Part shown: in pieces, positions 1 through 50,147 of the stretch
How positions within the stretch are numbered: the stretch's first letter is position 1
Layout: the number at the start of each line of letters is the position of its first letter
Source: Candidatus Bathyarchaeota archaeon
GTDB lineage: Archaea; Thermoproteota; Bathyarchaeia; 40CM-2-53-6
Length of the DNA stretch: 50,147 bases
Reading direction: 5' to 3'
NCBI GenBank assembly: GCA_005888755.1
Contig: VBBQ01000028.1
Span: forward strand, 148,763 to 198,909
Notes under the pieces: generated by a model
Seen by the model: the letters and a program-made list of their open reading frames with translations, nothing else
What the model was told of the DNA's origin: nothing
Databases searched by the model: none
Translations under genes and position numbers: made by a program

Positions 1-83
1 AGCAAAGCGTTCCCAAAAGGGGCGGTAGACCCCGTAGTCTCGCTATCTCACCAAAGCCCAGACCGTGCCCTGAATCGCTGTCT

Positions 84-168
84 CGCCCATTATTAGCGCC
101 GGACGGGAATTGGTTTTGGAAAATAGGGGGTCTAAGCGACCCAGACCTCGCGTCCCATGAGTGCTAGT
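84..168 (-). terminator. 3'-end hairpin element, copy A
   Basis: This lies just after the stop of the leftward NAD synthetase gene. Read on the minus strand it forms a hairpin (GAGGTCT pairing with AGACCCC) followed by the T-rich run TATTTTCC, like an intrinsic terminator. A second, clearly related copy lies after the stop of the oxidoreductase beta gene at 8099-8182. The two share CGCCCA, AATAGGGG, AGCGAC and GACCTCGCG in the same order, so similarity extends past the hairpin. A conserved terminator, a 3'-UTR element or a small RNA are all possible. Confidence 0.45.
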
Positions 169-175
169 TTCCGAG

Positions 176-1021
176 CTATTCGAGCCGAGGTAACCGGAGA
201 TCATCTCCTGGTGTCCGATAGCCTAGCTTCATGGCCAAAGGAGGGCGCCTTTTATGTTCCGACTTCAACCAGCGTTCTCGAACTCTCCTGACTAACGTCA
301 GTTTCAACCCTGTCTCCTCCGCAATCCCCTCAGGTGTCAACCATCTCTCGAGTCCCCAGAGAATCCTGTCCAGCTTCTCATAGCTGAGCCCCAACTCTTT
401 CTCCGCTGTCTGACCCGGCCATAGCTCAGGGCTCGAGGCTTTCACGCGGATCCTCTCGGGAATACCCAGATGTCTCGCCAGGTTACGAACAGACGTCTTG
501 TAGAGGTCCGCGAGAGGCTGTATGTCGCAGGCTCCATCGCCAAACTTGGTGAAGTAGCCCAGCATGATCTCGCTCTTGTCACCGGTCCCCACGACAAGAC
601 CATGTTCAGTGTTGGCGAAGTAGTACAAGACCGCGGCGCGGAGCCGCGCCTTGACATTGCCCCAAGGAATTCCCCTCGCCTTCTTCGCGTCCAGCGTACT
701 TTGAGAGGCTCTGACAATCGGCGTAATGTCAATGATCTTGAACCGCATCCGATACTTCGACGCGACCAACCTCGCATCCTCCAGAGCCTTGTTATTCCTC
801 GTCTCCTTCTCCGGCAGATTAATGCCCAGAACCCGCTGGCCACCTATAGCCAGCGCACAAAGCGCTGCGGTGACGCTGGAATCGAGACCCCCAGACATTC
901 CTACGACAAGGCATCTTGCGCCTGTTTCTTCAAGGTGAGTTGTGAGGAATCTTTCGAGTCTAGTTACTGTTTCTTCAGGTTCCCGAATGGCAAAAGGATC
1001 TTCGCCGAACCTGGAGGACAT
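176..1021 (-). CDS. nadE: NH3-dependent NAD+ synthetase
   Basis: This cytosolic enzyme catalyses the last step of NAD+ synthesis, amidation of deamido-NAD+ with ATP and ammonia. The 281-residue protein carries the N-type ATP-pyrophosphatase P-loop SGGLDSS at residues 43-49. It also has the family motifs GTGDKSE (about 145-151), KFGDGACD (about 159-166) and SPELWPGQTAEKELG (about 197-211). Its length matches the ammonia-dependent form; no glutaminase domain is present, so ammonia is the expected nitrogen donor. The start is ATG. The stop is followed directly by hairpin element copy A. The next gene upstream, the AAA ATPase, is in the same orientation 43 bp away, so co-transcription is possible. 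Confidence 0.95.
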   Translation of the reverse strand: MSSRFGEDPFAIREPEETVTRLERFLTTHLEETGARCLVVGMSGGLDSSVTAALCALAIGGQRVLGINLPEKETRNNKALEDARLVASKYRMRFKIIDITPIVRASQSTLDAKKARGIPWGNVKARLRAAVLYYFANTEHGLVVGTGDKSEIMLGYFTKFGDGACDIQPLADLYKTSVRNLARHLGIPERIRVKASSPELWPGQTAEKELGLSYEKLDRILWGLERWLTPEGIAEETGLKLTLVRRVRERWLKSEHKRRPPLAMKLGYRTPGDDLRLPRLE

Positions 1022-1064
1022 AGTCCTCCACCATCAAGCCAGTGTAATAAGCCGAGAGGTTTGC

Positions 1065-2324
1065 CTAGCTGAAGATACGTGAGCCGCGATCTTCCGAGGC
1101 GAGGCTTTTGAACAATGGAAGCATCCTGTCCATTGTCACCCAGCGTTCACCTGCAAACGAAGCTTCGCTCGCCGCTTCTTGGACAATGTTCTTGAGGTCC
1201 CGAGGCGTGACAATATACTGTTCACGAACCGTAACTCCCCGTTCAGGAATCGAGGCCTCGTACAATTGCTTCCTGGACCTGATCGTACGCCATACTCCCT
1301 CGAACGCCTCATCAGTCAATCCTCCCTTATAGTTCGAGATTGACGGGTCTAGCTCAACCTTGGAACAGTAGAAGTCTAACAATCGCTTCACTTCCTCCAT
1401 CGATCTCGGGGGTGGAACGTAGATGATCCGTTTGATTCGGTCCAGAAGAGCCGTATCGATGACGCTCGGATAATTCGTGGCAAATATGACCGACACGTTT
1501 CTGTTGACGTGGAAGCCTTCTCCAAGCTCGGTGAGAATCTGGTTGAGCATTCCCTGAACATCCCTTCCAGCATCCGTCGTCGCCTCCATCCTTGCACGTC
1601 CAATAGCATCAGCCTCATCGATAAAGAGGACTGTTGGAGCCGATTCTCGAGCGAGCTTGAAGACTTCCTTGACGTTCTTCGCCGACTCGCCCAGCCATTT
1701 CGACACTATCTCGTAGCTCTCTATTTTCAAGAAACTGGTCTCTTGACCCCTCTGGCCGATCGTGCCCGCAACCGCCTTCGCCATGTACGTCTTGCCAGTA
1801 CCCGGCGGACCGAATAGGAGTATGGACCCAGCCTCTTCCAGCATCCTTGGATCGCGGATAATTTGCTCACGTCGGGTTCGGACTTGAGGGTCAAGTATCC
1901 ACTCGACCGCCTGTCTCAGACTGAGAAGCTCTTTTTCCAGCCCAACGACATCCTCGTAGAAAACCTTAGGCGATTTCTCCACTTGATACTCTAACAGCGA
2001 GCGTTCGCGCAGCCGGTCAATTACATCGACAATAACCCCCTTGGTGGGAGAGAGAACCGCATCAACTTCGGTAGACACTTTCTCCCTAATCTCGGGAGGT
2101 ATGCTCACCTGAAATGCTTGGCCTCCTGATAACCGGACCAGCGCCATGTCTCCCTTGACCTCTTCGATAGTCCCAATCGGGCGCATACCTTGCTTGAGCT
2201 CCTCCATGAGGTTGTGGTATCTGCGGAGCTCGGTCTGGAGATACTCTATCTGCCGTTCCTTTCTGGTCAGTTCTCTTTCGAGGTCTAATGCAGGAGGAAA
2301 TTCTGGCGAGTTTTGCTCGGCCAT
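1065..2324 (-). CDS. PAN/ARC-like AAA ATPase (divergent)
   Basis: A 419-residue AAA+ ATPase with the layout of proteasome-activating nucleotidases: an N-terminal coiled coil (about 14-46), an OB-like beta domain (about 48-105), then one AAA module. Walker A GPPGTGKT is at 172-179, Walker B VLFIDEADA at 232-240 and sensor 1 (FATN) at 281-284. Two features are unusual. The second region of homology reads ALLDRIKRIIYVPPP and lacks the RPGRF segment that normally carries the arginine finger. The C terminus ends GSRIFS rather than in the HbYX tail used to open proteasome gates. I infer a hexameric unfoldase or remodelling ATPase related to PAN, but a proteasome partner is not supported by the tail. 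The start is ATG, with a TATA-like box about 35 nt upstream. Confidence 0.8.
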   Translation of the reverse strand: MAEQNSPEFPPALDLERELTRKERQIEYLQTELRRYHNLMEELKQGMRPIGTIEEVKGDMALVRLSGGQAFQVSIPPEIREKVSTEVDAVLSPTKGVIVDVIDRLRERSLLEYQVEKSPKVFYEDVVGLEKELLSLRQAVEWILDPQVRTRREQIIRDPRMLEEAGSILLFGPPGTGKTYMAKAVAGTIGQRGQETSFLKIESYEIVSKWLGESAKNVKEVFKLARESAPTVLFIDEADAIGRARMEATTDAGRDVQGMLNQILTELGEGFHVNRNVSVIFATNYPSVIDTALLDRIKRIIYVPPPRSMEEVKRLLDFYCSKVELDPSISNYKGGLTDEAFEGVWRTIRSRKQLYEASIPERGVTVREQYIVTPRDLKNIVQEAASEASFAGERWVTMDRMLPLFKSLASEDRGSRIFS

Positions 2325-2344
2325 GCAGCTTCTGCTCTAACATA

Positions 2345-2364
2345 CCCCTTCGGGGAATAAATAG
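2345..2364 (-). promoter_or_regulatory. Promoter of the AAA ATPase gene with GC hairpin
   Basis: On the minus strand CTATTTATT (2356-2364) is a good archaeal TATA box about 32-40 nt before the ATG, predicting a leader of about 10 nt. Between the box and the predicted transcription start is the inverted repeat CCCC-TTC-GGGG (2345-2355), a possible operator. The operator role is inference. Confidence 0.45.
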
Positions 2365-2501
2365 ATATGGGCTTGCCCTGCGACCCAACTTTATGGTCTT
2401 TCAAATGGAGACCAAATTGGAGACTCGACAAAGATCCCCGTTTTCAAGAAATTGAGAATGGACAGCAATCCGTTGTTGCAAATAGAGAACGCGTTTCGCG
2501 T

Positions 2502-3269
2502 CTAGCTGCCGATCATCGTCCCCACGTTCGGCCTTTTCCGCAGAAACCCGAACCGCGGAAGCTGCAATTGAATCCCAATGCCGCTTTTGATATCGAACCG
2601 TACGAGTCGTGGGATGATCTGCCGACGATCCATTTTCCTGACGAGCAAATATCGACGCAACACCTGATGTTCCTCTACCATTCGCAGTTCTACCACACCG
2701 TCCACAAGACTCTCAACCTTATGGAAAAGTTCCGGCTGCACGCTCCCAGTTGAGAGAGTAGCGATCATTTTTCCTCCAACCTTCTTGACTTTGGCAGCAA
2801 TACTCTGAAGAAAGCTGACGGCATGTTTCGGCTCAGTTTCGCTGAAAATAGGCATCAATGAATCAACTATGATAGTAACTTGGTGATTCCCCATCTTTTC
2901 CATTAGAGAGGTAAGATGGATGCTAACGTTGGTCAAGTCGAAGGGCTGCGGAACCACTCCTTCGGTAACTCCCGCCGTAGCTGAGTAACAATCCATAATG
3001 CTCAGCTTGTTCAGCAACTGGTACTTTCTTGGATCCCAGCCGAACTGGCTCATTCTCTCGAGGATATTGGCAGGAAATGTGTCGTAGGTTACAATGATAC
3101 AGGGCCTCGACCTCTGAAGCTCCTCATAGAGAATCTGTTGTGCAAGAGTGGTTTTCCCGCTACCCGGGTCGCCTGTGATTAGCACAGAGGACGAGTCAGG
3201 CAGACTTCCTCCTATGAGCTCATAGAATCCTTTGAAGGGAGAGGAACCGTCCAGTTGTGAGTTCACCAA
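2502..3269 (-). CDS. KaiC-like RecA-superfamily ATPase
   Basis: A 255-residue single-domain RecA-fold ATPase of the archaeal KaiC/GvpD type. Walker A GDPGSGKT is at 33-40 and Walker B VTIIVDSL at 131-138; the fold continues to about 230. Such proteins are common in archaea and are usually signalling or regulatory ATPases without an assigned substrate. Only one of KaiC's two domains is present, so this is not a clock KaiC. The start is TTG followed directly by GTG, and either could be used. The C-terminal 25 residues are basic and outside the usual fold. It is followed, 177 bp downstream in the same direction, by the AAA ATPase gene. Confidence 0.8.
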   Translation of the reverse strand: MVNSQLDGSSPFKGFYELIGGSLPDSSSVLITGDPGSGKTTLAQQILYEELQRSRPCIIVTYDTFPANILERMSQFGWDPRKYQLLNKLSIMDCYSATAGVTEGVVPQPFDLTNVSIHLTSLMEKMGNHQVTIIVDSLMPIFSETEPKHAVSFLQSIAAKVKKVGGKMIATLSTGSVQPELFHKVESLVDGVVELRMVEEHQVLRRYLLVRKMDRRQIIPRLVRFDIKSGIGIQLQLPRFGFLRKRPNVGTMIGS

Positions 3270-3469
3270 GGGAAAGTTAACCGTCGAAGCTACTATTTTC
3301 TGTCAGAGCCTCCTCGGCGTATGAATGGGGATTGTAACCTAGACTCGCATCAAAGAGTGACCGAGATCGTGAAGAGCAGGTATTGCGGTCTGAGTTTGTC
3401 CGATCATCAGTTGCGTTATCTTAGCTCTCGGGGATTATTCAGAGAGAATTGTTCTGGCGTGAGCGGGTC

Positions 3470-3616
3470 CTAGTCTAACTCATTCTCGAAATGGCTCGTT
3501 TCAATCCTCATTCGAGAGTGCAACTCAAGAAGATTCATCAGCGTCGCAATGTCGTCGAGGTCTTCGGCCATCTCATTCTGTTTGGGGTTTTCCCCGTCCA
3601 TGCCGCCCCGACGCAT
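3470..3616 (-). CDS. Small acidic protein, 48 aa (putative)
   Basis: An ATG-to-TAG frame of 48 codons beginning MRRGGMDGENPKQNEM and ending in a leucine/methionine-spaced acidic helix (LDDIATLMNLLELHSRM) that could form a short coiled coil. I do not recognise the family. The main support is the promoter: a clear TATA-like box lies 26 nt upstream of the ATG, exactly where a leaderless archaeal gene would have it. The 200 bases between it and the KaiC-like gene show no further coding signal. Confidence 0.5.
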   Translation of the reverse strand: MRRGGMDGENPKQNEMAEDLDDIATLMNLLELHSRMRIETSHFENELD

Positions 3617-3636
3617 ACTGTTTCTAATCGGCTGCT

Positions 3637-3646
3637 AGTATAAGGA
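3637..3646 (-). promoter_or_regulatory. TATA box for the 48-aa gene
   Basis: The minus strand reads CCTTATACTA here. Its centre is about 26 nt before the ATG at 3616, which predicts transcription starting at or next to the start codon (a leaderless mRNA). Confidence 0.5.
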
Positions 3647-3731
3647 TTATCATTTTCACGAGCAATAGCTCAAGTCAGGCAGAAAAACGAGGCGGGGAAG
3701 AAGTCTTGAAGAAAAGAGGATGCCAGAAAAA

Positions 3732-4748
3732 CTAGATCTTGGGGGGAGGCGCTGTCCTTCGCACTTTGACCGCCAAGAGAATCAGAAAAAGTGCCACGCC
3801 GAATATTGTCAACAGAACAATCGCTGAAACGACCGGGGCAGAGGTAGTCCCACCTACGTTTAGAGCTATAGTGCTGACCGCGGAGATTGAAGCGTCTTCC
3901 GACCAGGTTCCCTGGTCTTGTCCTTGATACAAAACATGCGCCGAATAAGGCCCAATTGGAACATCGCCTAGCTGAACCAGTCCCTGATTATCGGTCGTAA
4001 ACATTCTACTCGTCGCATTGGCGAAGGTAATCGTTACGGAAGCTCCTTGAATCGGGTTGTTCAACTTATCGACAACTTTGACCGAGGCCGAGTAAGCACT
4101 TACTGTAACAGCAACTGATGCCGAAGCCGAAGAAAGGTCAAGAGGCACAGGGGCAAGCAGGGCTCCTTGGTAACCTTCCCAAGTCGCCGAGGTAACTGTC
4201 CAGGATGTAGCTGAGAGCCACTGAGCCGAATATGCTGACGTTGTTATCGTCGATACGCTACTTGACAATACAACAGAAGTTGGAGCAGGAGTCAATGATT
4301 GTCCCGCAACATCCTTGAAGGTCAAAGTGTACTGGAACTGTTTGTCAAACTTCGCTGTGAACGGCCCGCCATCAGACGATCCTGTATAATTGAAGAGCAT
4401 GATCGGAGTCCGCATCATCAGGGTTGGCGTCCACTGCAAACTAGAATGTGTCCATTCATTCCAGACGTAGCGAGCTCCTGAGGGTGCCGACAGAGTCGTG
4501 TTTAGAACGGTAAGAGTATGCTGACTATTGTTTAGGAACGAGAATGTGTGCGGTAAGGAATAGACTGAGCCAGTATTGTTGTCCAGCTCAACATATACAA
4601 TTCCGTCTGCAGCCGGCACGGTCGTGTCCGCTTTGAGCCGGCAGGTAGTAATGCATCCGTTGGTTGCGTGGACATTGACTAAGAACAGCGGGACGAACAT
4701 AACTGAAAGTGCTAACACTAGTAATGAGGCGTATGCCGTCTTCTTCAA
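3732..4748 (-). CDS. Membrane-anchored secreted protein with carboxypeptidase-regulatory-like domain
   Basis: A 338-residue exported protein. Residues 1-28 form a signal peptide (MKKTAYASLLVLALSVMF...). The ectodomain is rich in Ser, Thr, Val and Asn. Around residues 222-295 is a beta domain of the carboxypeptidase regulatory type (KVVDKLNNPIQGASVTITF, then TTDNQGLVQLGDVPIGPYS). One transmembrane helix near the C terminus (about 305-327) is followed by a basic tail (KVRRTAPPPKI), so the protein should be held in the membrane with its body outside. The start is TTG. I do not recognise the rest of the ectodomain. It matches the style of the surface proteins in the right half of the window but has no cohesin or dockerin signature. 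Confidence 0.75.
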   Translation of the reverse strand: MKKTAYASLLVLALSVMFVPLFLVNVHATNGCITTCRLKADTTVPAADGIVYVELDNNTGSVYSLPHTFSFLNNSQHTLTVLNTTLSAPSGARYVWNEWTHSSLQWTPTLMMRTPIMLFNYTGSSDGGPFTAKFDKQFQYTLTFKDVAGQSLTPAPTSVVLSSSVSTITTSAYSAQWLSATSWTVTSATWEGYQGALLAPVPLDLSSASASVAVTVSAYSASVKVVDKLNNPIQGASVTITFANATSRMFTTDNQGLVQLGDVPIGPYSAHVLYQGQDQGTWSEDASISAVSTIALNVGGTTSAPVVSAIVLLTIFGVALFLILLAVKVRRTAPPPKI

Positions 4749-5148
4749 CAGATATACCCACTAACGTTTGAGAAAACGAGAACTCTACGCTTTAGGGAAT
4801 CTCTAACCACGATCATACAGCCTAGGGTACTACCAGGCTTTTGAACGGTGGTAAGGTGAAGCTGGAGTCCACCAACCTTCCCCGATCAGCCCATGGGTGC
4901 AACTCGGGCCCTTGTTTTCCTACGTCCCCTCTTCCTTCAGCAAGACTCTCCCCACTTCTCGATGGAGCGAGACGCTTGGTTTCCGGCAATGCAGATGCTT
5001 AGAAACCTCCGAGCGGCATATCGAGAGAACTGTCCAGAGAATCTGAATCCCCAATCTCGCCCGATAATATCTGCGAAAACCCGAACCTAACGAGCTCCGA
5101 CCGGAATAGAAAGTTAGATATTGCAGATAGCTGACTGATACTTCAGCT
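4749..5148. other. Intergenic region between divergent genes
   Basis: Four hundred bases separating the leftward anchored protein from the rightward BlaI-type gene. I see no convincing gene. A plus-strand frame at 4893-5090 lacks recognisable motifs and promoter support. TTAGATATTG (about 5112-5121) is a TATA-like box 28-37 nt before the TTG of the BlaI-type gene. Confidence 0.4.
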
Positions 5149-5529
5149 TTGGAGCTTGGAGATCTAGAAGCAGCGGTTCTCGGGACAGTTGTCCGGCTGG
5201 GAAACGCTTCTGCCCGCCAAGTCGCCCAAGACCTTCACTCTACACGCGGACTTGCGTATACAACGATCAGTACGACACTGGATCGTCTATACAAGAAAGG
5301 TATCTTGGCACGGGACGAAGCCGTTGGCAGAGGAGGGTCCAGATACGTCTATCGCCTCCACTCCGAGGACAAGGTCAAAGGTCGTGTCGTGAAGGGATTC
5401 GTCGACAGGCTGCTGACTGCCTTCGGACCTAGCATAATCTCTACCCTACACGACTACATGGATGAGATTCCTAAGGAGGATCTGAAGAGACTGGAAGAGA
5501 AAGTTCGAAGGGAGTCCGGGCAACGATAA
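5149..5529 (+). CDS. BlaI/MecI/CopY-family transcriptional repressor
   Basis: A 126-residue winged-helix protein of the BlaI/MecI family. It opens ELGDLEAAVLGTVVRLG, matching the first helix of the family. The recognition region is YTTISTTLDRLYKKGILARD (residues about 38-57) and the wing is GGSRYVYRLHSE. The C-terminal helices (about 80-120) would dimerise. In bacteria such repressors are cleaved through a partner BlaR1/MecR1 protease. Here a membrane metalloprotease gene follows immediately and overlaps or abuts the stop codon, so the pair probably works together. The start is TTG. The inducing signal is unknown. Confidence 0.88.
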   Translation: MELGDLEAAVLGTVVRLGNASARQVAQDLHSTRGLAYTTISTTLDRLYKKGILARDEAVGRGGSRYVYRLHSEDKVKGRVVKGFVDRLLTAFGPSIISTLHDYMDEIPKEDLKRLEEKVRRESGQR

Positions 5530-5531
5530 GC

Positions 5532-6434
5532 CTGGAGCTTTACTCCGCCTATTTTCTTTCAATAGCGACCCTGGGAATTGTAACTGTCGTTCTGATAATC
5601 CAAGCCTCCTCCTACATCGCTTACCGATCGAGCAAGGGAAATCCTCTACGAAGATCCATGATGCTCTATCCAATTCTATCCTCCTCTGTTTTCTTTTGGT
5701 CTTTTCTCGGAATCAGCCTTGTCGTTTGCACCCTTTTCCTCGATTCATACGAATGGCAAAGGCAACGAACGGTAGAACTCGTATTCGGAAGCTCGCTGGT
5801 CGCATCTCTCGGGATCGCTTCTCTTTTGTCTCTTGTTGCGAGGAAATTCGCGTTCCCTAGGATGCTTGAAGGCATGATTGCGGGATCTCTCTCAGCCTCT
5901 ACCGTGAGCGAGACCTGTGCAGATCTTTGCAGAAAGATGAACATCCAAGGAGTCGATCTTAGAGAAGCAACAGTTGGAAACGCCTTCTCCCTTAAAAACA
6001 ACGGACGGAACGTTGTGGCAGTCTCCCCGGAAATGGTCGCATCAATGTCCTCGACAGAGGTTGAGGCGGTCGTCGCTCACGAGCTATCTCATTTGAAGAA
6101 CAACGACTCTCAGGAAAAAGGATTCGCCAGGTTGGCCAAGTTGGCTTTTGCTTTTGATCCGATCCTACATCTTGTTGAGGCGGCAGTTCATAGAGAACGA
6201 GAACTCTTGGCGGACCAGTCATCGGTCAAATACACAGGAAAACCCTTGGCCCTCGCGTCCGCCTTGCTGAAAGTTCATTCAGCCTATCATGCCCACTTAC
6301 CTGGGCCAGGTGCCGGGCTGTTCGTGGGTCACAACTCAAAGGGCTTACTCAGCAGATATCCCGACCTTGATCGAAGAGTCCAGCTTTTGATCAACATGGC
6401 TCGCGAGATAAAGACGCAAACGATTCCTTCCTAG
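5532..6434 (+). CDS. BlaR1-like M56/M48 membrane metalloprotease
   Basis: A zinc metalloprotease with the HELSH motif at residues 141-145 counted from the ATG at 5658, and HRERELLAD (about 178-186) supplying the third ligand. Hydrophobic helices lie before the catalytic domain (about 5-30 and 40-62 from the ATG). The open frame continues upstream of that ATG and encodes another membrane helix (YSAYFLSIATLGIVTVVLII), so the ATG start would remove real coding sequence. No ATG, GTG or TTG occurs in frame before it back to the stop at 5472. Translation must begin at a non-canonical codon, CTG at 5532 (used here) or ATA at 5526 overlapping the repressor's TAA. No penicillin-sensor domain is present. 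Likely role: signal-dependent cleavage of the upstream repressor. Confidence 0.8.
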   Translation: MELYSAYFLSIATLGIVTVVLIIQASSYIAYRSSKGNPLRRSMMLYPILSSSVFFWSFLGISLVVCTLFLDSYEWQRQRTVELVFGSSLVASLGIASLLSLVARKFAFPRMLEGMIAGSLSASTVSETCADLCRKMNIQGVDLREATVGNAFSLKNNGRNVVAVSPEMVASMSSTEVEAVVAHELSHLKNNDSQEKGFARLAKLAFAFDPILHLVEAAVHRERELLADQSSVKYTGKPLALASALLKVHSAYHAHLPGPGAGLFVGHNSKGLLSRYPDLDRRVQLLINMAREIKTQTIPS

Positions 6435-6442
6435 GGAAGGCT

Positions 6443-6451
6443 CTTTTATAG
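6443..6451 (+). promoter_or_regulatory. TATA box of the aldehyde dehydrogenase gene
   Basis: CTTTTATAG is centred about 28 nt before the TTG at 6476. This spacing predicts transcription starting at the start codon, that is a leaderless mRNA, and supports TTG as the true start. Confidence 0.55.
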
Positions 6452-6475
6452 CCTCACCCGGTTTGGAGTACAGAC

Positions 6476-7933
6476 TTGACAGTTCAGATTCAGAAGTACA
6501 AGATGCTGATTGGCGGAGAGTGGAAGGACAGCTCTAACGGTGCTGTCTCATCAATCCTTGACCCTTCGAACAACGAGGTTGTCGCCGAGGTTCCACGAGC
6601 CACCAAGCAAGATGCGAAAGCCGCAGTCGAGAGTGCAAGGTCAGCACTTGAGTCGACGGGCTGGGTCGACATCGATCCAAGCAAGAGAGGACGTCTCCTC
6701 ACCAAGCTCACCGGTCTAGTCAGGGAGGGTTCAGAACAACTGGCTAGACTTGAGTCTCTGAGCGAGGGTAAGACTCTCCGAGAGTCAAAGGGTGACGTAG
6801 CTTGGGCGGCGAGAGCATTCGAGTACTGGGCCGGATTGGCCGACAAAATTGAAGGAGAAACCATACCGGTACCTACAAAACGGTTGAACTACACTCTTCG
6901 AGAACCGCTCGGAGTAACCGTGCACATTGTTCCTTGGAACTATCCGATTGCACTAGCTGCGAGAAGTTTGGCACCCGCCATTGCTGCGGGGAACACAGTT
7001 GTCATGAAGCCATCTGAGATTACGCCTCTAACAGCTATCATGCTGGGAGATCTAGCGCTCAAGGCTGGCATCCCCAAAGGAGTCATCAATATTGTAACGG
7101 GATCAGGCGCAGATGTTGGCGGAGCCCTCGTTTCCGACCCGCAAGTGGACGGGATCGTATTCACGGGGTCTGCTGAGACTGGAAAGCAGGTAATGGAATC
7201 CGCGGCGAAGAATGTTACTCGAGTTCTCTTGGAGTTAGGTGGGAAGAACCCTCACATCGTTTTCCCCGACGCTGACCTGACGAAGGCCGCTAAGAGTGTG
7301 AAAGAAGGAATCTTTACCAACGCTGGACAGATGTGCTGGGCCGGATCTAGAGCCTTCATTCATGAGAATGTGTACGACAGCTTCGTAAAGGATCTCGTTG
7401 CCAAGACCCGAGCGATAAGAGTCGGGCCTGGCACGGACGAAACCAGCGAGATGGGACCATTAGCCTCGAAATCCCGCCAAGACATTGTACTAGCATTTGT
7501 CGAAGACGGCCTCGAAGAAGGGGCTAGCCTTCTCTGCGGAGGGAAAAAGCCGACCGACCCGAGATTGCAGAAGGGGAATTTCGTCGAACCCACCATCTTC
7601 GAGAATGTCAACGGTAAGATGAAAATTGGCTGTGACGAGATTTTCGGACCCGTCCTCAGCATTACCAAGTTCAAGACCTTAGAGGAGGTTGTTGCCTTGG
7701 CCAATGAGACAGATTACGGACTCTACGGAGGAGTTTGGACAAGCAACTTGAAAGTAGCTCATGAGCTCGCGGCTCGTCTCCAAGTTGGTGGACTAGCGGT
7801 TAACGAGTATTTGGTGACTTTTCCTCAGACCCCGTTCGGCGGCTACAAGGACAGCGGTATCGGGCATGAAAATGGGATACGCTCGTTAGAATTCTACACG
7901 CGGACCAAGAACGTCTCGATAAACCTGTCATAG
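6476..7933 (+). CDS. NAD(P)-dependent aldehyde dehydrogenase
   Basis: A full-length 485-residue ALDH-superfamily enzyme oxidising an aldehyde to the acid with NAD(P)+. Key residues are visible: oxyanion Asn155 in PWNYP, Lys178 in MKPSE, the FTGS cofactor motif (229-232), general base Glu253 in LLELGGKNP, and nucleophile Cys287 in NAGQMCWAGSR. The EIFGPVLSI motif follows towards the C terminus. The sequence resembles the betaine/aminoaldehyde/phenylacetaldehyde dehydrogenase group, but substrate cannot be read from it. The TTG start is favoured by the TATA box. It is a single-gene unit, followed by about 290 bases of non-coding DNA that end in hairpin element copy B. Confidence 0.93.
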   Translation: MTVQIQKYKMLIGGEWKDSSNGAVSSILDPSNNEVVAEVPRATKQDAKAAVESARSALESTGWVDIDPSKRGRLLTKLTGLVREGSEQLARLESLSEGKTLRESKGDVAWAARAFEYWAGLADKIEGETIPVPTKRLNYTLREPLGVTVHIVPWNYPIALAARSLAPAIAAGNTVVMKPSEITPLTAIMLGDLALKAGIPKGVINIVTGSGADVGGALVSDPQVDGIVFTGSAETGKQVMESAAKNVTRVLLELGGKNPHIVFPDADLTKAAKSVKEGIFTNAGQMCWAGSRAFIHENVYDSFVKDLVAKTRAIRVGPGTDETSEMGPLASKSRQDIVLAFVEDGLEEGASLLCGGKKPTDPRLQKGNFVEPTIFENVNGKMKIGCDEIFGPVLSITKFKTLEEVVALANETDYGLYGGVWTSNLKVAHELAARLQVGGLAVNEYLVTFPQTPFGGYKDSGIGHENGIRSLEFYTRTKNVSINLS

Positions 7934-8098
7934 ACGCCCGCACCGATTCAAGACTCCGACATTTTTCACCATGATCGCCCCATTTCCAGCCCTGATTCAA
8001 GATCTGAACAGGCGGATCTATTACAACGATTAATCCAGGCTGTAGACGAGGATGACTCACTATCTATCTAAGCCCGAATTGTGCTTTGATCGTTCTGT

Positions 8099-8182
8099 CC
8101 CGCCCACTATCAATGCCAGACAGAAAGTGTTCCCGGAAAAATAGGGGTCTTAGCGACTAGACCTCGCGCCGCAAGTACGAGA
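8099..8182 (-). terminator. 3'-end hairpin element, copy B
   Basis: This is the second copy of the element at 84-168 and again lies just downstream of the stop of a leftward gene, here the oxidoreductase beta subunit. The minus strand gives a stem GAGGTCT/AGACCCC with an 8-base loop followed by TATTTTTCC. Between it and the stop is another short hairpin, CGAAGC-7-GCTTCG at 8185-8203. Position and T-run suggest a transcript end; conservation beyond the stem suggests something more. Confidence 0.45.
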
Positions 8183-8225
8183 GTCGAAGCCTGCTCAGCT
8201 TCGGAACGGCTCAGGTTTTCCCGAT

Positions 8226-9155
8226 CTAGGTAAGTTCGTCCAGCAGCGGCGTAATATCGCGGTTGTAGATGTCCTGTTCGACAAAGGGCTTGTCTTTCAA
8301 GGCGGGCATTCGCAGTGCCAGCTGGTCTTCAAAGGTCGGTACTTCCATCTTGAAGAAGACACCAATCGGTATCTTGTCGCCCCACTCAAAAGACTTCACC
8401 AGCGCATTTCCCTTCTTCGCGTTAACCTCTCCTTCTAACGAAGGATCCGCGACCGCGCCATTGTATCCTGAATCTTCCAGCTTGTAGAGTCTCGGCACTT
8501 TGACCGGAAGGTCCTCCCCCCCATACCATTCCTTCGTGTTAATATCATTGTACGTCGGACAGGTCTGCAAGACATCCACGAACGCGCTTCCCCGATGTTC
8601 TATCGCGGCTCGGAGAGTCTGCTTGAGATGGCGCACATCGAGAGCATAGCTTCGTGCTACGAACGTGTAGCCGGAAGCGATAGCCATTGCAATCGGGTTC
8701 ACGCGCTCAACAATGGCCGGTCCAGGCATCGATTTCGTTTTGATGCCCTTCGGCAATGTCGGAGAAGCTTGACCTTTTGTCAAACCATAGACCCCATTAT
8801 CGTACAGGACGTAGGTAAAGTCCAGATTTCTCCGTCCCGTGTTAACGAAGTGCCCTGCGCCAATGCCCAGCCCATCTCCATCGCCACCCACAGCCACAAC
8901 GGTCAATCCCGGGTTAGCCAGGCGAGCGCCAGTAGCAATTGGAAGCACTCTACCGTGAAGCGTGTGAAAACCGTACGCGTTCACAAAGTGGGGAGTCTTG
9001 CCTGAGCATCCGATTCCTGAGAAGATCGCGACCCTGTGCGGTTCTAGCTGCATTTCCAGCAGTGTCATCTGAATCGCGTTGACAATTCCGAAGTCTCCAC
9101 AGCCAGGACACCAGTCGTTGTGAACTTGCGTCCGGTACGTTTTCAGCTCAAGCAT
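8226..9155 (-). CDS. 2-oxoacid:ferredoxin oxidoreductase, beta subunit
   Basis: The 309-residue thiamine-diphosphate subunit of an archaeal 2-oxoacid:ferredoxin oxidoreductase, which cleaves pyruvate or 2-oxoglutarate with CoA to acyl-CoA, CO2 and reduced ferredoxin. Motifs: WCPGCGDFGI (Cys16 and Cys19), GIGCSGK (Cys50) and LQTCPTY (fourth Cys), expected to hold the [4Fe-4S] cluster. GDGDGLGIG (from residue 91) with YDNGVYGLTKGQASPT forms the TPP/Mg site. Its ATG overlaps the end of the alpha gene by 8 bp, so the two are translationally coupled. No separate ferredoxin-like delta subunit lies nearby, as in the two-subunit enzymes of other archaea. Substrate preference is not readable. Confidence 0.93.
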   Translation of the reverse strand: MLELKTYRTQVHNDWCPGCGDFGIVNAIQMTLLEMQLEPHRVAIFSGIGCSGKTPHFVNAYGFHTLHGRVLPIATGARLANPGLTVVAVGGDGDGLGIGAGHFVNTGRRNLDFTYVLYDNGVYGLTKGQASPTLPKGIKTKSMPGPAIVERVNPIAMAIASGYTFVARSYALDVRHLKQTLRAAIEHRGSAFVDVLQTCPTYNDINTKEWYGGEDLPVKVPRLYKLEDSGYNGAVADPSLEGEVNAKKGNALVKSFEWGDKIPIGVFFKMEVPTFEDQLALRMPALKDKPFVEQDIYNRDITPLLDELT

Positions 9156-11004
9156 GCGATACAGTAACCTCCTTGATTCCGTTCTTTATTATGTCTTTGA
9201 CACCTTCATAGATCTCGTTCTGGGAAAATGGTCTACCATCGAACTTCACAATGATGTTGTCCATTCCGATACCGGTTTTTTCACGGACCAAACCTGCCAT
9301 CTGTGCCGAATAGTTATTTTCTATAGCGATTTTTCTTCTTGCAGCCCCCAGTACTTGCTGGACGAAGTTGGTTGGGAAAGGATTGACGTATCGTACCTGT
9401 AGAAAGTTTGTTTCTATCCCATCGCTCTTGAGGTCTTCCATTCCATCGAGTATCGCGCCCTTTGATGATCCCCAGCCTAAGAGAGTAATTGGAGCAGACT
9501 TCGGTCCGTGTAGGGTCGCCTTCTTTGAATCGGGAATCACTTGTCCTGCTAGCTCGACTTTTCGCATTCTCTTCCTCATCATCTTGATCCGAATATCCGG
9601 TGCCTCGGTGATGTGACCGTACTCGTCGTGCTCGTCTCCAGTTGTCCAGAATATTCCACCTTTCTGGCCAGGAATTGCTCGGGGAGAGATGCCTAGTTCT
9701 GTCCATCGATAGCGTCTATAGTCTGCGCCCGTGGCCAGGTCTGATTCTCGGACCATGTCGCCGCGATCGACCTTTAGACTGTCGCCGTTGAACGGAACTA
9801 TGTCCTGGTACGTGCTCGCCAGAAACTTGTCAGTCAACAGGATTACCGGTACCTGGTAGTGTTCCGCGTAGTTGAACGAGTCAAACGTGTCGTAGTAGGT
9901 TTCGACCACGTCTCCCGGTGCGATAATGATTCTGGGAAATTCGCCGTGGGCAGCGTGGAGAGCGAATCTCAGATCTGCCTGCTCGGTTCTGGTCGGTAGC
10001 CCCGTTGCAGGACCCGCTCGCTGATATAGCACAACAACTGGTCCAGGTGCCTCAGTTATTCCTGCCCATCCGAGACCTTCGGCCATCAGAGAAAATCCCG
10101 GTCCGGATGTCGACGTTGACGACCTGAGGCCCGCATGCGCGGCACCTGTCGCCATGTTGATCGCGGAAATCTCGTCCTCCGCTTGTACAACAATCATGTT
10201 GTAGTCCTTTTGATGAGACTCCAAGTACTCACTCTCATCAGTAGCTGGTGTAATCGGATAGTATGTTTGGAATCCACATCCGGCCTTGAGCTTGGCGATC
10301 GCCACCGCTTGGACTCCTCTGATCATCATCCGCTTTCCAGACAGCGGTTGCTTTCGCAGCTTTGTCGGAAAGGCATCTTCACCGAAACTCTTCTTCGCAT
10401 AATCGAACCCGCGTCTTGCAGCGCTGACGTTCAGATCTCCGAGCGCTGCCTTTCGTCCCGTGAACCCTTCCCTGATAGCTTCTGTCGCAAGATCGAAGTC
10501 ATAGTCAGCTAGACCAAGGGAGGCGCCTAGGGCGATGGTGTTGACCATTACCTGGTATTTGCTGAGCTCCTTGTCCTTCCCGAACTCCTTCAGAGCGTCA
10601 ACTAGAAGATCCATGTAGGGAATGGGAAAGAGTTTGATATCGTCTCGCCCGAAAGAATCAGGTGTAAGGTTCAAGCTGCGGTCATAGATTATTCCGCCAC
10701 CAGGGCTAACCTCGTGTCTATGACCCCGATGAGTCGGGTGAGGCTTGTTCATATCACCAAATATCGTTTCTCGATCGAGGGCGACCAACAAGTCGACCCA
10801 GTCCACATGGGAGCGAGGCGCTTTTGATTCTACCCTGAGCCTGTAGTAGCTGTGTTCCCCTTTGATGTTAGAATGATATTCGATATTAGCAAATATGTGA
10901 AGCCCTCCTCTAATGCAGGCTTTCGCAAAGTTCTCCGCGACCGAGTTGATTCCACTGCCCTGAGGACCGCCAATCATCCAAGTGAAACTGTTGGTTACAG
11001 TCAA
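9148..11004 (-). CDS. 2-oxoacid:ferredoxin oxidoreductase, fused gamma-alpha subunit
   Basis: A 618-residue fusion. The gamma domain (about 1-200) opens IGGPQGSGINSVAENFAKA; the alpha domain follows with the diagnostic YPITP at 249-253. This fused arrangement plus the separate beta subunit is the crenarchaeal-type two-subunit enzyme. The start is TTG, about 30 nt downstream of a TATA-like TTTCTATAG on the minus strand, predicting a nearly leaderless transcript. The gene is divergent from the aquaporin gene. Roles in central carbon metabolism (pyruvate or 2-oxoglutarate oxidation, or amino-acid fermentation) are all possible. A fermentative use fits the peptide importer further along the window. 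Confidence 0.93.
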   Translation of the reverse strand: MTVTNSFTWMIGGPQGSGINSVAENFAKACIRGGLHIFANIEYHSNIKGEHSYYRLRVESKAPRSHVDWVDLLVALDRETIFGDMNKPHPTHRGHRHEVSPGGGIIYDRSLNLTPDSFGRDDIKLFPIPYMDLLVDALKEFGKDKELSKYQVMVNTIALGASLGLADYDFDLATEAIREGFTGRKAALGDLNVSAARRGFDYAKKSFGEDAFPTKLRKQPLSGKRMMIRGVQAVAIAKLKAGCGFQTYYPITPATDESEYLESHQKDYNMIVVQAEDEISAINMATGAAHAGLRSSTSTSGPGFSLMAEGLGWAGITEAPGPVVVLYQRAGPATGLPTRTEQADLRFALHAAHGEFPRIIIAPGDVVETYYDTFDSFNYAEHYQVPVILLTDKFLASTYQDIVPFNGDSLKVDRGDMVRESDLATGADYRRYRWTELGISPRAIPGQKGGIFWTTGDEHDEYGHITEAPDIRIKMMRKRMRKVELAGQVIPDSKKATLHGPKSAPITLLGWGSSKGAILDGMEDLKSDGIETNFLQVRYVNPFPTNFVQQVLGAARRKIAIENNYSAQMAGLVREKTGIGMDNIIVKFDGRPFSQNEIYEGVKDIIKNGIKEVTVSHA

Positions 11005-11029
11005 ATTCCCGCGCTAATAGAGTGTTATC

Positions 11030-11128
11030 TACTATAGAAAATTCTTTGCCCAGGCGAGCCTGAACGATCCCCGGACAATGGAAGGGGATCGCTGGGCCAA
11101 AACAAAACAAAACAAGCGCTATATACGT
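11030..11128. promoter_or_regulatory. Divergent promoter region: oxidoreductase and aquaporin
   Basis: The leftward box (minus strand TTTCTATAG, about 11032-11040) serves the oxidoreductase genes. The rightward box (CTATATACG, about 11119-11127) is about 30 nt before the aquaporin ATG. Between them is the short run AACAAAACAAAACAA. Confidence 0.5.
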
Positions 11129-11154
11129 AGAAACCAGCGAGAATTGACTTTCCC

Positions 11155-11877
11155 ATGAACCAAATGGGACGTGCAGCACTAGCTGAAGCCTATGGCACCT
11201 TTCTCCTCACAACTATCGGCCCAGGGACAATAACAGCCGTCACGTTTCTAGACAGCCCCATCACGGGCGGAGGAATCACGGGGCCAAGTCTCGGCTTCAT
11301 CGGTCTCGCCCACGGCGTGGCCCTACTGATGGCGGTCTATACCATTGGCCGGCTAACCGGCGCCCACATCAATCCTGCAGTAACAATCGCTCACTGGGCT
11401 ACCCGGAGAATAGAATCAAGGAAGGTGGCACCATACATTCTCGGCCAGCTTGCAGGCGCAACCATCGCAGGTTTCGTCCAGCTAGCATTGTGGACCTCGA
11501 GCAACAATAGAGATCTTGTACAAACTGCGCAGTCAACATTTCTAGGAGATACTATTCCGAGCCCCCAATTTGGCATCGGTGCCGTACTTCTAGCCGAGGT
11601 TATTGGCACCGCCATTCTTGTCTTCACGATATTCGGTGCTACGGACAAAGCGGCGGACCCTAGCAGAGCGGGAGTCACCATAGGACTTGCTCTAGCGGCC
11701 ATAGTCTGGATGTTCGGGCCTATTTCGGGAGCGTCCCTCAACCCGGCTAGAACTTGGGGGCCAACAATAGCCTCAACGGTCTTCAGTCTGGCTCCTCTCG
11801 GAAATCTATGGATCTATGTTGTTGGACCGATCCTTGGAGGCTTGCTGGGAGCCTTTCTGTACGACGCCTTTAGGTGA
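11155..11877 (+). CDS. Aquaporin / MIP-family channel
   Basis: A 240-residue integral membrane channel of the major intrinsic protein family with six predicted transmembrane helices and both half-helix signatures: NPAV at 73-76 and NPAR at 196-199. It should conduct water and perhaps small neutral solutes. Whether it prefers water or glycerol cannot be settled by eye. Loop segment GTITAVTFLDSPITGGGI near the N terminus is longer than in minimal aquaporins. Its own TATA box lies about 30 nt upstream. Confidence 0.93.
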   Translation: MNQMGRAALAEAYGTFLLTTIGPGTITAVTFLDSPITGGGITGPSLGFIGLAHGVALLMAVYTIGRLTGAHINPAVTIAHWATRRIESRKVAPYILGQLAGATIAGFVQLALWTSSNNRDLVQTAQSTFLGDTIPSPQFGIGAVLLAEVIGTAILVFTIFGATDKAADPSRAGVTIGLALAAIVWMFGPISGASLNPARTWGPTIASTVFSLAPLGNLWIYVVGPILGGLLGAFLYDAFR

Positions 11878-11922
11878 GGCCTTCGACGGAACATAGCCTG
11901 ACGTACTGAGGCCACGTTTGGC

Positions 11923-12261
11923 TCATGACTTTGCTTGTGCAGCCGTTGCCGGCTGGACGGGAGGTGGAGTGTAGCCTGGATTGACTCTTTGATTGATCTC
12001 GTTCGCCAGTGCGTGTCCGTGGAGGACCACGGTAACCTTCTTGACACCCTCGAGTTGAGAAGTGAGCGTTCTTATGTTCATCCCTATATCCTCCGCGAAG
12101 ATGGGCGGACAGAACGGGGCGGTGAGATGATACTTGATGAAAATCTCCCCGTTGTCTTGGATGCTTATCTCGTCAACCAGATGCATCTCAGTTATCGGAA
12201 GCCCAATCTCTGGATCGACAACCTTCTCAAGCTCTTTTTCAATAGCTTCGACTGTAACCAT
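11923..12261 (-). CDS. DUF59/MIP18-family Fe-S assembly protein
   Basis: A 112-residue stand-alone DUF59 (MIP18/PaaD-like) protein with the hallmark DPEIGLPITEM near residues 17-27 and the TAPFCPP cysteine motif (around 48-54). Such proteins assist Fe-S cluster assembly or transfer. The C terminus (about 93-112) is a Pro/Ala/Gln-rich tail outside the domain. A TATA-like CCTATAAGT lies on the minus strand at about 12294-12302, and GGGG sits shortly before the ATG. A second DUF59 domain in this window is fused to the Mrp ATPase, which suggests related roles. Confidence 0.88.
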   Translation of the reverse strand: MVTVEAIEKELEKVVDPEIGLPITEMHLVDEISIQDNGEIFIKYHLTAPFCPPIFAEDIGMNIRTLTSQLEGVKKVTVVLHGHALANEINQRVNPGYTPPPVQPATAAQAKS

Positions 12262-12715
12262 ATTTTCCCCTAACTACAAGCGATGTTGTTTTGACTTATA
12301 GGTTCCCTTGGTGGCTTTTTCCGGGCTCGAAGGCGACTGGGCATTCGGCACGAGATCAGGTCAAACTGTGAATACTACTCCTGGGCTTGAAAGTGGACAT
12401 CCTCCTCTACTCTTCGACTTGAGAACCTTGAACATGCCCGTTTGGTGAAGATACGAGTTCTAGTCTGCAGGTGATTCCAGTCGAATCGGGGCAGTTCGTG
12501 GCTTGGCCTCAGTTCGGAATTTCTACTAGAACCCCTGGAACCCCCAAGCCATTTCGTCGGACTCCAAGCGATTTCGCGGCGAACTTCAGAATGGTTTCCA
12601 GATTTGAAATCGGGACTGTTTATTGACGAATTTGCTCTTGGGAACCTCGTAGGAAAGATTATGACATAGGTCATGTTTAAATAGATTCCGTGGCTGTTTT
12701 ACCAGTGGCCCCTGA
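12262..12715. other. Intergenic region, no gene recognised
   Basis: About 450 bases between the divergent DUF59 and HTH genes. Frames on the minus strand (for example 12375-12674) are Arg/Ser-rich without motifs and look like chance. TGTTTAAATAG (about 12674-12684) is a TATA-like box about 32-42 nt before the TTG of the HTH gene. Confidence 0.4.
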
Positions 12716-13165
12716 TTGATTATTCCGTGCGAAGTCGCATCGAAATCCGTTATTCCAGCATTGCGCGCCATGATAGCCCGCGAGCTCATAGAAGGCTACG
12801 GAATGAAACAAGAACTTGTCGCGGAAAGACTGGGAGTTACGCAAGCCGCGGTCAGCAAATACAGGCACCAAGTCCGAGGAGAAGCGATAGACCTTGAAAA
12901 TGCGGGCGAGGTCCGTCAGATCAGCAGAGACATCGCATCCACGCTGGTCGGGGACCCGAACCCCCTTGACGTTTCAAGAAAGTTCTGTCAGGCATGCACG
13001 GATATTCGCGCGCTCGGCCTCATGTGCGAGACATGTAGGAGAGTTGACCCCAGCTGGGACGTGGAACACTGCACGATTTGTTTCGGTCACCACAGCTGTG
13101 CAGAAACCGTAAGCATCGAGGCCAGCAGCATTGCGAAGTATCGAAAGATACCAATCCACCAGTAA
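12716..13165 (+). CDS. HTH transcriptional regulator with Cys-rich C terminus
   Basis: A 149-residue archaeal predicted regulator, resembling the COG2522 type. An N-terminal helix-turn-helix spans about 30-52 (MKQELVAERLGVTQAAVSKY). The C-terminal half has three CxxC pairs: CQAC 91-94, CETC 104-107 and CTIC 119-122, plus Cys128. These could bind zinc or an Fe-S cluster and allow metal or redox sensing. The start is TTG (IIPCEVASKS); a TATA box lies upstream. The stop codon overlaps a perfect inverted repeat. The regulated genes are unknown; self-regulation is possible. Confidence 0.82.
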   Translation: MIIPCEVASKSVIPALRAMIARELIEGYGMKQELVAERLGVTQAAVSKYRHQVRGEAIDLENAGEVRQISRDIASTLVGDPNPLDVSRKFCQACTDIRALGLMCETCRRVDPSWDVEHCTICFGHHSCAETVSIEASSIAKYRKIPIHQ

Positions 13166-13180
13166 CGTTATGGTAACGTT
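13164..13180. repeat. Perfect inverted repeat AACGTTA-TGG-TAACGTT
   Basis: Seven-base arms around a three-base spacer, overlapping the stop codon of the HTH gene. It could be a short terminator hairpin or a protein-binding site. There is no T-run directly after it. Confidence 0.5.
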
Positions 13181-13275
13181 CTAATGCTCGTCGTCCCGCT
13201 AGCCTGGCTGCGTCTTTCTAGCCCGGTGTGCCGTCCATTTCCCTGAAAGGGAGGCATCATAGTTCATTTCGAAGC

Positions 13276-13386
13276 CTAATACTTGATCAGTCTTCCACTC
13301 GAAGATTTCCTATACGGCCCTCTCTTCCGACGCCGGGCCTTATTTTTTGCATCCTTCTTCCTAATCAGCTGATCTTCAGAACTCAC
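13276..13386 (-). CDS. Small highly basic protein, 36 aa
   Basis: A short frame starting GTG and reading MSSEDQLIRKKDAKNK, then ARRRKRGPYRKSSSGRL and IKY. It is strongly basic, as small archaeal nucleic-acid or ribosome-associated proteins are. A good Shine-Dalgarno stretch (AGGAAGG) lies about 7-9 nt before GTG, and a TATA-like AATTTAAGAATT is about 55 nt upstream, shared with the divergent gene at 13498. I do not claim a family, but the composition and signals make it more than a chance frame. Confidence 0.55.
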   Translation of the reverse strand: MSSEDQLIRKKDAKNKARRRKRGPYRKSSSGRLIKY

Positions 13387-13497
13387 AAGTAATCCTTCCT
13401 AGCATCCATCTCGCCAGCGGAGTCCTACGACAGGTCAATTCTTAAATTGTTCACTAAAACGACTTACCGGGCACTCCCGTAGGAGAACAAGCGCGCC

Positions 13498-13923
13498 TTG
13501 AAACTAGGCTTTGGCAAGACGAAACAAGAGAATCCTTCTCCCAACCTAAATGCAGAGCCTATATTGGCGACCAGACTGCGAGAGCTCAGCGGAGGGGACG
13601 GCGACCTCTACCAGGCTATGTCTCGATTAATGTTCCTAGATCCAAAGAAAATCATGATCTCTCTAGAACAGGTTCTGAAGGAGGCTCAAGAATACGAAGC
13701 CCAAGGGAATAGGCTGAGAGCAGAGGTCGCTTACAGGGTTGCTGGCGGAATCGCTTTGTACAGAGGCGACCTAGACGGCGTGAACAAATATTTCTCGAAA
13801 GCAGCCTCGTTCGCGGGCGACTCACACCCGGAATACGGTTTCTTTCTCAAGCGCAGCAGTGACGCCGTTGCGATAGCTCGAAAGTACTACGAAGAGTTCG
13901 GATCTTCGATCATTCAGCCATGA
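13498..13923 (+). CDS. Hypothetical helical protein, 141 aa
   Basis: A soluble, mainly alpha-helical protein with no motif I recognise. Residues about 55-120 (QVLKEAQEYEAQGNRLRAEV, then GGIALYRGDLDGVNKYFSKA) resemble a pair of TPR-like helical hairpins, so a small scaffold or adaptor role is conceivable. No signal peptide or membrane helix. The start is TTG with GGAG about 12 nt upstream; a TATA-like CTTAAAT is near 13441-13447. It converges on the acylphosphatase gene with 18 bp between stops. Confidence 0.7.
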   Translation: MKLGFGKTKQENPSPNLNAEPILATRLRELSGGDGDLYQAMSRLMFLDPKKIMISLEQVLKEAQEYEAQGNRLRAEVAYRVAGGIALYRGDLDGVNKYFSKAASFAGDSHPEYGFFLKRSSDAVAIARKYYEEFGSSIIQP

Positions 13924-13941
13924 CAGAAGAGCCCGAGAACC

Positions 13942-14217
13942 CTAGCGGGTTATTCTAAACCCTCGAAACTCACCTTTAGGCTCGGCCCAGTCCACTGCAA
14001 CACTCTTAACTCTAGCTCCGGAAGGACCAACCTGGCAGAATTGGATGAGTTCGTCGAGTTTTTCCTTGTCACCCTCGGCGACGGCTTCCACCTTACCATC
14101 AGGAAGATTTCTTACCCAGCCGGTAACTCCGAGTCGCCGCGCCTGTTCAGTTATCTTCCGTCTGAAGAAAACTCCTTGGACTATACCGCTGATCAGAATT
14201 CGGGTGCGAGCAGTCAG
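13942..14217 (-). CDS. acyP: Acylphosphatase (CTG start)
   Basis: A complete 91-residue acylphosphatase, hydrolysing acyl phosphates. The signature RILISGIVQGVFFRRK gives the catalytic Arg19, and GWVRNLPDGKVEAVAEG gives the catalytic Asn37 and the following strand. It ends with GEFRGFRITR, the usual C-terminal strand. The frame has no ATG, GTG or TTG before the motif: upstream it meets a TAG six codons before CTG. The codon giving a normal-length N terminus is CTG at 14215-14217 (MTARTRILISG). It is therefore easily missed by automatic gene calling. Confidence 0.88.
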   Translation of the reverse strand: MTARTRILISGIVQGVFFRRKITEQARRLGVTGWVRNLPDGKVEAVAEGDKEKLDELIQFCQVGPSGARVKSVAVDWAEPKGEFRGFRITR

Positions 14218-14284
14218 TCTTAGACACGACCAGTTAGCCTAGTCAATCGAAAAATCCAAGGACCGCGACATACCGGCATGAGAT

Positions 14285-14731
14285 CTAGGTTGCAGGTGCC
14301 GCAACGAGTTGGGAAACAGGGGGTTGAGGTAACGGTTCCTTGGCTACCTCTACTATGTCCAGGACAAGATTTTCGGTTTTCAGCCCATTCATGGCCGAGA
14401 AGGCGTCGAGGGTCATGTAGATGTCTCCGGCATCCTCAGCTTCTAGTCTCAGACCCTTTCTGACTAGAACATCCCTTGTCCTTGGGAAGGCGACCAGAAG
14501 ATCACCGATAGCTGTATCGCCGCGAATTGTTCCAATTGTTATGATAGAGCGTTCTATGGCAGGCGGCTCGACACGGGCTGGAGATGGAATAACCTGTGAT
14601 GGCTGGGCGGGTGCATTCTTCGAAAGGGTCTTCTTAGAAGTCTCTCTGGGCTTCACGCGTTTGGCCGGTTTCGCCTTCTTCGCATGCTTCTTGTTCGTCT
14701 TTCGAACGACTGCCCTTTTCTTCCCTGACAT
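14285..14731 (-). CDS. DUF1858-domain protein with Lys-rich N terminus
   Basis: A 148-residue protein. Residues 1-40 are Lys/Arg-rich (KKRAVVRKTNKKHAKKAKPA), which suggests nucleic-acid or membrane-surface contact. Residues about 62-130 match DUF1858 (IGDLLVAFPRTRDVLVRKGL), a small helical domain found with hybrid-cluster and Fe-S proteins. The usual cysteine after the RKGL segment is missing. The tail is Pro/Ala-rich. It is followed 67 bp downstream by the acylphosphatase gene in the same direction and preceded by the Mrp ATPase gene, so the three may be co-transcribed. The function is unknown. Confidence 0.75.
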   Translation of the reverse strand: MSGKKRAVVRKTNKKHAKKAKPAKRVKPRETSKKTLSKNAPAQPSQVIPSPARVEPPAIERSIITIGTIRGDTAIGDLLVAFPRTRDVLVRKGLRLEAEDAGDIYMTLDAFSAMNGLKTENLVLDIVEVAKEPLPQPPVSQLVAAPAT

Positions 14732-14808
14732 GCTAGCGCTCGCCTAGGTATAGGCGGGACTTGGGTTAAAAGATTCGCTGGCCGAGATAGGCTCACGAGG
14801 ATGTTGGA

Positions 14809-15987
14809 CTATGCTTGCGATGCAGGCTCGACAGACCAAGCGATTGGAAGACTCTGGGTCAGCTGTTCTACCTGTTTGGTAGCCCTCATGCGGAGTTCGT
14901 CTGCGATGCCGGTAATGATGGGGCTGGAATAGTCCTCTATTCTCCCCTCGTCCGAAAGCCGGGCTATGCTCGGGTCCAAGGGAACTGCGCCCAGAAATGG
15001 TAGGCCCAGTTCGAGGGCCAGCTTCTCGCCTTGTGGTTTCCCGAATAGACTAACTCTCTGGCCGCAGTGAGGACAATTTAGATAGCTCATGTTCTCGACT
15101 AGTCCCAGGATCGGTGCGTCCATCTTCTTGGCCATGTTCACTGCTTTCGACACGATCATGGAGGCAAGGTCCTGTGGAGAAGAGACGACAATGACTCCGT
15201 CCAAGGGAAGAGATTGAAAGACTGTCAAGGGTGCATCACTGGTTCCCGGCGGCAGATCGACGAGCAGATAGTGCAGGTCCCCCCAGTCAACGTCCCAGTA
15301 GAGTTGGCGGATTACGCTGTTGACGATTGGGCCCCGCCAGACAACTGGCATATTGGGATCCTCCAAGACTAGGTTGATTGACATCACTTTGATCCCGGTT
15401 TTGGTCTTTACAGGAACGATGCTGCCACTGGGACCTTTGTGAGGTTTGCCCGTCACACCTAGCACTTTGGCAATGCTGGGACCCGTGAGGTCTGCATCTA
15501 GGATCCCTACTTCGTATCCGCGCTTCTTCAGCTCCGACGCGAGCATGCTTGTGACGAAGGATTTTCCAACGCCCCCCTTTCCTGAAATCACGGCGATTAT
15601 GCTGCGAATACCCCGTCTGCCGAGACGTTCAATCCCAGGGCCGACAACGGAACTACTTTTTTGAGGAGTCGATGGTCCCGTTGCCGCGTGCAGCTTAACC
15701 TTCAGTTCCTCAAGCTCCTTTCGCGTCATAGTTGTCGTCTCGACCTTTACGGATCTCACGTCCTCTAGCTTTCGCACGGCGTTCTCCACGTCTGTCTGGA
15801 GAGTCTTTGCGAGTGGACAATGTGCAACGGTCAACGCAATCTTGACGTCAACGTTTCCGTCGTTGATTGTGATGCCGCGAACCATGTTGAGGTCTACTAT
15901 GCTTCGGCCGATCTCCGGGTCCAGGACAGTTTTCAACCTGTCCATCACTAGGTTCTTATCAAGCAAAGCAAGGACCTCCGATCGCAA
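14809..15987 (-). CDS. Mrp/NBP35-family Fe-S carrier ATPase with N-terminal DUF59
   Basis: A 392-residue fusion. The DUF59 domain spans about 10-85 (DPEIG at 23-27; TVAHCPLA). A linker precedes a deviant-Walker P-loop ATPase: SGKGGVGKS at 135-143 and DADLTGPS (about 164-171). Near the C terminus is the cluster-binding pair NCPHCGQ. The family binds and delivers Fe-S clusters in the cytosol, working as a dimer. The DUF59-Mrp fusion is common in archaea. It starts with ATG 87 bp from the divergent TrmB gene. Confidence 0.92.
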   Translation of the reverse strand: MRSEVLALLDKNLVMDRLKTVLDPEIGRSIVDLNMVRGITINDGNVDVKIALTVAHCPLAKTLQTDVENAVRKLEDVRSVKVETTTMTRKELEELKVKLHAATGPSTPQKSSSVVGPGIERLGRRGIRSIIAVISGKGGVGKSFVTSMLASELKKRGYEVGILDADLTGPSIAKVLGVTGKPHKGPSGSIVPVKTKTGIKVMSINLVLEDPNMPVVWRGPIVNSVIRQLYWDVDWGDLHYLLVDLPPGTSDAPLTVFQSLPLDGVIVVSSPQDLASMIVSKAVNMAKKMDAPILGLVENMSYLNCPHCGQRVSLFGKPQGEKLALELGLPFLGAVPLDPSIARLSDEGRIEDYSSPIITGIADELRMRATKQVEQLTQSLPIAWSVEPASQA

Positions 15988-16074
15988 TATGATTACAATG
16001 CCTTCCTCGCTATTTACACTCTCTCTCCGAGAACCGACGAGGTTCCTGTCCTAGCTCGCTCGAAGGCGAATACG

Positions 16075-16833
16075 ATGACTGTGTCGGAGACAACTAGAAG
16101 AGCCTTGAAGGATTTTGGCTTGACTGAATACGAGATCAAGGCATACATCTCGTTAGTGGAGGCCGGCCCGTTGCCGGCCAGCCAGCTCAGCACTTCTGCT
16201 GGCATTCCATACTCGAAGATCTATGAAATTCTGGGAAATCTTGAGCGAAAGGGTTGGGTGGAAATAGAGCAAGGCAGGCCAAGCAAGTATTTTGCCAAAC
16301 CTCCTTCGACCGCCCTTGAATTTTCCAGGGTCCGGATCGAGAACACTCTCAAGTCGAGCCAGACCGATGCGATGTCAGAACTGCAGCCTCTCTACGAGAA
16401 AAAGGAAGTCCAAGAGAGACCGGACATATGGATCGTTAGAGGACAGAACAACATTCTCGATAGAATCAAAGAGACCCTCGGGAGAACCAGGCGAGAACTA
16501 CTGGTTGCCATGCCTGTAGTTCCAGAGTCCGTGATCTCAGTCGCCGCACCTCTGCTCTCGCTCATGAATAATCATGGGATCAAAGTCTCAATAATGGTTC
16601 CAAGTCTCACTTCCAAGGATACGATCAGAAAGTTGAAGGGGCTGGCAGAGGTCAGGGTTCGTGAGCAAATGTTTGGAGGAGGGTTGATATCAGACAGCAA
16701 CGAGATCATCATCCTTCTAGGCGAGGAGCCGGAGAAGGGACTCACCTTAGCCATATCCTCCGAGCACGCCGGGCTTGTAAAATTCGGAAAGATCTACTTC
16801 GAATTCCTCTGGGAAAACTCCAAACCGGTCTAG
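16075..16833 (+). CDS. TrmB-family transcriptional regulator
   Basis: A 252-residue archaeal regulator with the TrmB-type N-terminal winged helix: LKDFGLTEYEIKAYISLVEA, then ASQLSTSAGIPYSKIYEIL and LERKGWVEIEQGRPSKYF. The effector domain (about 110-250) follows a helical linker. Members sense sugars or other metabolites. Neighbours do not reveal the ligand: divergent Mrp ATPase on one side, tRNA genes downstream. The start is ATG. Confidence 0.88.
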   Translation: MTVSETTRRALKDFGLTEYEIKAYISLVEAGPLPASQLSTSAGIPYSKIYEILGNLERKGWVEIEQGRPSKYFAKPPSTALEFSRVRIENTLKSSQTDAMSELQPLYEKKEVQERPDIWIVRGQNNILDRIKETLGRTRRELLVAMPVVPESVISVAAPLLSLMNNHGIKVSIMVPSLTSKDTIRKLKGLAEVRVREQMFGGGLISDSNEIIILLGEEPEKGLTLAISSEHAGLVKFGKIYFEFLWENSKPV

Positions 16834-16886
16834 ACTCTGGACCAACAAAAAGGTAAAAGACTATGCGACAGTGGCCCCGGAACGAT

Positions 16887-17051
16887 GCTCCGGTGGTGTA
16901 GCCCGGTTTAGCATAGCGGCCTTAGCCTAGCGAAGAACGGTAGGCGGCAAATCGTGCTCTCGCCGGGTAGCGGCGGAGAATCAAGAACTCCATAGCCGTT
17001 GATCGCGGGTTCAAAAGCGGCCCTCAGCCGCGGAGAGTCCCGCCCGGAGCA
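16887..17051 (+). tRNA. tRNA-Glu with multiple introns
   Basis: Acceptor GCTCCGG (16887-16893) pairs with CCGGAGC (17044-17050), discriminator A, then CCA. D-stem GTGT/GCAT, anticodon stem GCGGC (16916-16920)/GCCGT (16995-16999) and T-stem GCGGG/CCCGC are all present. The gene is 165 nt; removing 89 nt leaves a normal 76-nt tRNA. The T-loop holds a 22-nt insert (17016-17037) with hairpin GCGGC/GCCGC, and its removal restores TTCAAAT. The anticodon region has 67 extra nt. My best model removes 16924-16951, a nested 16981-16993 and 16955-16980, giving loop CTTTCGA (anticodon TTC). An alternative gives CTCTCGA (CTC). Both specify Glu, as do the acceptor and D-arm. A TATA-like GGTAAAAGA lies about 30 nt upstream. 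Confidence 0.8.
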
Positions 17052-17058
17052 CCACGTA

Positions 17059-17166
17059 GCGGGGGTACCATAGCCAGGTCAAATGGGCAGTGGGCATACT
17101 TACGCCCGCCGAGGGCTTAGGACCCTGTGGCGAAGGCCTTCGTGGGTTCGAATCCCACCCCCCGCA
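17059..17166 (+). tRNA. tRNA-Leu (TAG) with intron in the anticodon stem
   Basis: Acceptor GCGGGGG (17059-17065)/CCCCCGC (17159-17165), discriminator A, CCA encoded at 17167-17169. D-stem CCAT/ATGG, loop CTTAGGA with anticodon TAG (17118-17120), a long variable arm (TGGCGAAGGCCTTC) and T-arm GTGGG-TTCGAAT-CCCAC, all typical of leucine. The 5' side of the anticodon stem is broken by a 23-nt intron, 17091-17113 (boundaries may shift by 1-2 nt because of a repeated AG), with hairpin GGGC/GCCC. Splicing restores stem CAGGG/CCCTG and an 85-nt tRNA. It follows tRNA-Glu by 7 nt, so one transcript is likely; a T-run at 17172-17176 may end it. Confidence 0.9.
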
Positions 17167-17320
17167 CCAATTTTTCAATCAATCAATTGACTCGGCCAAA
17201 GACTATGATCGATAGGACACGAAGAGTCCGACTCCGAAGATTCTTGTGACGTGAACAACATTTGTGCTCTCGCTGGCTCTGGATAGGCTCGAGACTGCAC
17301 GATGCTTCAGTTCGGGGGCC

Positions 17321-18325
17321 TTAATGCTTAGGCTTCCGAGTACTGCGACTTTTCAGGGTGCGTCTCTCGTAGAGATATGTGGCAGACCCGAGCGCTAGTA
17401 TCGCGACTATGACTGTTCCCATCAGTGCTTCTGAAGTATCCTGGAAGAATGCGAGTATCGTGTCTCCTCGGGCGATCGACCTGGCGGGGGCCGATATTGT
17501 CGCCTTAAGGACATAGAAAAAGCCGCTCGTTACCTTTTCCGTTACGTGTGGTTCGTTACTCGTTTGTTGGACCACAAGCCCAAGATTCGGGTCGGCAGTA
17601 AACGACCATGTCGCAGACCTTGAGGTGAAATTGTAGCTCTGTTGCCAAGTGTCGACCTGAGGCAGAAACCTTGTGAAGTTCAATAGTTGAATCCTCAAGA
17701 TGGCAGATGGAAGTCCTATCGCCGTCACGACTCGGTTATTGATCAGATTTCTGAAAGCGAAGGTCCCTTGAGATGGGGCTTCAAGGGCTTGAAGATATGT
17801 GGCTGCAGCTTGCATGTACGTGCTACCAACGGTATTTACTTCGATCCCTCCAATGGTAATGTTGGAGGCAATGACAAATGACTTCCAAGACAGGTCAGTT
17901 CTCTCATTGCCATTCTCGGGGGTCTGGATCCCGCCTACTTGGAATTGGAGAGACACGTTAAACCACTGTAGAACTGTCCCATTTGTCGGAGGGGATGATG
18001 ATAGGCCCAGTCTTAGATTACTTACGCTTGCGTGAGGACTCAGTGTCCTGACAGAATCCTGAACGATTGATGACACCGTGCTGGCGTTCTGGCCAACTAA
18101 TTGTCCATTGAATTGTGGGAGTGAGAAAAACCGATCCTGAGAAGTGAGATTCTGGCTAGCTTGCAGGAGAATGGAGACTGACGTAACGCCGTTCGAGATT
18201 GAGACGGACATGGCAGGTGAATTCGGGACACTCTGGGCCTTCAGAAGAGGGGATTGACACGCGAGAATCAACACGACTAGAATGCCTACCGTTAGGATTG
18301 AAATTGGCCTCATTCGGTGAGACAC
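17321..18325 (-). CDS. Membrane-anchored secreted protein, unknown
   Basis: A 334-residue exported protein: signal peptide about 1-30 (SILTVGILVVLILACQSPLL), a Ser/Thr/Asn-rich ectodomain with many NxS/T sites, one C-terminal transmembrane helix (about 297-318, MGTVIVAILALGSATYLYE) and a basic tail (RRTLKSRSTRKPKH). I recognise no domain. It diverges from the gene at 18400 with only 74 bp between starts. It could be a surface protein of the same general class as those at 27-47 kb, though without cohesin or dockerin modules. Confidence 0.7.
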   Translation of the reverse strand: MSHRMRPISILTVGILVVLILACQSPLLKAQSVPNSPAMSVSISNGVTSVSILLQASQNLTSQDRFFSLPQFNGQLVGQNASTVSSIVQDSVRTLSPHASVSNLRLGLSSSPPTNGTVLQWFNVSLQFQVGGIQTPENGNERTDLSWKSFVIASNITIGGIEVNTVGSTYMQAAATYLQALEAPSQGTFAFRNLINNRVVTAIGLPSAILRIQLLNFTRFLPQVDTWQQSYNFTSRSATWSFTADPNLGLVVQQTSNEPHVTEKVTSGFFYVLKATISAPARSIARGDTILAFFQDTSEALMGTVIVAILALGSATYLYERRTLKSRSTRKPKH

Positions 18326-18399
18326 GTGTCGTCACTGTTGAATATTGTAGCCGATGTTCTTAAAGGACACTAATCTAGAGTTATAGTGGAGCTGGGTCT

Positions 18400-19329
18400 T
18401 TGGCGAGTAGTAGTGGTTTTCGAAGAAGATCCGGGACTAGAACAAAGCTTGCAGTCTTGGTTTTGGTTGTAACAATCGTCTCAGTTTTCGTCTACTTCCA
18501 GTTCGGAAATCCATACGGGAATGGTGGTCTTGCGATTGACTGGCGCCTAAAGCTGGCCATCTATGATTACCGCCCTCCAGGGGTAAACTATACTCTACCC
18601 TCGGGAATAGGCACCCCTGGCGGAATCCGATCGTCCAACCATACCCTGGACAGCTTAGGGCCTCCTGGCTACGCACCGCTGAGTACTAGGGACGCAAGCG
18701 GGACGATTTGGATCCAGTCAAATCAGATTGCTGTCTTTACCTTCGGCGACTTTTTCAATATCTGGGGGCAGACATTCAATCGAACATGTGTATCTGACGT
18801 CAACATCCCTCAGATAGGCACCTACTGCACGGCCCCTGCGGAACCAGTCGTCTATGACGCGAATAATAACGGCGTTTATGACCCGGCCACTGATCAGCTA
18901 CTGCCAGTTGACTCAGCGGGAACGGTTGCTACGCCTCCTTCCGGTGCCAGCCTATTTTCAGACCCGCTCCTCAAGTACTACGATCAGAATGGCAATAGCA
19001 TGTACGATGCGAGTAGCGATACAGTTGTGTATGACGTGAACAACAACAACATCTATGATCCAGGGGTCGACGTAATCATCGCAGGGTCAGTAGTTCCCCC
19101 TACGGGGCATTTGCTTCTAACTGACCCGCGGATCAAGTTCGTTGACGAGAACGGTGATGTTCACTGGAACCAATCTGTCCCACCGCCAATTCTGTTCGAT
19201 CATGATAAAGATCAGATAAGGTGCGTCAACAGGAACATTGCGCTTTCCAACGGAAAAATCTGGACCATCTATCTCTGGTATCCCTACTCGGCGACTGCCG
19301 CTGAGATACAGGGAGGATGCCTACCCTAG
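18400..19329 (+). CDS. N-terminally anchored protein with YDxNxNG calcium-type repeats
   Basis: A 309-residue protein with a single N-terminal membrane helix (about 16-34, KLAVLVLVVTIVSVFVYFQF) and an extracellular body. Residues about 148-270 hold four acidic motifs of the form YDxNxNxxYDP: VVYDANNNGVYDPATD, KYYDQNGNSMYDASSD, VVYDVNNNNIYDPGVD and KFVDENGDVHW. They resemble EF-hand-like calcium loops. The same motif, with the same V(V/I)AG spacers, is repeated many times in the dockerin-bearing protein at 31005-34475, so the two are related. Cysteine pairs suggest a disulphide-stabilised fold. The start is TTG. Confidence 0.75.
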   Translation: MASSSGFRRRSGTRTKLAVLVLVVTIVSVFVYFQFGNPYGNGGLAIDWRLKLAIYDYRPPGVNYTLPSGIGTPGGIRSSNHTLDSLGPPGYAPLSTRDASGTIWIQSNQIAVFTFGDFFNIWGQTFNRTCVSDVNIPQIGTYCTAPAEPVVYDANNNGVYDPATDQLLPVDSAGTVATPPSGASLFSDPLLKYYDQNGNSMYDASSDTVVYDVNNNNIYDPGVDVIIAGSVVPPTGHLLLTDPRIKFVDENGDVHWNQSVPPPILFDHDKDQIRCVNRNIALSNGKIWTIYLWYPYSATAAEIQGGCLP

Positions 19330-19359
19330 TTGGTAGTGTCGCACAGCGGCCCGGTTCTT

Positions 19360-20418
19360 CTAGCCTGACGTCGTCAGGTCAAGGCTTGAGATGGGCGCTT
19401 TCGCTTTGTCAGACCCGTTGGTCGGCAAATCGACCAAGTGGCACGCCGCCCAGTGGTCTTCCTCCACCTCTATCAGAGGCGTATCAACGAAGGTGCATCT
19501 GATATGGACATACGGGCATCTCGTGTGGAACTTACAGCCTGGCGGAGGATCGATCGGGCTGGGAATTTCGCCGCTAATCACCTCGCCTACCCGTTTGGAA
19601 TTGGGGTCGGGAACAGGGACTGCCGCGATCAAGGCTTTGGTATAGGGGTGGAGAGGATGGTTAAGGATGGCATCAGTGCTGCCAATTTCCACAACTCTGC
19701 CGAGGTACATCACCGCGATCCGATCACAGATGTGCCTTGCTAAAGCAAGGTCGTGTGTCACGTAGAGGACCGATGCTCCCCTCTTCTGGACTAGCTCGAG
19801 CATGAGGTTCAGAATCTCTGCCCTGATCGAAACGTCCAGCATGGAAACCGGCTCGTCTGCCACAACGAACTCTGGGTCCAATATGAAAGCGCGAGCGACT
19901 GCGACTCGCTGCCGCTGTCCACCACTGAGTTCATGGGGAAATCTTAGCATGAACTCCTCAGGAGGTCGGAGTTCTACTTCCCTGAGTATTTGCTTCACTC
20001 GCTCGTAGACCTCGTCATCTGTCCTAGCCACTCGCTGAATTCTGACTGGCTCGGCGACGATGTCCTTGACCAGCATTCGCGGGTCTAGGGATTCGAACGG
20101 ATCTTGGAAGATAATCTGCATCTCACGGCGGAGGGGCTTCAGTTCGCGGGAGGACAGGTGTGTAACGTCCTTGTCCTTGTACACTATCCTGCCTGCCGTG
20201 GGTTCGATGAGTCGCAGTAGCAACTTGCCTGTTGTTGTCTTGCCGCTCCCGCTTTCACCGACGAGGCCCAGAATCTCACCCTTCCTTACGAACAGGTTTA
20301 TTCCATCAACAGCCTTGACTGACAAAATGTTCTTCGAGAAAACCGTGGAAAGAAAACCTTGCTTGACCGGAAAATGTTTCTTTAATCCGTCAGCAGATAT
20401 TATTACTTGGTTTTCCAA
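19360..20418 (-). CDS. Oligopeptide/dipeptide ABC transporter ATPase (OppF/DppF type)
   Basis: A 352-residue ABC ATPase. Walker A GESGSGKT at 54-61, signature LSGGQRQRVAVARAF, Walker B in EFVVADEPVSMLD, and the C-terminal oligopeptide-specific extension with GCKFHTRCPYVHIRC. The cysteines of that extension may hold an Fe-S cluster, as proposed for relatives. It pairs with the adjacent OppD-type ATPase, 32 bp upstream, to power import. It is the last gene of the leftward importer cluster. Confidence 0.93.
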   Translation of the reverse strand: MENQVIISADGLKKHFPVKQGFLSTVFSKNILSVKAVDGINLFVRKGEILGLVGESGSGKTTTGKLLLRLIEPTAGRIVYKDKDVTHLSSRELKPLRREMQIIFQDPFESLDPRMLVKDIVAEPVRIQRVARTDDEVYERVKQILREVELRPPEEFMLRFPHELSGGQRQRVAVARAFILDPEFVVADEPVSMLDVSIRAEILNLMLELVQKRGASVLYVTHDLALARHICDRIAVMYLGRVVEIGSTDAILNHPLHPYTKALIAAVPVPDPNSKRVGEVISGEIPSPIDPPPGCKFHTRCPYVHIRCTFVDTPLIEVEEDHWAACHLVDLPTNGSDKAKAPISSLDLTTSG

Positions 20419-20450
20419 GACTCAAAACCCTAGCTTGGGGCGATCATTAT

Positions 20451-21407
20451 TTAGTAGAGGTAGCAGGCGACGGTATGCTCTCCAGATCCCTGCTTCTGGA
20501 GAACAGGGACTTCCTTTTTGCAAACCTCCATTGCGTAGGGGCAACGAGGGTGGAATCGACATCCGGTCGGTGGATGGAGGAGGTCCGGTGGTTGTCCGGG
20601 TATGGAGATGAGTTTCTTTTTCTCGCCTTTGATGCTCGGGAAGGCGCCCAACAAACCTTGGGTGTATGGGTGGAGAGGTTCTTTGAAGACGGATTCGACG
20701 TCGCCATATTCGACAATGCTGCCAGCGTACATGATTGCGATCTTTTCGCAGACCTCAGCCACAATTGATAGGTCATGGCTTATCATGACCATTGAGAGAC
20801 CTAGTTTTTCCTTCAGGCTTTTCATCAGCTGCAGGACCTGCGATTGGACAATGACGTCGAGGGCAGTACCTGGCTCGTCGGCGATCAGCAATTTCGGATT
20901 GCAAGCTAGAGCCATAGCGATCAATGCCCTCTGCCGCATTCCTCCGCTGAACTCGTGGGGGTAATTGTTGACTCTGGACGCATCGACACCAACCATTTCC
21001 AAAAGGGCTTCAGTTCTCTTGTACGCGTCAGCTTTGGTCACGTCAGGCTCGTGAAGCTTGATCGCTTCTATTATCTGGTCGCCGACCTTGAAGACAGGGT
21101 TCATCGCGTTCATGGCTCCCTGGAACACTATTGACACGCCCTTCCATCTGACTTTTCTCATCTCGGAGTCGTTGAGCGGGACAAGGTCGGTGCCATCGAA
21201 GAGAATTCTTCCTTTTCTTATCTTGGCACCGGCTGGTAGGATTTTTAGAATGGACAAGGCAACTGTGGTTTTACCGCATCCAGATTCTCCCACTAGCCCC
21301 AATGCTTCGCCCTTGCCGACTTCAAAGCTGACGTTTTCGGCAGCCCTGACCCATCCCCTTAGGGTTCGATAGTGGGTTGTGACGCCTTCAAGCTGGAGAA
21401 CTGACAT
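20451..21407 (-). CDS. Oligopeptide/dipeptide ABC transporter ATPase (OppD/DppD type)
   Basis: A 318-residue ABC ATPase with Walker A GESGCGKT at 40-47, signature FSGGMRQRALIAMAL, Walker B LLIADEPGTALD and the C-terminal oligopeptide extension GCRFHPRCPYAMEVC. It forms the heterodimeric motor with the OppF-type subunit. The start is ATG, about 100 bp after the DppC-type permease gene. Confidence 0.93.
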   Translation of the reverse strand: MSVLQLEGVTTHYRTLRGWVRAAENVSFEVGKGEALGLVGESGCGKTTVALSILKILPAGAKIRKGRILFDGTDLVPLNDSEMRKVRWKGVSIVFQGAMNAMNPVFKVGDQIIEAIKLHEPDVTKADAYKRTEALLEMVGVDASRVNNYPHEFSGGMRQRALIAMALACNPKLLIADEPGTALDVIVQSQVLQLMKSLKEKLGLSMVMISHDLSIVAEVCEKIAIMYAGSIVEYGDVESVFKEPLHPYTQGLLGAFPSIKGEKKKLISIPGQPPDLLHPPTGCRFHPRCPYAMEVCKKEVPVLQKQGSGEHTVACYLY

Positions 21408-21508
21408 GATTTCTTGGCACGGGGTCCTGCGAAAGCGGAGCTATCCCGCCAAAATAAGCTTTGGGTATTCTGTAACGGATTTCGTCGAGAAAGCTGGGAG
21501 TCATACTT

Positions 21509-22933
21509 CTATCTGCGTTTTCTGAGCTTCGGGTTGAACATCTCATCTAGTGCATAACCGAGCAGGACGAAGGATAGGGAAAGTATGGCTATGGCGAGCC
21601 CTGGTGGCACTATCCACCACCAGGCAAGATTTGCCGTATTGATCCCAGCATTGTTGGCCCTTCCCAGCATCTGGCCCCAAGTCGTGGTGTTTGGATCCCC
21701 TAGGCCTAGGAAACTTAGAGCTGCCTCCCCCACGATAGCCCCAGGGACGGAAAGAGCCAAACTCACGTAGGTAAGGGAGACGATGTTTGGAAAGACATGT
21801 CGAACTGTTATGTAGCCGGTCCCAGCCCCCGCTGCCTTGGCCGCTTCTATGAATGGCCTCTCCCGCAGCGTCAAAACTTGGGCACGGATGACCCTGGCGA
21901 AGCCCATCCATCCAAAGAACCCCAGGAAGAGTATGATGTAAAGTAGGCTAGGACCTATCGTGGCAACTAGGACTATTAGCAACGGTAATGTTGGTATGAC
22001 CAAGAGCATGTCGGTGAACCTCATGAGAACCTCGTCAACAATCTTACCCAAGTATCCAGCCATAAGGCCGATCACTAGACCGAGCGCTATGCTTATCGCT
22101 GTCGCGACTAGGCCTATTATCAGGGATAGACGGGCCCCGTACACAAGTTGTGTCGTTATGTCGTAGCCTTGGCTGTCGGTGCCGAATAAGCCCCATGTGT
22201 TGCCGTATAGGATCAGGGAGAACTGGATCACTTGAATTTCTCCAGTGAAGCCTGGAGGAAGGGTAAATTGTAGCACATAATTGTAGTTGGCTTTTCTCGG
22301 CGCGAAAATGTACGTCGCTGCATCGAAGTTCGAGTTTAGGCCGAGTTGTTGATTGAACGCTATGACCGTAGAGTCAATTGACGGGTGGGGGGAGTATGTA
22401 TCGCTGCGGTTTACTATTGTCGGAAGCCAGACGGGGAATTTGTACTCGCCGACCCGTTCTATGTATCCGGAGACGACAAACGACTTGCCCGAGATTCCCG
22501 AGACGGTAAACTTGGCTTCCCCACCCATCCACTTTGGGGGACCGAGATAGGGATATGACAGAGTCTCGGCGACCTGAATGATCCCTCCCTGGGGCGCGGA
22601 CAAGATTGTGAGGTCCACTGAGGTGGCTGTTTGAGCTGATCTTTGGACGTTGAGTCCGGTCCCGGACTGGTTCGCACTTAAGGCAGAGAAGGCTAGGTTC
22701 TGGCTATACCCTGTGGGCCCGTTAATAGAGGAGATCCACGCGGGCGCATCAAATCTCCCGGATACCACGTCTCTGCTCGGGGTGTAGGGAGTCAAGATTG
22801 GCGCGGCGAGGGCTATGAACACGAAAAAGAGGAGGAAGACAACGCCCGTGGCCGCCAGTTTGTTCTTGAGCAGGGTCGCCAGGAAATTCTTTAGCCTAAC
22901 TACCCAAAAGGGCAATCTGGCTGGCTGGGACAA
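21509..22933 (-). CDS. ABC transporter permease (DppC/OppC type) with large external insertion
   Basis: A permease of the dipeptide/oligopeptide class. The first helix (about 28-45, AATGVVFLLFFVFIALAAPI) and the usual FGTDSQGYDITTQLVYGAR motif (from 250) are normal, followed by the inner-membrane domain with the EAA-like loop (AAKAAGAGTGYITVRHVFPN). The 474-residue length exceeds the usual 280-310. The excess is a predicted extracytoplasmic domain of about 165-190 residues between helix 1 and the GTD motif, Ser/Thr/Gly- and beta-rich. It may contact the unusual binding protein. The gene starts 9 bp after the DppB-type permease. Confidence 0.9.
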   Translation of the reverse strand: MSQPARLPFWVVRLKNFLATLLKNKLAATGVVFLLFFVFIALAAPILTPYTPSRDVVSGRFDAPAWISSINGPTGYSQNLAFSALSANQSGTGLNVQRSAQTATSVDLTILSAPQGGIIQVAETLSYPYLGPPKWMGGEAKFTVSGISGKSFVVSGYIERVGEYKFPVWLPTIVNRSDTYSPHPSIDSTVIAFNQQLGLNSNFDAATYIFAPRKANYNYVLQFTLPPGFTGEIQVIQFSLILYGNTWGLFGTDSQGYDITTQLVYGARLSLIIGLVATAISIALGLVIGLMAGYLGKIVDEVLMRFTDMLLVIPTLPLLIVLVATIGPSLLYIILFLGFFGWMGFARVIRAQVLTLRERPFIEAAKAAGAGTGYITVRHVFPNIVSLTYVSLALSVPGAIVGEAALSFLGLGDPNTTTWGQMLGRANNAGINTANLAWWWIVPPGLAIAILSLSFVLLGYALDEMFNPKLRKRR

Positions 22934-22942
22934 TCAGCGAAC

Positions 22943-23974
22943 TCACTCGTACTTTATTCTAGGGTCGATCATGCCGTAGAGTATGTCAGAGACTAGGTTC
23001 GCGCCTATCACGCATAGTGCGATGATGTAAAACACCGCCTGCATGACCGGAAAGTCGTGCCAGCCAATGGCTTTGAAGAGCCAAGATCCCATGCCGTCCC
23101 AGTTGAAAACTGTCTCGGTAATTATGGCTCCGGATAGGATTGTGCCGAAGGAGAGAGCGGCGTTGGTCACTATGGGGAGAGACGCGTTTTTCAGGGCGTG
23201 TTTGAAGAGGACGGTTCGTTCTGGCAGTCCCTTCGCTCTGGCTGTTGTAATGTAGTCTTCCGTCAAAGCCTCTGTCATGGTGGCCCTGGTTAGGAGGAGA
23301 TTTCCCCCATAGAAATACATCGTTAGGGTTAGAGCTGGGAGGAATAGGTACTTCATTCTGACGAGAATCTGTTCTGTAAGGGGCACTTGGCCTTTGATCC
23401 ATTCCGTGGTAGACGGGGTCACTCCTCCTCCGGGGAACCAGCCGAGGATTGCAGCGAAAACCAGGATGAACACAAGGCCGATGAAGAATGTTGGGAGAGA
23501 GTAGGTAGTGAGGGAAACTACAACCGACGAGCTGTCGAACAAGCCGCCTCGCCTAGAAGCGGCAATCACCCCTAGAAAGATTCCGATCACAAGTGCGATG
23601 GCCGTGGAGACTCCTAGGAGGAGGAGGGTGTTGACGAGCCTTCCTGAGTTGACGATGTCGTAGAGAACAGGGTCTCCCGTCTGCTGCGAAGTGCCAAAGT
23701 CAAACGTAATCATCCTAGTGAAGTAAACCGTAAACTTGGTCCAAACACTGGCGGGGATGCATTTTCCGCTAGCGTCGAATCCACTGCAAATCCCGTAGAC
23801 GATTTCCAGGTGCCTAAGCGAGTCCGGGGACACGCGAGGGTTCTGGATCAGGTTCGCTATCGAGCCCTGCGTTCCTGGCAGCAACTCGAAGATGGCGAAG
23901 TTTAGGACTATCACGAATACCAGAAGGATCGCTGTGTTGATCAGACGCTTAATCAGGTAGAGGCGAAATCCCAT
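22943..23974 (-). CDS. ABC transporter permease (DppB/OppB type)
   Basis: A 343-residue permease with an N-terminal helix (INTAILLVFVIVLNFAIFEL), an external segment containing the DFGTSQQTGDPV motif, and five further helices. The cytoplasmic coupling loop is in TTARAKGLPERTVLFKHALKN. It ends with MIDPRIKYE, the usual C terminus of DppB proteins. A small insert with two cysteines (ICSGFDASGKCIP) precedes the external motif. It forms the membrane channel with the next gene. Confidence 0.93.
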   Translation of the reverse strand: MGFRLYLIKRLINTAILLVFVIVLNFAIFELLPGTQGSIANLIQNPRVSPDSLRHLEIVYGICSGFDASGKCIPASVWTKFTVYFTRMITFDFGTSQQTGDPVLYDIVNSGRLVNTLLLLGVSTAIALVIGIFLGVIAASRRGGLFDSSSVVVSLTTYSLPTFFIGLVFILVFAAILGWFPGGGVTPSTTEWIKGQVPLTEQILVRMKYLFLPALTLTMYFYGGNLLLTRATMTEALTEDYITTARAKGLPERTVLFKHALKNASLPIVTNAALSFGTILSGAIITETVFNWDGMGSWLFKAIGWHDFPVMQAVFYIIALCVIGANLVSDILYGMIDPRIKYE

Positions 23975-24118
23975 CGGTGTTCACTGCACCCAGAACAGGT
24001 TGGAGTCCACCTTCGCTAATTTAGGTTTGCGGTGCGTTATTACCGAATTTTGTGGTTCGGCATATCCTCTGCGACCGGAGAAAAAAGAAAATGAGGGAGT
24101 TTGGAAGGGTTCTTTCGA

Positions 24119-27100
24119 CTAGCATCCAGCAGCGACACAGAAGAACGGGTCTATCTGCGGATCTACCTGGAAGAGCGTTGACGGGCTGAATGGTGTGGTA
24201 ATGCCGTGTCCGAAGTATATGGCTACCGTTGCCAGGTCTACTGCTCCGACTGTTGTGCCTCCTGCAATGTTCGAGTTGACCCAGTATGGGTCAGTTGTAC
24301 CATAGTGAGAGGCGACATCGGCCAGATCGAGAATGTTAACCACTCCATCGTTGTTGTGGTCAGCATAGCTGAGCTTGTAGAGCGAGCTACTGGTGGCTGT
24401 CGGCCCGGTTGGGCAGCATCGTGCGTTGAAAGTGTTGTACGAGAGGAGGATTCTGCCGTCGCGAGTTATCGCTTGTCCTGTTAGCGCACCGGTAGATGTC
24501 TCAGCGCATGGACCACCGACGTGGCCTGCCGTGACACCTGTTCCAGATATCGGAGCAATGCATGACCATGGTCCTGGTCCTACTTCGATGCCCGGGCTGT
24601 TAGCGCTCGGATACATCGGGTCGAACGTTGGACTGGCGCAAACTCCGCCTGCGACCGGCGGGTCACCGCAATAGGGTGCCCACAGTGACTTTTCAAGGAC
24701 GAGCTGCACGGCGCCGATGTTGAACTCGAACAGTGAGCTTTGGCCTTGTAGTTTCACTTGGAGTGTCTTGCATGGTTGTCCGGTCCCGCAGTCGAGACCT
24801 GTAGCGCTGACAACGTTCAGCACGTAGGACTGAAGCAGTGAGCTGGGCACGTCTCGGTTGGCGATGATAGTGTAAGCTACGTCAGTAGCCTTGACATCGT
24901 TGCCGTCCGAGAATTTCCAGTCGTTGCGTATGTGCCAGATCTGGGTAGTAACGCCGGTAGCGCATCCGTTGATAGAGTTGCATCCAACCTCGGTTGGGTT
25001 GAAGGTGGCGCTGTGACTGGTGGTTCCCCAGTCAATGAACTGGGCGGCTGCACCTCCAGTGTTGGGGTTGGCGTTGAGCATCGCATCATAGACCTGTGCG
25101 AGGAAGTCGAATTCCCAGACGCTGTTGGCGGTGAACGGGCTGAGGTTGCTGGTGTCCTGAGAAAAGCCTCGGCGTATGACGCCGGGCGTGGGCTGATTTG
25201 CTGGGTTGCTAGCTGTGTATCCTGGAACCTGGCGAGCGTTCAACAATGTAAAGTAAGGAGCTCCCGCGAGCGTACCGAAGCCTACAGTGTTGACGATACT
25301 TGCCTGGGTAGACACGCACGTTGTAGTGCACTGTTGGAAGTTGAAGCCATTGTTCTCGGCGAAGGTGTCGACGAAGGCGAAGCCTGGTATGTGATGACTC
25401 CACTTGAGATCGTCACCTATCGCTCTCTGGAAGAACGCGCTTGATAGAGCGGCTGTCGGGGCGAATTCGCCTGCGTTGGCATTGGTGTCTGTTTGTGGTT
25501 CGCAGAAGAAGTGATAGTTGTTCGGCTTGAGGGCGGGTGTGCCAGCACAGATCGCACCAGTGTTGATACTGTGGCTGTTGAGGAAGTACTGGTCGGGAGT
25601 GGGGTCAAAGCCCTGGCCTTCCGTGTAGAACTGCCAGGCGCTCGGGCTTCCTCCGGAGACCGACGTGTCTTCGAAGACGATGGGCGTCACTTGGGTGAAG
25701 GTGTAGTATTTGGGTGTGAACTGGGTGCATGGACTGGTCCTTGCATCGTAGCATACTGTGCCAACAAAACCGGTCTGAGTAGCTCTACTCTGAGGTGTTC
25801 CGAAGAGGAAGTTCAACTCGTCAGCGACGATCTGACCGAATTGTTGTCTTCCAAAGTTGACTCTGACATAGGTCTTGATTTGGCCGTTAGGCACGATGTG
25901 CGCGTATGCTCCAGGGTCTGTGGTTAGATCAGCTGCACTGGCTACATTGTCGCAGGTGGCGGTTGAAGGCGATAGTGTGAGACCCATGGAAACGAAGTCG
26001 TCACAGGCAGCCCGCAAATCGTTGTGGCCAGAGTAGCCCGCAACGAGACCGGTAGTGCCTGGATTCCACCAGCGAGAGTTCACGTTCACAGTGCTATCAG
26101 TAATGTGGTATGGACCGACATCGTGTCCGGTTGCTCCAGTGGAGCAGCCGACAACATTGAGCCAAGGATGATTACCGAATTGACATTCGGCAATGTCCAC
26201 CTCAGTGGCCGGGCCTCCTGCTGCATTCGTAACCGGACATGCTGGTGCACTCTGACACAAGTATTCGCTGGTAGTGCCTATCGGGCAACGACCTCCTTGT
26301 CCCGGAACCCAGAATACGCATGGCGCTGAGGCCACACCTGTCATTGTGGTTCGGACAAAGGCTGGATCGTCTAGCAAGTGGTGGAAGGCAGCACCGAGAA
26401 GTGCTCGGGCTGTCGTCGGCTTGACGGTGCTGGGACTGTTCCAGTTTACGTTGAACGTGCCACTGGTAACCGCGGCACTAGCGATACTCACCGCGATGGT
26501 TCCAGTTGCGCCGGTTCCATTGTAGACGTTGGATCGGAGAGAGTAACTTCCGGCAAGGGTACATGGGATAGTGTAGACACCGTTCGGAGTTGCACCTCCC
26601 GAGTCGCTAACTGTAACCGATGGTGAACCGCTCGGCTGGTTGGCCGCCGTCAAAGTGCTGAGCGTGTCCAGAATGTTTGAGCCGGTCTCCTGGTTCCGGA
26701 GAGTTATACTCAACGAGCCGAAACCAGCACTGCAGCCTGCAGCCGTACCGGTTGTGGTGAATGAAGCCGGGGTCGTGGTTCTTGGGACCTGTAGTGCAAT
26801 TCCCATGAAGGCAGGGAAGCTGTTGACGTCGACTCCGAAGTAACCAAGTTCTGCTTGAGGACCGGTGCAGAAGAAGTCGGCGTTGCCGCAGAAAGTGGTG
26901 ATGTCGGAGCTAGATTGTAGAGGCCAATCGCTGACGTCAATCTCACCTAGCTGGAAGTGAGAGAACATGACATCAAAGTCGGAGTAGAAGTGCATGATCA
27001 ACTGCTGAGTAAAAGGCCCGTAAGCCGAAAAGCGAGTAGGACCGCTCTGGTTGATTGCGCGTACCTGATTGTACGTTCCTGGTAGAGCCATGAGAAGAGT

Positions 27101-27142
27101 TAGACTTAGCATTAGAACTAGAATTGGTGTAGTTATTCGCAT
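24119..27142 (-). CDS. ABC substrate-binding protein (SBP_bac_5-like), apparently permuted, with C-terminal dockerin
   Basis: A 1007-residue exported protein with a signal peptide (about 1-29). Segments of the peptide/nickel binding-protein family are present but in an unusual order. The GEIDVSDWPL segment (66-75) and the ALLGAAFHHLLDDPAFV segment (247-263), normally in the second half, come first. The segments NLSPFTANSVWEFDF (666-680), WKFSDGNDVKATDVAY (742-757) and GPGPW (855-859), normally N-terminal, follow. Residues 928-980 are dockerin-like: DHNNDGVVNILDLADV..HYG, then a degenerate second copy. About 18 cysteines suggest disulphides. It is the first gene of the importer cluster, with a TATA-like TCTTAAAAGG about 40 nt before the ATG. 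Confidence 0.85.
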   Translation of the reverse strand: MRITTPILVLMLSLTLLMALPGTYNQVRAINQSGPTRFSAYGPFTQQLIMHFYSDFDVMFSHFQLGEIDVSDWPLQSSSDITTFCGNADFFCTGPQAELGYFGVDVNSFPAFMGIALQVPRTTTPASFTTTGTAAGCSAGFGSLSITLRNQETGSNILDTLSTLTAANQPSGSPSVTVSDSGGATPNGVYTIPCTLAGSYSLRSNVYNGTGATGTIAVSIASAAVTSGTFNVNWNSPSTVKPTTARALLGAAFHHLLDDPAFVRTTMTGVASAPCVFWVPGQGGRCPIGTTSEYLCQSAPACPVTNAAGGPATEVDIAECQFGNHPWLNVVGCSTGATGHDVGPYHITDSTVNVNSRWWNPGTTGLVAGYSGHNDLRAACDDFVSMGLTLSPSTATCDNVASAADLTTDPGAYAHIVPNGQIKTYVRVNFGRQQFGQIVADELNFLFGTPQSRATQTGFVGTVCYDARTSPCTQFTPKYYTFTQVTPIVFEDTSVSGGSPSAWQFYTEGQGFDPTPDQYFLNSHSINTGAICAGTPALKPNNYHFFCEPQTDTNANAGEFAPTAALSSAFFQRAIGDDLKWSHHIPGFAFVDTFAENNGFNFQQCTTTCVSTQASIVNTVGFGTLAGAPYFTLLNARQVPGYTASNPANQPTPGVIRRGFSQDTSNLSPFTANSVWEFDFLAQVYDAMLNANPNTGGAAAQFIDWGTTSHSATFNPTEVGCNSINGCATGVTTQIWHIRNDWKFSDGNDVKATDVAYTIIANRDVPSSLLQSYVLNVVSATGLDCGTGQPCKTLQVKLQGQSSLFEFNIGAVQLVLEKSLWAPYCGDPPVAGGVCASPTFDPMYPSANSPGIEVGPGPWSCIAPISGTGVTAGHVGGPCAETSTGALTGQAITRDGRILLSYNTFNARCCPTGPTATSSSLYKLSYADHNNDGVVNILDLADVASHYGTTDPYWVNSNIAGGTTVGAVDLATVAIYFGHGITTPFSPSTLFQVDPQIDPFFCVAAGC

Positions 27143-27242
27143 TTTTTCTTCAAAAGGCCATTTCGCCTCCAGCCTCCTTTTAAGATTATCCCAAAATAAG
27201 GTCGCTCTGGATACCCCGGGGTGGACGGGGGAAGCCGATGGG

Positions 27243-28637
27243 CTAAAGAGGTTCTATCTTGAGATTTCTTCTTCGTCTAAGAAATCCCACGGCAACTCCA
27301 ATTGCTGCAACAGCTGCAACGCCTCCGACCACTTGAAGGAGCAGAGTGGTGGTGTCGGTGGGGGCGATGCCGAGTTGGCTAGTATTCAAACCTTCACGAC
27401 AGTTCTTGGCGCTGGCCAGTTGTACAGTGGCGACTATGCTGTAAATTCCGACCGGCAAGTGGGATGTTGGCAGAGTATCGTTATAGTGCAGTATCTGATT
27501 CGGCTTGATACTCTGATTTGGTATTACCGCTAGGGTTGCGTTAGGGGGCCCGTAAGCTATAGTCAGGTTGAAGGTTTCCCGGAACGTTCCGGTGTCTTGA
27601 ACTTCGACCGTGAATGGCACGTTCGTCCCAGGCTTAACCTGATTGACGTTGGTCTGAATCCCCTGGACAGCAACGCAGTGTATCGGCGGAGGGACAATAG
27701 TTAGCAGCGTTACCATCATACCCTGAAAACCGCTGTCTTGATCTATGACTGTCACACGGATTGAAAAGTTGCCCAAGAATATGTTGGCCCCATTTGAAAA
27801 CACGTGAGTGGTTATGTCCACGTTCAAGGTTGTATTCGCGGTCCCGGATGAATCCCCAAAATCCCAAAGGTACTTCAGGATTCCCTTGTTCTGCGCCTGC
27901 TGATTGTCGGGGTCGAAGCTCTTTGTCGCGTTGAAGGTAACTATGTCACCCTGTTGAGGACTGGTTGGAGAAACGGTGAATAATGCGGTTGGACCTTCCA
28001 TGCCGGCGACATTCTTGAAATAGCCATCAACAGTCTCAACGCCATACCTTATCTGATCGTACCCGTCGATGAGACGGGTCCAGTTCGGGGACCCTGTTGG
28101 ACATCCTTGAGGACAGAGCCCTCCGGGAGGCTGAGCGCTGTAGCTAGCGGCTGACATTCCGGCCGCCAGGGCTAGAGGGCTAACACCGACCTTCAGTACC
28201 GAAAAGACGAGGTTGGCAAGCGTGCCCGACCCTCCGAGGAAGAGCCCGTGGTTGTTGGTGGTCGTGGCAAGATTCACGACAGCCAACCTCAGAGCACCTG
28301 TATTGTTGTAGTTGCTGGGAGACTTGTACGAATTATCGAAAACTGTGCCTGTTGAGATATCGTAGGAATAGAGGCTGATGTAGTTCTGGTCAAAGTAGAG
28401 AGCGAATTCGTAGGCGTTGAAAGGAAGGGCGTTCGTCACGTTGACCTGAACAGAGAATCGCGACCCAATAGTCAAGGAAGGATCGGTAATGTTCGCGCTA
28501 CCATACGTGCTGCTGAACACTCCCACAATCGCAAGGTTGCCTTGGCCGTGAGCTTTCTCAAAGAAAGGAACAGCCAAGAACAGAGACACTATCCCAAGGA
28601 ACAATAGTAGCGCTGGCTTGGCAGGAAGGTGAGACAA
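27243..28637 (-). CDS. Cohesin-like/PKD surface protein with C-terminal anchor
   Basis: A 464-residue protein: signal peptide about 1-31, a cohesin-like beta sandwich about 34-160 (RFSVQVNVTNALPFNAYEFA with YFDQNYISL), a PKD domain about 215-312 (YLWDFGDSSG), a CARDB-like beta domain about 318-425, one transmembrane helix (about 436-456) and a basic stop sequence FLRRRRNLK. It should stand on the cell surface and could hold dockerin-bearing partners. It lies just upstream of the dockerin-bearing binding-protein gene in the same direction, with a 100-bp gap. The start is TTG; a TATA-like ACTTTTAAGG lies about 45 nt upstream. Confidence 0.75.
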   Translation of the reverse strand: MSHLPAKPALLLFLGIVSLFLAVPFFEKAHGQGNLAIVGVFSSTYGSANITDPSLTIGSRFSVQVNVTNALPFNAYEFALYFDQNYISLYSYDISTGTVFDNSYKSPSNYNNTGALRLAVVNLATTTNNHGLFLGGSGTLANLVFSVLKVGVSPLALAAGMSAASYSAQPPGGLCPQGCPTGSPNWTRLIDGYDQIRYGVETVDGYFKNVAGMEGPTALFTVSPTSPQQGDIVTFNATKSFDPDNQQAQNKGILKYLWDFGDSSGTANTTLNVDITTHVFSNGANIFLGNFSIRVTVIDQDSGFQGMMVTLLTIVPPPIHCVAVQGIQTNVNQVKPGTNVPFTVEVQDTGTFRETFNLTIAYGPPNATLAVIPNQSIKPNQILHYNDTLPTSHLPVGIYSIVATVQLASAKNCREGLNTSQLGIAPTDTTTLLLQVVGGVAAVAAIGVAVGFLRRRRNLKIEPL

Positions 28638-28803
28638 GCAGAAATCCTCTCAGTTCGAGAAGGCCTGCCGATCAGACCCTTAAAAGTTTATGCGGATTAG
28701 AATTTTCGAAAATGACTCGAAAGTGAAGAACTGGCATTTTGCGATGACGCTTGCTGAGTCCAGAAAAATTTTCCTATGCGGGACCCTTCGTTCCCACCGT
28801 TTG

Positions 28804-30933
28804 TCAGGTCAGGGGAGCACGTCGAGCTCTTCTCCTCCTGAGGAAGAGAAGGCCGGCGACAGCCGCGATAACAACCGCTGCCACACCCGCATAGATTAGA
28901 GTCGAGTTGTCCAGTGGAGGAGGAGGCACCACGGATGCTTGGGACACTGTTTCGACGTGGGTCTTGTAGAATTTCCGACCGCCAGAATCAGTGACCGTCA
29001 CCGTTACGGTATAGTTGCCGCTTTTGGCAAAGGCGTGGGCCGTCGAGGCGCCTGTATCTGTTGACCCGTCGCCGTAGTCCCAGAAATAAGTGTAAGGTGG
29101 GACGCCGCCGGAGATAGCCGCCGTGAATGTTACCGACTGACCTGTAACAGGGGACGTCGTGGAGAGACTGAAGTCCCCTGCGACAACACTTGCAACACTA
29201 ACGCTTGCAAAACTGCTCTCCCCAATTTGGGGGGTTTCACCGTCTTGGGCGACGACCGTGATGGGATAGCTCCCGGCGACTGTGTAGTTGTGACTGGCCG
29301 AGGCAGGGTAGGGAGAGATGAACCCGGTATTCGTTACGACTGACGAGGTACCGTCTCCCCACTTAATCGTGTAGCTGAAGAGTACTGACCGGAACCCTAA
29401 GCCCGATGGGTACGCGTTTGAGTACGTAATGCTTGAGGTGACTTTGACGGGGAAACCTACAGTCGCATTTTGCGTATTGACCACTGTTAGGACAGTGAAC
29501 ACTGGGGTGCCTCCGGTCACATTGACTCGACCGTAAGCTTGGATGGCACTAGGTGGAACTAGTCCTAAACCAGAGTCAGTGACCGTAAGGCTGACGTTGT
29601 AGACTCCGGAAAAATGATAACCTGGTGAAGCGCCGCTGAGGATTTGTGTATTGTTCTGGCTCCGCTGAGAGGTGATAGATGGAGCGGGCTTTGCGCATAC
29701 CGCGGTGTTAGTGCCTGGCGCCGGGGCTGGGCAGAACCTCCATTTCACAGAGTACTTGGCATTCCCTCCTAGCCAGAAACCGCTCCATGTCCCTGACGTC
29801 TCAGTTGCAAGATTGCTGGGTCCTCGAATCGCTGCTGCGAACGGACGCTCGACAACTGTGACATTATGAGGAGTAGGCGTTGCACTGTCGAGAACTCTCA
29901 GGGTCACTCGGCTTACGAAGATCGAAGCATTGCCGTTAGGTGCTGCTATGATTGCAGGATTACCACTGATCTGTGAACTAAACAGATCTGTGTTTGTAGT
30001 ATTGAAATTCCAACCATAAGTCAAGGTTCCTGTGCATCCTGTGCAAGCTATTGTGGAAGTAAACGTGATCAGCGGACCAGGGCCGGATGGGTCTAGCGAG
30101 AAGGTGAAACCTCCACTCCAATTAAGCGTGTGAGCAGGATCAGAATAGGATTCGCTGTCGAAACTTCCCTGGATAATCTGATGAACCACAGGACCGGGAT
30201 TCAAGATACCGCCTTGGCTTCCGTGGCTGATAGTCAGCCCGGTGTTCCCGATACCAACAACATCAAACCTAAGCCGGAAGAGGATGAAGTTACTGCCGTA
30301 GCTTGCGAAAACCAGTTGCAACAGGTGAGCTTGACCAGCAGCATTGTCGATCGTTTGGACGGCATTGAAAGGAGACAAGGCCGCCCAGTTAGTTCCTCCC
30401 AGGTCAAACATCACGGCGTGAAGGATGTTCGGGTTCCACGAGACAAAGATGTCAAAACCGTTCATCGCTGAAGTGGCATTCTGTATGTAGACTACATCGG
30501 CAGTGAAGCCTCCACCGATCTGCGGAGAAACTGTGCTGAATGTTTCATCTTGGTCAGATACTAAAGGCTCTGTGGTCTTGTCGGAAGGAGCCATCGTGGT
30601 ATAATTTCCTACATCGCCGATCCAGGTACATGAGCTACTAGTCTGGAAGACTCCATTCTCGCTTGGAGCGACAGGGAAACCTGTGCCGTTCACCACTGCT
30701 TCTTTCGCTCCAAGCCCACAGTCAATACCTAGCTTGGGCAGGTTGGGAACAGACGGCTGAATGGTTCGTCTTGCAACATTCGACAGCCCGATATTCGAGA
30801 ATGCTGGAGACGCTAGAGAAAGAGTTGTGAGAATAACGATCATGGAAACCGTGATTAGGAGTCCGAGATTCTTGTTCTTCTTCGGCGATCGATTCAAGGC
30901 GTTCAGGGTCCAGTATTTACTTCCATATAGCAT
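28804..30933 (-). CDS. Cohesin-like/multi-PKD surface protein with C-terminal anchor
   Basis: A 709-residue protein with an N-terminal hydrophobic export segment (about 20-45). A cysteine-containing lead (LGIDCGLGAKEAVVNGTGF) precedes a cohesin-like domain (about 135-260; IFVSWNPNILHAVMFDLGG). Four PKD-like modules follow (for example FSYTIKWGDGTSS and YFWDYGDGSTD). The C terminus has a transmembrane helix (AGVAAVVIAAVAGLLFL) and RRRRARRAPLT. Its first 260 residues closely match those of the 2118-residue protein at 38566-44922, so the two genes share a duplicated N-terminal half. The start is ATG. Confidence 0.75.
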   Translation of the reverse strand: MLYGSKYWTLNALNRSPKKNKNLGLLITVSMIVILTTLSLASPAFSNIGLSNVARRTIQPSVPNLPKLGIDCGLGAKEAVVNGTGFPVAPSENGVFQTSSSCTWIGDVGNYTTMAPSDKTTEPLVSDQDETFSTVSPQIGGGFTADVVYIQNATSAMNGFDIFVSWNPNILHAVMFDLGGTNWAALSPFNAVQTIDNAAGQAHLLQLVFASYGSNFILFRLRFDVVGIGNTGLTISHGSQGGILNPGPVVHQIIQGSFDSESYSDPAHTLNWSGGFTFSLDPSGPGPLITFTSTIACTGCTGTLTYGWNFNTTNTDLFSSQISGNPAIIAAPNGNASIFVSRVTLRVLDSATPTPHNVTVVERPFAAAIRGPSNLATETSGTWSGFWLGGNAKYSVKWRFCPAPAPGTNTAVCAKPAPSITSQRSQNNTQILSGASPGYHFSGVYNVSLTVTDSGLGLVPPSAIQAYGRVNVTGGTPVFTVLTVVNTQNATVGFPVKVTSSITYSNAYPSGLGFRSVLFSYTIKWGDGTSSVVTNTGFISPYPASASHNYTVAGSYPITVVAQDGETPQIGESSFASVSVASVVAGDFSLSTTSPVTGQSVTFTAAISGGVPPYTYFWDYGDGSTDTGASTAHAFAKSGNYTVTVTVTDSGGRKFYKTHVETVSQASVVPPPPLDNSTLIYAGVAAVVIAAVAGLLFLRRRRARRAPLT

Positions 30934-31004
30934 CTACTCTATTTACCGTATCGGAAGGACCATCAAAACTTCCAGAGATAATCTCGGAGGCCCAATCCGG
31001 AATC

Positions 31005-34000
31005 TCAGACGCTCTTGCCGTAGTTAATCGCGACCAGGGCCAGGTCTAGCACACCAATCGGCTTCCCCGGGTCATTGTCGACATCAACGTACTGGTCACA
31101 CATGGTACCGGGTGTCGGCATCTGTCCATAGCAGATAGCCACGAGAGCTAGGTCGAGGATGTTTATCTTTCCGTCTCCATTGGCGTCTCCCGGTGGAGAG
31201 ACCCTGAGAGGATAGAGCGCCAGGGATTCGTCTCCTTGGTTGCCAGCGAAATTCTCAGCGGGAGAAATATTTGTGAGAGTGGCCAGGATCGTGTATCTTC
31301 CCCAGGGCTGGGCGCTGGTCCAGTTAAAATAGAGTGTTTGAGACTGGCCTGGGGTCAGTGTGAGATTCCAGGCTTTGAGAACGTTGCTCGTATTGTTGGC
31401 CACGAGCGTCAGTCTTGCAGTCTCGAGCGAGTCTCCGTAGTTTGAGACTATTGTTGTTATGTTCACTGGATAGTTCGACCTTACGAGCCCTGGAGTGGCG
31501 GAGAGGAATCGGACTCCTACATCATTGACTCCCGAGATCGGATTTGAGCTAGAGAACAGGATTTCCAGGCTTGAGGAGATGAGGCTGTTCCAGAAAACCC
31601 AGATTCGCCTGTCGCTGTTCTGGACCGCCGCGGGTCCGGTGTCTTCTCCAGTTGTTAGCTGAGTTGCAGGAGACCAGCTTGCACCATTAGGATCGGTTGC
31701 CGTAGCGTAGAAAATGTACTCTGATGGAGGGCTGACGGTGGACCTCTGGAAGAAGACCCAGTATGTTCCGTCCCGGGCCTGAAGTGTTACTGGATGATCG
31801 TCGTCGTTTGAAGTGCTGAAGAGGAAGCCTGTCTTCGGAGTCCAAGAGCCTGCAGGAATACCAGTTGATGGTAGAGTTGTGACAGTGCCATTCGTCGTTG
31901 TATAGTATAGGTTTAGGTTCGTCGTGTCGTTAGACGACCAGAAAATCCGTATCTTACCATCTCTAGTCTGAGTTATGGACGGACTTTTCTGGCCTAGATT
32001 TGATACAGATGCTGGGGGCAGCGGGAATTCAGAGGACCATCCGGTTCCGTTGTAGTACTTGTAATAGACCTGGCTCAGAGTGCCTTGAGAATTCTGTCTG
32101 GACCACGTCACCCAGATCCTCCCGTTTCGGTCTTGAACAGCGGAAGGCGCTTTGTCATTCATGGTGGACGAGGTTAGTTGGACGGGACCGGTTGTAGCGT
32201 GCGGATTATTCTCAGTGCTTGAGTAGAACCGGTAGAAGATCTGGGGATGCCCTGTACTGTTGGAGGACCAGAGGATCATCATCGTCTGGTTGACCAGTTG
32301 AGTGATGAAACTCTGCGCATCATTGGACGACCCTGTCGTGACCGATTGTTTGACGGACCAAGCAGTCCCGTTCCACATCTTGAAGTAGATTATAGGGTTC
32401 AGTAGCGAGCCAGACGGTTTTTCATTCCAAGTCAGCCATATCCGTCCGAGATAGTCAACGGAGGCTGAAGGTGACAGGAAGAGGCTTGTGGAAGGAGTCG
32501 GTCCTGCAATGACTAGATCGCCCTGGTCGTATACGTTGTTAGTGTTAGTGTCGTAGGCAACCGTTTCGCCAAGGTCCCACCGACCATTGTTATTCGAATC
32601 AAAGTATTTGACGCGAGTGTCGCTCCCAAGCGCGGTCCCGTTTAGAGGTTGAGTTCCGGACACGACCGTCTCCCCTGACTCGTAGGTGGAGTCGCCGTTG
32701 TTGTCGTACACCACGACCGCTCCAGAACTCCACGCACCAGAGCCCGGTGCTCCGTTGGCTATGACGGACTCGGTCCGTTCGTAGAGACCATTACTGTTGC
32801 TATCGTAGACTATCGTTTCTCCCGGGCTCCACAGACCCGTTCTCGGCACGTCGATGAACCTGAGATTGGGGTCGGATTTCAGCAGAGTCCCGATCGCGGG
32901 AGTAGTGCCGGCGATTACAGGCTCGCTGAGTAAAGTGCCCCCTAGCGGGGACATACCAACGACGACGGTGTCGCAGCACGGATTAAAGAGACCGTTGGAG
33001 TCAGTGTCATAGACCAAGGCTTCTCCAGGGTTCCACCAGGTGTTTCCGTCCGTCTCAACATACTTCATCTTTGAATCGAACTTTATGGCTGTTCCGACAG
33101 CCGGACGCGCGCCAGAGAGGACGGGTTCCATCAAAACCGTGCCGTTTGGGGGAGCAGATCCAACCACGACCAAATCGCCGGTCACATAGATATGGTCCGA
33201 GTCCGCATCATACACAATAGTCTCACCTCTGTCCCAGTGACCACTAAGATTGGCGTCTACGAAGTGAAAATGATTGTCGATAGTCAGAATCCCGCTGCCA
33301 TCGGTCGGCGGGGTGGGTCCAATAATTACAGTGTCACCGGTCCTGTAGATGCCGCTGCCGAATATGTCGTAGATCACGGAGTCGGGCCCTGGATCGTAGA
33401 TCCCGTTCCCATTTGAATCGAAGTATTTGATTTTCGAGTCAATTGTAGCGTTGAAATATCCCTGGTTGATCGTGTCGTAGACAACTGTTTCACCGGTGTC
33501 CCAGACGTTGTTACTGTTCGCATCTACAAATCTGATTTTAAGGTCAGAGTTCAACCCTGCGAGCGACGGAGGATTAGCAGACAGAAGAAGAGGCTCGGTT
33601 GACTCGTAGATGTTGTTTCCGTTGCTGTCGTACGCAACTGCCTCTCCTGTGTCCCAGACGCTATTTCTGTTGGTATCGATGAACATGATCTTTGGGTCAG
33701 CCTTGAGAGAAGTTCCAACGGCTGGTGTTGGCCCGTATAGAACGCGGTCGCCTGTAGCGTATACACCTGAAAGGTTTGCGTCGTAGACTACCGATTCCCC
33801 TGTGTCCCAGTGGCCGTTATTGTTTGTATCAACGTATTTGAGATGGGGGTCGATCGACGCGCTGTATAGACCATTGTTGTTACTGTCATAAACGACGGGA
33901 TTGCCTGGGACCCAGGAAGAACCTGGGCCAATGAATTTGACATGACTATCATTTGTCAGAGAAGTGCCGGGGACGACCGGTGTCCCTCCGATGACCGGGT

Positions 34001-34475
34001 TCCCTGTGATGTAGCGGTTACTATTGCTGATGTCGTAAACGACGCTTTCGCCCGCGTCCCAGCGGTTGTCTCCATTGATGTCAACATACTTGACGAGCGG
34101 GTCAGCTCTGAGCGTAGCCCCCGGGGCGACGCTTCCTGCAATGACGGGTTCGGTAGACTCGAAGATGCTATCGTTGTTCGAGTCGTACAGCACCGGCTCA
34201 CCAAGGTCCCAGTGGGCGTTCGCGTTAAGGTCGACGAACTTGACGAGGGAGTCACGTTTCAAGACCGTGTTATTAGCCGGAGAGGTGTCCACAAATCTGA
34301 GCTTGGTATCGAGGGAAAGGGTGGTTCCCATGGGGACCGGCTGGGGTCCCGAGAAGGTCTGGGCTTTCACTACTGGAAACTGGAAGATGGCAAACATGCT
34401 GATTATCAGGAGTGAGAGTACGAGGAATGCGCGGGATACTTGTCTTGCCGAGGCCTTTGGAGTCATGAGCGTCAC
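31005..34475 (-). CDS. Secreted Ca-repeat/propeller protein with C-terminal dockerin
   Basis: An 1156-residue exported protein. Signal peptide about 1-38; then about 640 residues of acidic repeats (KYVDxNxNGxWDxGE alternating with VVYDSNNNGxYE). Next come about 300 residues of propeller-type repeats with Trp-rich blades (GRIWLTWNEKPSG, GKIRIFWSSNDTT, RRIWVFWNSLISS), a CARDB-like domain (about 960-1060) and a C-terminal dockerin-like pair: DANGDGKINILDLALV..CYG and a second DVDNDPGKPIGVLDLALV..NYG. It could bind sugars or other cell-surface ligands through the propeller. No membrane anchor is present; attachment through a cohesin protein is the natural inference. Confidence 0.78.
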   Translation of the reverse strand: MTLMTPKASARQVSRAFLVLSLLIISMFAIFQFPVVKAQTFSGPQPVPMGTTLSLDTKLRFVDTSPANNTVLKRDSLVKFVDLNANAHWDLGEPVLYDSNNDSIFESTEPVIAGSVAPGATLRADPLVKYVDINGDNRWDAGESVVYDISNSNRYITGNPVIGGTPVVPGTSLTNDSHVKFIGPGSSWVPGNPVVYDSNNNGLYSASIDPHLKYVDTNNNGHWDTGESVVYDANLSGVYATGDRVLYGPTPAVGTSLKADPKIMFIDTNRNSVWDTGEAVAYDSNGNNIYESTEPLLLSANPPSLAGLNSDLKIRFVDANSNNVWDTGETVVYDTINQGYFNATIDSKIKYFDSNGNGIYDPGPDSVIYDIFGSGIYRTGDTVIIGPTPPTDGSGILTIDNHFHFVDANLSGHWDRGETIVYDADSDHIYVTGDLVVVGSAPPNGTVLMEPVLSGARPAVGTAIKFDSKMKYVETDGNTWWNPGEALVYDTDSNGLFNPCCDTVVVGMSPLGGTLLSEPVIAGTTPAIGTLLKSDPNLRFIDVPRTGLWSPGETIVYDSNSNGLYERTESVIANGAPGSGAWSSGAVVVYDNNGDSTYESGETVVSGTQPLNGTALGSDTRVKYFDSNNNGRWDLGETVAYDTNTNNVYDQGDLVIAGPTPSTSLFLSPSASVDYLGRIWLTWNEKPSGSLLNPIIYFKMWNGTAWSVKQSVTTGSSNDAQSFITQLVNQTMMILWSSNSTGHPQIFYRFYSSTENNPHATTGPVQLTSSTMNDKAPSAVQDRNGRIWVTWSRQNSQGTLSQVYYKYYNGTGWSSEFPLPPASVSNLGQKSPSITQTRDGKIRIFWSSNDTTNLNLYYTTTNGTVTTLPSTGIPAGSWTPKTGFLFSTSNDDDHPVTLQARDGTYWVFFQRSTVSPPSEYIFYATATDPNGASWSPATQLTTGEDTGPAAVQNSDRRIWVFWNSLISSSLEILFSSSNPISGVNDVGVRFLSATPGLVRSNYPVNITTIVSNYGDSLETARLTLVANNTSNVLKAWNLTLTPGQSQTLYFNWTSAQPWGRYTILATLTNISPAENFAGNQGDESLALYPLRVSPPGDANGDGKINILDLALVAICYGQMPTPGTMCDQYVDVDNDPGKPIGVLDLALVAINYGKSV
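32410..34350 (-). repeat. Tandem YDxNxNG / DxNxNGxWDxGE protein repeats
   Basis: Roughly eleven units of about 55-60 codons, each with two acidic loops and a spacer such as VIAGxxPxxGTxLxxDP. Units are diverged, so the array is old or under selection to differ. The gene at 18400 carries about two units of the same type. Confidence 0.7.
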
Positions 34476-34533
34476 CTGACGCGTAACGAGAAAAAGGAGA
34501 AAGAGGGGGATTTTGGTCGGCTGGTCGTGCTGT

Positions 34534-35421
34534 CTACGATTTGAGCTTGAAGAACAGACCGGTAAGAGTCTGCCCGTTCACGCATGTTGAGGGGTCTGAG
34601 GTTGTACAGCGGAGTACGGTTGCGACGATGTGGTAGGTTCCTATAGCGAAGCCGGATGTGTCAAAGGTGTATGTTGCTGTTACTGTTAGCGAGTCGCCTG
34701 GGAATCCGAATGCAATATTGGACTGGATTGGGGTGTCGACACCGTTCGGGTCGATGACGTCGAATGTGACGCCTCCGAAGCCTGCTCTAACGTTGCTCGA
34801 AAGCATCAGTACGAAGCCTACGAGCGTTACTTGGGTGTCTCCATGGCTGATTCTGCTGAGTCTCTGACCAGCTGCCACGGTAGCGTTTGGTATTATGAAT
34901 GTCAGCGAGGGCGGTACGCCAAAGGTTCCGTCACTAGTCGTAACTGGCGCGATAGTTGGACCAGGAAGTACAGCCAGTTGAGCGAGGGCAATTTGCAGAG
35001 TTGCAAAACTAGCCTGCAGCGGTGTGAAGGTGAGCACTAGCACAGCGGTTGGACTGCTTATTGATGCTGAGGATCCGCCTAGGGAAACTGCTGCCGCCTC
35101 GGCAGAGCCGGTCCCGTTGGAACAGAAGTTGTGGAGTCCAACTGGGAAGTTGTTTGGAAGGATCACTGGGAAGCTCGCTGCGGTGCAGCTAACGACTGAG
35201 GGGTCGTAGTTCAGTATGACATCGTAGCCGACTAGCATGTCGACGCTATTGACGGTGACGGAAACGGTGAAGCTTCCTCCGACGTCGGCTGCAGATATCG
35301 CTGGGTCAACTGCGACAACGGCGGGTCCTGTTGCATGGACAAGTAGCGATGGTGCTTCGGGGATGACGGTCATTAAGCTGAGTACTGCGATGAGTAGTGG
35401 TGTAATTACTCGTCTATTCAA
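34534..35421 (-). CDS. Secreted cohesin-like domain protein
   Basis: A 295-residue exported protein: signal peptide about 1-30, then a cohesin-like domain about 33-170 (GGSFTVSVTVNSVDMLVGYD with NYDPSVVSC), then an Ig-like beta domain to the C terminus. No membrane anchor. Of the four cohesin-like proteins it has the clearest YDPSVV motif and the least extra sequence. The start is TTG about 30 nt after the minus-strand box CTTATATGA (about 35450-35458), so a nearly leaderless mRNA is likely. The Ca-repeat dockerin gene follows 58 bp downstream, suggesting a cohesin-dockerin gene pair. Confidence 0.78.
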   Translation of the reverse strand: MNRRVITPLLIAVLSLMTVIPEAPSLLVHATGPAVVAVDPAISAADVGGSFTVSVTVNSVDMLVGYDVILNYDPSVVSCTAASFPVILPNNFPVGLHNFCSNGTGSAEAAAVSLGGSSASISSPTAVLVLTFTPLQASFATLQIALAQLAVLPGPTIAPVTTSDGTFGVPPSLTFIIPNATVAAGQRLSRISHGDTQVTLVGFVLMLSSNVRAGFGGVTFDVIDPNGVDTPIQSNIAFGFPGDSLTVTATYTFDTSGFAIGTYHIVATVLRCTTSDPSTCVNGQTLTGLFFKLKS

Positions 35422-35779
35422 GTCTATCCAACGGAAGCTTCCTTGAAGAACTCATATAAGACTTACTGAAAGGCAGCACGCTTCTTGTATCCGAAGAAAC
35501 CTGTGGTTATACACAGAGTACCGTGCATAAGGCCGTGATCCCAAAAGCAATTCTCTCATAGATACTACCCTCATCGTTGAAAGGACAGTTGGCATGAAAG
35601 ATATCACAGGCTAGCAGATGCAAGAGGATTGAGCGGCAGTGTCTGAATGTGTTCCAGTCTTCGGAAACAATCGAATGAACAATACTATGGAGAAGCCCCG
35701 ACCGCGCCCCCGATGCGTCCATTCACTTCCGAGATAACGGATAATAAATCTAGAAGGGCTGGTCAAGGGTAAGGACATA
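35422..35779. promoter_or_regulatory. Divergent intergenic region, 358 bp
   Basis: It holds the leftward TATA-like box at about 35450-35458 and a rightward AT-rich box ATAATAAATC (about 35744-35753) about 27-36 nt before the GTG of the beta-helix gene. I see no gene between; frames on the minus strand are short and without motifs. Confidence 0.45.
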
Positions 35780-37561
35780 GTGGACAGGATGCACTCGAGG
35801 ATTTTCGCGAGAACACTTCTGCTGTTCAGCATGATCTTACTCTTGGCCTCTTTTCCGCACTCGTCGTTCTTTGTCCGGTCGAATCCAAACACACTTCATG
35901 TTCCGCAGGACTACGCGACGATCCAGGCAGCGGTGAACGCTGCCAGCTCAGGCGATACTATCATCGTCTCTCCCTCGCCTTCGGGAACCTATCCGGGAAA
36001 CATTACTATCAACAAGAGCCTGACGTTGATGGGTATCTCCGCCAAATCGGTGATCATAAACGCATCTAACATTGGTCCCGGCATAATCATCAACGCTACT
36101 GGCAAAGTCTCGGTTTCCCAACTCACTGTACAAGATCCTGATTCGTTCAGTAACGGGATATCGATACTATCCTCCTTGGACGTGACTGTGACGGGCGTTG
36201 TTGTCAAGTCGACTGTTTCACAAACCGGGTCGAATGGTACCTGGGTTTCGAACTCGAACAATGTGATTCTGAGAAACAATACGATTACGGGGAACCTTTA
36301 CGGTGTGGCCGTCCAAGGCGGTTTCAGCAATACAATCCAGGCGAACAATCTTACTCTGAACCATGCTGCTGGCGTGCTCCTGGCCGGTGCAACGGGAAAC
36401 CAGATCAAGAACAATTACTTGAGCAAATCCCAGTCGGGAATCGACGTCTGGTATGGTTCCACGGGAAACGTCGTGGCGAATAATCCTGCGATCGCGAACA
36501 ACAGCCTTGCGGGAATATATATTTCAGGATCCAGCGCCAACCAGATAATAGCGAATAATATTGACTTCAATAATTCAACATCCACCTCTACGGGAGTTTA
36601 CTTGTCAGCCACTTCTGGAAACAGTTTCTACTACAACAACATTAGACACAATTCTATCCAGGTTTTCGGCGTCGGTAGCTCGGACCTAACCGCTAACTAC
36701 TGGAACGATGGAGCCACTAGCAAACAGGGAAACTTTTGGAGTTTCTACCCAGGGGTTGATGATGGGTCAGGAGGTAGGCCCGCGGGCGACGGTGTCGGGG
36801 ACACCTACCTTCCATGGCCTTGTCCTAGCGGTGGAAGACCTTGCTCGGTTACTGGTCCTGCAGGGGTCGACTATTATCCTCTCATGCTTCCAGTTAAGCC
36901 GCCTACCCTGAACGTTACGGCTATTGCGAGGCCTTTGAGCGGCTGCTCCCTGCCCATTCCCCTGCGGGTTAATTTCACAAGCTCTGCAACAGGCGGTTCC
37001 CCGCCTTACTCGTACTCTTGGAAGTTTGGCGACGGGAACACAGGAACGACGCAGAACGCTACTCATGCATACTCGGCTAGGGGAGTCTTGCGCGCCACGG
37101 TTACGGTGAATGATACTTCGCTCCCCAGCAATTCGGCAACCGATATCGTGAACATACTCTCTTTCTCCGGCGGTCTTTCGCTAAGTGTTCTCGACGACGC
37201 TAAGAACGTGGTTGCCGGTGCTAACGTGACTTCACTGTCTCAACCGCCCGGCCAGGCGAGGTTGAACAAGGCAACGAATTCAACAGGGTCTGTCCTAGTT
37301 CCATGTCTGCCGCCTGGCTCCTATAGGATTCAACTGTCCAAGCAGGGATACGAGACCGTGCTGACGACGATTACAATCGCGAATTCTACCATTATCCAGA
37401 GCGTGACGCTTGTCGGGGTTCAAAACGCTTTCCCATTGGCCCTACTGGAATACGCGGGAGTTGGAATCGCGTTAGCTGTTATTCTGGTGGCGGGGTCGTT
37501 TCTGTGGCGCCGGTCAAAGCGCGGAAAAAGGACTGCTCAGACTCTGCAGACGAAACCATAA
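35780..37561 (+). CDS. NosD-like beta-helix / PKD surface protein with C-terminal anchor
   Basis: A 593-residue exported protein. Signal segment about 10-32; a parallel beta-helix of the NosD/pectate-lyase-like type about 38-300 (DYATIQAAVNAASSGDTIIV, then repeated NNxIxxNxxGI rungs); a PKD domain about 385-445 (YSWKFGDGNTG); a carboxypeptidase-regulatory-like domain about 465-535; a transmembrane helix about 553-575 and a basic tail (RRSKRGKRTAQ). Beta-helix proteins of this class often bind or modify polysaccharide; no catalytic residues can be assigned here. The start is GTG. Confidence 0.8.
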   Translation: MDRMHSRIFARTLLLFSMILLLASFPHSSFFVRSNPNTLHVPQDYATIQAAVNAASSGDTIIVSPSPSGTYPGNITINKSLTLMGISAKSVIINASNIGPGIIINATGKVSVSQLTVQDPDSFSNGISILSSLDVTVTGVVVKSTVSQTGSNGTWVSNSNNVILRNNTITGNLYGVAVQGGFSNTIQANNLTLNHAAGVLLAGATGNQIKNNYLSKSQSGIDVWYGSTGNVVANNPAIANNSLAGIYISGSSANQIIANNIDFNNSTSTSTGVYLSATSGNSFYYNNIRHNSIQVFGVGSSDLTANYWNDGATSKQGNFWSFYPGVDDGSGGRPAGDGVGDTYLPWPCPSGGRPCSVTGPAGVDYYPLMLPVKPPTLNVTAIARPLSGCSLPIPLRVNFTSSATGGSPPYSYSWKFGDGNTGTTQNATHAYSARGVLRATVTVNDTSLPSNSATDIVNILSFSGGLSLSVLDDAKNVVAGANVTSLSQPPGQARLNKATNSTGSVLVPCLPPGSYRIQLSKQGYETVLTTITIANSTIIQSVTLVGVQNAFPLALLEYAGVGIALAVILVAGSFLWRRSKRGKRTAQTLQTKP

Positions 37562-37563
37562 AT

Positions 37564-37575
37564 TATTATATTTCC
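37564..37575 (+). promoter_or_regulatory. TATA box for the cupredoxin-dockerin gene
   Basis: ATTATTATATTT is about 31-42 nt before the TTG at 37606, consistent with a short leader. Confidence 0.45.
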
Positions 37576-37605
37576 AACCTACGCCGTGGATAGTAGGTCT
37601 TCTGG

Positions 37606-38304
37606 TTGAAGAAGGCCATATTCCTTGTAGCTCTGATAGCTTCAGGGCTCGTGCTAGTCCATTTCGGGCTGAAACAGGTCGCCGCAGTATCTGCCACTAC
37701 TCCTGCGCAGTTCACGCTGTTCGCCCTCTTCTCAGGATGGAACTCGACCCTGCCTCCCGGAAGCGTGAATCCATGTACTCCAAACGGCGCAGGAACATGT
37801 AATCCAGCTCTTACAGAGTTCAGGGGAGTAATCTTCTTCGCCACGATCAAGGCTGTGAGTGGTGACTTTGACCATATCTTCGCTCTCTACCGGGCGGGCA
37901 CTGATCCGAATACCGTATTGCAATCGGACTGCACGCCTCCTGTATCGAATGGTTGCATCAAGGCTACTGGTTGCGTCGGGACGGGGCCTGGTTGCGTTTT
38001 GACGCGCACGTTGAGCTACAATGCGACGATACCGGTCGAGGGCTCGTTCAACGGGACTGGAACGATACGGTATTTTTGCACAATCCATCCAACGCTTATG
38101 CACGGTAGCATAGCATTGTACAAGGACCCGGATGTAGACCGGAACCATACGGTGGATGTGGTGGACTTGGCGACAGTGGCCCTAGCGTACGGGTCGACAC
38201 CGGGGAGCGCGAACTGGAACGCAGTGGCGGATATCAACAACGATGGCAAAGTGAACGTTCTAGACCTAGCGTTCGTCGCCATCTACTACGGCAGCAGTCT
38301 CTAG
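37606..38304 (+). CDS. Secreted cupredoxin-like protein with C-terminal dockerin
   Basis: A 232-residue exported protein: signal peptide about 1-28, a cupredoxin-like domain about 33-173 and a dockerin-like pair about 174-230 (DVDRNHTVDVVDLATV and DINNDGKVNVLDLAFV, each followed by ..YYG or AYG). Candidate copper ligands are His90 (GDFDHIF) and Cys158, His161 and Met165 in RYFCTIHPTLMHG. This would be a small redox or electron-transfer protein designed to be docked on a cohesin. Extra Cys pairs (57/65, 109/117, 123/130) may form disulphides. The gene starts 45 bp after the beta-helix gene. Confidence 0.75.
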   Translation: MKKAIFLVALIASGLVLVHFGLKQVAAVSATTPAQFTLFALFSGWNSTLPPGSVNPCTPNGAGTCNPALTEFRGVIFFATIKAVSGDFDHIFALYRAGTDPNTVLQSDCTPPVSNGCIKATGCVGTGPGCVLTRTLSYNATIPVEGSFNGTGTIRYFCTIHPTLMHGSIALYKDPDVDRNHTVDVVDLATVALAYGSTPGSANWNAVADINNDGKVNVLDLAFVAIYYGSSL

Positions 38305-38565
38305 CTCGTGAAGGGCGGGGCACCGGAAAATCGGCCAGCCCGGGGGGTCAGATAATAGTTGGCTGAAAAAGAATAAGTTACATAAAATGAAAAAGCTATG
38401 AGAAAAATATCTTGCGAAAGAGAAAAGTTTGCGGGAAGCGATTGGCTACCACTATGGATCGCGTTACAGCTGAAGGATCTCGCAGTGAGGGGTTCTCTGA
38501 TAACAGACCAAGCCATTCCGTTGGATACGTAAGGAAATTGTGAAGGGGCGAAAAACTCGGTAGTG
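38305..38565. other. Convergent intergenic region
   Basis: About 260 bases between the stops of the rightward cupredoxin gene and the leftward giant gene. It is A-rich in the middle (about 38363-38412) and contains no recognisable gene; terminators would be expected here. Confidence 0.35.
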
Positions 38566-41500
38566 TTATTGTACGGTAAAGCTACCGAACAGGTAGCCGC
38601 TCGTAACGATCTTCTCACTGTTCTGGAGGATACCGTCGCTGTTGTTGTCGATGCCAAACTTTAGCGCGGCCTTGAACTCGTAGGTGCCATGTTGGCCGGC
38701 GGGTGGGTAGGCTTGGAGTGAAAAGGTCGTTGTCTGGCCTGGTTGTAGGGTAAATGACTGACCGATGAGCCAGGTATGGCTTCCGTCTGGTCGGGTGACC
38801 AGAACATCGACCCGGAGGAGGATCGTTTTGCTACTGGGGTTTGTGACCGTGAGACTGAACGATTGGAGGTTGTTGGCGGTCTCGGACTGGCTTGCAATGT
38901 CCTGGCTGGTCGTGGTGAAAACCGGGTCGGGCTCGACGTCAACGCTGGCGGCAAGGGTCATTCGCTGATCGTCGCCCGTGGTCGAACCTGTTATTCGCAC
39001 GGTGGCAGTGAAGGATCCGGGGAAGTCATAGTCAGGGGCGACACTGCAAGACCCGTTGTTTCCCTTTACGCCCCACAGATTACCGTTCCCGAAACGGAAG
39101 AGGCATTTGAATGGTCCTGTCCCGCCTGTGTAGGTTGCTGTGAAGGTGACGTCTTGCTTGACGAAGGGATTGTTGTTAGATGCTGTGAATGATCTGATTG
39201 TTAGGGGTGGGTTGGAGAAGGTGAATGTGACCGGGCGGCCCGGCGAGACGAACCGGGCTCCCATGACATTGAGGAAGATGGTATTGCCTTGCGTGATCAT
39301 GACGTTTCGTATCAGGCTGAAGCGGCTGCTGGTTGGGTTGACGAATGTGATGTTGTTCTGTCCCTGTACTACGAACGCCGTTATGTCAAAGGGTCCGAAG
39401 TTGACGAACTTGTTCGCGCCCGGAGCTGAATCCGCATTGGGTATAGTAGCGCTGCGGACGAATGGGATGTTGACAACGTCAACTACATGACCATTTACCA
39501 GTACTTCGAACGAGCCGAACCCGTCGTGGAAGGCTGTGAAGTTGAACACCTGGAACGTAAGATTAACGGGTGTTGTCGTGACCGGGGTTACTGTCTCTGA
39601 AGTAGTGGCGGAGCCTGTTGAGCCGCTGTTGTCTGTTGCAGTTATCGTGATGGTGAAAGAGGCTGTAGACGCGTAGGTGTGAGTGTCAGACGTGGCTGAG
39701 CCAGCGAGGCTGTCTGGCGTGGTGCTGTCGCCCCAGTTGACAATAATCGAGGAGACTGTGCCGTCTGGGTCGGTGGCGGTAAAAGCGGCCGTCACCAACT
39801 GTCCGGTGTTGGCAGGATTCGGTGAGACCGTGGAAATCGTAACTACTGGAGCTCGATCATTCACTGTCTCGGTGGTCGTGGCTGAGCCAGGTCCGCCACT
39901 GTTCGTTGGTGTGACGGTGATTGTGAAGGCTTGGATCATCGCGTTGCCCGTGTTAGCGTAGCTGTGAGTATCAGAGGTCGCGCTGCCAGGTAGACTGTCA
40001 AGTGTGGTTCCGTCGCCCCAGCTGACTGTTATGCCAGTGACGGTTGCGGTGCTGGAGACTGTGAAGGTTAGGCTAACCATCTGGCCGGTACTGGCAGGGT
40101 TGGGGGACACGTTGGTTATGGAGACTGTTGGGGGACTGACCGCTGTAACTGTGACGGTTACCGGTTGCGAGGTGGATCCTGTGTTGCCAGAGTTATCGGT
40201 GACGGTCAGCATCACGGTGAAGCTCATGGTTGAGGCTGGGTTGTAGATGTGAATTTGAGTGGCTCCAGTTCCGCTGGTTCCATCGCCGAAATCCCAGGCG
40301 TAGCTGGTTATTGTCCCGTCAGGGTCTGTGCTTGCTGTGGCGTCGAAGTTGACGGCCTGTCCTCCGGATGGGTTGATCGGTGTGAAGGTGAACGATGCGA
40401 CCGGCGGCCTATCATTCACGGTCTCAGTTGTAGATCCCGATCCTGGTCCCGCACTGTTAGTCGCGGTGACTGTTATTGTGAAGGTCTGCGATTTCGCTGT
40501 TCCTGTTGACGAATAGGAATGAGTGTCCGATGTGGCACTGCCTGACAACGAGTTGGTCGTCCCGTCTCCCCAGTCAACACTAACTACTGTGACTGGAGCT
40601 GTACTCGAGACGGTGAAGACTACAGTGACAGTGGCGCCTGTGTCTGCCGGATTTGGTGTCGGATTGTTTACTGTGACTGTCGGAGCTCCAACGGGGACTA
40701 CCGTCGTGACTGAACCAGTGGCTTGGCCTGTCGAGCCGCTATTGTCTGTCGCCGTGACGGTGATTGTGAATGTGGAGGCTGTGGTGTAAGTGTGTGTGTC
40801 GGATGTCGCGCCTCCTCCTAGAGTGTCAACGGCGGATCCGTCGCCCCAGCTGACTGTTATGGAGGAAACTGTGCCGTCGGGGTCGGTTCCGGCGAACGTT
40901 ACTGTGACCAATTGTCCTGTGTTCGCGGGGTTCGGACTGACATTGGAAACGGTAACCGCGGGCGGAAGGTCGTTTACAACCTCAGTCGTCGTGCCGGATC
41001 CTGGTCCAGCGCTATTGGTCGCGGTCACGGTTATCGTGAATGTTGCTGATTTGACGTTGCCGGTCGAAGCGTAAGTGTGACTGTCCATGGTTACAGTTCC
41101 TAGCAGTGTGTTAGTTGTGCCGTCGCCCCAGTTCACCGTTATTCCATTGACTGTCGACGTACTAGTGACGGTGAAGGTGACGGTAACCAACTGGCCGGTG
41201 CTAACAGGATTCGGTGTTGGAGTGTTGACGGTGACTGTTGGAACACACCCGGCAAGCACGGTGGTGATTGATCCAGTGCCCTGCCCGGTGGAACCGCTGT
41301 TGTCTGTGGCCGTAACGCTGAAGGCGAACGCGCCGCCTACAGTGTAGGTGTGAGTGTCAGACGTGGCCGTACCTGGAAGGTTGTCGACCGCTGTACCATC
41401 TCCCCAGCTTACAACGTTTGACGCGACTGTCCCATCAGGGTCTGTGGATGTGAAACTCACAGTCACGGACTGGCCGACGCACGGAGACGTTGGTGCAACC

Positions 41501-44500
41501 GAGGATATTGTCACTACAGGCGGCAGGTCGTTCACAACTTCTGTTGTCGTACCTGATCCTGGTCCTGCACTGTTTGTTGCTGTGACCGTTATCGTAAATG
41601 TTTGCGATTTCAGCGCGCCTGTAGACAAGTAGGTGTGAGTGTCGGATGTCGCGGTGCCGACCAGTGTGTTGATCGTTCCGTCTCCCCAGTTGACAGTAAT
41701 CCCGGTAACGGTTACGCTACTTGTGACCGTGAATGTTACGGTGACTAATTGGCCTGTGTTGGCCGGGCTCGGGGTGGGCGGGTTGACTGTGACTGTTGGG
41801 ACGCCGATCGCGTTGACGGTTATGGAGGTTGTTCCCTGACCGGTGTTCGCGCTATTGTCCGTTGCTGTGATGGTGATTGTGAAGGATCCAGCAGAAGTGT
41901 AAGTGTGCGTATCACTCGTTGCTGTTCCTGAGAGAGTGTCGACTGGGCTGCTGTCTCCCCAGTTGACGGTGATCGATGAGACTGTTCCATCAGGGTCGGT
42001 TGCTGTGAAACTTACTGTAACTTGTGTTCCGGTATTCACAGGGTTCGGCGCGACGGTCGTGCCTGTCACGACTGGGATTCTGTCATTCACTGTCTCTGTT
42101 GTGGTGCCTGATCCAGGACCTGCGCTGTTGGTTGCTGTCGCAGTGATTGTGAATGTCTGCGACTTGAGGGCTCCCGTTGAGGAGTAGGTGTGAGTGTCCG
42201 ATGTTGTTGATCCTGATAGAGTGTTTGTCGTGCCATCCCCCCAGTTCACAGTAATTCCTGTAACCGTTACACTACTCGTGACAGTGAAAGTCACTGTGAC
42301 CAGTTGGCCGGTATTCGCAGGGTTCGGTGTTGGAGCATTGACAGTGACTGTGGGAATAGTGATCGCGTTTACTGTTATTGATCCTGTGCCGGGGCCTGTG
42401 GAGCCACTATTGTCTGTCGCGGTAACCGTGATGGTGAATGGACCAGCGGTATTGTAGGTGTGAGTATCGCTTGTCGCCGTGCCTGAGAGCGTGTCGACAG
42501 CGGTTCCGTCGCCCCAGCTGACTGTTATGGAGGAAATGGTACCGTCAGGATCAGCGGTCGCGAAAGTGATCGTCACTAATTGTCCAGTGTTCGCGGGGTT
42601 CGGTAGAACGGAAGAAACGGTCGCTGTCGGAGGCCGATCGTTAACTGTTTCCGTAGTAGTGGAAGAGCCGGGTCCCGCACTGTTTGTCGCGGTTACGGTT
42701 ATCGTGAAAATCTGCGACTTGAGAGTACCAGTCGAGGCGTAAGTGTGAGTGTCCGATGTGGCTGTGCCTGCCAAGGTGTTGGTGGTACCGTCACCCCAGG
42801 CGACCGTGATCCCCGTTACAGTTGTGGTGCTGGAGACGGAGAAAGTTACAGTAACTATCTGGCCGGTACTGGCAGGGTTTGGTGTTGGACTGTTGACAGT
42901 CACAGTCGGGGCACCTCCTGAAACGAGCACGGTGCCACTTCCCTGGCTTGTTGCGTGAACAGAATCTCCGCTGTAAGTGCCTGTGAGAGTGTGAGTTCCA
43001 GATCCTGCCGCGGTAGGCGTGTAGACAACCGAACAAGCGGGTGCGCCAGGGTTAACCTCAACCAGATTGCATGAAGGAGAGATGAAAGTTCCTGCCCCAT
43101 CGCTGGCAAAGTCCACAGTGCCCTTGGGGGTGGTACCGGTTCCGGGCGAGCTGTCGGTGACAGTTGCAGTGCATGTGGAAGGTGTGCCGATAGGTACGCT
43201 CCCTGGGCTACACGAAACGACCGTGGAGGTGGAACGAGCGTTAATTATCTCCGTAACCCGGTTGGATACTTCTTGGATTAACGAAACCGCGTTCGCGGCA
43301 GTCTCTTGACCAACTGCAAGAACGGTGAACCCTGGGGACGCGTTCGCCGAAAGATAAGTGTGGGAAACGCTGGTAGTGTTTGCACCGCCGGTAACCATAC
43401 TGATTACGCTAGTGGCGGTCGTACCATCTCCGAACGCGAACTTGACACTTATCGTAGATGAGCGGAGCGACAGAGTGTAACCCGTAGAATAGGCCGCGAC
43501 GACAGAGTACTGGACGATCTGACCCACAGTTGTAGTTGTCGGATTAGCAGACAGTGTTAACGTGTAGGCTTGAGGCGTTCCCGTTACGTTGACCATATAT
43601 GTGAAAGTTAGACTTGTAGGGGATGAACCGGGAAGGACCGGCGTGGCTGAGTCGGTAATCTTCAATGTGTTAGTGTAGACACCGGCTCTACTGTATGTGA
43701 CACTCCGAGTGTTAGTCTGGCCGGGCTGAGACACTATGGAAGGCGCTGGTGTCGTGCAATCGACACTGGCTAGGGTTGGAAGAGCACCGGGGCAGAACCT
43801 CCAACTACCAGTGTATGGGGGAATCCCGCCCAGCCAGTCACCAGTGAACGTGTTGACCGTGCCAACGTTGGTGGTTGTTTTTCCCTGTGGTCCCTGAACA
43901 TTAACTGTCAATGGCAGACGGTGTACCATGGCGATAACATGCACGGCGGAATCAGTGACGGTGAGTATTATGCGGTTGCCGGTCAGGGTTGCGGTGGGAA
44001 TAATTAGTGAAGCAGGGTTCGCTGTTGAATCTGTGATTCCATCGCTGTTGAGATCCCACGCGTAAGTGTAGGGACCCGTACCACCGGTTACAGTGGCCTG
44101 GAAACTATTAGTGGAGCCGGGTATGATGGGAGTAGAATTCGTAAAGCTGGCAACCCAGTTCAGGGAAAGAGTCGGGTCGAAGAAAGACTCAGCGTCAAAC
44201 GCACCATTATTGGTCGTATGAACGACAGCACCAGGGTTCGTAATAAGGTCGTTACTGATCAACAGTCCCGTATTTCCGACGCCAACAACATCGAAACGTA
44301 GGCGGAAGAAAACAAGGTCCCCGCCTTGATGAACGAAGATAACTTGGACTACGTGAAGAGAGCCCACGGAGTTATCAACGGTTATCTGCTGAGTAAACGG
44401 ACTATCAAGAAGCCAGGGAAGACCGCCTTGGTCAAACTTGACAAGTTGAAGGACTGTTGGGTTCCAGTTAATCATCATGTCGAACCCGTTCGTTGCAGAA

Positions 44501-44922
44501 GTGGCATTCTGAAGGTAAACCATGTCAGCCGTAAAGCCTCCACCGATCGCGGGAGAAACCGCGCCGAAGGTCTCATCCTGGTCCGTTACCAGAGGCTCGT
44601 TAGTGCCATCACCAACACCAGTGCCTACCGGTGTTAAGGCGACGTCCCCTATCCAAGTGCAGCTTGGCAGAATCTGTAATGGACCATTTTCGGAAGGAGC
44701 TACTGGAAAGCCTGTTCCGTTAACAACGGCCGCGGTTGTTCCCAGCCCGCAGTCGAAACCCAGTTGCGTATTAGTTCCCGTAGAGGGCTGTATGACCAGG
44801 GCGGGGTTTAGAGAGTGGTTGCCCAACGAATGGAAATTGGCCAGTGATGCAGTCGGGACTCCTGCAAGTATCAGTAATACTACGAGGGTAACGAGGTTCT
44901 TGGCCGTTATTCTCCTACTCAA
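38566..44922 (-). CDS. Giant cohesin-like / PKD-repeat surface protein, 2118 aa
   Basis: Signal segment about 1-30; a lead (LGFDCGLGTTAAVVNGTGF) and cohesin-like domain about 105-270 (MMINWNPTVLQLVKFDQGG), both paralogous to the protein at 28804. Then three PKD-like modules, a bacterial Ig-like domain (STCTATVTDSSPGTGTTPKG) and twelve PKD-type modules (about 685-1760), nearly all alternating between form A (TVNxPTPNPxxTGQLVTVTF, WGDGTTNTL) and form B (SSVxPNPANTGQLVT, DPDGTVSSI). The C-terminal 350 residues have three further beta domains, ending YLFGSFTVQ, like the end of the protein at 47054. No terminal anchor is visible. It is a long stalk presenting one cohesin-like head. The start is TTG. 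Confidence 0.82.
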   Translation of the reverse strand: MSRRITAKNLVTLVVLLILAGVPTASLANFHSLGNHSLNPALVIQPSTGTNTQLGFDCGLGTTAAVVNGTGFPVAPSENGPLQILPSCTWIGDVALTPVGTGVGDGTNEPLVTDQDETFGAVSPAIGGGFTADMVYLQNATSATNGFDMMINWNPTVLQLVKFDQGGLPWLLDSPFTQQITVDNSVGSLHVVQVIFVHQGGDLVFFRLRFDVVGVGNTGLLISNDLITNPGAVVHTTNNGAFDAESFFDPTLSLNWVASFTNSTPIIPGSTNSFQATVTGGTGPYTYAWDLNSDGITDSTANPASLIIPTATLTGNRIILTVTDSAVHVIAMVHRLPLTVNVQGPQGKTTTNVGTVNTFTGDWLGGIPPYTGSWRFCPGALPTLASVDCTTPAPSIVSQPGQTNTRSVTYSRAGVYTNTLKITDSATPVLPGSSPTSLTFTYMVNVTGTPQAYTLTLSANPTTTTVGQIVQYSVVAAYSTGYTLSLRSSTISVKFAFGDGTTATSVISMVTGGANTTSVSHTYLSANASPGFTVLAVGQETAANAVSLIQEVSNRVTEIINARSTSTVVSCSPGSVPIGTPSTCTATVTDSSPGTGTTPKGTVDFASDGAGTFISPSCNLVEVNPGAPACSVVYTPTAAGSGTHTLTGTYSGDSVHATSQGSGTVLVSGGAPTVTVNSPTPNPASTGQIVTVTFSVSSTTTVTGITVAWGDGTTNTLAGTATSDTHTYASTGTLKSQIFTITVTATNSAGPGSSTTTETVNDRPPTATVSSVLPNPANTGQLVTITFATADPDGTISSITVSWGDGTAVDTLSGTATSDTHTYNTAGPFTITVTATDNSGSTGPGTGSITVNAITIPTVTVNAPTPNPANTGQLVTVTFTVTSSVTVTGITVNWGDGTTNTLSGSTTSDTHTYSSTGALKSQTFTITATATNSAGPGSGTTTETVNDRIPVVTGTTVAPNPVNTGTQVTVSFTATDPDGTVSSITVNWGDSSPVDTLSGTATSDTHTYTSAGSFTITITATDNSANTGQGTTSITVNAIGVPTVTVNPPTPSPANTGQLVTVTFTVTSSVTVTGITVNWGDGTINTLVGTATSDTHTYLSTGALKSQTFTITVTATNSAGPGSGTTTEVVNDLPPVVTISSVAPTSPCVGQSVTVSFTSTDPDGTVASNVVSWGDGTAVDNLPGTATSDTHTYTVGGAFAFSVTATDNSGSTGQGTGSITTVLAGCVPTVTVNTPTPNPVSTGQLVTVTFTVTSTSTVNGITVNWGDGTTNTLLGTVTMDSHTYASTGNVKSATFTITVTATNSAGPGSGTTTEVVNDLPPAVTVSNVSPNPANTGQLVTVTFAGTDPDGTVSSITVSWGDGSAVDTLGGGATSDTHTYTTASTFTITVTATDNSGSTGQATGSVTTVVPVGAPTVTVNNPTPNPADTGATVTVVFTVSSTAPVTVVSVDWGDGTTNSLSGSATSDTHSYSSTGTAKSQTFTITVTATNSAGPGSGSTTETVNDRPPVASFTFTPINPSGGQAVNFDATASTDPDGTITSYAWDFGDGTSGTGATQIHIYNPASTMSFTVMLTVTDNSGNTGSTSQPVTVTVTAVSPPTVSITNVSPNPASTGQMVSLTFTVSSTATVTGITVSWGDGTTLDSLPGSATSDTHSYANTGNAMIQAFTITVTPTNSGGPGSATTTETVNDRAPVVTISTVSPNPANTGQLVTAAFTATDPDGTVSSIIVNWGDSTTPDSLAGSATSDTHTYASTASFTITITATDNSGSTGSATTSETVTPVTTTPVNLTFQVFNFTAFHDGFGSFEVLVNGHVVDVVNIPFVRSATIPNADSAPGANKFVNFGPFDITAFVVQGQNNITFVNPTSSRFSLIRNVMITQGNTIFLNVMGARFVSPGRPVTFTFSNPPLTIRSFTASNNNPFVKQDVTFTATYTGGTGPFKCLFRFGNGNLWGVKGNNGSCSVAPDYDFPGSFTATVRITGSTTGDDQRMTLAASVDVEPDPVFTTTSQDIASQSETANNLQSFSLTVTNPSSKTILLRVDVLVTRPDGSHTWLIGQSFTLQPGQTTTFSLQAYPPAGQHGTYEFKAALKFGIDNNSDGILQNSEKIVTSGYLFGSFTVQ
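39590..42960 (-). repeat. PKD super-repeat, period about 555 bp
   Basis: Pairs of PKD modules (A plus B, about 185 codons) recur with a period of 552-564 bp over about 3.4 kb. The near-constant period creates repeating open frames on the opposite strand. Pure A/B order is broken once by a classical PKD module (YAWDFGDGTSG) towards the C-terminal end, about 40200-40400. Confidence 0.8.
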
Positions 44923-45243
44923 CGGTTCAATCTCCGGTTAGAATGAAAGATGTCCGGTTCGTTCCTGTGAGTACCAGCATAACTTCCGCTTACTGCAGCG
45001 GAAGTCGGTATGATAAGTGTTTGGCTCCGAAATTGCCATCAGATATACGGCGAAACCCGGGAGCAGATTTCGCTAGCCGGATATTCCCAAGCTAGGTTCT
45101 CCTCTACATCACTACTTCAAGGACGCGCGGTACTGATCCAGCGAGGAAACAATTACGCGAGACCGAAATTCGAGGTTCAGACCTCAAGTACATCTCTGTC
45201 CGACGAAGCCGCAGCATAGCCCGATGAGAAGCGCGACGGGTGC
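44923..45243. other. Intergenic region, about 320 bp
   Basis: Lies between the start of the giant cohesin gene and the stop of the propeller-dockerin gene, both leftward. I see no gene and no clear TATA box; the giant gene's promoter should be in the left part. The short inverted repeat CTTCCGCT-TACTGC-AGCGGAAG (44985-45006) is a possible terminator or operator. Confidence 0.4.
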
Positions 45244-46989
45244 CTAGGTTCCAAAGCCGTAGTTGATAGCGACCGTGGCTAGGTCCAGGACGCTGACGGC
45301 GCAGTCATGGTTGACATCCTCAGGAACGTTCAACAATGACGTCCCATACTTGATAGCCACCCGGGCAAGGTCTATGACGTTCACGACGTTGTTCCCGTCG
45401 ATGTCTGCTGGGGCGTACCAGTTCGGGTCACCCACCTTAGTTCCATAGTGAATTGCGACTATGGCTAGGTCGACAACGTCGACCCTGCAGTCATGATTGA
45501 TGTCCTCGGGTCCGATCGATATTCCGTACTTGAGCGCGACCATGGCCAGGTCAACAACGTTCACCTTGCCGTCTCCATTGATGTCAGATGGAACACGCTG
45601 TACCGTAACGTTGCCCGCGACCGCGGTGTTGTCCCCGAGCAGACGAATAGACTCTCCTGGAACTGGGATTGCATACAGGAAGACCGTGTAGTTGGCCGGA
45701 ACGACCCTACTCGTATTCCAGTTCATCTCCATGAACGCGGATGTTCCGGGCATGATCGACGTAGTTGTCGACTTGAACAAGAAACTATTCTGACTTTGAT
45801 AGTAGCCGTTGACAGTTACGTTCTCCTTGTAATCGCCAGGGTTGTTCGCAGTAAAGTTCACCTTGACCGTACCTGCCTCCATGAGGGAAGCGGGCGATTT
45901 AGTGGCGTTAGACAACGAGACGTGGTGGATCGGCATCGGGGTTGATGTACGCAACCAAACATCAAAGTCTGCACCCGGACCGGTGAGGTCCGTCCCCCAG
46001 AAAACGTACATCATCTTGTCCCGGTCGTAATGAATCGCCGCAGGATGACTGTCGTAGATCGTGTTCCCTGTCGGGTCCACAGTGAACTGCACTTCTGCGG
46101 ACCATGTAGCCCCAAGGTTCGTCGAGGTTACATAGAACACATCATCCTCACAGCTTCCACCTGATATGGGTACACATCTGGTCCAGAACTCCCACAGCAC
46201 TCCGTTCAAGTCCTGCGTCAGCCATGATTGATGGTCGTCGGCGGTATTAGTGGTCAACCGAATTTCAGAGGACCATGCTCCGTTGTAGGTCTTGTAGAAG
46301 ATGTCAAGATTTCCATAACGGTTTGCCGCATACAAGACCCAAATGGTTCCATCATCGGTCTGATAAACCGATGGCTCTTCCTCCGACCCTCCAGTCGAGA
46401 ACTGGGCCTCCTTCGACCATACCCCATTGTTATAGGACTTGTACTGAACATACCGAACCACACTGCCGGACAGTGACTCTCGGGTCCAGTACATCATTAC
46501 AGTACCATTTCTCAACTGCACAAGGCTTGGAGTGGAATCCCTCCCCTGTGGAGTGGTGAGCCTGCTGGGGCTGGACCAGACGCCTGATGCATAAGTTTTG
46601 TAGTAGAGCGAGAAATTGCCAGACTTGTCCGAAGTGTAGACCAGCATGACATTTCCGTTGTTAAGTTGAGCCAGCGCCGGAGTCAGACCGTTCGAAGTAC
46701 TGTTCGTTAATTGCTGTTCTGGCAGCCACGATACTCCATTGAACTGTCTCATCCAGATCGTCCAGTTTCCAAGACGGTTTGAATCGTACGCGACCCACAG
46801 GGTAGAATGAGAGTCTTCCATGACATACGGCTTCTCCTCGATTGATCCAAGAGGAGTTAGGCCGATGCCGGGAGACCATGTTACTGCGTGGGCCGGGCGG
46901 ACACCAAAGTACGCCGTCTGAACTAGAAGTTCCGCACCTATCAATACTAGTAGGAGAAAAAGGGATTTCTTCCTCATACGGACCGCCAC
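45244..46989 (-). CDS. Secreted beta-propeller protein with four dockerin-like segments
   Basis: A 581-residue exported protein. Signal peptide about 6-35 (SLFLLLVLIGAELLVQTAYF); Trp-rich propeller blades about 40-345 (STLWVAYDSNRLGNWTIWMR, GTIWVLYAANRYGNLDIFY); a CARDB-like domain about 350-458. Then four dockerin-type half-repeats about 462-580: DINGDGKVNVVDLAMV, DINHDCRVDVVDLAIV, DIDGNNVVNVIDLARV and DVNHDCAVSVLDLATV, each ending YG. Two complete dockerins in tandem is uncommon. The start may be GTG at 46989 or ATG at 46977 (MRKKSLF), the latter giving a more typical signal peptide. The propeller is similar to that of the protein at 31005. Confidence 0.8.
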   Translation of the reverse strand: MAVRMRKKSLFLLLVLIGAELLVQTAYFGVRPAHAVTWSPGIGLTPLGSIEEKPYVMEDSHSTLWVAYDSNRLGNWTIWMRQFNGVSWLPEQQLTNSTSNGLTPALAQLNNGNVMLVYTSDKSGNFSLYYKTYASGVWSSPSRLTTPQGRDSTPSLVQLRNGTVMMYWTRESLSGSVVRYVQYKSYNNGVWSKEAQFSTGGSEEEPSVYQTDDGTIWVLYAANRYGNLDIFYKTYNGAWSSEIRLTTNTADDHQSWLTQDLNGVLWEFWTRCVPISGGSCEDDVFYVTSTNLGATWSAEVQFTVDPTGNTIYDSHPAAIHYDRDKMMYVFWGTDLTGPGADFDVWLRTSTPMPIHHVSLSNATKSPASLMEAGTVKVNFTANNPGDYKENVTVNGYYQSQNSFLFKSTTTSIMPGTSAFMEMNWNTSRVVPANYTVFLYAIPVPGESIRLLGDNTAVAGNVTVQRVPSDINGDGKVNVVDLAMVALKYGISIGPEDINHDCRVDVVDLAIVAIHYGTKVGDPNWYAPADIDGNNVVNVIDLARVAIKYGTSLLNVPEDVNHDCAVSVLDLATVAINYGFGT

Positions 46990-47053
46990 GTTATTTTCAG
47001 AAGGGATCTTCCCTAAGAAAAGGGGAAAATTTGGGGCCCCGCCCCTTCTCGTG

Positions 47054-50000
47054 TCACCTTATTCTGAACGAGCCGGTCACTGTCGCCGCCAGAGTGTACG
47101 TGCTGATGTTCATGTTGGACGTGTTCGCGGTGAAGGTAAGTCTCACCTGGAAGACGAATGTTGTACCCTGGTCCAATGGACTGAAGGTGTGGAACACGCT
47201 GATGTAGATGGTTTGTCCGGGTTGCACTAGTACTGGGCCAGAGTTGATGCTGAACGGGCAGATCGTGTCGCAATTTCCGCTAACGTTGACGTTCACGAGG
47301 ACGGCGTACGAGTTGGGGTTGGTGACTGGTACCGTGAAGTTCTGTGTGAGCTTGTTGTTCGCTACGAATAGGTTGTGTAGCCAGGTTACTGTTCCGATGA
47401 GTGGCGCAGGTATCACGGTGATGGTCTGTGAACTCGAGCTTGAGGCGCCGGTCGAGTCGGTGACCGTTAGAGTGACTGTGAAGGTGCCGCTTGTGGTGTA
47501 GGTGTAAACTACTTTGGCGGTGTTCAGGGTCTGGACTGGACTGCCGTCGCCGAAGTTCCACGACCATGTTGTAACCAAGCCTGTGGTTGAGAAGCTCGAG
47601 TGTCCGTCGAACTTTAGTACTGCGCCGACCGCTGGGACTTCGCCCTTTGGACTCTGTGCGGTTATCGTGAAGATCGAGAAGGGCGAATTGGTGCTTGTTC
47701 CCGGAGCAACGGGAACGGTTTGGCCGTTTATCGTAACCGTGATAGTTGCATTGTTGGTCGCTGGAGCGGTGAATCCGAAAGTCGCAGGTTGGAAGGTGAT
47801 GCTGTTACCCGCTGTGATGGTTGCCGTGCCGGTGACTCCTGCGTTGGAGCCGGACCCGACAAAGGTCGCGCCAACGGATCCGGTTATCACTGTGATCGTG
47901 ACGCTGCCGCACTTGACCAAGAGCTGCGTGTTAGCGCCCACCGAAAGGATGGAAGCACCACCGCAGACGCTGATGCTGGCCGGAGTCAGCCCGCCGGCTG
48001 CGCCGGAGGTGATGAGGATGCCTGTGCTTGGAGAAGCTTCCTGTATGGTCAACTGGCATGGTGTGGTTGGGCACTGGTCCCCTCTCGACAAGATGGTTCC
48101 GTATGTCGTGCCGCCGAGCGAGGTGTCGCTGAAATCGTTTGAGAAGACCGTGGGTTGAGTGTCTACGCTGTCAAAGATACCGTCGCCATCAGTGTCCTGC
48201 GACGGGCTTTGAACCGTCAAGACAAAGCTTGCGGTGTGAGATCCAATGCCCAAAGTGCAACTCACGCTGATTGTGTAGGTGCCAGCAGGAGTAGATGTGG
48301 TCGTAGAGATGGCAATAGCTTGTGTAGCGCCAGGAGCGACAGCAGGTGTGATGCTGAAGCTGAGTGGGGAAGCGGCTAGACCGGTAGCAGCAGGAACAGT
48401 GACAGTACAAGCGAGAGCAGTCGTGGTTCCTGAAGTCAGAGTGGCAACAACGTTCGGAGTGGTGCCAGAGCCGGCCGTGATCGTTGCGCTGGACGGACTC
48501 CAAGCAACAGAGTAGTCAAAGTTTGCAGGGGTGACGCTCAAGGTGAAGTTGGCAGTATGAGTGCCGCTACCACCAGTGCAACTCACGTTGATTATGTATG
48601 TTCCGCCAGAAGTGAACACCGTTGTCGAGATCATCACAGCCTGAGTAGCGCCTGCCGTAGTAGGCGTGATGCTGAACGATAGTGGGGAAGCGGCCAGACC
48701 GGTCGCAACAGGAACAGTAACAGTGCACGCGACGGATGTGGTTGTACCGCTGGTTAGGGTTGCGACAACGTTAGGTGTTGTACCAGAGCCAGCAACAATA
48801 CTCGCACTGTTCGGACTCCAGGCAACAGTATAGTTGAATGCAGACAGAACATTCAAAGTGAAAGTCGTGGTTCTGACGACGCCTCCCGTGGAAGTACCTG
48901 TGATTGTTACTGTAGCGCCGGATACAACCGGAGCTGTGGCCGCAGCGGTTAGAGTGAATGTTGAGGTCGAAGCTGGACTAGCAGGGGTAACTGGGTTCGG
49001 AGTGAACGCGGAAGCAGTAACTCCCGTTGGAAGGCCGCTGATACTCAACGTGACAGTCTGAACACCTGCGCCGGTAGCAACGAGCAAGGCCGAGACAGTA
49101 GAGGCAGCGCTAGTTGTGCCCTGGACTAGTGTTACAGTGGTAGGTGCGACACTGAGACTGTAGTCGAACGAGGCTACAACGTTCAGAGTGAAAGTTGTAG
49201 TTCTACCGAGAGGAGCACCGGTTATCGTCACAGTCACGCCTGATACAACTGGAGCAGTTGCAGCTGCAGTTAGAGTGAAGGTCGACGTACCTGCGGGAGA
49301 AGCTGGAGTCACTGGGTTCGGCGTGAACGCGGAAGCGGTAACACCGGTTGGTAGACCGGATATCGAGAGAGTGACCGGTTGAGCGGAACCTGAGACCAGT
49401 AGGACGGAGACGGTGGAAGTTGCGCTAGTAGTACCCTGAACAAGGGTCACTGTCGTCGGAGCAACACTGAGACTGTAATTGAACGCAGCTGCAACATTCA
49501 GAGTGAATGTAGTAGTCCTGACTACGCCACCAGTAGATGTTCCAGTAATGGTCACAGTAACGCCCGATACAACTGGCGCCGAGGCCGCAGCTGTCAATGT
49601 GAATGTGGATGTGGCCGCTGGACTGGCTGGAGTAACAGGGTTGGGTGTGAACGCGGAAGCAGTTACCCCTGTTGGCAGACCGGATATCGAGAGAGTGACA
49701 GTCTGAGCGGTGCCCGAGACGAGCAGGGCGGAAACTGTGGAAGGAGCGCTAGTAGTGCCCTGAATAAGGGTCACGCTGGTCGGTGCAACGCTGAGACTAT
49801 AGTCGAATGATGTGATCGTTACAGTCACACCGGATACAACCGGCGCAGTTGCCGCAGCAGTCAATGTGAACGTGGAAGTCGCTGCTGGACTAGCAGGAGT
49901 AACTGGGTTCGGCGTAAATGCGGAAGCAGTGACGCCAGTGGGCAGACCTGAGATCGACAGAGTAACGGTCTGGACACCTGCGCCCGTAGCGACTAGTAGA

Positions 50001-50147
50001 GCGGACACAGTGGACATCGAGCTAGTAGTTCCCTGGACAATCGACACAGATGTTGGAGCAACACTGAGACTGTAATTGAACGATGCGACAACGCTCAAGC
50101 TGAACGAAGTGGTTCTGACTACCCCACCCGTAGAAGTGCCGGTGATC
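47054..50147 (-). CDS. Giant repeat surface protein, N terminus beyond the window
   Basis: The frame is open to the right edge, so the start lies outside; a TTG at 50098 is internal to a repeat. The visible part has four complete and one partial copy of a roughly 100-residue beta module (YSLSVAPTSVTLVQGTTSA, SISGLPTGVTASAFTPNPVT). Two copies of a second module follow (VAWSPNSASIVAGSGTTPNV), then a thrombospondin-3-like calcium loop (DTDGDGIFDSVDTQP), a Cys-containing beta domain, a PKD domain (WSWNFGDGSPVQ) and a C-terminal beta domain ending TVTGSFRIR, like that of the giant cohesin protein. No anchor or dockerin is present at the C terminus. Confidence 0.8.
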   Translation of the reverse strand, partial: ITGTSTGGVVRTTSFSLSVVASFNYSLSVAPTSVSIVQGTTSSMSTVSALLVATGAGVQTVTLSISGLPTGVTASAFTPNPVTPASPAATSTFTLTAAATAPVVSGVTVTITSFDYSLSVAPTSVTLIQGTTSAPSTVSALLVSGTAQTVTLSISGLPTGVTASAFTPNPVTPASPAATSTFTLTAAASAPVVSGVTVTITGTSTGGVVRTTTFTLNVAAAFNYSLSVAPTTVTLVQGTTSATSTVSVLLVSGSAQPVTLSISGLPTGVTASAFTPNPVTPASPAGTSTFTLTAAATAPVVSGVTVTITGAPLGRTTTFTLNVVASFDYSLSVAPTTVTLVQGTTSAASTVSALLVATGAGVQTVTLSISGLPTGVTASAFTPNPVTPASPASTSTFTLTAAATAPVVSGATVTITGTSTGGVVRTTTFTLNVLSAFNYTVAWSPNSASIVAGSGTTPNVVATLTSGTTTSVACTVTVPVATGLAASPLSFSITPTTAGATQAVMISTTVFTSGGTYIINVSCTGGSGTHTANFTLSVTPANFDYSVAWSPSSATITAGSGTTPNVVATLTSGTTTALACTVTVPAATGLAASPLSFSITPAVAPGATQAIAISTTTSTPAGTYTISVSCTLGIGSHTASFVLTVQSPSQDTDGDGIFDSVDTQPTVFSNDFSDTSLGGTTYGTILSRGDQCPTTPCQLTIQEASPSTGILITSGAAGGLTPASISVCGGASILSVGANTQLLVKCGSVTITVITGSVGATFVGSGSNAGVTGTATITAGNSITFQPATFGFTAPATNNATITVTINGQTVPVAPGTSTNSPFSIFTITAQSPKGEVPAVGAVLKFDGHSSFSTTGLVTTWSWNFGDGSPVQTLNTAKVVYTYTTSGTFTVTLTVTDSTGASSSSSQTITVIPAPLIGTVTWLHNLFVANNKLTQNFTVPVTNPNSYAVLVNVNVSGNCDTICPFSINSGPVLVQPGQTIYISVFHTFSPLDQGTTFVFQVRLTFTANTSNMNISTYTLAATVTGSFRIR
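48840..50147 (-). repeat. Tandem beta-module repeats, 290-355 bp
   Basis: Highly similar modules with strings such as GLPTGVTASAFTPNPVTPAS repeated unchanged in every copy. Spacing varies (about 291, 333 and 354 bp) because one copy lacks the linker TGTSTGGVVRTTTFTLNV. Such near-identity implies recent duplication or gene conversion. Confidence 0.75.

Follow-up and report, generated by a model that had tools for sequence, protein, structure and literature searches.

The window, that is, the whole 50,147-nt stretch of DNA analysed here, lies within one contig (C13) of G000, a metagenome-assembled genome (MAG) of 2.01 Mb and 48 contigs whose host we take to be a soil member of the Bathyarchaeia. 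Its plus strand carries a tRNA-Glu(UUC) gene at 16887-17051, 165 nt long for a predicted mature tRNA of 76 nt, in which four exons alternate with four putative introns, all read on the same strand. Exon 1 (16887-16923), near-identical at its start among relatives, covers tRNA positions 1-34, i.e., the 5′ strand of the acceptor stem, the D arm, the 5′ strand of the anticodon stem, and C32, T33, and T34. Exon 2 (16952-16954) is a micro-exon of 3 nt (T35, C36, and G37) that supplies two anticodon bases; exon 3 (16994-17015) runs from A38 through the 3′ strand of the anticodon stem, the variable region, and the 5′ strand of the T stem to A59 in the T-loop; and exon 4 (17038-17051) comprises T60, the 3′ strands of the T and acceptor stems, and A73, followed by an encoded CCA (17052-17054). 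The intervening segments are I1 (28 nt, 16924-16951) at position 34/35, I2 (26 nt, 16955-16980) and I3 (13 nt, 16981-16993), which together form a 39-nt insert at the canonical position 37/38, and I4 (22 nt, 17016-17037) at position 59/60. Removing these 28, 26, 13, and 22 nt restores a functional-looking cloverleaf of 76 nt, called tRNA-Glu(ttc) by ARAGORN. This predicted mature tRNA differs by 2 nt and 1 nt from two tRNAs of the same genus without anticodon-loop introns (L032 and L033, respectively); the distance to L063, an intronless relative, is 4 nt.

Upstream of the gene, the element CAAAAAGGTAAAAGAC (16846-16861, plus strand, about −41 to −26) is promoter-like, and may act as the promoter. 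A AAAAGGTAAA-type element matching it stands 35-41 nt upstream in 14 of the 17 same-genus genes compared; no matching element was found in the remaining three (L022, L024, and L031). The unspliced gene was neither detected by ARAGORN nor matched in Rfam at the gathering score, as might be expected of a decayed, unexpressed copy whose inserts are debris. Such a reading is hardly credible, however, for a gene that keeps all stems intact in its exons, is the only UUC gene found in G000, occurs in 17 of the 18 genomes of the genus, and shares its upstream element with most of its counterparts. The tRNA-Glu(CUC) gene of G000 is a separate locus (L119) with inserts in the T-loop and on the D side. 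A tRNA-Leu gene (17059-17169) starts 4 nt past the Glu CCA and has an insert near the D arm or anticodon arm; in several relatives, too, the Glu gene is followed by a comparable Leu gene, whose insert is variable. A scan of viral contigs with the start of the Glu gene gave no match.

Intron boundaries in related genes

An automatic solver that removes bulge-helix-bulge (BHB) motifs and scores the resulting cloverleaf was run on 12 of the 33 tRNA genes collected from G000, and its output was left unused. For the known tRNA-Glu it returned a two-intron answer, preferred from the single sequence, that was wrong, and the proof of the introns therefore rests on comparison. We compared 25 tRNA-Glu(UUC) genes, 17 from the genus (the window gene included) and 8 from outside it, the relatives being MAGs of which several apparently derive from one sampling campaign. 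Because these relatives carry the 34/35 intron alone, a short one-step 37/38 intron alone, or neither, each boundary could be checked independently. In three genes (L032, L033, and L035) the anticodon loop is uninterrupted and can be read directly as CTTTCGA. In five others (L037, L038, L039, L042, and L044) the 34/35 intron is the only one in the anticodon loop, with 4/4 central pairs, while in L029, L034, and L036 the loop holds a 37/38 intron alone: 22 nt and 4/4 central pairs in L029, 17 nt and 3/4 in L034, and 18 nt and 4/4 in L036. The 59/60 intron occupies the same T-loop position in 19 of the 25 genes, window gene included, and its removal restores TTCRAAT every time, with 3-4 of 4 central pairs. 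An alternative reading of the window gene with anticodon CTC (CTCTC at 16957-16961), judged by eye, was rejected, the loop being CTTTCGA in genes free of anticodon-loop introns (L032, L033, L035, L050, and L063).

The preliminary description of this DNA, made from its letters, had given the 165-nt gene, the 76-nt tRNA, and all four intervals exactly, while leaving the count at three or four introns. Four are now supported, and comparison with relatives bears out where the 34/35, 37/38, and 59/60 inserts begin and end. I1, proposed from the hairpin GCCTA/TAGGC, does have this 5-bp inner helix, together with 3/4 central pairs and no outer helix (a relaxed hBH motif). I4, described as an unambiguous T-loop insert, has 3/4 central, 5 inner, and 5 outer pairs. 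The comparison with homologous tRNA-Glu genes that the same description had recommended thus yielded both the UUC loop and, as detailed below, the failure of the 37/38 insert as a one-step intron.

Further inserts were seen among the relatives. L030, L031, L034, L035, and L037 have a 53/54 intron beside the T-loop intron, with a 4/4 central helix. In the tRNA-Glu gene of G017 (L028:1501-1680) the T-loop is intact and the acceptor stem is interrupted at 70/71 by a 32-nt intron with 4/4 central pairs and an inner helix of 11 bp. Extra D-arm inserts occur in the tRNA-Glu genes of L042, L043, and L044, from other families of the order.

A probable two-step insert at position 37/38

Read as a single intron, the 39-nt insert of the window gene has 0/4 central pairs, with the 7 outer pairs of 27-31/39-43 available. 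Read as two introns with a common 3′ splice site, it gives a good motif at each step. I2 contains GCGGC (16970-16974), an exact copy of anticodon-stem strand 27-31 that can pair with 39-43 and so build the motif of I3, which has 4/4 central pairs (GGAG/CTCC), 7 outer pairs, and no inner helix. The GGAG strand (16975-16978) is used twice, with CTCC for I3 and later with the exon strand CTTT for I2. With I1 and I3 removed, the I2 motif has 4/4 central (CTTT/GGAG), 3 inner, and 7 outer pairs. Its central pairs number 1/4 while I1 is kept and 4/4 once I1 is gone, and I1 must leave before I2 because it splits the CTTT strand. Its outer helix has 0 pairs with I3 kept and 7 with I3 removed, since A38 must adjoin the end of I2 for the full motif to form. 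With I1 removed and I3 kept, only a half motif of 4 central, 3 inner, and 0 outer pairs is available. In dinucleotide shuffles of the 39-nt insert, a two-step solution matching the observed one in quality arose in 0 of 2000 cases, with 15/2000 at a looser level and 745/2000 at the loosest. By these pairings the insert cannot form a BHB in one step and would resolve fully in two, I3 first and I2 next; the structure thus suggests that I3 is spliced before I2.

The same split recurs in relatives. Fourteen genes carry a longer 37/38 insert of 28-42 nt, and the one-step reading gives 0/4 central pairs in 13 of them and 1/4 in L030, whereas about a third of shuffled inserts reach at least 3 one-step central pairs. 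The two-step reading, in which an inner intron uses the same 3′ splice site, gives 4/4 and 4/4 in 11 of the 14 (L018-L027 and L031) and 3 and 4 in L030; it is weak in L028 and L043 (3 and 3 or 3 and 4). A strict two-step form with strong flanking helices is present in 10 of the 14 genes, compared with 0-14 of 2000 shuffles per gene (0/2000 for the window gene). We aligned the inner motif of 11 genes, namely those of the GRAG type plus L028, omitting L026, L027, and L043, whose inner intron is different. In these 11 rows, 96.4% of cells are paired, compared with 28-63% in slid versions, and the outer helix between the GCGGC copy and 39-43 reaches 98.5%; of the four unpaired cells, the central helix accounts for three and the outer helix for one. 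Two pairs of the inner central helix show a two-sided change, from G-C to A-U in L022-L024 and from G-C to A-U in L030. The covariation score and the percentage paired were each reached by 1 of 500 shuffles, and the number of pairs with a two-sided change was matched by 90 of 500. The outer (I2) helix can show no two-sided covariation because its exon strand CTTT is invariant. In the homolog L028 the inner helix is not supported, and neither this gene nor the outgroup gene L043 has a clear fit.

Candidate enzymes for this splicing are encoded in G000. Two PF01974 endonuclease genes are present. The alpha subunit (L048) aligns with EndA chain 3p1z_B, the Aeropyrum pernix enzyme, at an E-value of 4.3e-42, with the Y/H/K residues and the crenarchaeal loop lysine, which is K44 by counting in the alignment. 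A beta subunit (L049) and the ligase RtcB (L117) are also encoded. Judged by these residues, the endonuclease is of the crenarchaeal alpha/beta, broad-specificity type. I1, which has no outer helix, and I3, which has no inner helix, are relaxed forms of the motif, and passages of PMC6379350 attribute broad specificity to the loop lysine and describe this enzyme type as one known for relaxed motifs. Such an enzyme, together with the 7 outer pairs of 27-31/39-43, could in principle release the 37/38 insert as one continuous 39-nt intron in the absence of a proper motif, e.g., by recognizing the mature tRNA body. We find this improbable: central pairs are absent here and never exceed 1 of 4 among the 14 long inserts, a level that about a third of shuffles surpass by reaching at least 3, yet 3-4 of 4 are kept in the short 37/38 introns of relatives and in 10 candidate rows of G000, and a continuous intron leaves the covarying GGAG/CTCC helix unexplained.

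Predicted folds count partly for and partly against two introns removed in order. In the unspliced transcript, the GCGGC copy pairs with 39-43 at a probability of 0.99 and the true stem 27-31/39-43 at 0.0; the I3 centre GGAG/CTCC reaches 0.99, and the helices of I1, I3, and I4 coexist. Less favourably, with I1, I3, and I4 removed the true stem rises only to 0.56 versus 0.34 for the copy, and with I1 and I3 removed but I4 kept it stands at about 0.02. The central helix of I2 has a probability of 0.0 in the intermediate; the same value was obtained for three ordinary one-step introns serving as a control, and thermodynamic prediction of this helix was dropped as evidence. Across the 14 long inserts, the inner central helix is weakly predicted at 37 °C (0.0-0.19) in eight (L022, L023, L024, L026, L027, L028, L030, and L043).

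We therefore propose, with considerable confidence, that four BHB introns, spliced by proteins, interrupt the sole UUC gene seen in G000, and that two of these are stacked at the canonical position 37/38 and removed in a set order. In the primary transcript, strand 39-43 would pair with the GCGGC copy in I2 instead of its true partner 27-31, creating the I3 motif, while the I1 and I4 helices form simultaneously. The alpha/beta endonuclease would cut I1, I3, and I4, with RtcB ligating the ends. Loss of I3 would bring A38 and strand 39-43 against the end of I2, and loss of I1 would complete the exon strand CTTT. The true stem could then displace the copy and GGAG re-pair with CTTT, so that I2 exits through an ordinary 37/38 motif, a switch presumably completed by the enzyme together with the tRNA body as it folds. 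Order would matter because I3, if I2 were removed first, would be stranded in the anticodon loop and have no usable motif.

The two 37/38 introns might instead be adjacent and not ordered, with the outer one cut first or both cut before any ligation. The half motif of I2, available with I1 gone and I3 present, would permit this, and cutting both before ligation would yield an identical tRNA. This too appears quite improbable, as GGAG is required by both motifs and cannot serve them simultaneously. It is held by CTCC in the fold of the unspliced transcript, and I3 loses this partner strand once I2 leaves first, as seen both in the sequence and in the fold with I1, I2, and I4 removed. For a nested pair spliced in order, the preliminary description holds in most respects. 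Its I3 with GGAG/CTCC is borne out by the 4/4 central and 7 outer pairs and by compensatory changes across relatives. Its view that the I2 motif forms only after I1 and I3 are gone applies to the full motif, a relaxed hBH half motif being possible with I3 kept. The nested arrangement recurs as a two-step insert in most of the genus, but the inner intron lies flush against the outer one's 3′ splice site and not in its middle. Ordered splicing likewise stands insofar as the full I2 motif structurally needs prior loss of I3 and I1, with I1 preceding I2 for the separate reason that it splits CTTT.

Distribution within the genus and the host genome

Intron content varies within the genus. The tRNA-Glu(UUC) gene has four introns in 10 genomes (G000, G001, G006, G007, G009, G010, G013, G014, G015, and G016), five in G004 and G005 (34/35, two at 37/38, 53/54, and 59/60; the five-intron genes being L030 and L031), three or four in G017 (34/35, the 37/38 insert, and acceptor stem 70/71), two in G002 and G012, and one in G003 and G008. 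In an RtcB tree, from which G004 is absent (no RtcB match), in which G015 is placed on 112 residues, and in which several inner branches are weakly supported, the genomes with GRAG-type nested genes form a clade with support of 100, G017 included. G009 and G016, which have the different inner intron, fall in a sister group with single-intron and no-intron species. Two gains of the nested arrangement and one gain with losses both fit this pattern. More tentatively, and with somewhat more doubt than conviction, we suggest that the intron-borne copy of the anticodon-stem strand acts as a strand-exchange switch, and that this one genus evolved recursive tRNA splicing on at least two occasions (the GRAG type in the clade of G000, and the different inner intron in G009 and G016), with genes reaching five introns. 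Separately, the RtcB proteins L149, L150, and L152 (G005, G017, and G011) have a long in-frame insertion after about residue 112, which in G005 matches Pfam Intein_splicing below the curated cut-off.

Elsewhere in G000, a limited scan of 33 tRNA genes found no second nested case of strict two-step form at 37/38. The scan, which allows no other insert in the anticodon loop or in the interval between the anticodon and T stems, returned a one-step intron row in 10 genes, only a row without a 37/38 intron in 6, and no row in 17. The 34/35 insert leaves it blank for the Glu gene, and it hence cannot find a gene of exactly the Glu kind. Like I3, several of the one-step 37/38 candidates (11-15 nt) have hardly any inner helix or none at all. 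The T-loop intron pattern had one other match in G000.

Relation to known systems

In twintrons, mostly organellar or bacterial self-splicing introns, the inner intron is inserted into a functional part of its host intron. In outline, group II and III twintrons resemble the arrangement described here in having an intron within an intron and sequential splicing; unlike them, both introns here would be protein-spliced tRNA introns, of 13-26 nt. A literature search, thin on subscription journals, found no report of nested, recursive, or twintron-like archaeal tRNA introns, of archaeal tRNAs with four or five introns, or of tRNA introns in Bathyarchaeota. Experiments by Tocchini-Valentini in 2009 reportedly concerned a multiple-intron pre-tRNA and may describe a related case.

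The closest archaeal parallel is found in the Thermoproteales (Crenarchaeota), whose multi-intron tRNAs, according to passages of PMC8450103 and PMC4033280, likewise combine several short BHB introns at canonical and noncanonical positions with an alpha/beta EndA. The same passages put their maximum at three introns, as opposed to four here and five in G004 and G005. A limit of three per archaeal tRNA gene, and the possibility that close introns need ordered removal, also appear in the part of PMC8450103 that presents tRNAscan-SE 2.0, and the maximum of three per tRNA recurs in portions of PMC4033280 and PMC3293823. Relative to the Thermoproteales as portrayed there, the present gene further differs in that one splice site is common to two introns and one strand is reused, and in its soil bathyarchaeial host. 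In the red alga Cyanidioschyzon merolae, BHB introns are also removed sequentially, with 37/38 last, but its motifs are described in excerpts of PMC3978253 as folding independently, with the order set by stability, whereas here the outer motif would be incomplete until the inner intron is gone. The soil Asgard archaea Atabeyarchaeia and Freyarchaeia are, like the present host, uncultivated soil archaea with intron-dense tRNA genes; portions of PMC11291895 report that 92-95% of their tRNA genes are interrupted, over half having several introns, and make no mention of a nested intron.

Taken together, these comparisons point towards a conserved case in which a tRNA intron would be properly removable only after another within the same insert has left. 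One transcript and purified enzymes would here suffice for a direct test of the order of archaeal tRNA splicing. Since the genus also offers intermediate states of one gene (none, one, and nested, with T-arm and acceptor introns besides), it is suited to the study of intron gain, including a junction hit twice. Because standard detectors miss such genes, the annotation of tRNAs in soil Bathyarchaeia is probably incomplete. In G000, the Rfam cut-off was passed by 16 tRNA matches, compared with 32 matches to a T-arm pattern (some repeated). Many other tRNA genes of this genome are long, up to about 200 nt, and most of those inspected exceed a plain tRNA. One of them, L099, is a 202-nt gene, possibly tRNA-Trp, whose long intron may, judged by eye, hold a box C/D guide.

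Follow-up and report, generated by a model that had tools for sequence, protein, structure and literature searches.

A Probable Non-Cellulosomal Cohesin–Dockerin Surface Assembly Around an Archaeal Dpp/Opp-Type ABC Importer

Introduction

Cohesin and dockerin modules of archaea that lie outside cellulosomes have long been without a clear role. In ANME archaea, dockerin-tagged ABC binding proteins (NikA/OppA and TroA) occur together with cohesin proteins (PMC9012536), and a cohesin–dockerin pair of Archaeoglobus fulgidus is reported, as cited in that article, to bind outside cellulosomes (refs 167 and 168 in PMC9012536). Dockerin-tagged binding proteins as such are, therefore, already described; the cluster presented here belongs to a different lineage and has added features. 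A literature search, judged mostly by title and abstract, found no publication on cohesin–dockerin systems in Bathyarchaeia and, among the publications listed, none on a circularly permuted solute-binding protein (SBP). The whole stretch of DNA analyzed (the window, 50,147 nucleotides) comes from a soil archaeal metagenome-assembled genome (MAG), and the named relatives carry the Bathyarchaeota label.

Gene Order and Importer

Four cohesin proteins (27243, 28804, 34534, and 38566) and four dockerin proteins (24119, 31005, 37606, and 45244) adjoin a complete DppBCDF-type ABC importer (Table 1). The link to an importer had been proposed by an earlier sequence-only reading, and Pfam assigns the genes at 19360–23974 to the DppB, DppC, DppD, and DppF types, which complete the set together with an SBP_5 protein, whose match is full-length once its permutation is undone. 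Conservation in related genomes, which that reading had named as a check, was found in four congeners at about 28–57% identity, the gene order being nearly complete in G017 and partial in G016, G013, and G007, all of the same genus. The syntenic set comprises the importer, SBP, Coh1, Coh2, DocProp, Coh3, the NosD-type protein, the cupredoxin-like protein, Coh4, and DocProp2. Moreover, the apparent syntenic counterpart in G017 of the protein cut by the contig end has 3915 aa and a cohesin at its start.

Table 1. Features of the cluster and the evidence for each (positions in the window).
Feature	Position	Strand	Evidence
DppF-type ATPase	19360..20418	-	PF00005/PF08352
DppD-type ATPase	20451..21407	-	PF00005/PF08352
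DppC-type permease	21509..22933	-	PF00528/PF12911
DppB-type permease	22943..23974	-	PF00528
Dpp/Opp-type (SBP family 5) binding protein, 1007 aa, dockerin near C-terminus	24119..27142	-	PF00496 aa 732-766; PDB profile matches
Dockerin of SBP, second Ca loop degenerate	24206..24364	-	lineage profile 8e-22; PF00404 0.064 (weak); alignment-based genome search 1.2e-18
Coh1: cohesin + PKD, C-terminal TM (aa 432-450), Arg-rich tail	27243..28637	-	PF00963 5e-7 (above cut-off); TM scan
Cohesin module of Coh1	27990..28541	-	PF00963 + profile searches
Coh2: divergent cohesin + PKD, C-terminal TM, Arg-rich tail	28804..30933	-	profile A1, fold search, TM scan
Cohesin module of Coh2	30118..30738	-	family profile
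DocProp: calcium-loop-like repeat array, beta-propeller, C-terminal dockerin	31005..34475	-	PF00404 1e-4 (at cut-off); orthologues in relatives
Dockerin of DocProp	31011..31193	-	PF00404, lineage profile
Coh3: secreted, single cohesin	34534..35421	-	PF00963 1e-4; profile A3 vs PDB type II-like cohesins 1.4e-16
Cohesin module of Coh3	34918..35334	-	PF00963, profile A3
NosD-type beta-helix + PKD + membrane anchor protein, kept in cluster	35780..37561	+	Pfam, TM scan, synteny
Small cupredoxin-like protein, C-terminal dockerin	37606..38304	+	PF00404 2.9e-7; Cys-x2-His-Pro-x2-Met-His-Gly motif
Dockerin of cupredoxin-like protein	38128..38295	+	PF00404, lineage profile
Coh4: 2118 aa, N-terminal divergent cohesin, then many PKD/Ig domains	38566..44922	-	Pfam + family profile
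Cohesin module of Coh4	44155..44769	-	family profile
DocProp2: beta-propeller-like, two tandem dockerins (four repeats)	45244..46989	-	PF00404 4.6e-11
Tandem dockerins of DocProp2	45253..45588	-	PF00404, lineage profile
PKD/Ig repeat protein, N-terminus missing (contig end)	47054..50147	-	Pfam, synteny

Cohesin and Dockerin Modules

The N-terminal cohesin modules expected in all four proteins were recovered by Pfam in 27243 and 34534 and by a family profile and Foldseek ranking in 28804 and 38566. The PF00963 match of 34534 falls just below the cut-off in the protein scan and above it in the genome search; 28804 and 38566 received no Pfam cohesin call, 38566 being sub-threshold at 0.038 in the genome search. 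The family profile of the latter two proteins (A1) matches the PDB cohesin 3l8q (4e-4), with cohesins making up four of its five matches, and recovers Pfam-type cohesins of the same genome (C37 at 1e-14). As to the nine-stranded jelly-roll typical of cohesins, an AlphaFold model of the Coh2 cohesin from a five-row alignment is of low confidence (mean pLDDT 38), and a Foldseek search with it placed cohesins at all of ranks 1 to 8, with E-values of 0.008 or worse. That these domains could be PKD or Ig modules, named by the sequence-only reading as grounds against itself, is contradicted by the profile evidence. Its remark that cohesins occur only sporadically among archaea does not hold for this class, in which 90 of 232 genomes contain Pfam cohesins. 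The single two-cohesin protein of the source genome (C41, 1481 aa) carries PKD, cohesin, and MG2 domains and no carbohydrate-binding module (CBM) according to Pfam, while proteins with two to three cohesins and adaptors bearing both modules are present in the family.

Dockerins were identified in all four named proteins by PF00404, in 24119 weakly, and by a lineage profile (E ≤ 3e-20 each), which was built partly from these same four sequences. They have the type I architecture of two 22-residue F-hand repeats with D-x-N-x-D-G-x-x-x-x-x-D loops, except in the SBP dockerin, where the first loop alone is intact and the second is without Ca ligands. The shared repeat consensus also stood, since Leu-Ala follows the last Ca ligand in 25 of the 25 scorable repeats of the source genome.

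The commonest dockerin cargo in the family consists of binding proteins and propellers, cargo groups having been clustered at 50% coverage, as shared repeats otherwise merged 86 proteins into one group. The identity proposed for the dockerin-bearing SBP of the cluster (24119) agrees with its match to PF00496 and to the profile of E. coli DppA/NikA/GsiB/OppA. The cupredoxin assignment of 37606 is partly borne out: its C-x2-H-P-x2-M-H-G motif is kept in four of five relatives and there is no Pfam match. For the propellers, weak BNR, Reg_prop, and GH43-type matches agree with the proposal. Glycoside hydrolases are, as had been proposed, generally absent from the cargo: among the 77 dockerin proteins of the family other than Dpp-type SBPs, the only candidates seen were one GH5 and three propellers with sub-threshold GH43-like matches.

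The TM scan confirmed the C-terminal membrane anchors proposed for 27243 and 28804 and gave none on the dockerin proteins; it found no recognizable anchor in Coh3 and Coh4. The same asymmetry is seen throughout the family, where a C-terminal TM segment with a basic tail occurs in 24 of 69 cohesin-only vs 0 of 89 dockerin-only proteins (Fisher 1.5e-10). Moreover, at the phosphate (Pst) importer loci of G017, G016, and G005, a dockerin-tagged PstS has as its neighbor a cohesin protein bearing a membrane segment at its C-terminus, and these loci of three relatives constitute an independent replicate of the pattern.

A Circularly Permuted Binding Protein

The SBP has a signal peptide and, by TM scan, no C-terminal TM segment. 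The order of its profile matches indicates a circular permutation, the canonical C-terminal two thirds coming first and the N-lobe second. When the rotated alignment was compared with the E. coli DppA/NikA/GsiB/OppA profile, a full-length match was restored; rotation of single sequences barely moved the PF00496 score (21.2 to 21.5 and 33.6 to 35.9 bits). Thus, at the level of sequence, the permutation is established. An AlphaFold model from a nine-row alignment (mean pLDDT 40) reached moderate confidence only in short N-lobe stretches and in a beta-domain insert at aa ~110–235, which was located by the model and a fold search of the insert only. By family, peptides would be its likely substrate.

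A Genome-Specific Recognition Signature

Dockerin positions 13 and 14 and their repeat-2 equivalents (46/47), i.e., the two residues past the last Ca ligand in both repeats, show an identity of 0.655 between different cargoes of the same genome and of 0.243 for the same cargo across genomes, with a background of 0.284 (z 13.8; p 3e-4, the lowest value attainable with 3000 shuffles), genome kinship being handled by permutation and leave-one-out and not by a full phylogenetic model. No such effect was seen in 30 other variable dockerin columns (0.278, 0.328, and 0.261 within genome, for the same cargo, and as background, respectively). The signal persisted on leaving out each genome in turn (z > 11 in every run) and when only the four main cargo groups of the cluster were used (0.84/0.25/0.27). 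The simplest explanation of a genome-specific code on both repeats is a partner that is not part of the cargo and is common to the dockerins and, since nearly all dockerins of a genome share one signature, cargo is probably exchangeable on common sockets, not fixed as one plug per socket. Some dockerins deviate from the signature of their own genome, such as G017 PstS, and dockerins may thus fall into two or more specificity classes.

On the cohesin side, column 79, in the strand G-x-x-R-L-A-V-V, displays a mirrored genome-specific signal (family-wise p 0.0035), and columns 83 and 85 reach nominal significance only. The docking face of cohesins is formed by strands 8-3-6-5 (PMC5141474), to part of which we assign this strand.

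Proposed Assembly and Alternatives

The cluster probably encodes a non-cellulosomal cohesin–dockerin surface assembly around a Dpp/Opp-type ABC importer, and there is good support for the proposed surface assembly tied to an importer from the identity of the modules, synteny, the genome-specific code, and anchor asymmetry. The binding protein, propellers, and cupredoxin-like protein would be secreted, each with a dockerin at the end and none with its own membrane anchor, the sockets being supplied by the neighboring cohesin proteins. Coh1 and Coh2 could tether these sockets to the membrane via their C-terminal TM segments, and Coh3 and Coh4 are probably free or extended scaffold pieces. The permutation would leave the plug on the new C-terminus of the SBP, and docking would keep the SBP beside the permease DppBC with no need for a lipid or TM anchor. 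The physical binding of the modules and the choice of pairs are predicted from sequence, and a hand-over of solute from the docked SBP to the importer is plausible.

That these modules do not bind each other, the dockerin-like repeats being stand-alone Ca-stabilized end caps or self-dimerizing modules and the cohesin-like domains adhesive beta-sandwiches, appears unlikely. PKD-bearing beta-sandwich stalk proteins are common adhesins, some of the cohesin-like domains are very divergent, and the pairing is a prediction from sequence; however, such modules would leave unexplained why both repeats carry a code that points to a partner outside the cargo, why the cohesin has a genome-specific column of its own, why cohesin and dockerin genes adjoin on several contigs and at two importers, and why dockerin proteins lack the C-terminal TM segment that cohesin proteins may have. 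It is quite improbable that the likeness of dockerins within a genome reflects concerted evolution, by gene conversion or recent module shuffling, and not selection for a shared socket. Although dockerin modules are mobile between proteins and the source genome has tandem SBP paralogues, only a few helix positions are homogenized, whereas the linker, Ca loop, and remaining variable columns show little excess similarity within a genome (0.278 vs 0.261), and SBP dockerins retain their own features across genomes (a short linker with a Tyr-Trp pair and a degenerate second loop) while the signature switches.

A polysaccharide-degrading complex of the cellulosome kind that also holds binding proteins would accord with the two- and three-cohesin scaffold proteins, the GH5 cargo, and the weak GH43-like matches on propellers. 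Nevertheless, Pfam found no confident glycoside hydrolase among the dockerin proteins of the source genome and no scaffoldin or other scanned cohesin protein with a cellulose-binding module (those of other genomes were covered in part), and the prevalence of binding proteins and propellers as cargo also makes this explanation highly improbable.

A broader reading, which has about an even chance of being right, joins the surface assembly at the importer with the Pst loci: a general plug-and-socket surface would hold the binding proteins of at least two unrelated ABC importers (Dpp-type and Pst) by membrane-anchored cohesins instead of anchors of their own, with a species-specific code at 13/14 that drifts jointly in all cargo, and the Dpp SBP would be permuted so that its plug sits at the new C-terminus. 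The archaeal modules would gain a concrete, testable job, namely, retaining extracellular proteins, importer binding proteins among them, at the membrane of uncultured soil archaea. As the putative contact residues differ between species and are common to unrelated proteins within a species, the pairing is directly testable, and the code offers natural, possibly orthogonal pairs. Moreover, the permuted SBP would be an unusual way to fix a plug onto an importer component.

Comparison with Known Systems

The E. coli Dpp, Nik, Gsi, and Opp binding proteins are also of SBP family 5 and lie beside DppBCDF-type permeases and ATPases, whereas the archaeal SBP is permuted, carries an insert of ~120 aa and a dockerin, and has ~1000 vs ~520 aa. 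Clostridial cellulosomes (type I/II) likewise combine plugs and sockets, are anchored at the surface, and have dockerins with symmetrical repeats whose recognition residues lie close to where the Ca loop ends. However, binding proteins and propellers make up most of the cargo here, no cellulose-binding module was seen on a scaffoldin, and the variable pair immediately follows the last Ca ligand instead of immediately preceding it. Archaeoglobus fulgidus likewise has archaeal cohesin–dockerin modules outside cellulosomes; to our knowledge, its cohesin and dockerin proteins are few and have no importer link, whereas the present genome encodes 12 dockerin proteins and 8 cohesin modules.

The system of ANME archaea (PMC9012536) is also archaeal and non-cellulosomal, with dockerins on importer SBPs and multi-cohesin proteins, and the source genome equally combines a dockerin on an ABC binding protein with cohesin proteins. 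In contrast to ANME, no S-layer-domain dockerin protein was noted here, a genome-specific code was detected, the SBP is circularly permuted, and the soil Bathyarchaeota-type MAGs hold one conserved cluster that unites the importer with TM-anchored sockets.

Gene Cluster and Its Conservation

The cohesin–dockerin cluster beside the ABC importer is a real feature, and the core interpretation offered by the sequence-only reading, a proposed surface assembly next to the importer, is judged sound on comparative sequence grounds. The window is the terminal part of contig C13 of a 2.01-Mb MAG that is 95% complete, and four relatives of this genome are MAGs from soil. G017, of the same genus, keeps nearly the entire order (DppF-DppD-C-B-SBP-Coh1-Coh2-SBP'-DocProp-Coh3-NosD-cupredoxin-Coh4-X-DocProp2-large PKD protein), and large portions are kept in the relatives G016, G013, and G007. 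Since this order persists at ~28 to 57% identity among the SBP, cohesin, and dockerin proteins, the cluster is argued to be a functional unit. Moreover, it probably extends past the contig end, because the last ORF is truncated and its apparent G017 counterpart (3915 aa) starts with a cohesin. Cohesins and dockerins are common within the window's family but uncommon across its sister families in the order; as 90 of the class's 232 genomes have Pfam cohesins, the description of these modules as sporadic in archaea does not hold here. This dockerin-tagged SBP type was seen in the window's family only.

Features of the cluster and related loci
Feature	Coordinates	Strand	Remark
DppF-DppD-DppC-DppB	19360-23974	minus	
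SBP	24119-27142	minus	SBP family 5, 1007 aa
Coh1	27243-28637	minus	
Coh2	28804-30933	minus	
DocProp	31005-34475	minus	propeller, dockerin
Coh3	34534-35421	minus	
NosD	35780-37561	plus	beta-helix
Cupredoxin-like	37606-38304	plus	dockerin
Coh4	38566-44922		
DocProp2	45244-46989		propeller-like, tandem dockerins
PKD protein	47054-50147		cut by contig end
SBP paralogues	G000:C25:113027-125205		L024/L025, window's genome
SBP copy	L051:6617-6808		G016:C23
Pst loci	L211:6136-16083, L212:7466-13000, L213:269-9838		dockerin-tagged PstS, cohesin protein
Phosphoesterases	L126:2071-4239, L140:1645-3786		dockerin-tagged

Identity of the Modules

Pfam matches dockerins in all four proteins named as carrying them, one weakly; a profile seeded and iterated in the lineage finds each of them with an E of 3e-20 or lower, but they were among its seeds, so independent support is the Pfam result. 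Two of the four proposed cohesins are also matched by Pfam, and comparison with type II-like cohesins yields 1e-16 for Coh3 and 0.002 for Coh1. The Pfam-negative Coh2 and Coh4 group with similar domains of relatives as one family, whose profile matches the PDB cohesin 3l8q (4e-4) and also retrieves the lineage's Pfam-type cohesins, while 6 of its 11 members match PF00963 weakly. A poor AlphaFold model of this domain has cohesins as top Foldseek matches (350,542 chains; E 0.008 and weaker). Both proteins bear an N-terminal extension with paired cysteines, which in relatives includes a calcium-loop-like D-V-D-G-D-G-A-x-D-P-L-V-S-D motif. Upstream of its propeller, DocProp (aa ~50–660) holds about ten calcium-loop-like D-x-N-x-N-x-x-W-D-x-G-E-x-V-V-Y-D repeats, an array without a Pfam match and with similar stretches in other proteins of relatives.

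A Permuted Binding Protein

When the SBP family is aligned to a profile built from seven E. coli proteins of SBP family 5, its segments fall in the template order 227–286, 281–334, 444–499, 31–236. A single rotation point restores a global match over the full length (497 columns, E 4e-21), compared with a partial match for the unrotated order (E 3e-13); three other rotations scored lower. PDB profile matches follow the same permuted order. The alignments thus identify a circularly permuted protein, in which a ~120-residue Ig/CnaB-like insert (weak CnaB/DUF3823-like matches) separates the first two segments and the dockerin follows the relocated N-lobe. Elsewhere, the window's genome has four tandem paralogues of this dockerin-tagged, permuted protein (43–76% identical to the copy in the window) and a truncated one on contig C17. 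One G016 copy has a TGA stop within the dockerin, its reading frame keeping the first repeat only.

Probable Recognition Signatures

In 96 dockerin proteins of the family, sorted into cargo groups by homology outside the dockerin, residues at positions 13–14 (counting the first Ca ligand as 1) and at the corresponding columns of repeat 2 match in 65.5% of the comparisons within one genome across differing cargo, versus 24.3% for the same cargo in differing genomes and 28.4% for unrelated pairs; for 30 further variable columns, the figures are 27.8, 32.8, and 26.1%, respectively. The excess lies 13.8 standard deviations above label shuffles and persists when any genome is left out. All 25 scorable repeats of the window's genome carry Leu-Ala, while relatives mostly carry Ala-Ser, Val-Ala, Val-Ser, or Phe-Val. 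Gene conversion could also make dockerins alike within a genome; however, SBP dockerins retain a short linker and a degenerate second loop peculiar to them even as their signature switches by genome, which counts against it. Selection by a common partner is the simplest explanation. The cohesins have one genome-specific column (family-wise p 0.0035), which falls on a strand near G-x-x-R-L-A-V-V; weaker neighbouring columns lie on the same side of that strand. In crystal structures, both dockerin helices rest on cohesin strands 8-3-6-5 and the recognition pair is close to the Ca loop end (PMC5141474), whereas the variable pair here directly follows the last Ca ligand; we infer an offset between the two pairs, and the genome-specific strand may belong to the known docking face.

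Anchoring, a Second Importer, and Cargo

Of 69 cohesin-only proteins, 24 have a C-terminal TM segment with a basic tail, compared with none of 89 dockerin-only and none of 7 both-module proteins (Fisher 1.5e-10), some of those counted being incomplete at contig ends. Many full-length cohesin proteins lack the anchor, thus cohesins do not anchor in every case; dockerin proteins appear to have no anchors. Proteins with two (one on contig C41 of the window's genome) and three cohesins exist, as do short cohesin–dockerin adaptors.

In G017, G016, and the further relative G005, a PstS ending in a dockerin directly adjoins a cohesin protein that has a membrane segment at its C-terminus. A Pst operon surrounds it in G017 (PstC, PstA, PstB, and PhoU by NCBIfam) and in G005, where genes were matched partly by position and appearance, and PstB and a permease lie beside it within the stretch examined in G016. 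Seen at an importer of an unrelated kind, this recurrence offers the strongest comparative support for the proposed docking of binding proteins on membrane sockets. Ordinary PstS copies without dockerin occur alongside in G017 and G005. Of the family's 77 non-Dpp-SBP dockerin proteins, many match nothing in Pfam apart from the dockerin. Where cargo is matched, propellers (BNR, NHL, Reg_prop) and PKD proteins make up most of it; there are also three phosphoesterases and three PstS, as well as a single GH5 and a single glucose/sorbosone dehydrogenase-like protein. The dockerin-tagged phosphoesterases of relatives could pair functionally with the tagged PstS.

Comparison with Known Systems

ANME archaea, with dockerin-tagged ABC binding proteins (PMC9012536), are a precedent for the core interpretation. 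Beyond that precedent, the present case adds a different lineage, a conserved cluster linked to an importer, a probable recognition code, the asymmetry in anchors, the parallel arrangement at Pst, and a permuted SBP.

Follow-up and report, generated by a model that had tools for sequence, protein, structure and literature searches.

The protein encoded at positions 24119–27142 of the window (the whole 50,147-nucleotide stretch of a Candidatus Bathyarchaeota genome analysed here), which we refer to as dSBP, has, by profile comparison, truly undergone circular permutation: it is a family-5 solute-binding protein (SBP; cluster C, DppA/OppA-like) with its C-terminal two-thirds placed before its N-terminal third and a dockerin at the end of the chain. 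On the same comparisons it departs from the canonical order, and belongs to SBP_bac_5/cluster C only as a circularly permuted branch. From sequence and gene neighbourhood we consider it quite probable that this permutant docks via its dockerin on cohesins of neighbouring gene products and feeds an adjacent ABC importer.

Segment order of dSBP

The features of the gene and its product are as follows (all on the minus strand).

24119–27142, minus strand: dSBP, a permuted SBP_bac_5 protein with C-terminal dockerin, 1007 residues; a single uninterrupted open reading frame with no stops
27050–27142, minus strand: signal peptide, residues 1–31 (sequence and hydropathy scan)
25298–27040, minus strand: canonically later SBP part, residues ~35–615 (template 185 to ~450; profile matches and colinearity with type B)
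26432–26782, minus strand: insert, predicted to be beta-rich, residues ~121–237 (unmatched gap between SBP matches; low-to-medium-confidence model)
24416–25195, minus strand: canonically first SBP part, with WKFSDG and GPGPW, residues 650–909 (template 3–187, 3e-15; Pfam match at 732–766; PDB matches)
24122–24382, minus strand: dockerin and tail, residues ~921–1007 (first calcium loop DHNNDGVVNILD intact, second degenerate; solved dockerins matched at 5.6e-6)

The motifs on which the initial annotation had based its proposal of a circular permutation are present at the residues it named: GEIDVSDWPL begins at residue 66 and ALLGAAFHHLLDD lies near 248, both ahead of WKFSDG...VKATDVAY (near 742–756) and GPGPW (near 855–859). 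We compared a profile of the dSBP family (A1, an alignment of 14 full-length members) with a canonical template (a profile built on 15 SBP_bac_5 proteins from the same class, all in normal order). Four matches were obtained, with residues 650–909 falling on template positions 3–187 (3e-15), 38–79 on 185–225 (5e-4), 239–288 on 252–301 (6e-4) and 506–591 on 377–449 (E=0.017); they are complementary, involve no duplication, follow one another in cyclic rotated order and represent both lobes (template 3–449). The N-terminal part of the family scored 41, against a maximum of 23.7 for decoys (60 shuffled or reversed templates). The strongest single result for the order is the alignment of A1 in one piece to a profile of 14 permutants of type B (described below), spanning 557 columns (1–890 on 36–606) at E=1.5e-39. 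Together, these comparisons uphold the proposed permutation. A rotation scan of the dSBP family alone gave a small gain, from 130 to 134, which we do not count as proof.

In a PDB search, A1 positions 716–800 matched SBP chains at ~66–150 and positions 524–574 matched DppA chains at ~432–489. Among the matches listed for the SBP part of the family, all are family-5/cluster C chains, with none of cluster B (MglB-like), and every solved SBP chain listed as a match has the canonical order. The insert at residues ~121–237 has no counterpart in canonical SBPs. AlphaFold2 models reached a pLDDT of only 39.3 for residues 32–1007 (9 sequences) and 45.7 for residues 635–1007 (8 sequences), values too low for structural interpretation. 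In the rearrangement the old N- and C-termini were probably joined via a linker, with new ends opening in a loop that has the GPGPW/rNpnY segment on one side and GEIDV on the other (AppA ~209/212).

Two other accounts of this order were weighed. Two partial SBP domains might have been fused in one chain, in place of one rotated domain, and ~60–90 residues of weak template similarity do lie between the SBP-like regions; we regard this as very improbable, however, since the regions cover complementary, non-overlapping stretches of the template (185–449 and 3–187), and type B, with which the SBP part of the family aligns colinearly throughout, has halves that sum to exactly one SBP. Neither a normal order nor a pair of partial domains, the outcomes named beforehand as fatal to a permutation, emerged from the profile comparisons. 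Circular permutation usually arises when a gene is duplicated in tandem and the outer halves are then lost. This route, and the tandem paralogue arrays present in the genome, might lend some credit to an artefact in which a chimeric assembly or frameshift joined the ends of neighbouring tandem SBP genes, but the prospect is negligible, as it is refuted by a frame without stops and by 14 independently assembled full-length homologues. These homologues come from six genomes and share an identical arrangement, signal peptide first and dockerin last; the recurrence of the order in five other genomes and in same-genome paralogues tells us that it is not an assembly error.

Residue 909 closes the SBP part of dSBP and the dockerin starts at ~921, where type B has a C-terminal helix, and on these matches the dockerin does appear to sit exactly at the permuted C-terminus, as had been proposed. 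Its first calcium loop, DHNNDGVVNILD, fits D-x-N-x-D-G-x-x-N-x-x-D, with key positions invariant across the family alignments; the second segment, TTVGAVDLATVAIYFG, is degenerate and lacks acidic ligands, such that the domain does not show a duplicated calcium loop. A profile of the dockerin family matched solved dockerins in the PDB (best 2y3n, 5.6e-6). In a 1334-residue relative (L006, G000:C17:3-4004), NHL-like repeats (~300 residues) split the dockerin region into two halves. A hydropathy scan of dSBP found no hydrophobic anchor segment beyond the signal peptide.

Standard profiles respond poorly to the protein. Against SBP_bac_5 (PF00496) dSBP scores 21.2 bits, below the cut-off of 32.4, with only 35 residues seen (732–766 on profile 17–51), and against the Pfam dockerin (Dockerin_1) it gives a partial match of 13.9 bits, below the cut-off of 22.9. 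PF00496 matches occur in all 14 members of the family (best E 1.1e-16), some homologues standing above the cut-off, yet single-protein searches of Pfam, NCBIfam and the PDB are almost blind to dSBP. We attribute this to the permuted order, as a result of which SBP_bac_5 scores such proteins low or detects one half only.

Permutation types within and beyond the phylum

The initial annotation had presented dSBP as a single odd protein, a description that must be abandoned, as it belongs to a large class with several cut points. Scanning open reading frames with a canonical profile of 552 positions, we found that Bathyarchaeia contain three permuted arrangements and other Thermoproteota a fourth. 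In canonical profile positions, type A runs from ~380 round to ~375, type B from ~238 to ~240, type C from ~282 back to ~282, and type D from 114 round to 103. In all four types the two halves each match significantly (in the type C protein L088, 1e-55 and 2e-46). Against AppA (1xoc), the type B profile aligns over 43–356 to 212–517 and then over 367–569 to 19–209, and the type A profile gives 359–505 first, then 24–354; type C is likewise swapped against 8upi, and type B also against solved DppA. When the canonical profile was doubled, types A, B and C each aligned as one contiguous piece (462–472 columns, E=1e-66 to 1e-80; for type B, 469 columns at E=1.5e-66). Rotation scans peaked at 340 (A), 200 (B), 240 (C) and 60 (D), with canonical controls at 0.

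In 300 sampled genomes of the phylum, colinear matches to type B over nearly its full length were present in more than 12 families; type A was present in f11, f20 and f26 and also in the window's own family. All 10 PF00496 matches in the window's genome (2.0 Mb, 95% complete) lie in permuted genes. Named records with relatives of dSBP are mostly 'Candidatus Bathyarchaeota' metagenome-assembled genomes. Individual loci add detail: L011 (G000:C25:20714-22585), in the window's own genome, is a type A protein of 692 residues with a C-terminal transmembrane helix, and many genomes of the genus carry close copies; a further type A copy (L012, L046; G000:C2:2-1216, minus strand) is truncated at the contig end and has one in-frame TAG; and in the type D proteins L140 and L142 (G261, G192) only the first canonical segment (profile 53–103) is now C-terminal, with a Tat-like N-terminal segment ahead. 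Two assignments were revised: a group of 865–904-residue proteins, labelled canonical in the tree described below because its first half alone had been detected, is colinear with type B on profile comparison, and the fragment L136, rejected as type A, is type B with an internal stop.

Permuted members also occur outside the phylum, in isolates of Halobacteria and Alphaproteobacteria. A tblastn search of plasmids with a type B query led to substrate-binding proteins of Nitratireductor (such as WP_113156578.1 of Nitratireductor sp. OM-1), of two Roseomonas species and of Haladaptatus, all in type A order (for the Nitratireductor protein, hmm382-521 at 1e-21, then 41-377 at 1e-74). ABC permease genes adjoin the type A genes in three alphaproteobacterial records (Nitratireductor, Roseomonas). 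The Nitratireductor query matched 55 records of the plasmid collection at ≥80% coverage, in Halobacteria and Alphaproteobacteria, nearly all of those listed as a single colinear piece. These plasmid proteins resemble dSBP in being circularly permuted members of the same family; they differ in having another cut point and no dockerin, and are annotated only as 'ABC transporter substrate-binding protein'.

A tree was built from sequences restored to canonical order (a quick reconstruction with SH-aLRT values only, in which deep forks remain open and several branches are long). Type B needs one origin, types C and D are single clades, and type A is split between two clades, with type C as the sister group of one, a topology that suggests at least four permutation events among cluster C SBPs. 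The sister clades of type C (L088-L090) and type A (L113, L074, L112, L077) belong to one genus and have different cut points, so a single lineage may have undergone permutation twice.

Anchoring varies with permutation type. By hydropathy, a single hydrophobic segment, at the N-terminus, is present in the canonical proteins scanned, in type C and in one type A clade; type B and the second type A clade combine an N-terminal segment with a transmembrane helix at the C-terminus. These data raise the idea that permutation may determine the face by which the receptor is tethered. We set aside tethering as what drives permutation in general: the Nitratireductor permutant looks soluble and stops shortly past the cut, where a C-terminal anchor would have no space, and tethering is therefore not the sole reason.

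Cohesin and importer genes around dSBP

On either side of dSBP lie genes for cohesin and dockerin proteins and for the components of an Opp-type importer.

34534–35421, minus strand: Coh3, small secreted protein with cohesin (Cohesin 1.1e-4, just under the Pfam cut-off; conserved)
31005–34475, minus strand: DocBig, large secreted protein with C-terminal dockerin (Dockerin_1 1e-4; conserved in the cluster)
28804–30933, minus strand: CohPKD2, cohesin-like N-terminal region, PKD domains and C-terminal transmembrane helix; proposed docking partner (PKD_4 1e-19; hhalign cohesin-like 4e-7)
27243–28637, minus strand: CohPKD, cohesin, PKD and C-terminal transmembrane helix; proposed docking partner (Cohesin 5e-7, PKD 2e-5; solved cohesins ~0.0015)
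22943–23974, minus strand: OppB-like permease (BPD_transp_1 8e-40; conserved beside dSBP)
21509–22933, minus strand: OppC-like permease, long insert following its first transmembrane helix (BPD_transp_1 5e-30, OppC_N 6e-9)
20451–21407, minus strand: OppD-like ATPase (Walker A and ABC signature in the sequence; conserved in the cluster)
19360–20418, minus strand: OppF-like ATPase (sequence; conserved in the cluster)

The nine window genes from Coh3 to OppF all lie on the minus strand, with intergenic gaps of 9–166 bases. The arrangement Coh3-DocBig-(dSBP)-CohPKD2-CohPKD-dSBP-OppB-OppC-OppD-OppF recurs, whole or in part, in six genomes (the window's, G005, G010, G012, G014 and G018). Opp-type permeases and two ATPases adjoin dSBP in the window and its relatives: at least one dSBP directly precedes OppB-C-D-F in the window, G005, G010 and G018, and in G014, as far as its sequence was read, a dSBP precedes OppB-C. 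The OppC-like permease (474 residues) carries ~190 residues between its first transmembrane helix and the permease domain, and its homologues in the relatives are of 478–487 residues. DocBig contains many repeats of the type DxNxNxxWDxGExVVYDxNxxxxYxxGDxV, resembling calcium-binding loops, ahead of its dockerin.

The dSBP region of the window encodes many secreted dockerin and PKD proteins. They include a NosD/beta-helix and PKD protein (35780–37561), a small dockerin protein of 232 residues (37606–38304), a 2118-residue relative of CohPKD2 that combines six PKD domains with an Ig-like domain (38566–44922; 8e-112) and a dockerin protein of 581 residues (45244–46989).

We infer the pairing of cohesin with dockerin, ligand binding, transport and the nature of the substrate, and propose the following working. 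The signal peptide would direct export of dSBP, which has no membrane anchor of its own; its dockerin would bind the cohesin of a membrane-anchored cohesin-PKD protein, such as those whose genes lie immediately upstream. So docked, dSBP would stand on a stalk next to OppBCDF, the importer encoded downstream, to which it would deliver the captured solute, probably a peptide or oligosaccharide.

A different use of the same parts is conceivable but unlikely, namely that the permuted scaffold has left transport and become a dockerin-linked adhesive or sensory surface protein, displayed together with the dockerin and PKD proteins of the region. Such a role would suit the long inserts of dSBP and its low similarity to canonical SBPs, as well as surroundings rich in PKD and dockerin. 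It would also suit the tandem paralogues at G000:C25:113022-125202 (L044, L045), an array of four dockerin-SBPs with 47–76% identity to dSBP around which no Opp permease genes were found in the ~40 kb examined; some dSBP copies are hence not tied to an adjacent importer. Against it stands the placement of dSBP directly before OppB-C-D-F in four genomes and before OppB-C in a fifth, which favours the importer receptor.

Relation to known systems and implications

Cluster C SBPs are among the best-studied receptors. With the solved DppA, OppA and AppA (SBP_bac_5; PDB 1xoc, 1dpp), dSBP shares homology over both halves and the OppBCDF neighbourhood; it differs from them in its rotated segments, long inserts, absence of a lipid or membrane anchor, and added dockerin.

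The suggestion that a binding protein attached by a dockerin would be a new arrangement does not survive comparison with the literature, since dockerin-containing SBPs of NikA/OppA and TroA type have already been reported from ANME archaea (PMC9012536). Like dSBP, these are archaeal ABC-transporter SBPs with a dockerin, and cohesin proteins are encoded in the same genomes; the section that describes them mentions neither permutation nor a conserved cohesin-SBP-Opp cluster (PMC9012536). Natural permutation of SBPs likewise has precedents. TpMglB-2 (Tp0684) of Treponema pallidum, designated 'Type Ic/Cluster Bc', is a naturally circularly permuted SBP whose authors consider permuted homologues to be probably tethered (PMC4990184); unlike dSBP, it is a glucose-binding protein of a different fold cluster (B), with a lipid tether and no dockerin (PMC4990184). 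Glycine-betaine-binding proteins, also within the ABC-transporter SBPs, are related to one another by circular permutation (PMC2395249), but form a different, smaller SBP class that lacks a dockerin (PMC2395249). Dockerin-SBPs and permuted SBPs of other clusters are therefore already known; for permuted SBPs of cluster C (SBP_bac_5), we found no description in the open-access literature.

Overall, we judge it reasonably likely that cluster C SBPs have been permuted repeatedly in nature, at no fewer than four surface loops, in Thermoproteota, Halobacteria and Alphaproteobacteria, and that in soil Bathyarchaeia one lineage swapped its membrane anchor for a dockerin, working with membrane-anchored cohesin stalks as a modular receptor of an ABC importer. 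Given how poorly profiles detect permuted SBPs, archaeal importers may be under-annotated. Segment order in the SBP_bac_5 family is far less fixed than the solved structures imply, and its repeated natural permutation marks loops that tolerate new termini, a property of relevance to folding and to biosensor design.
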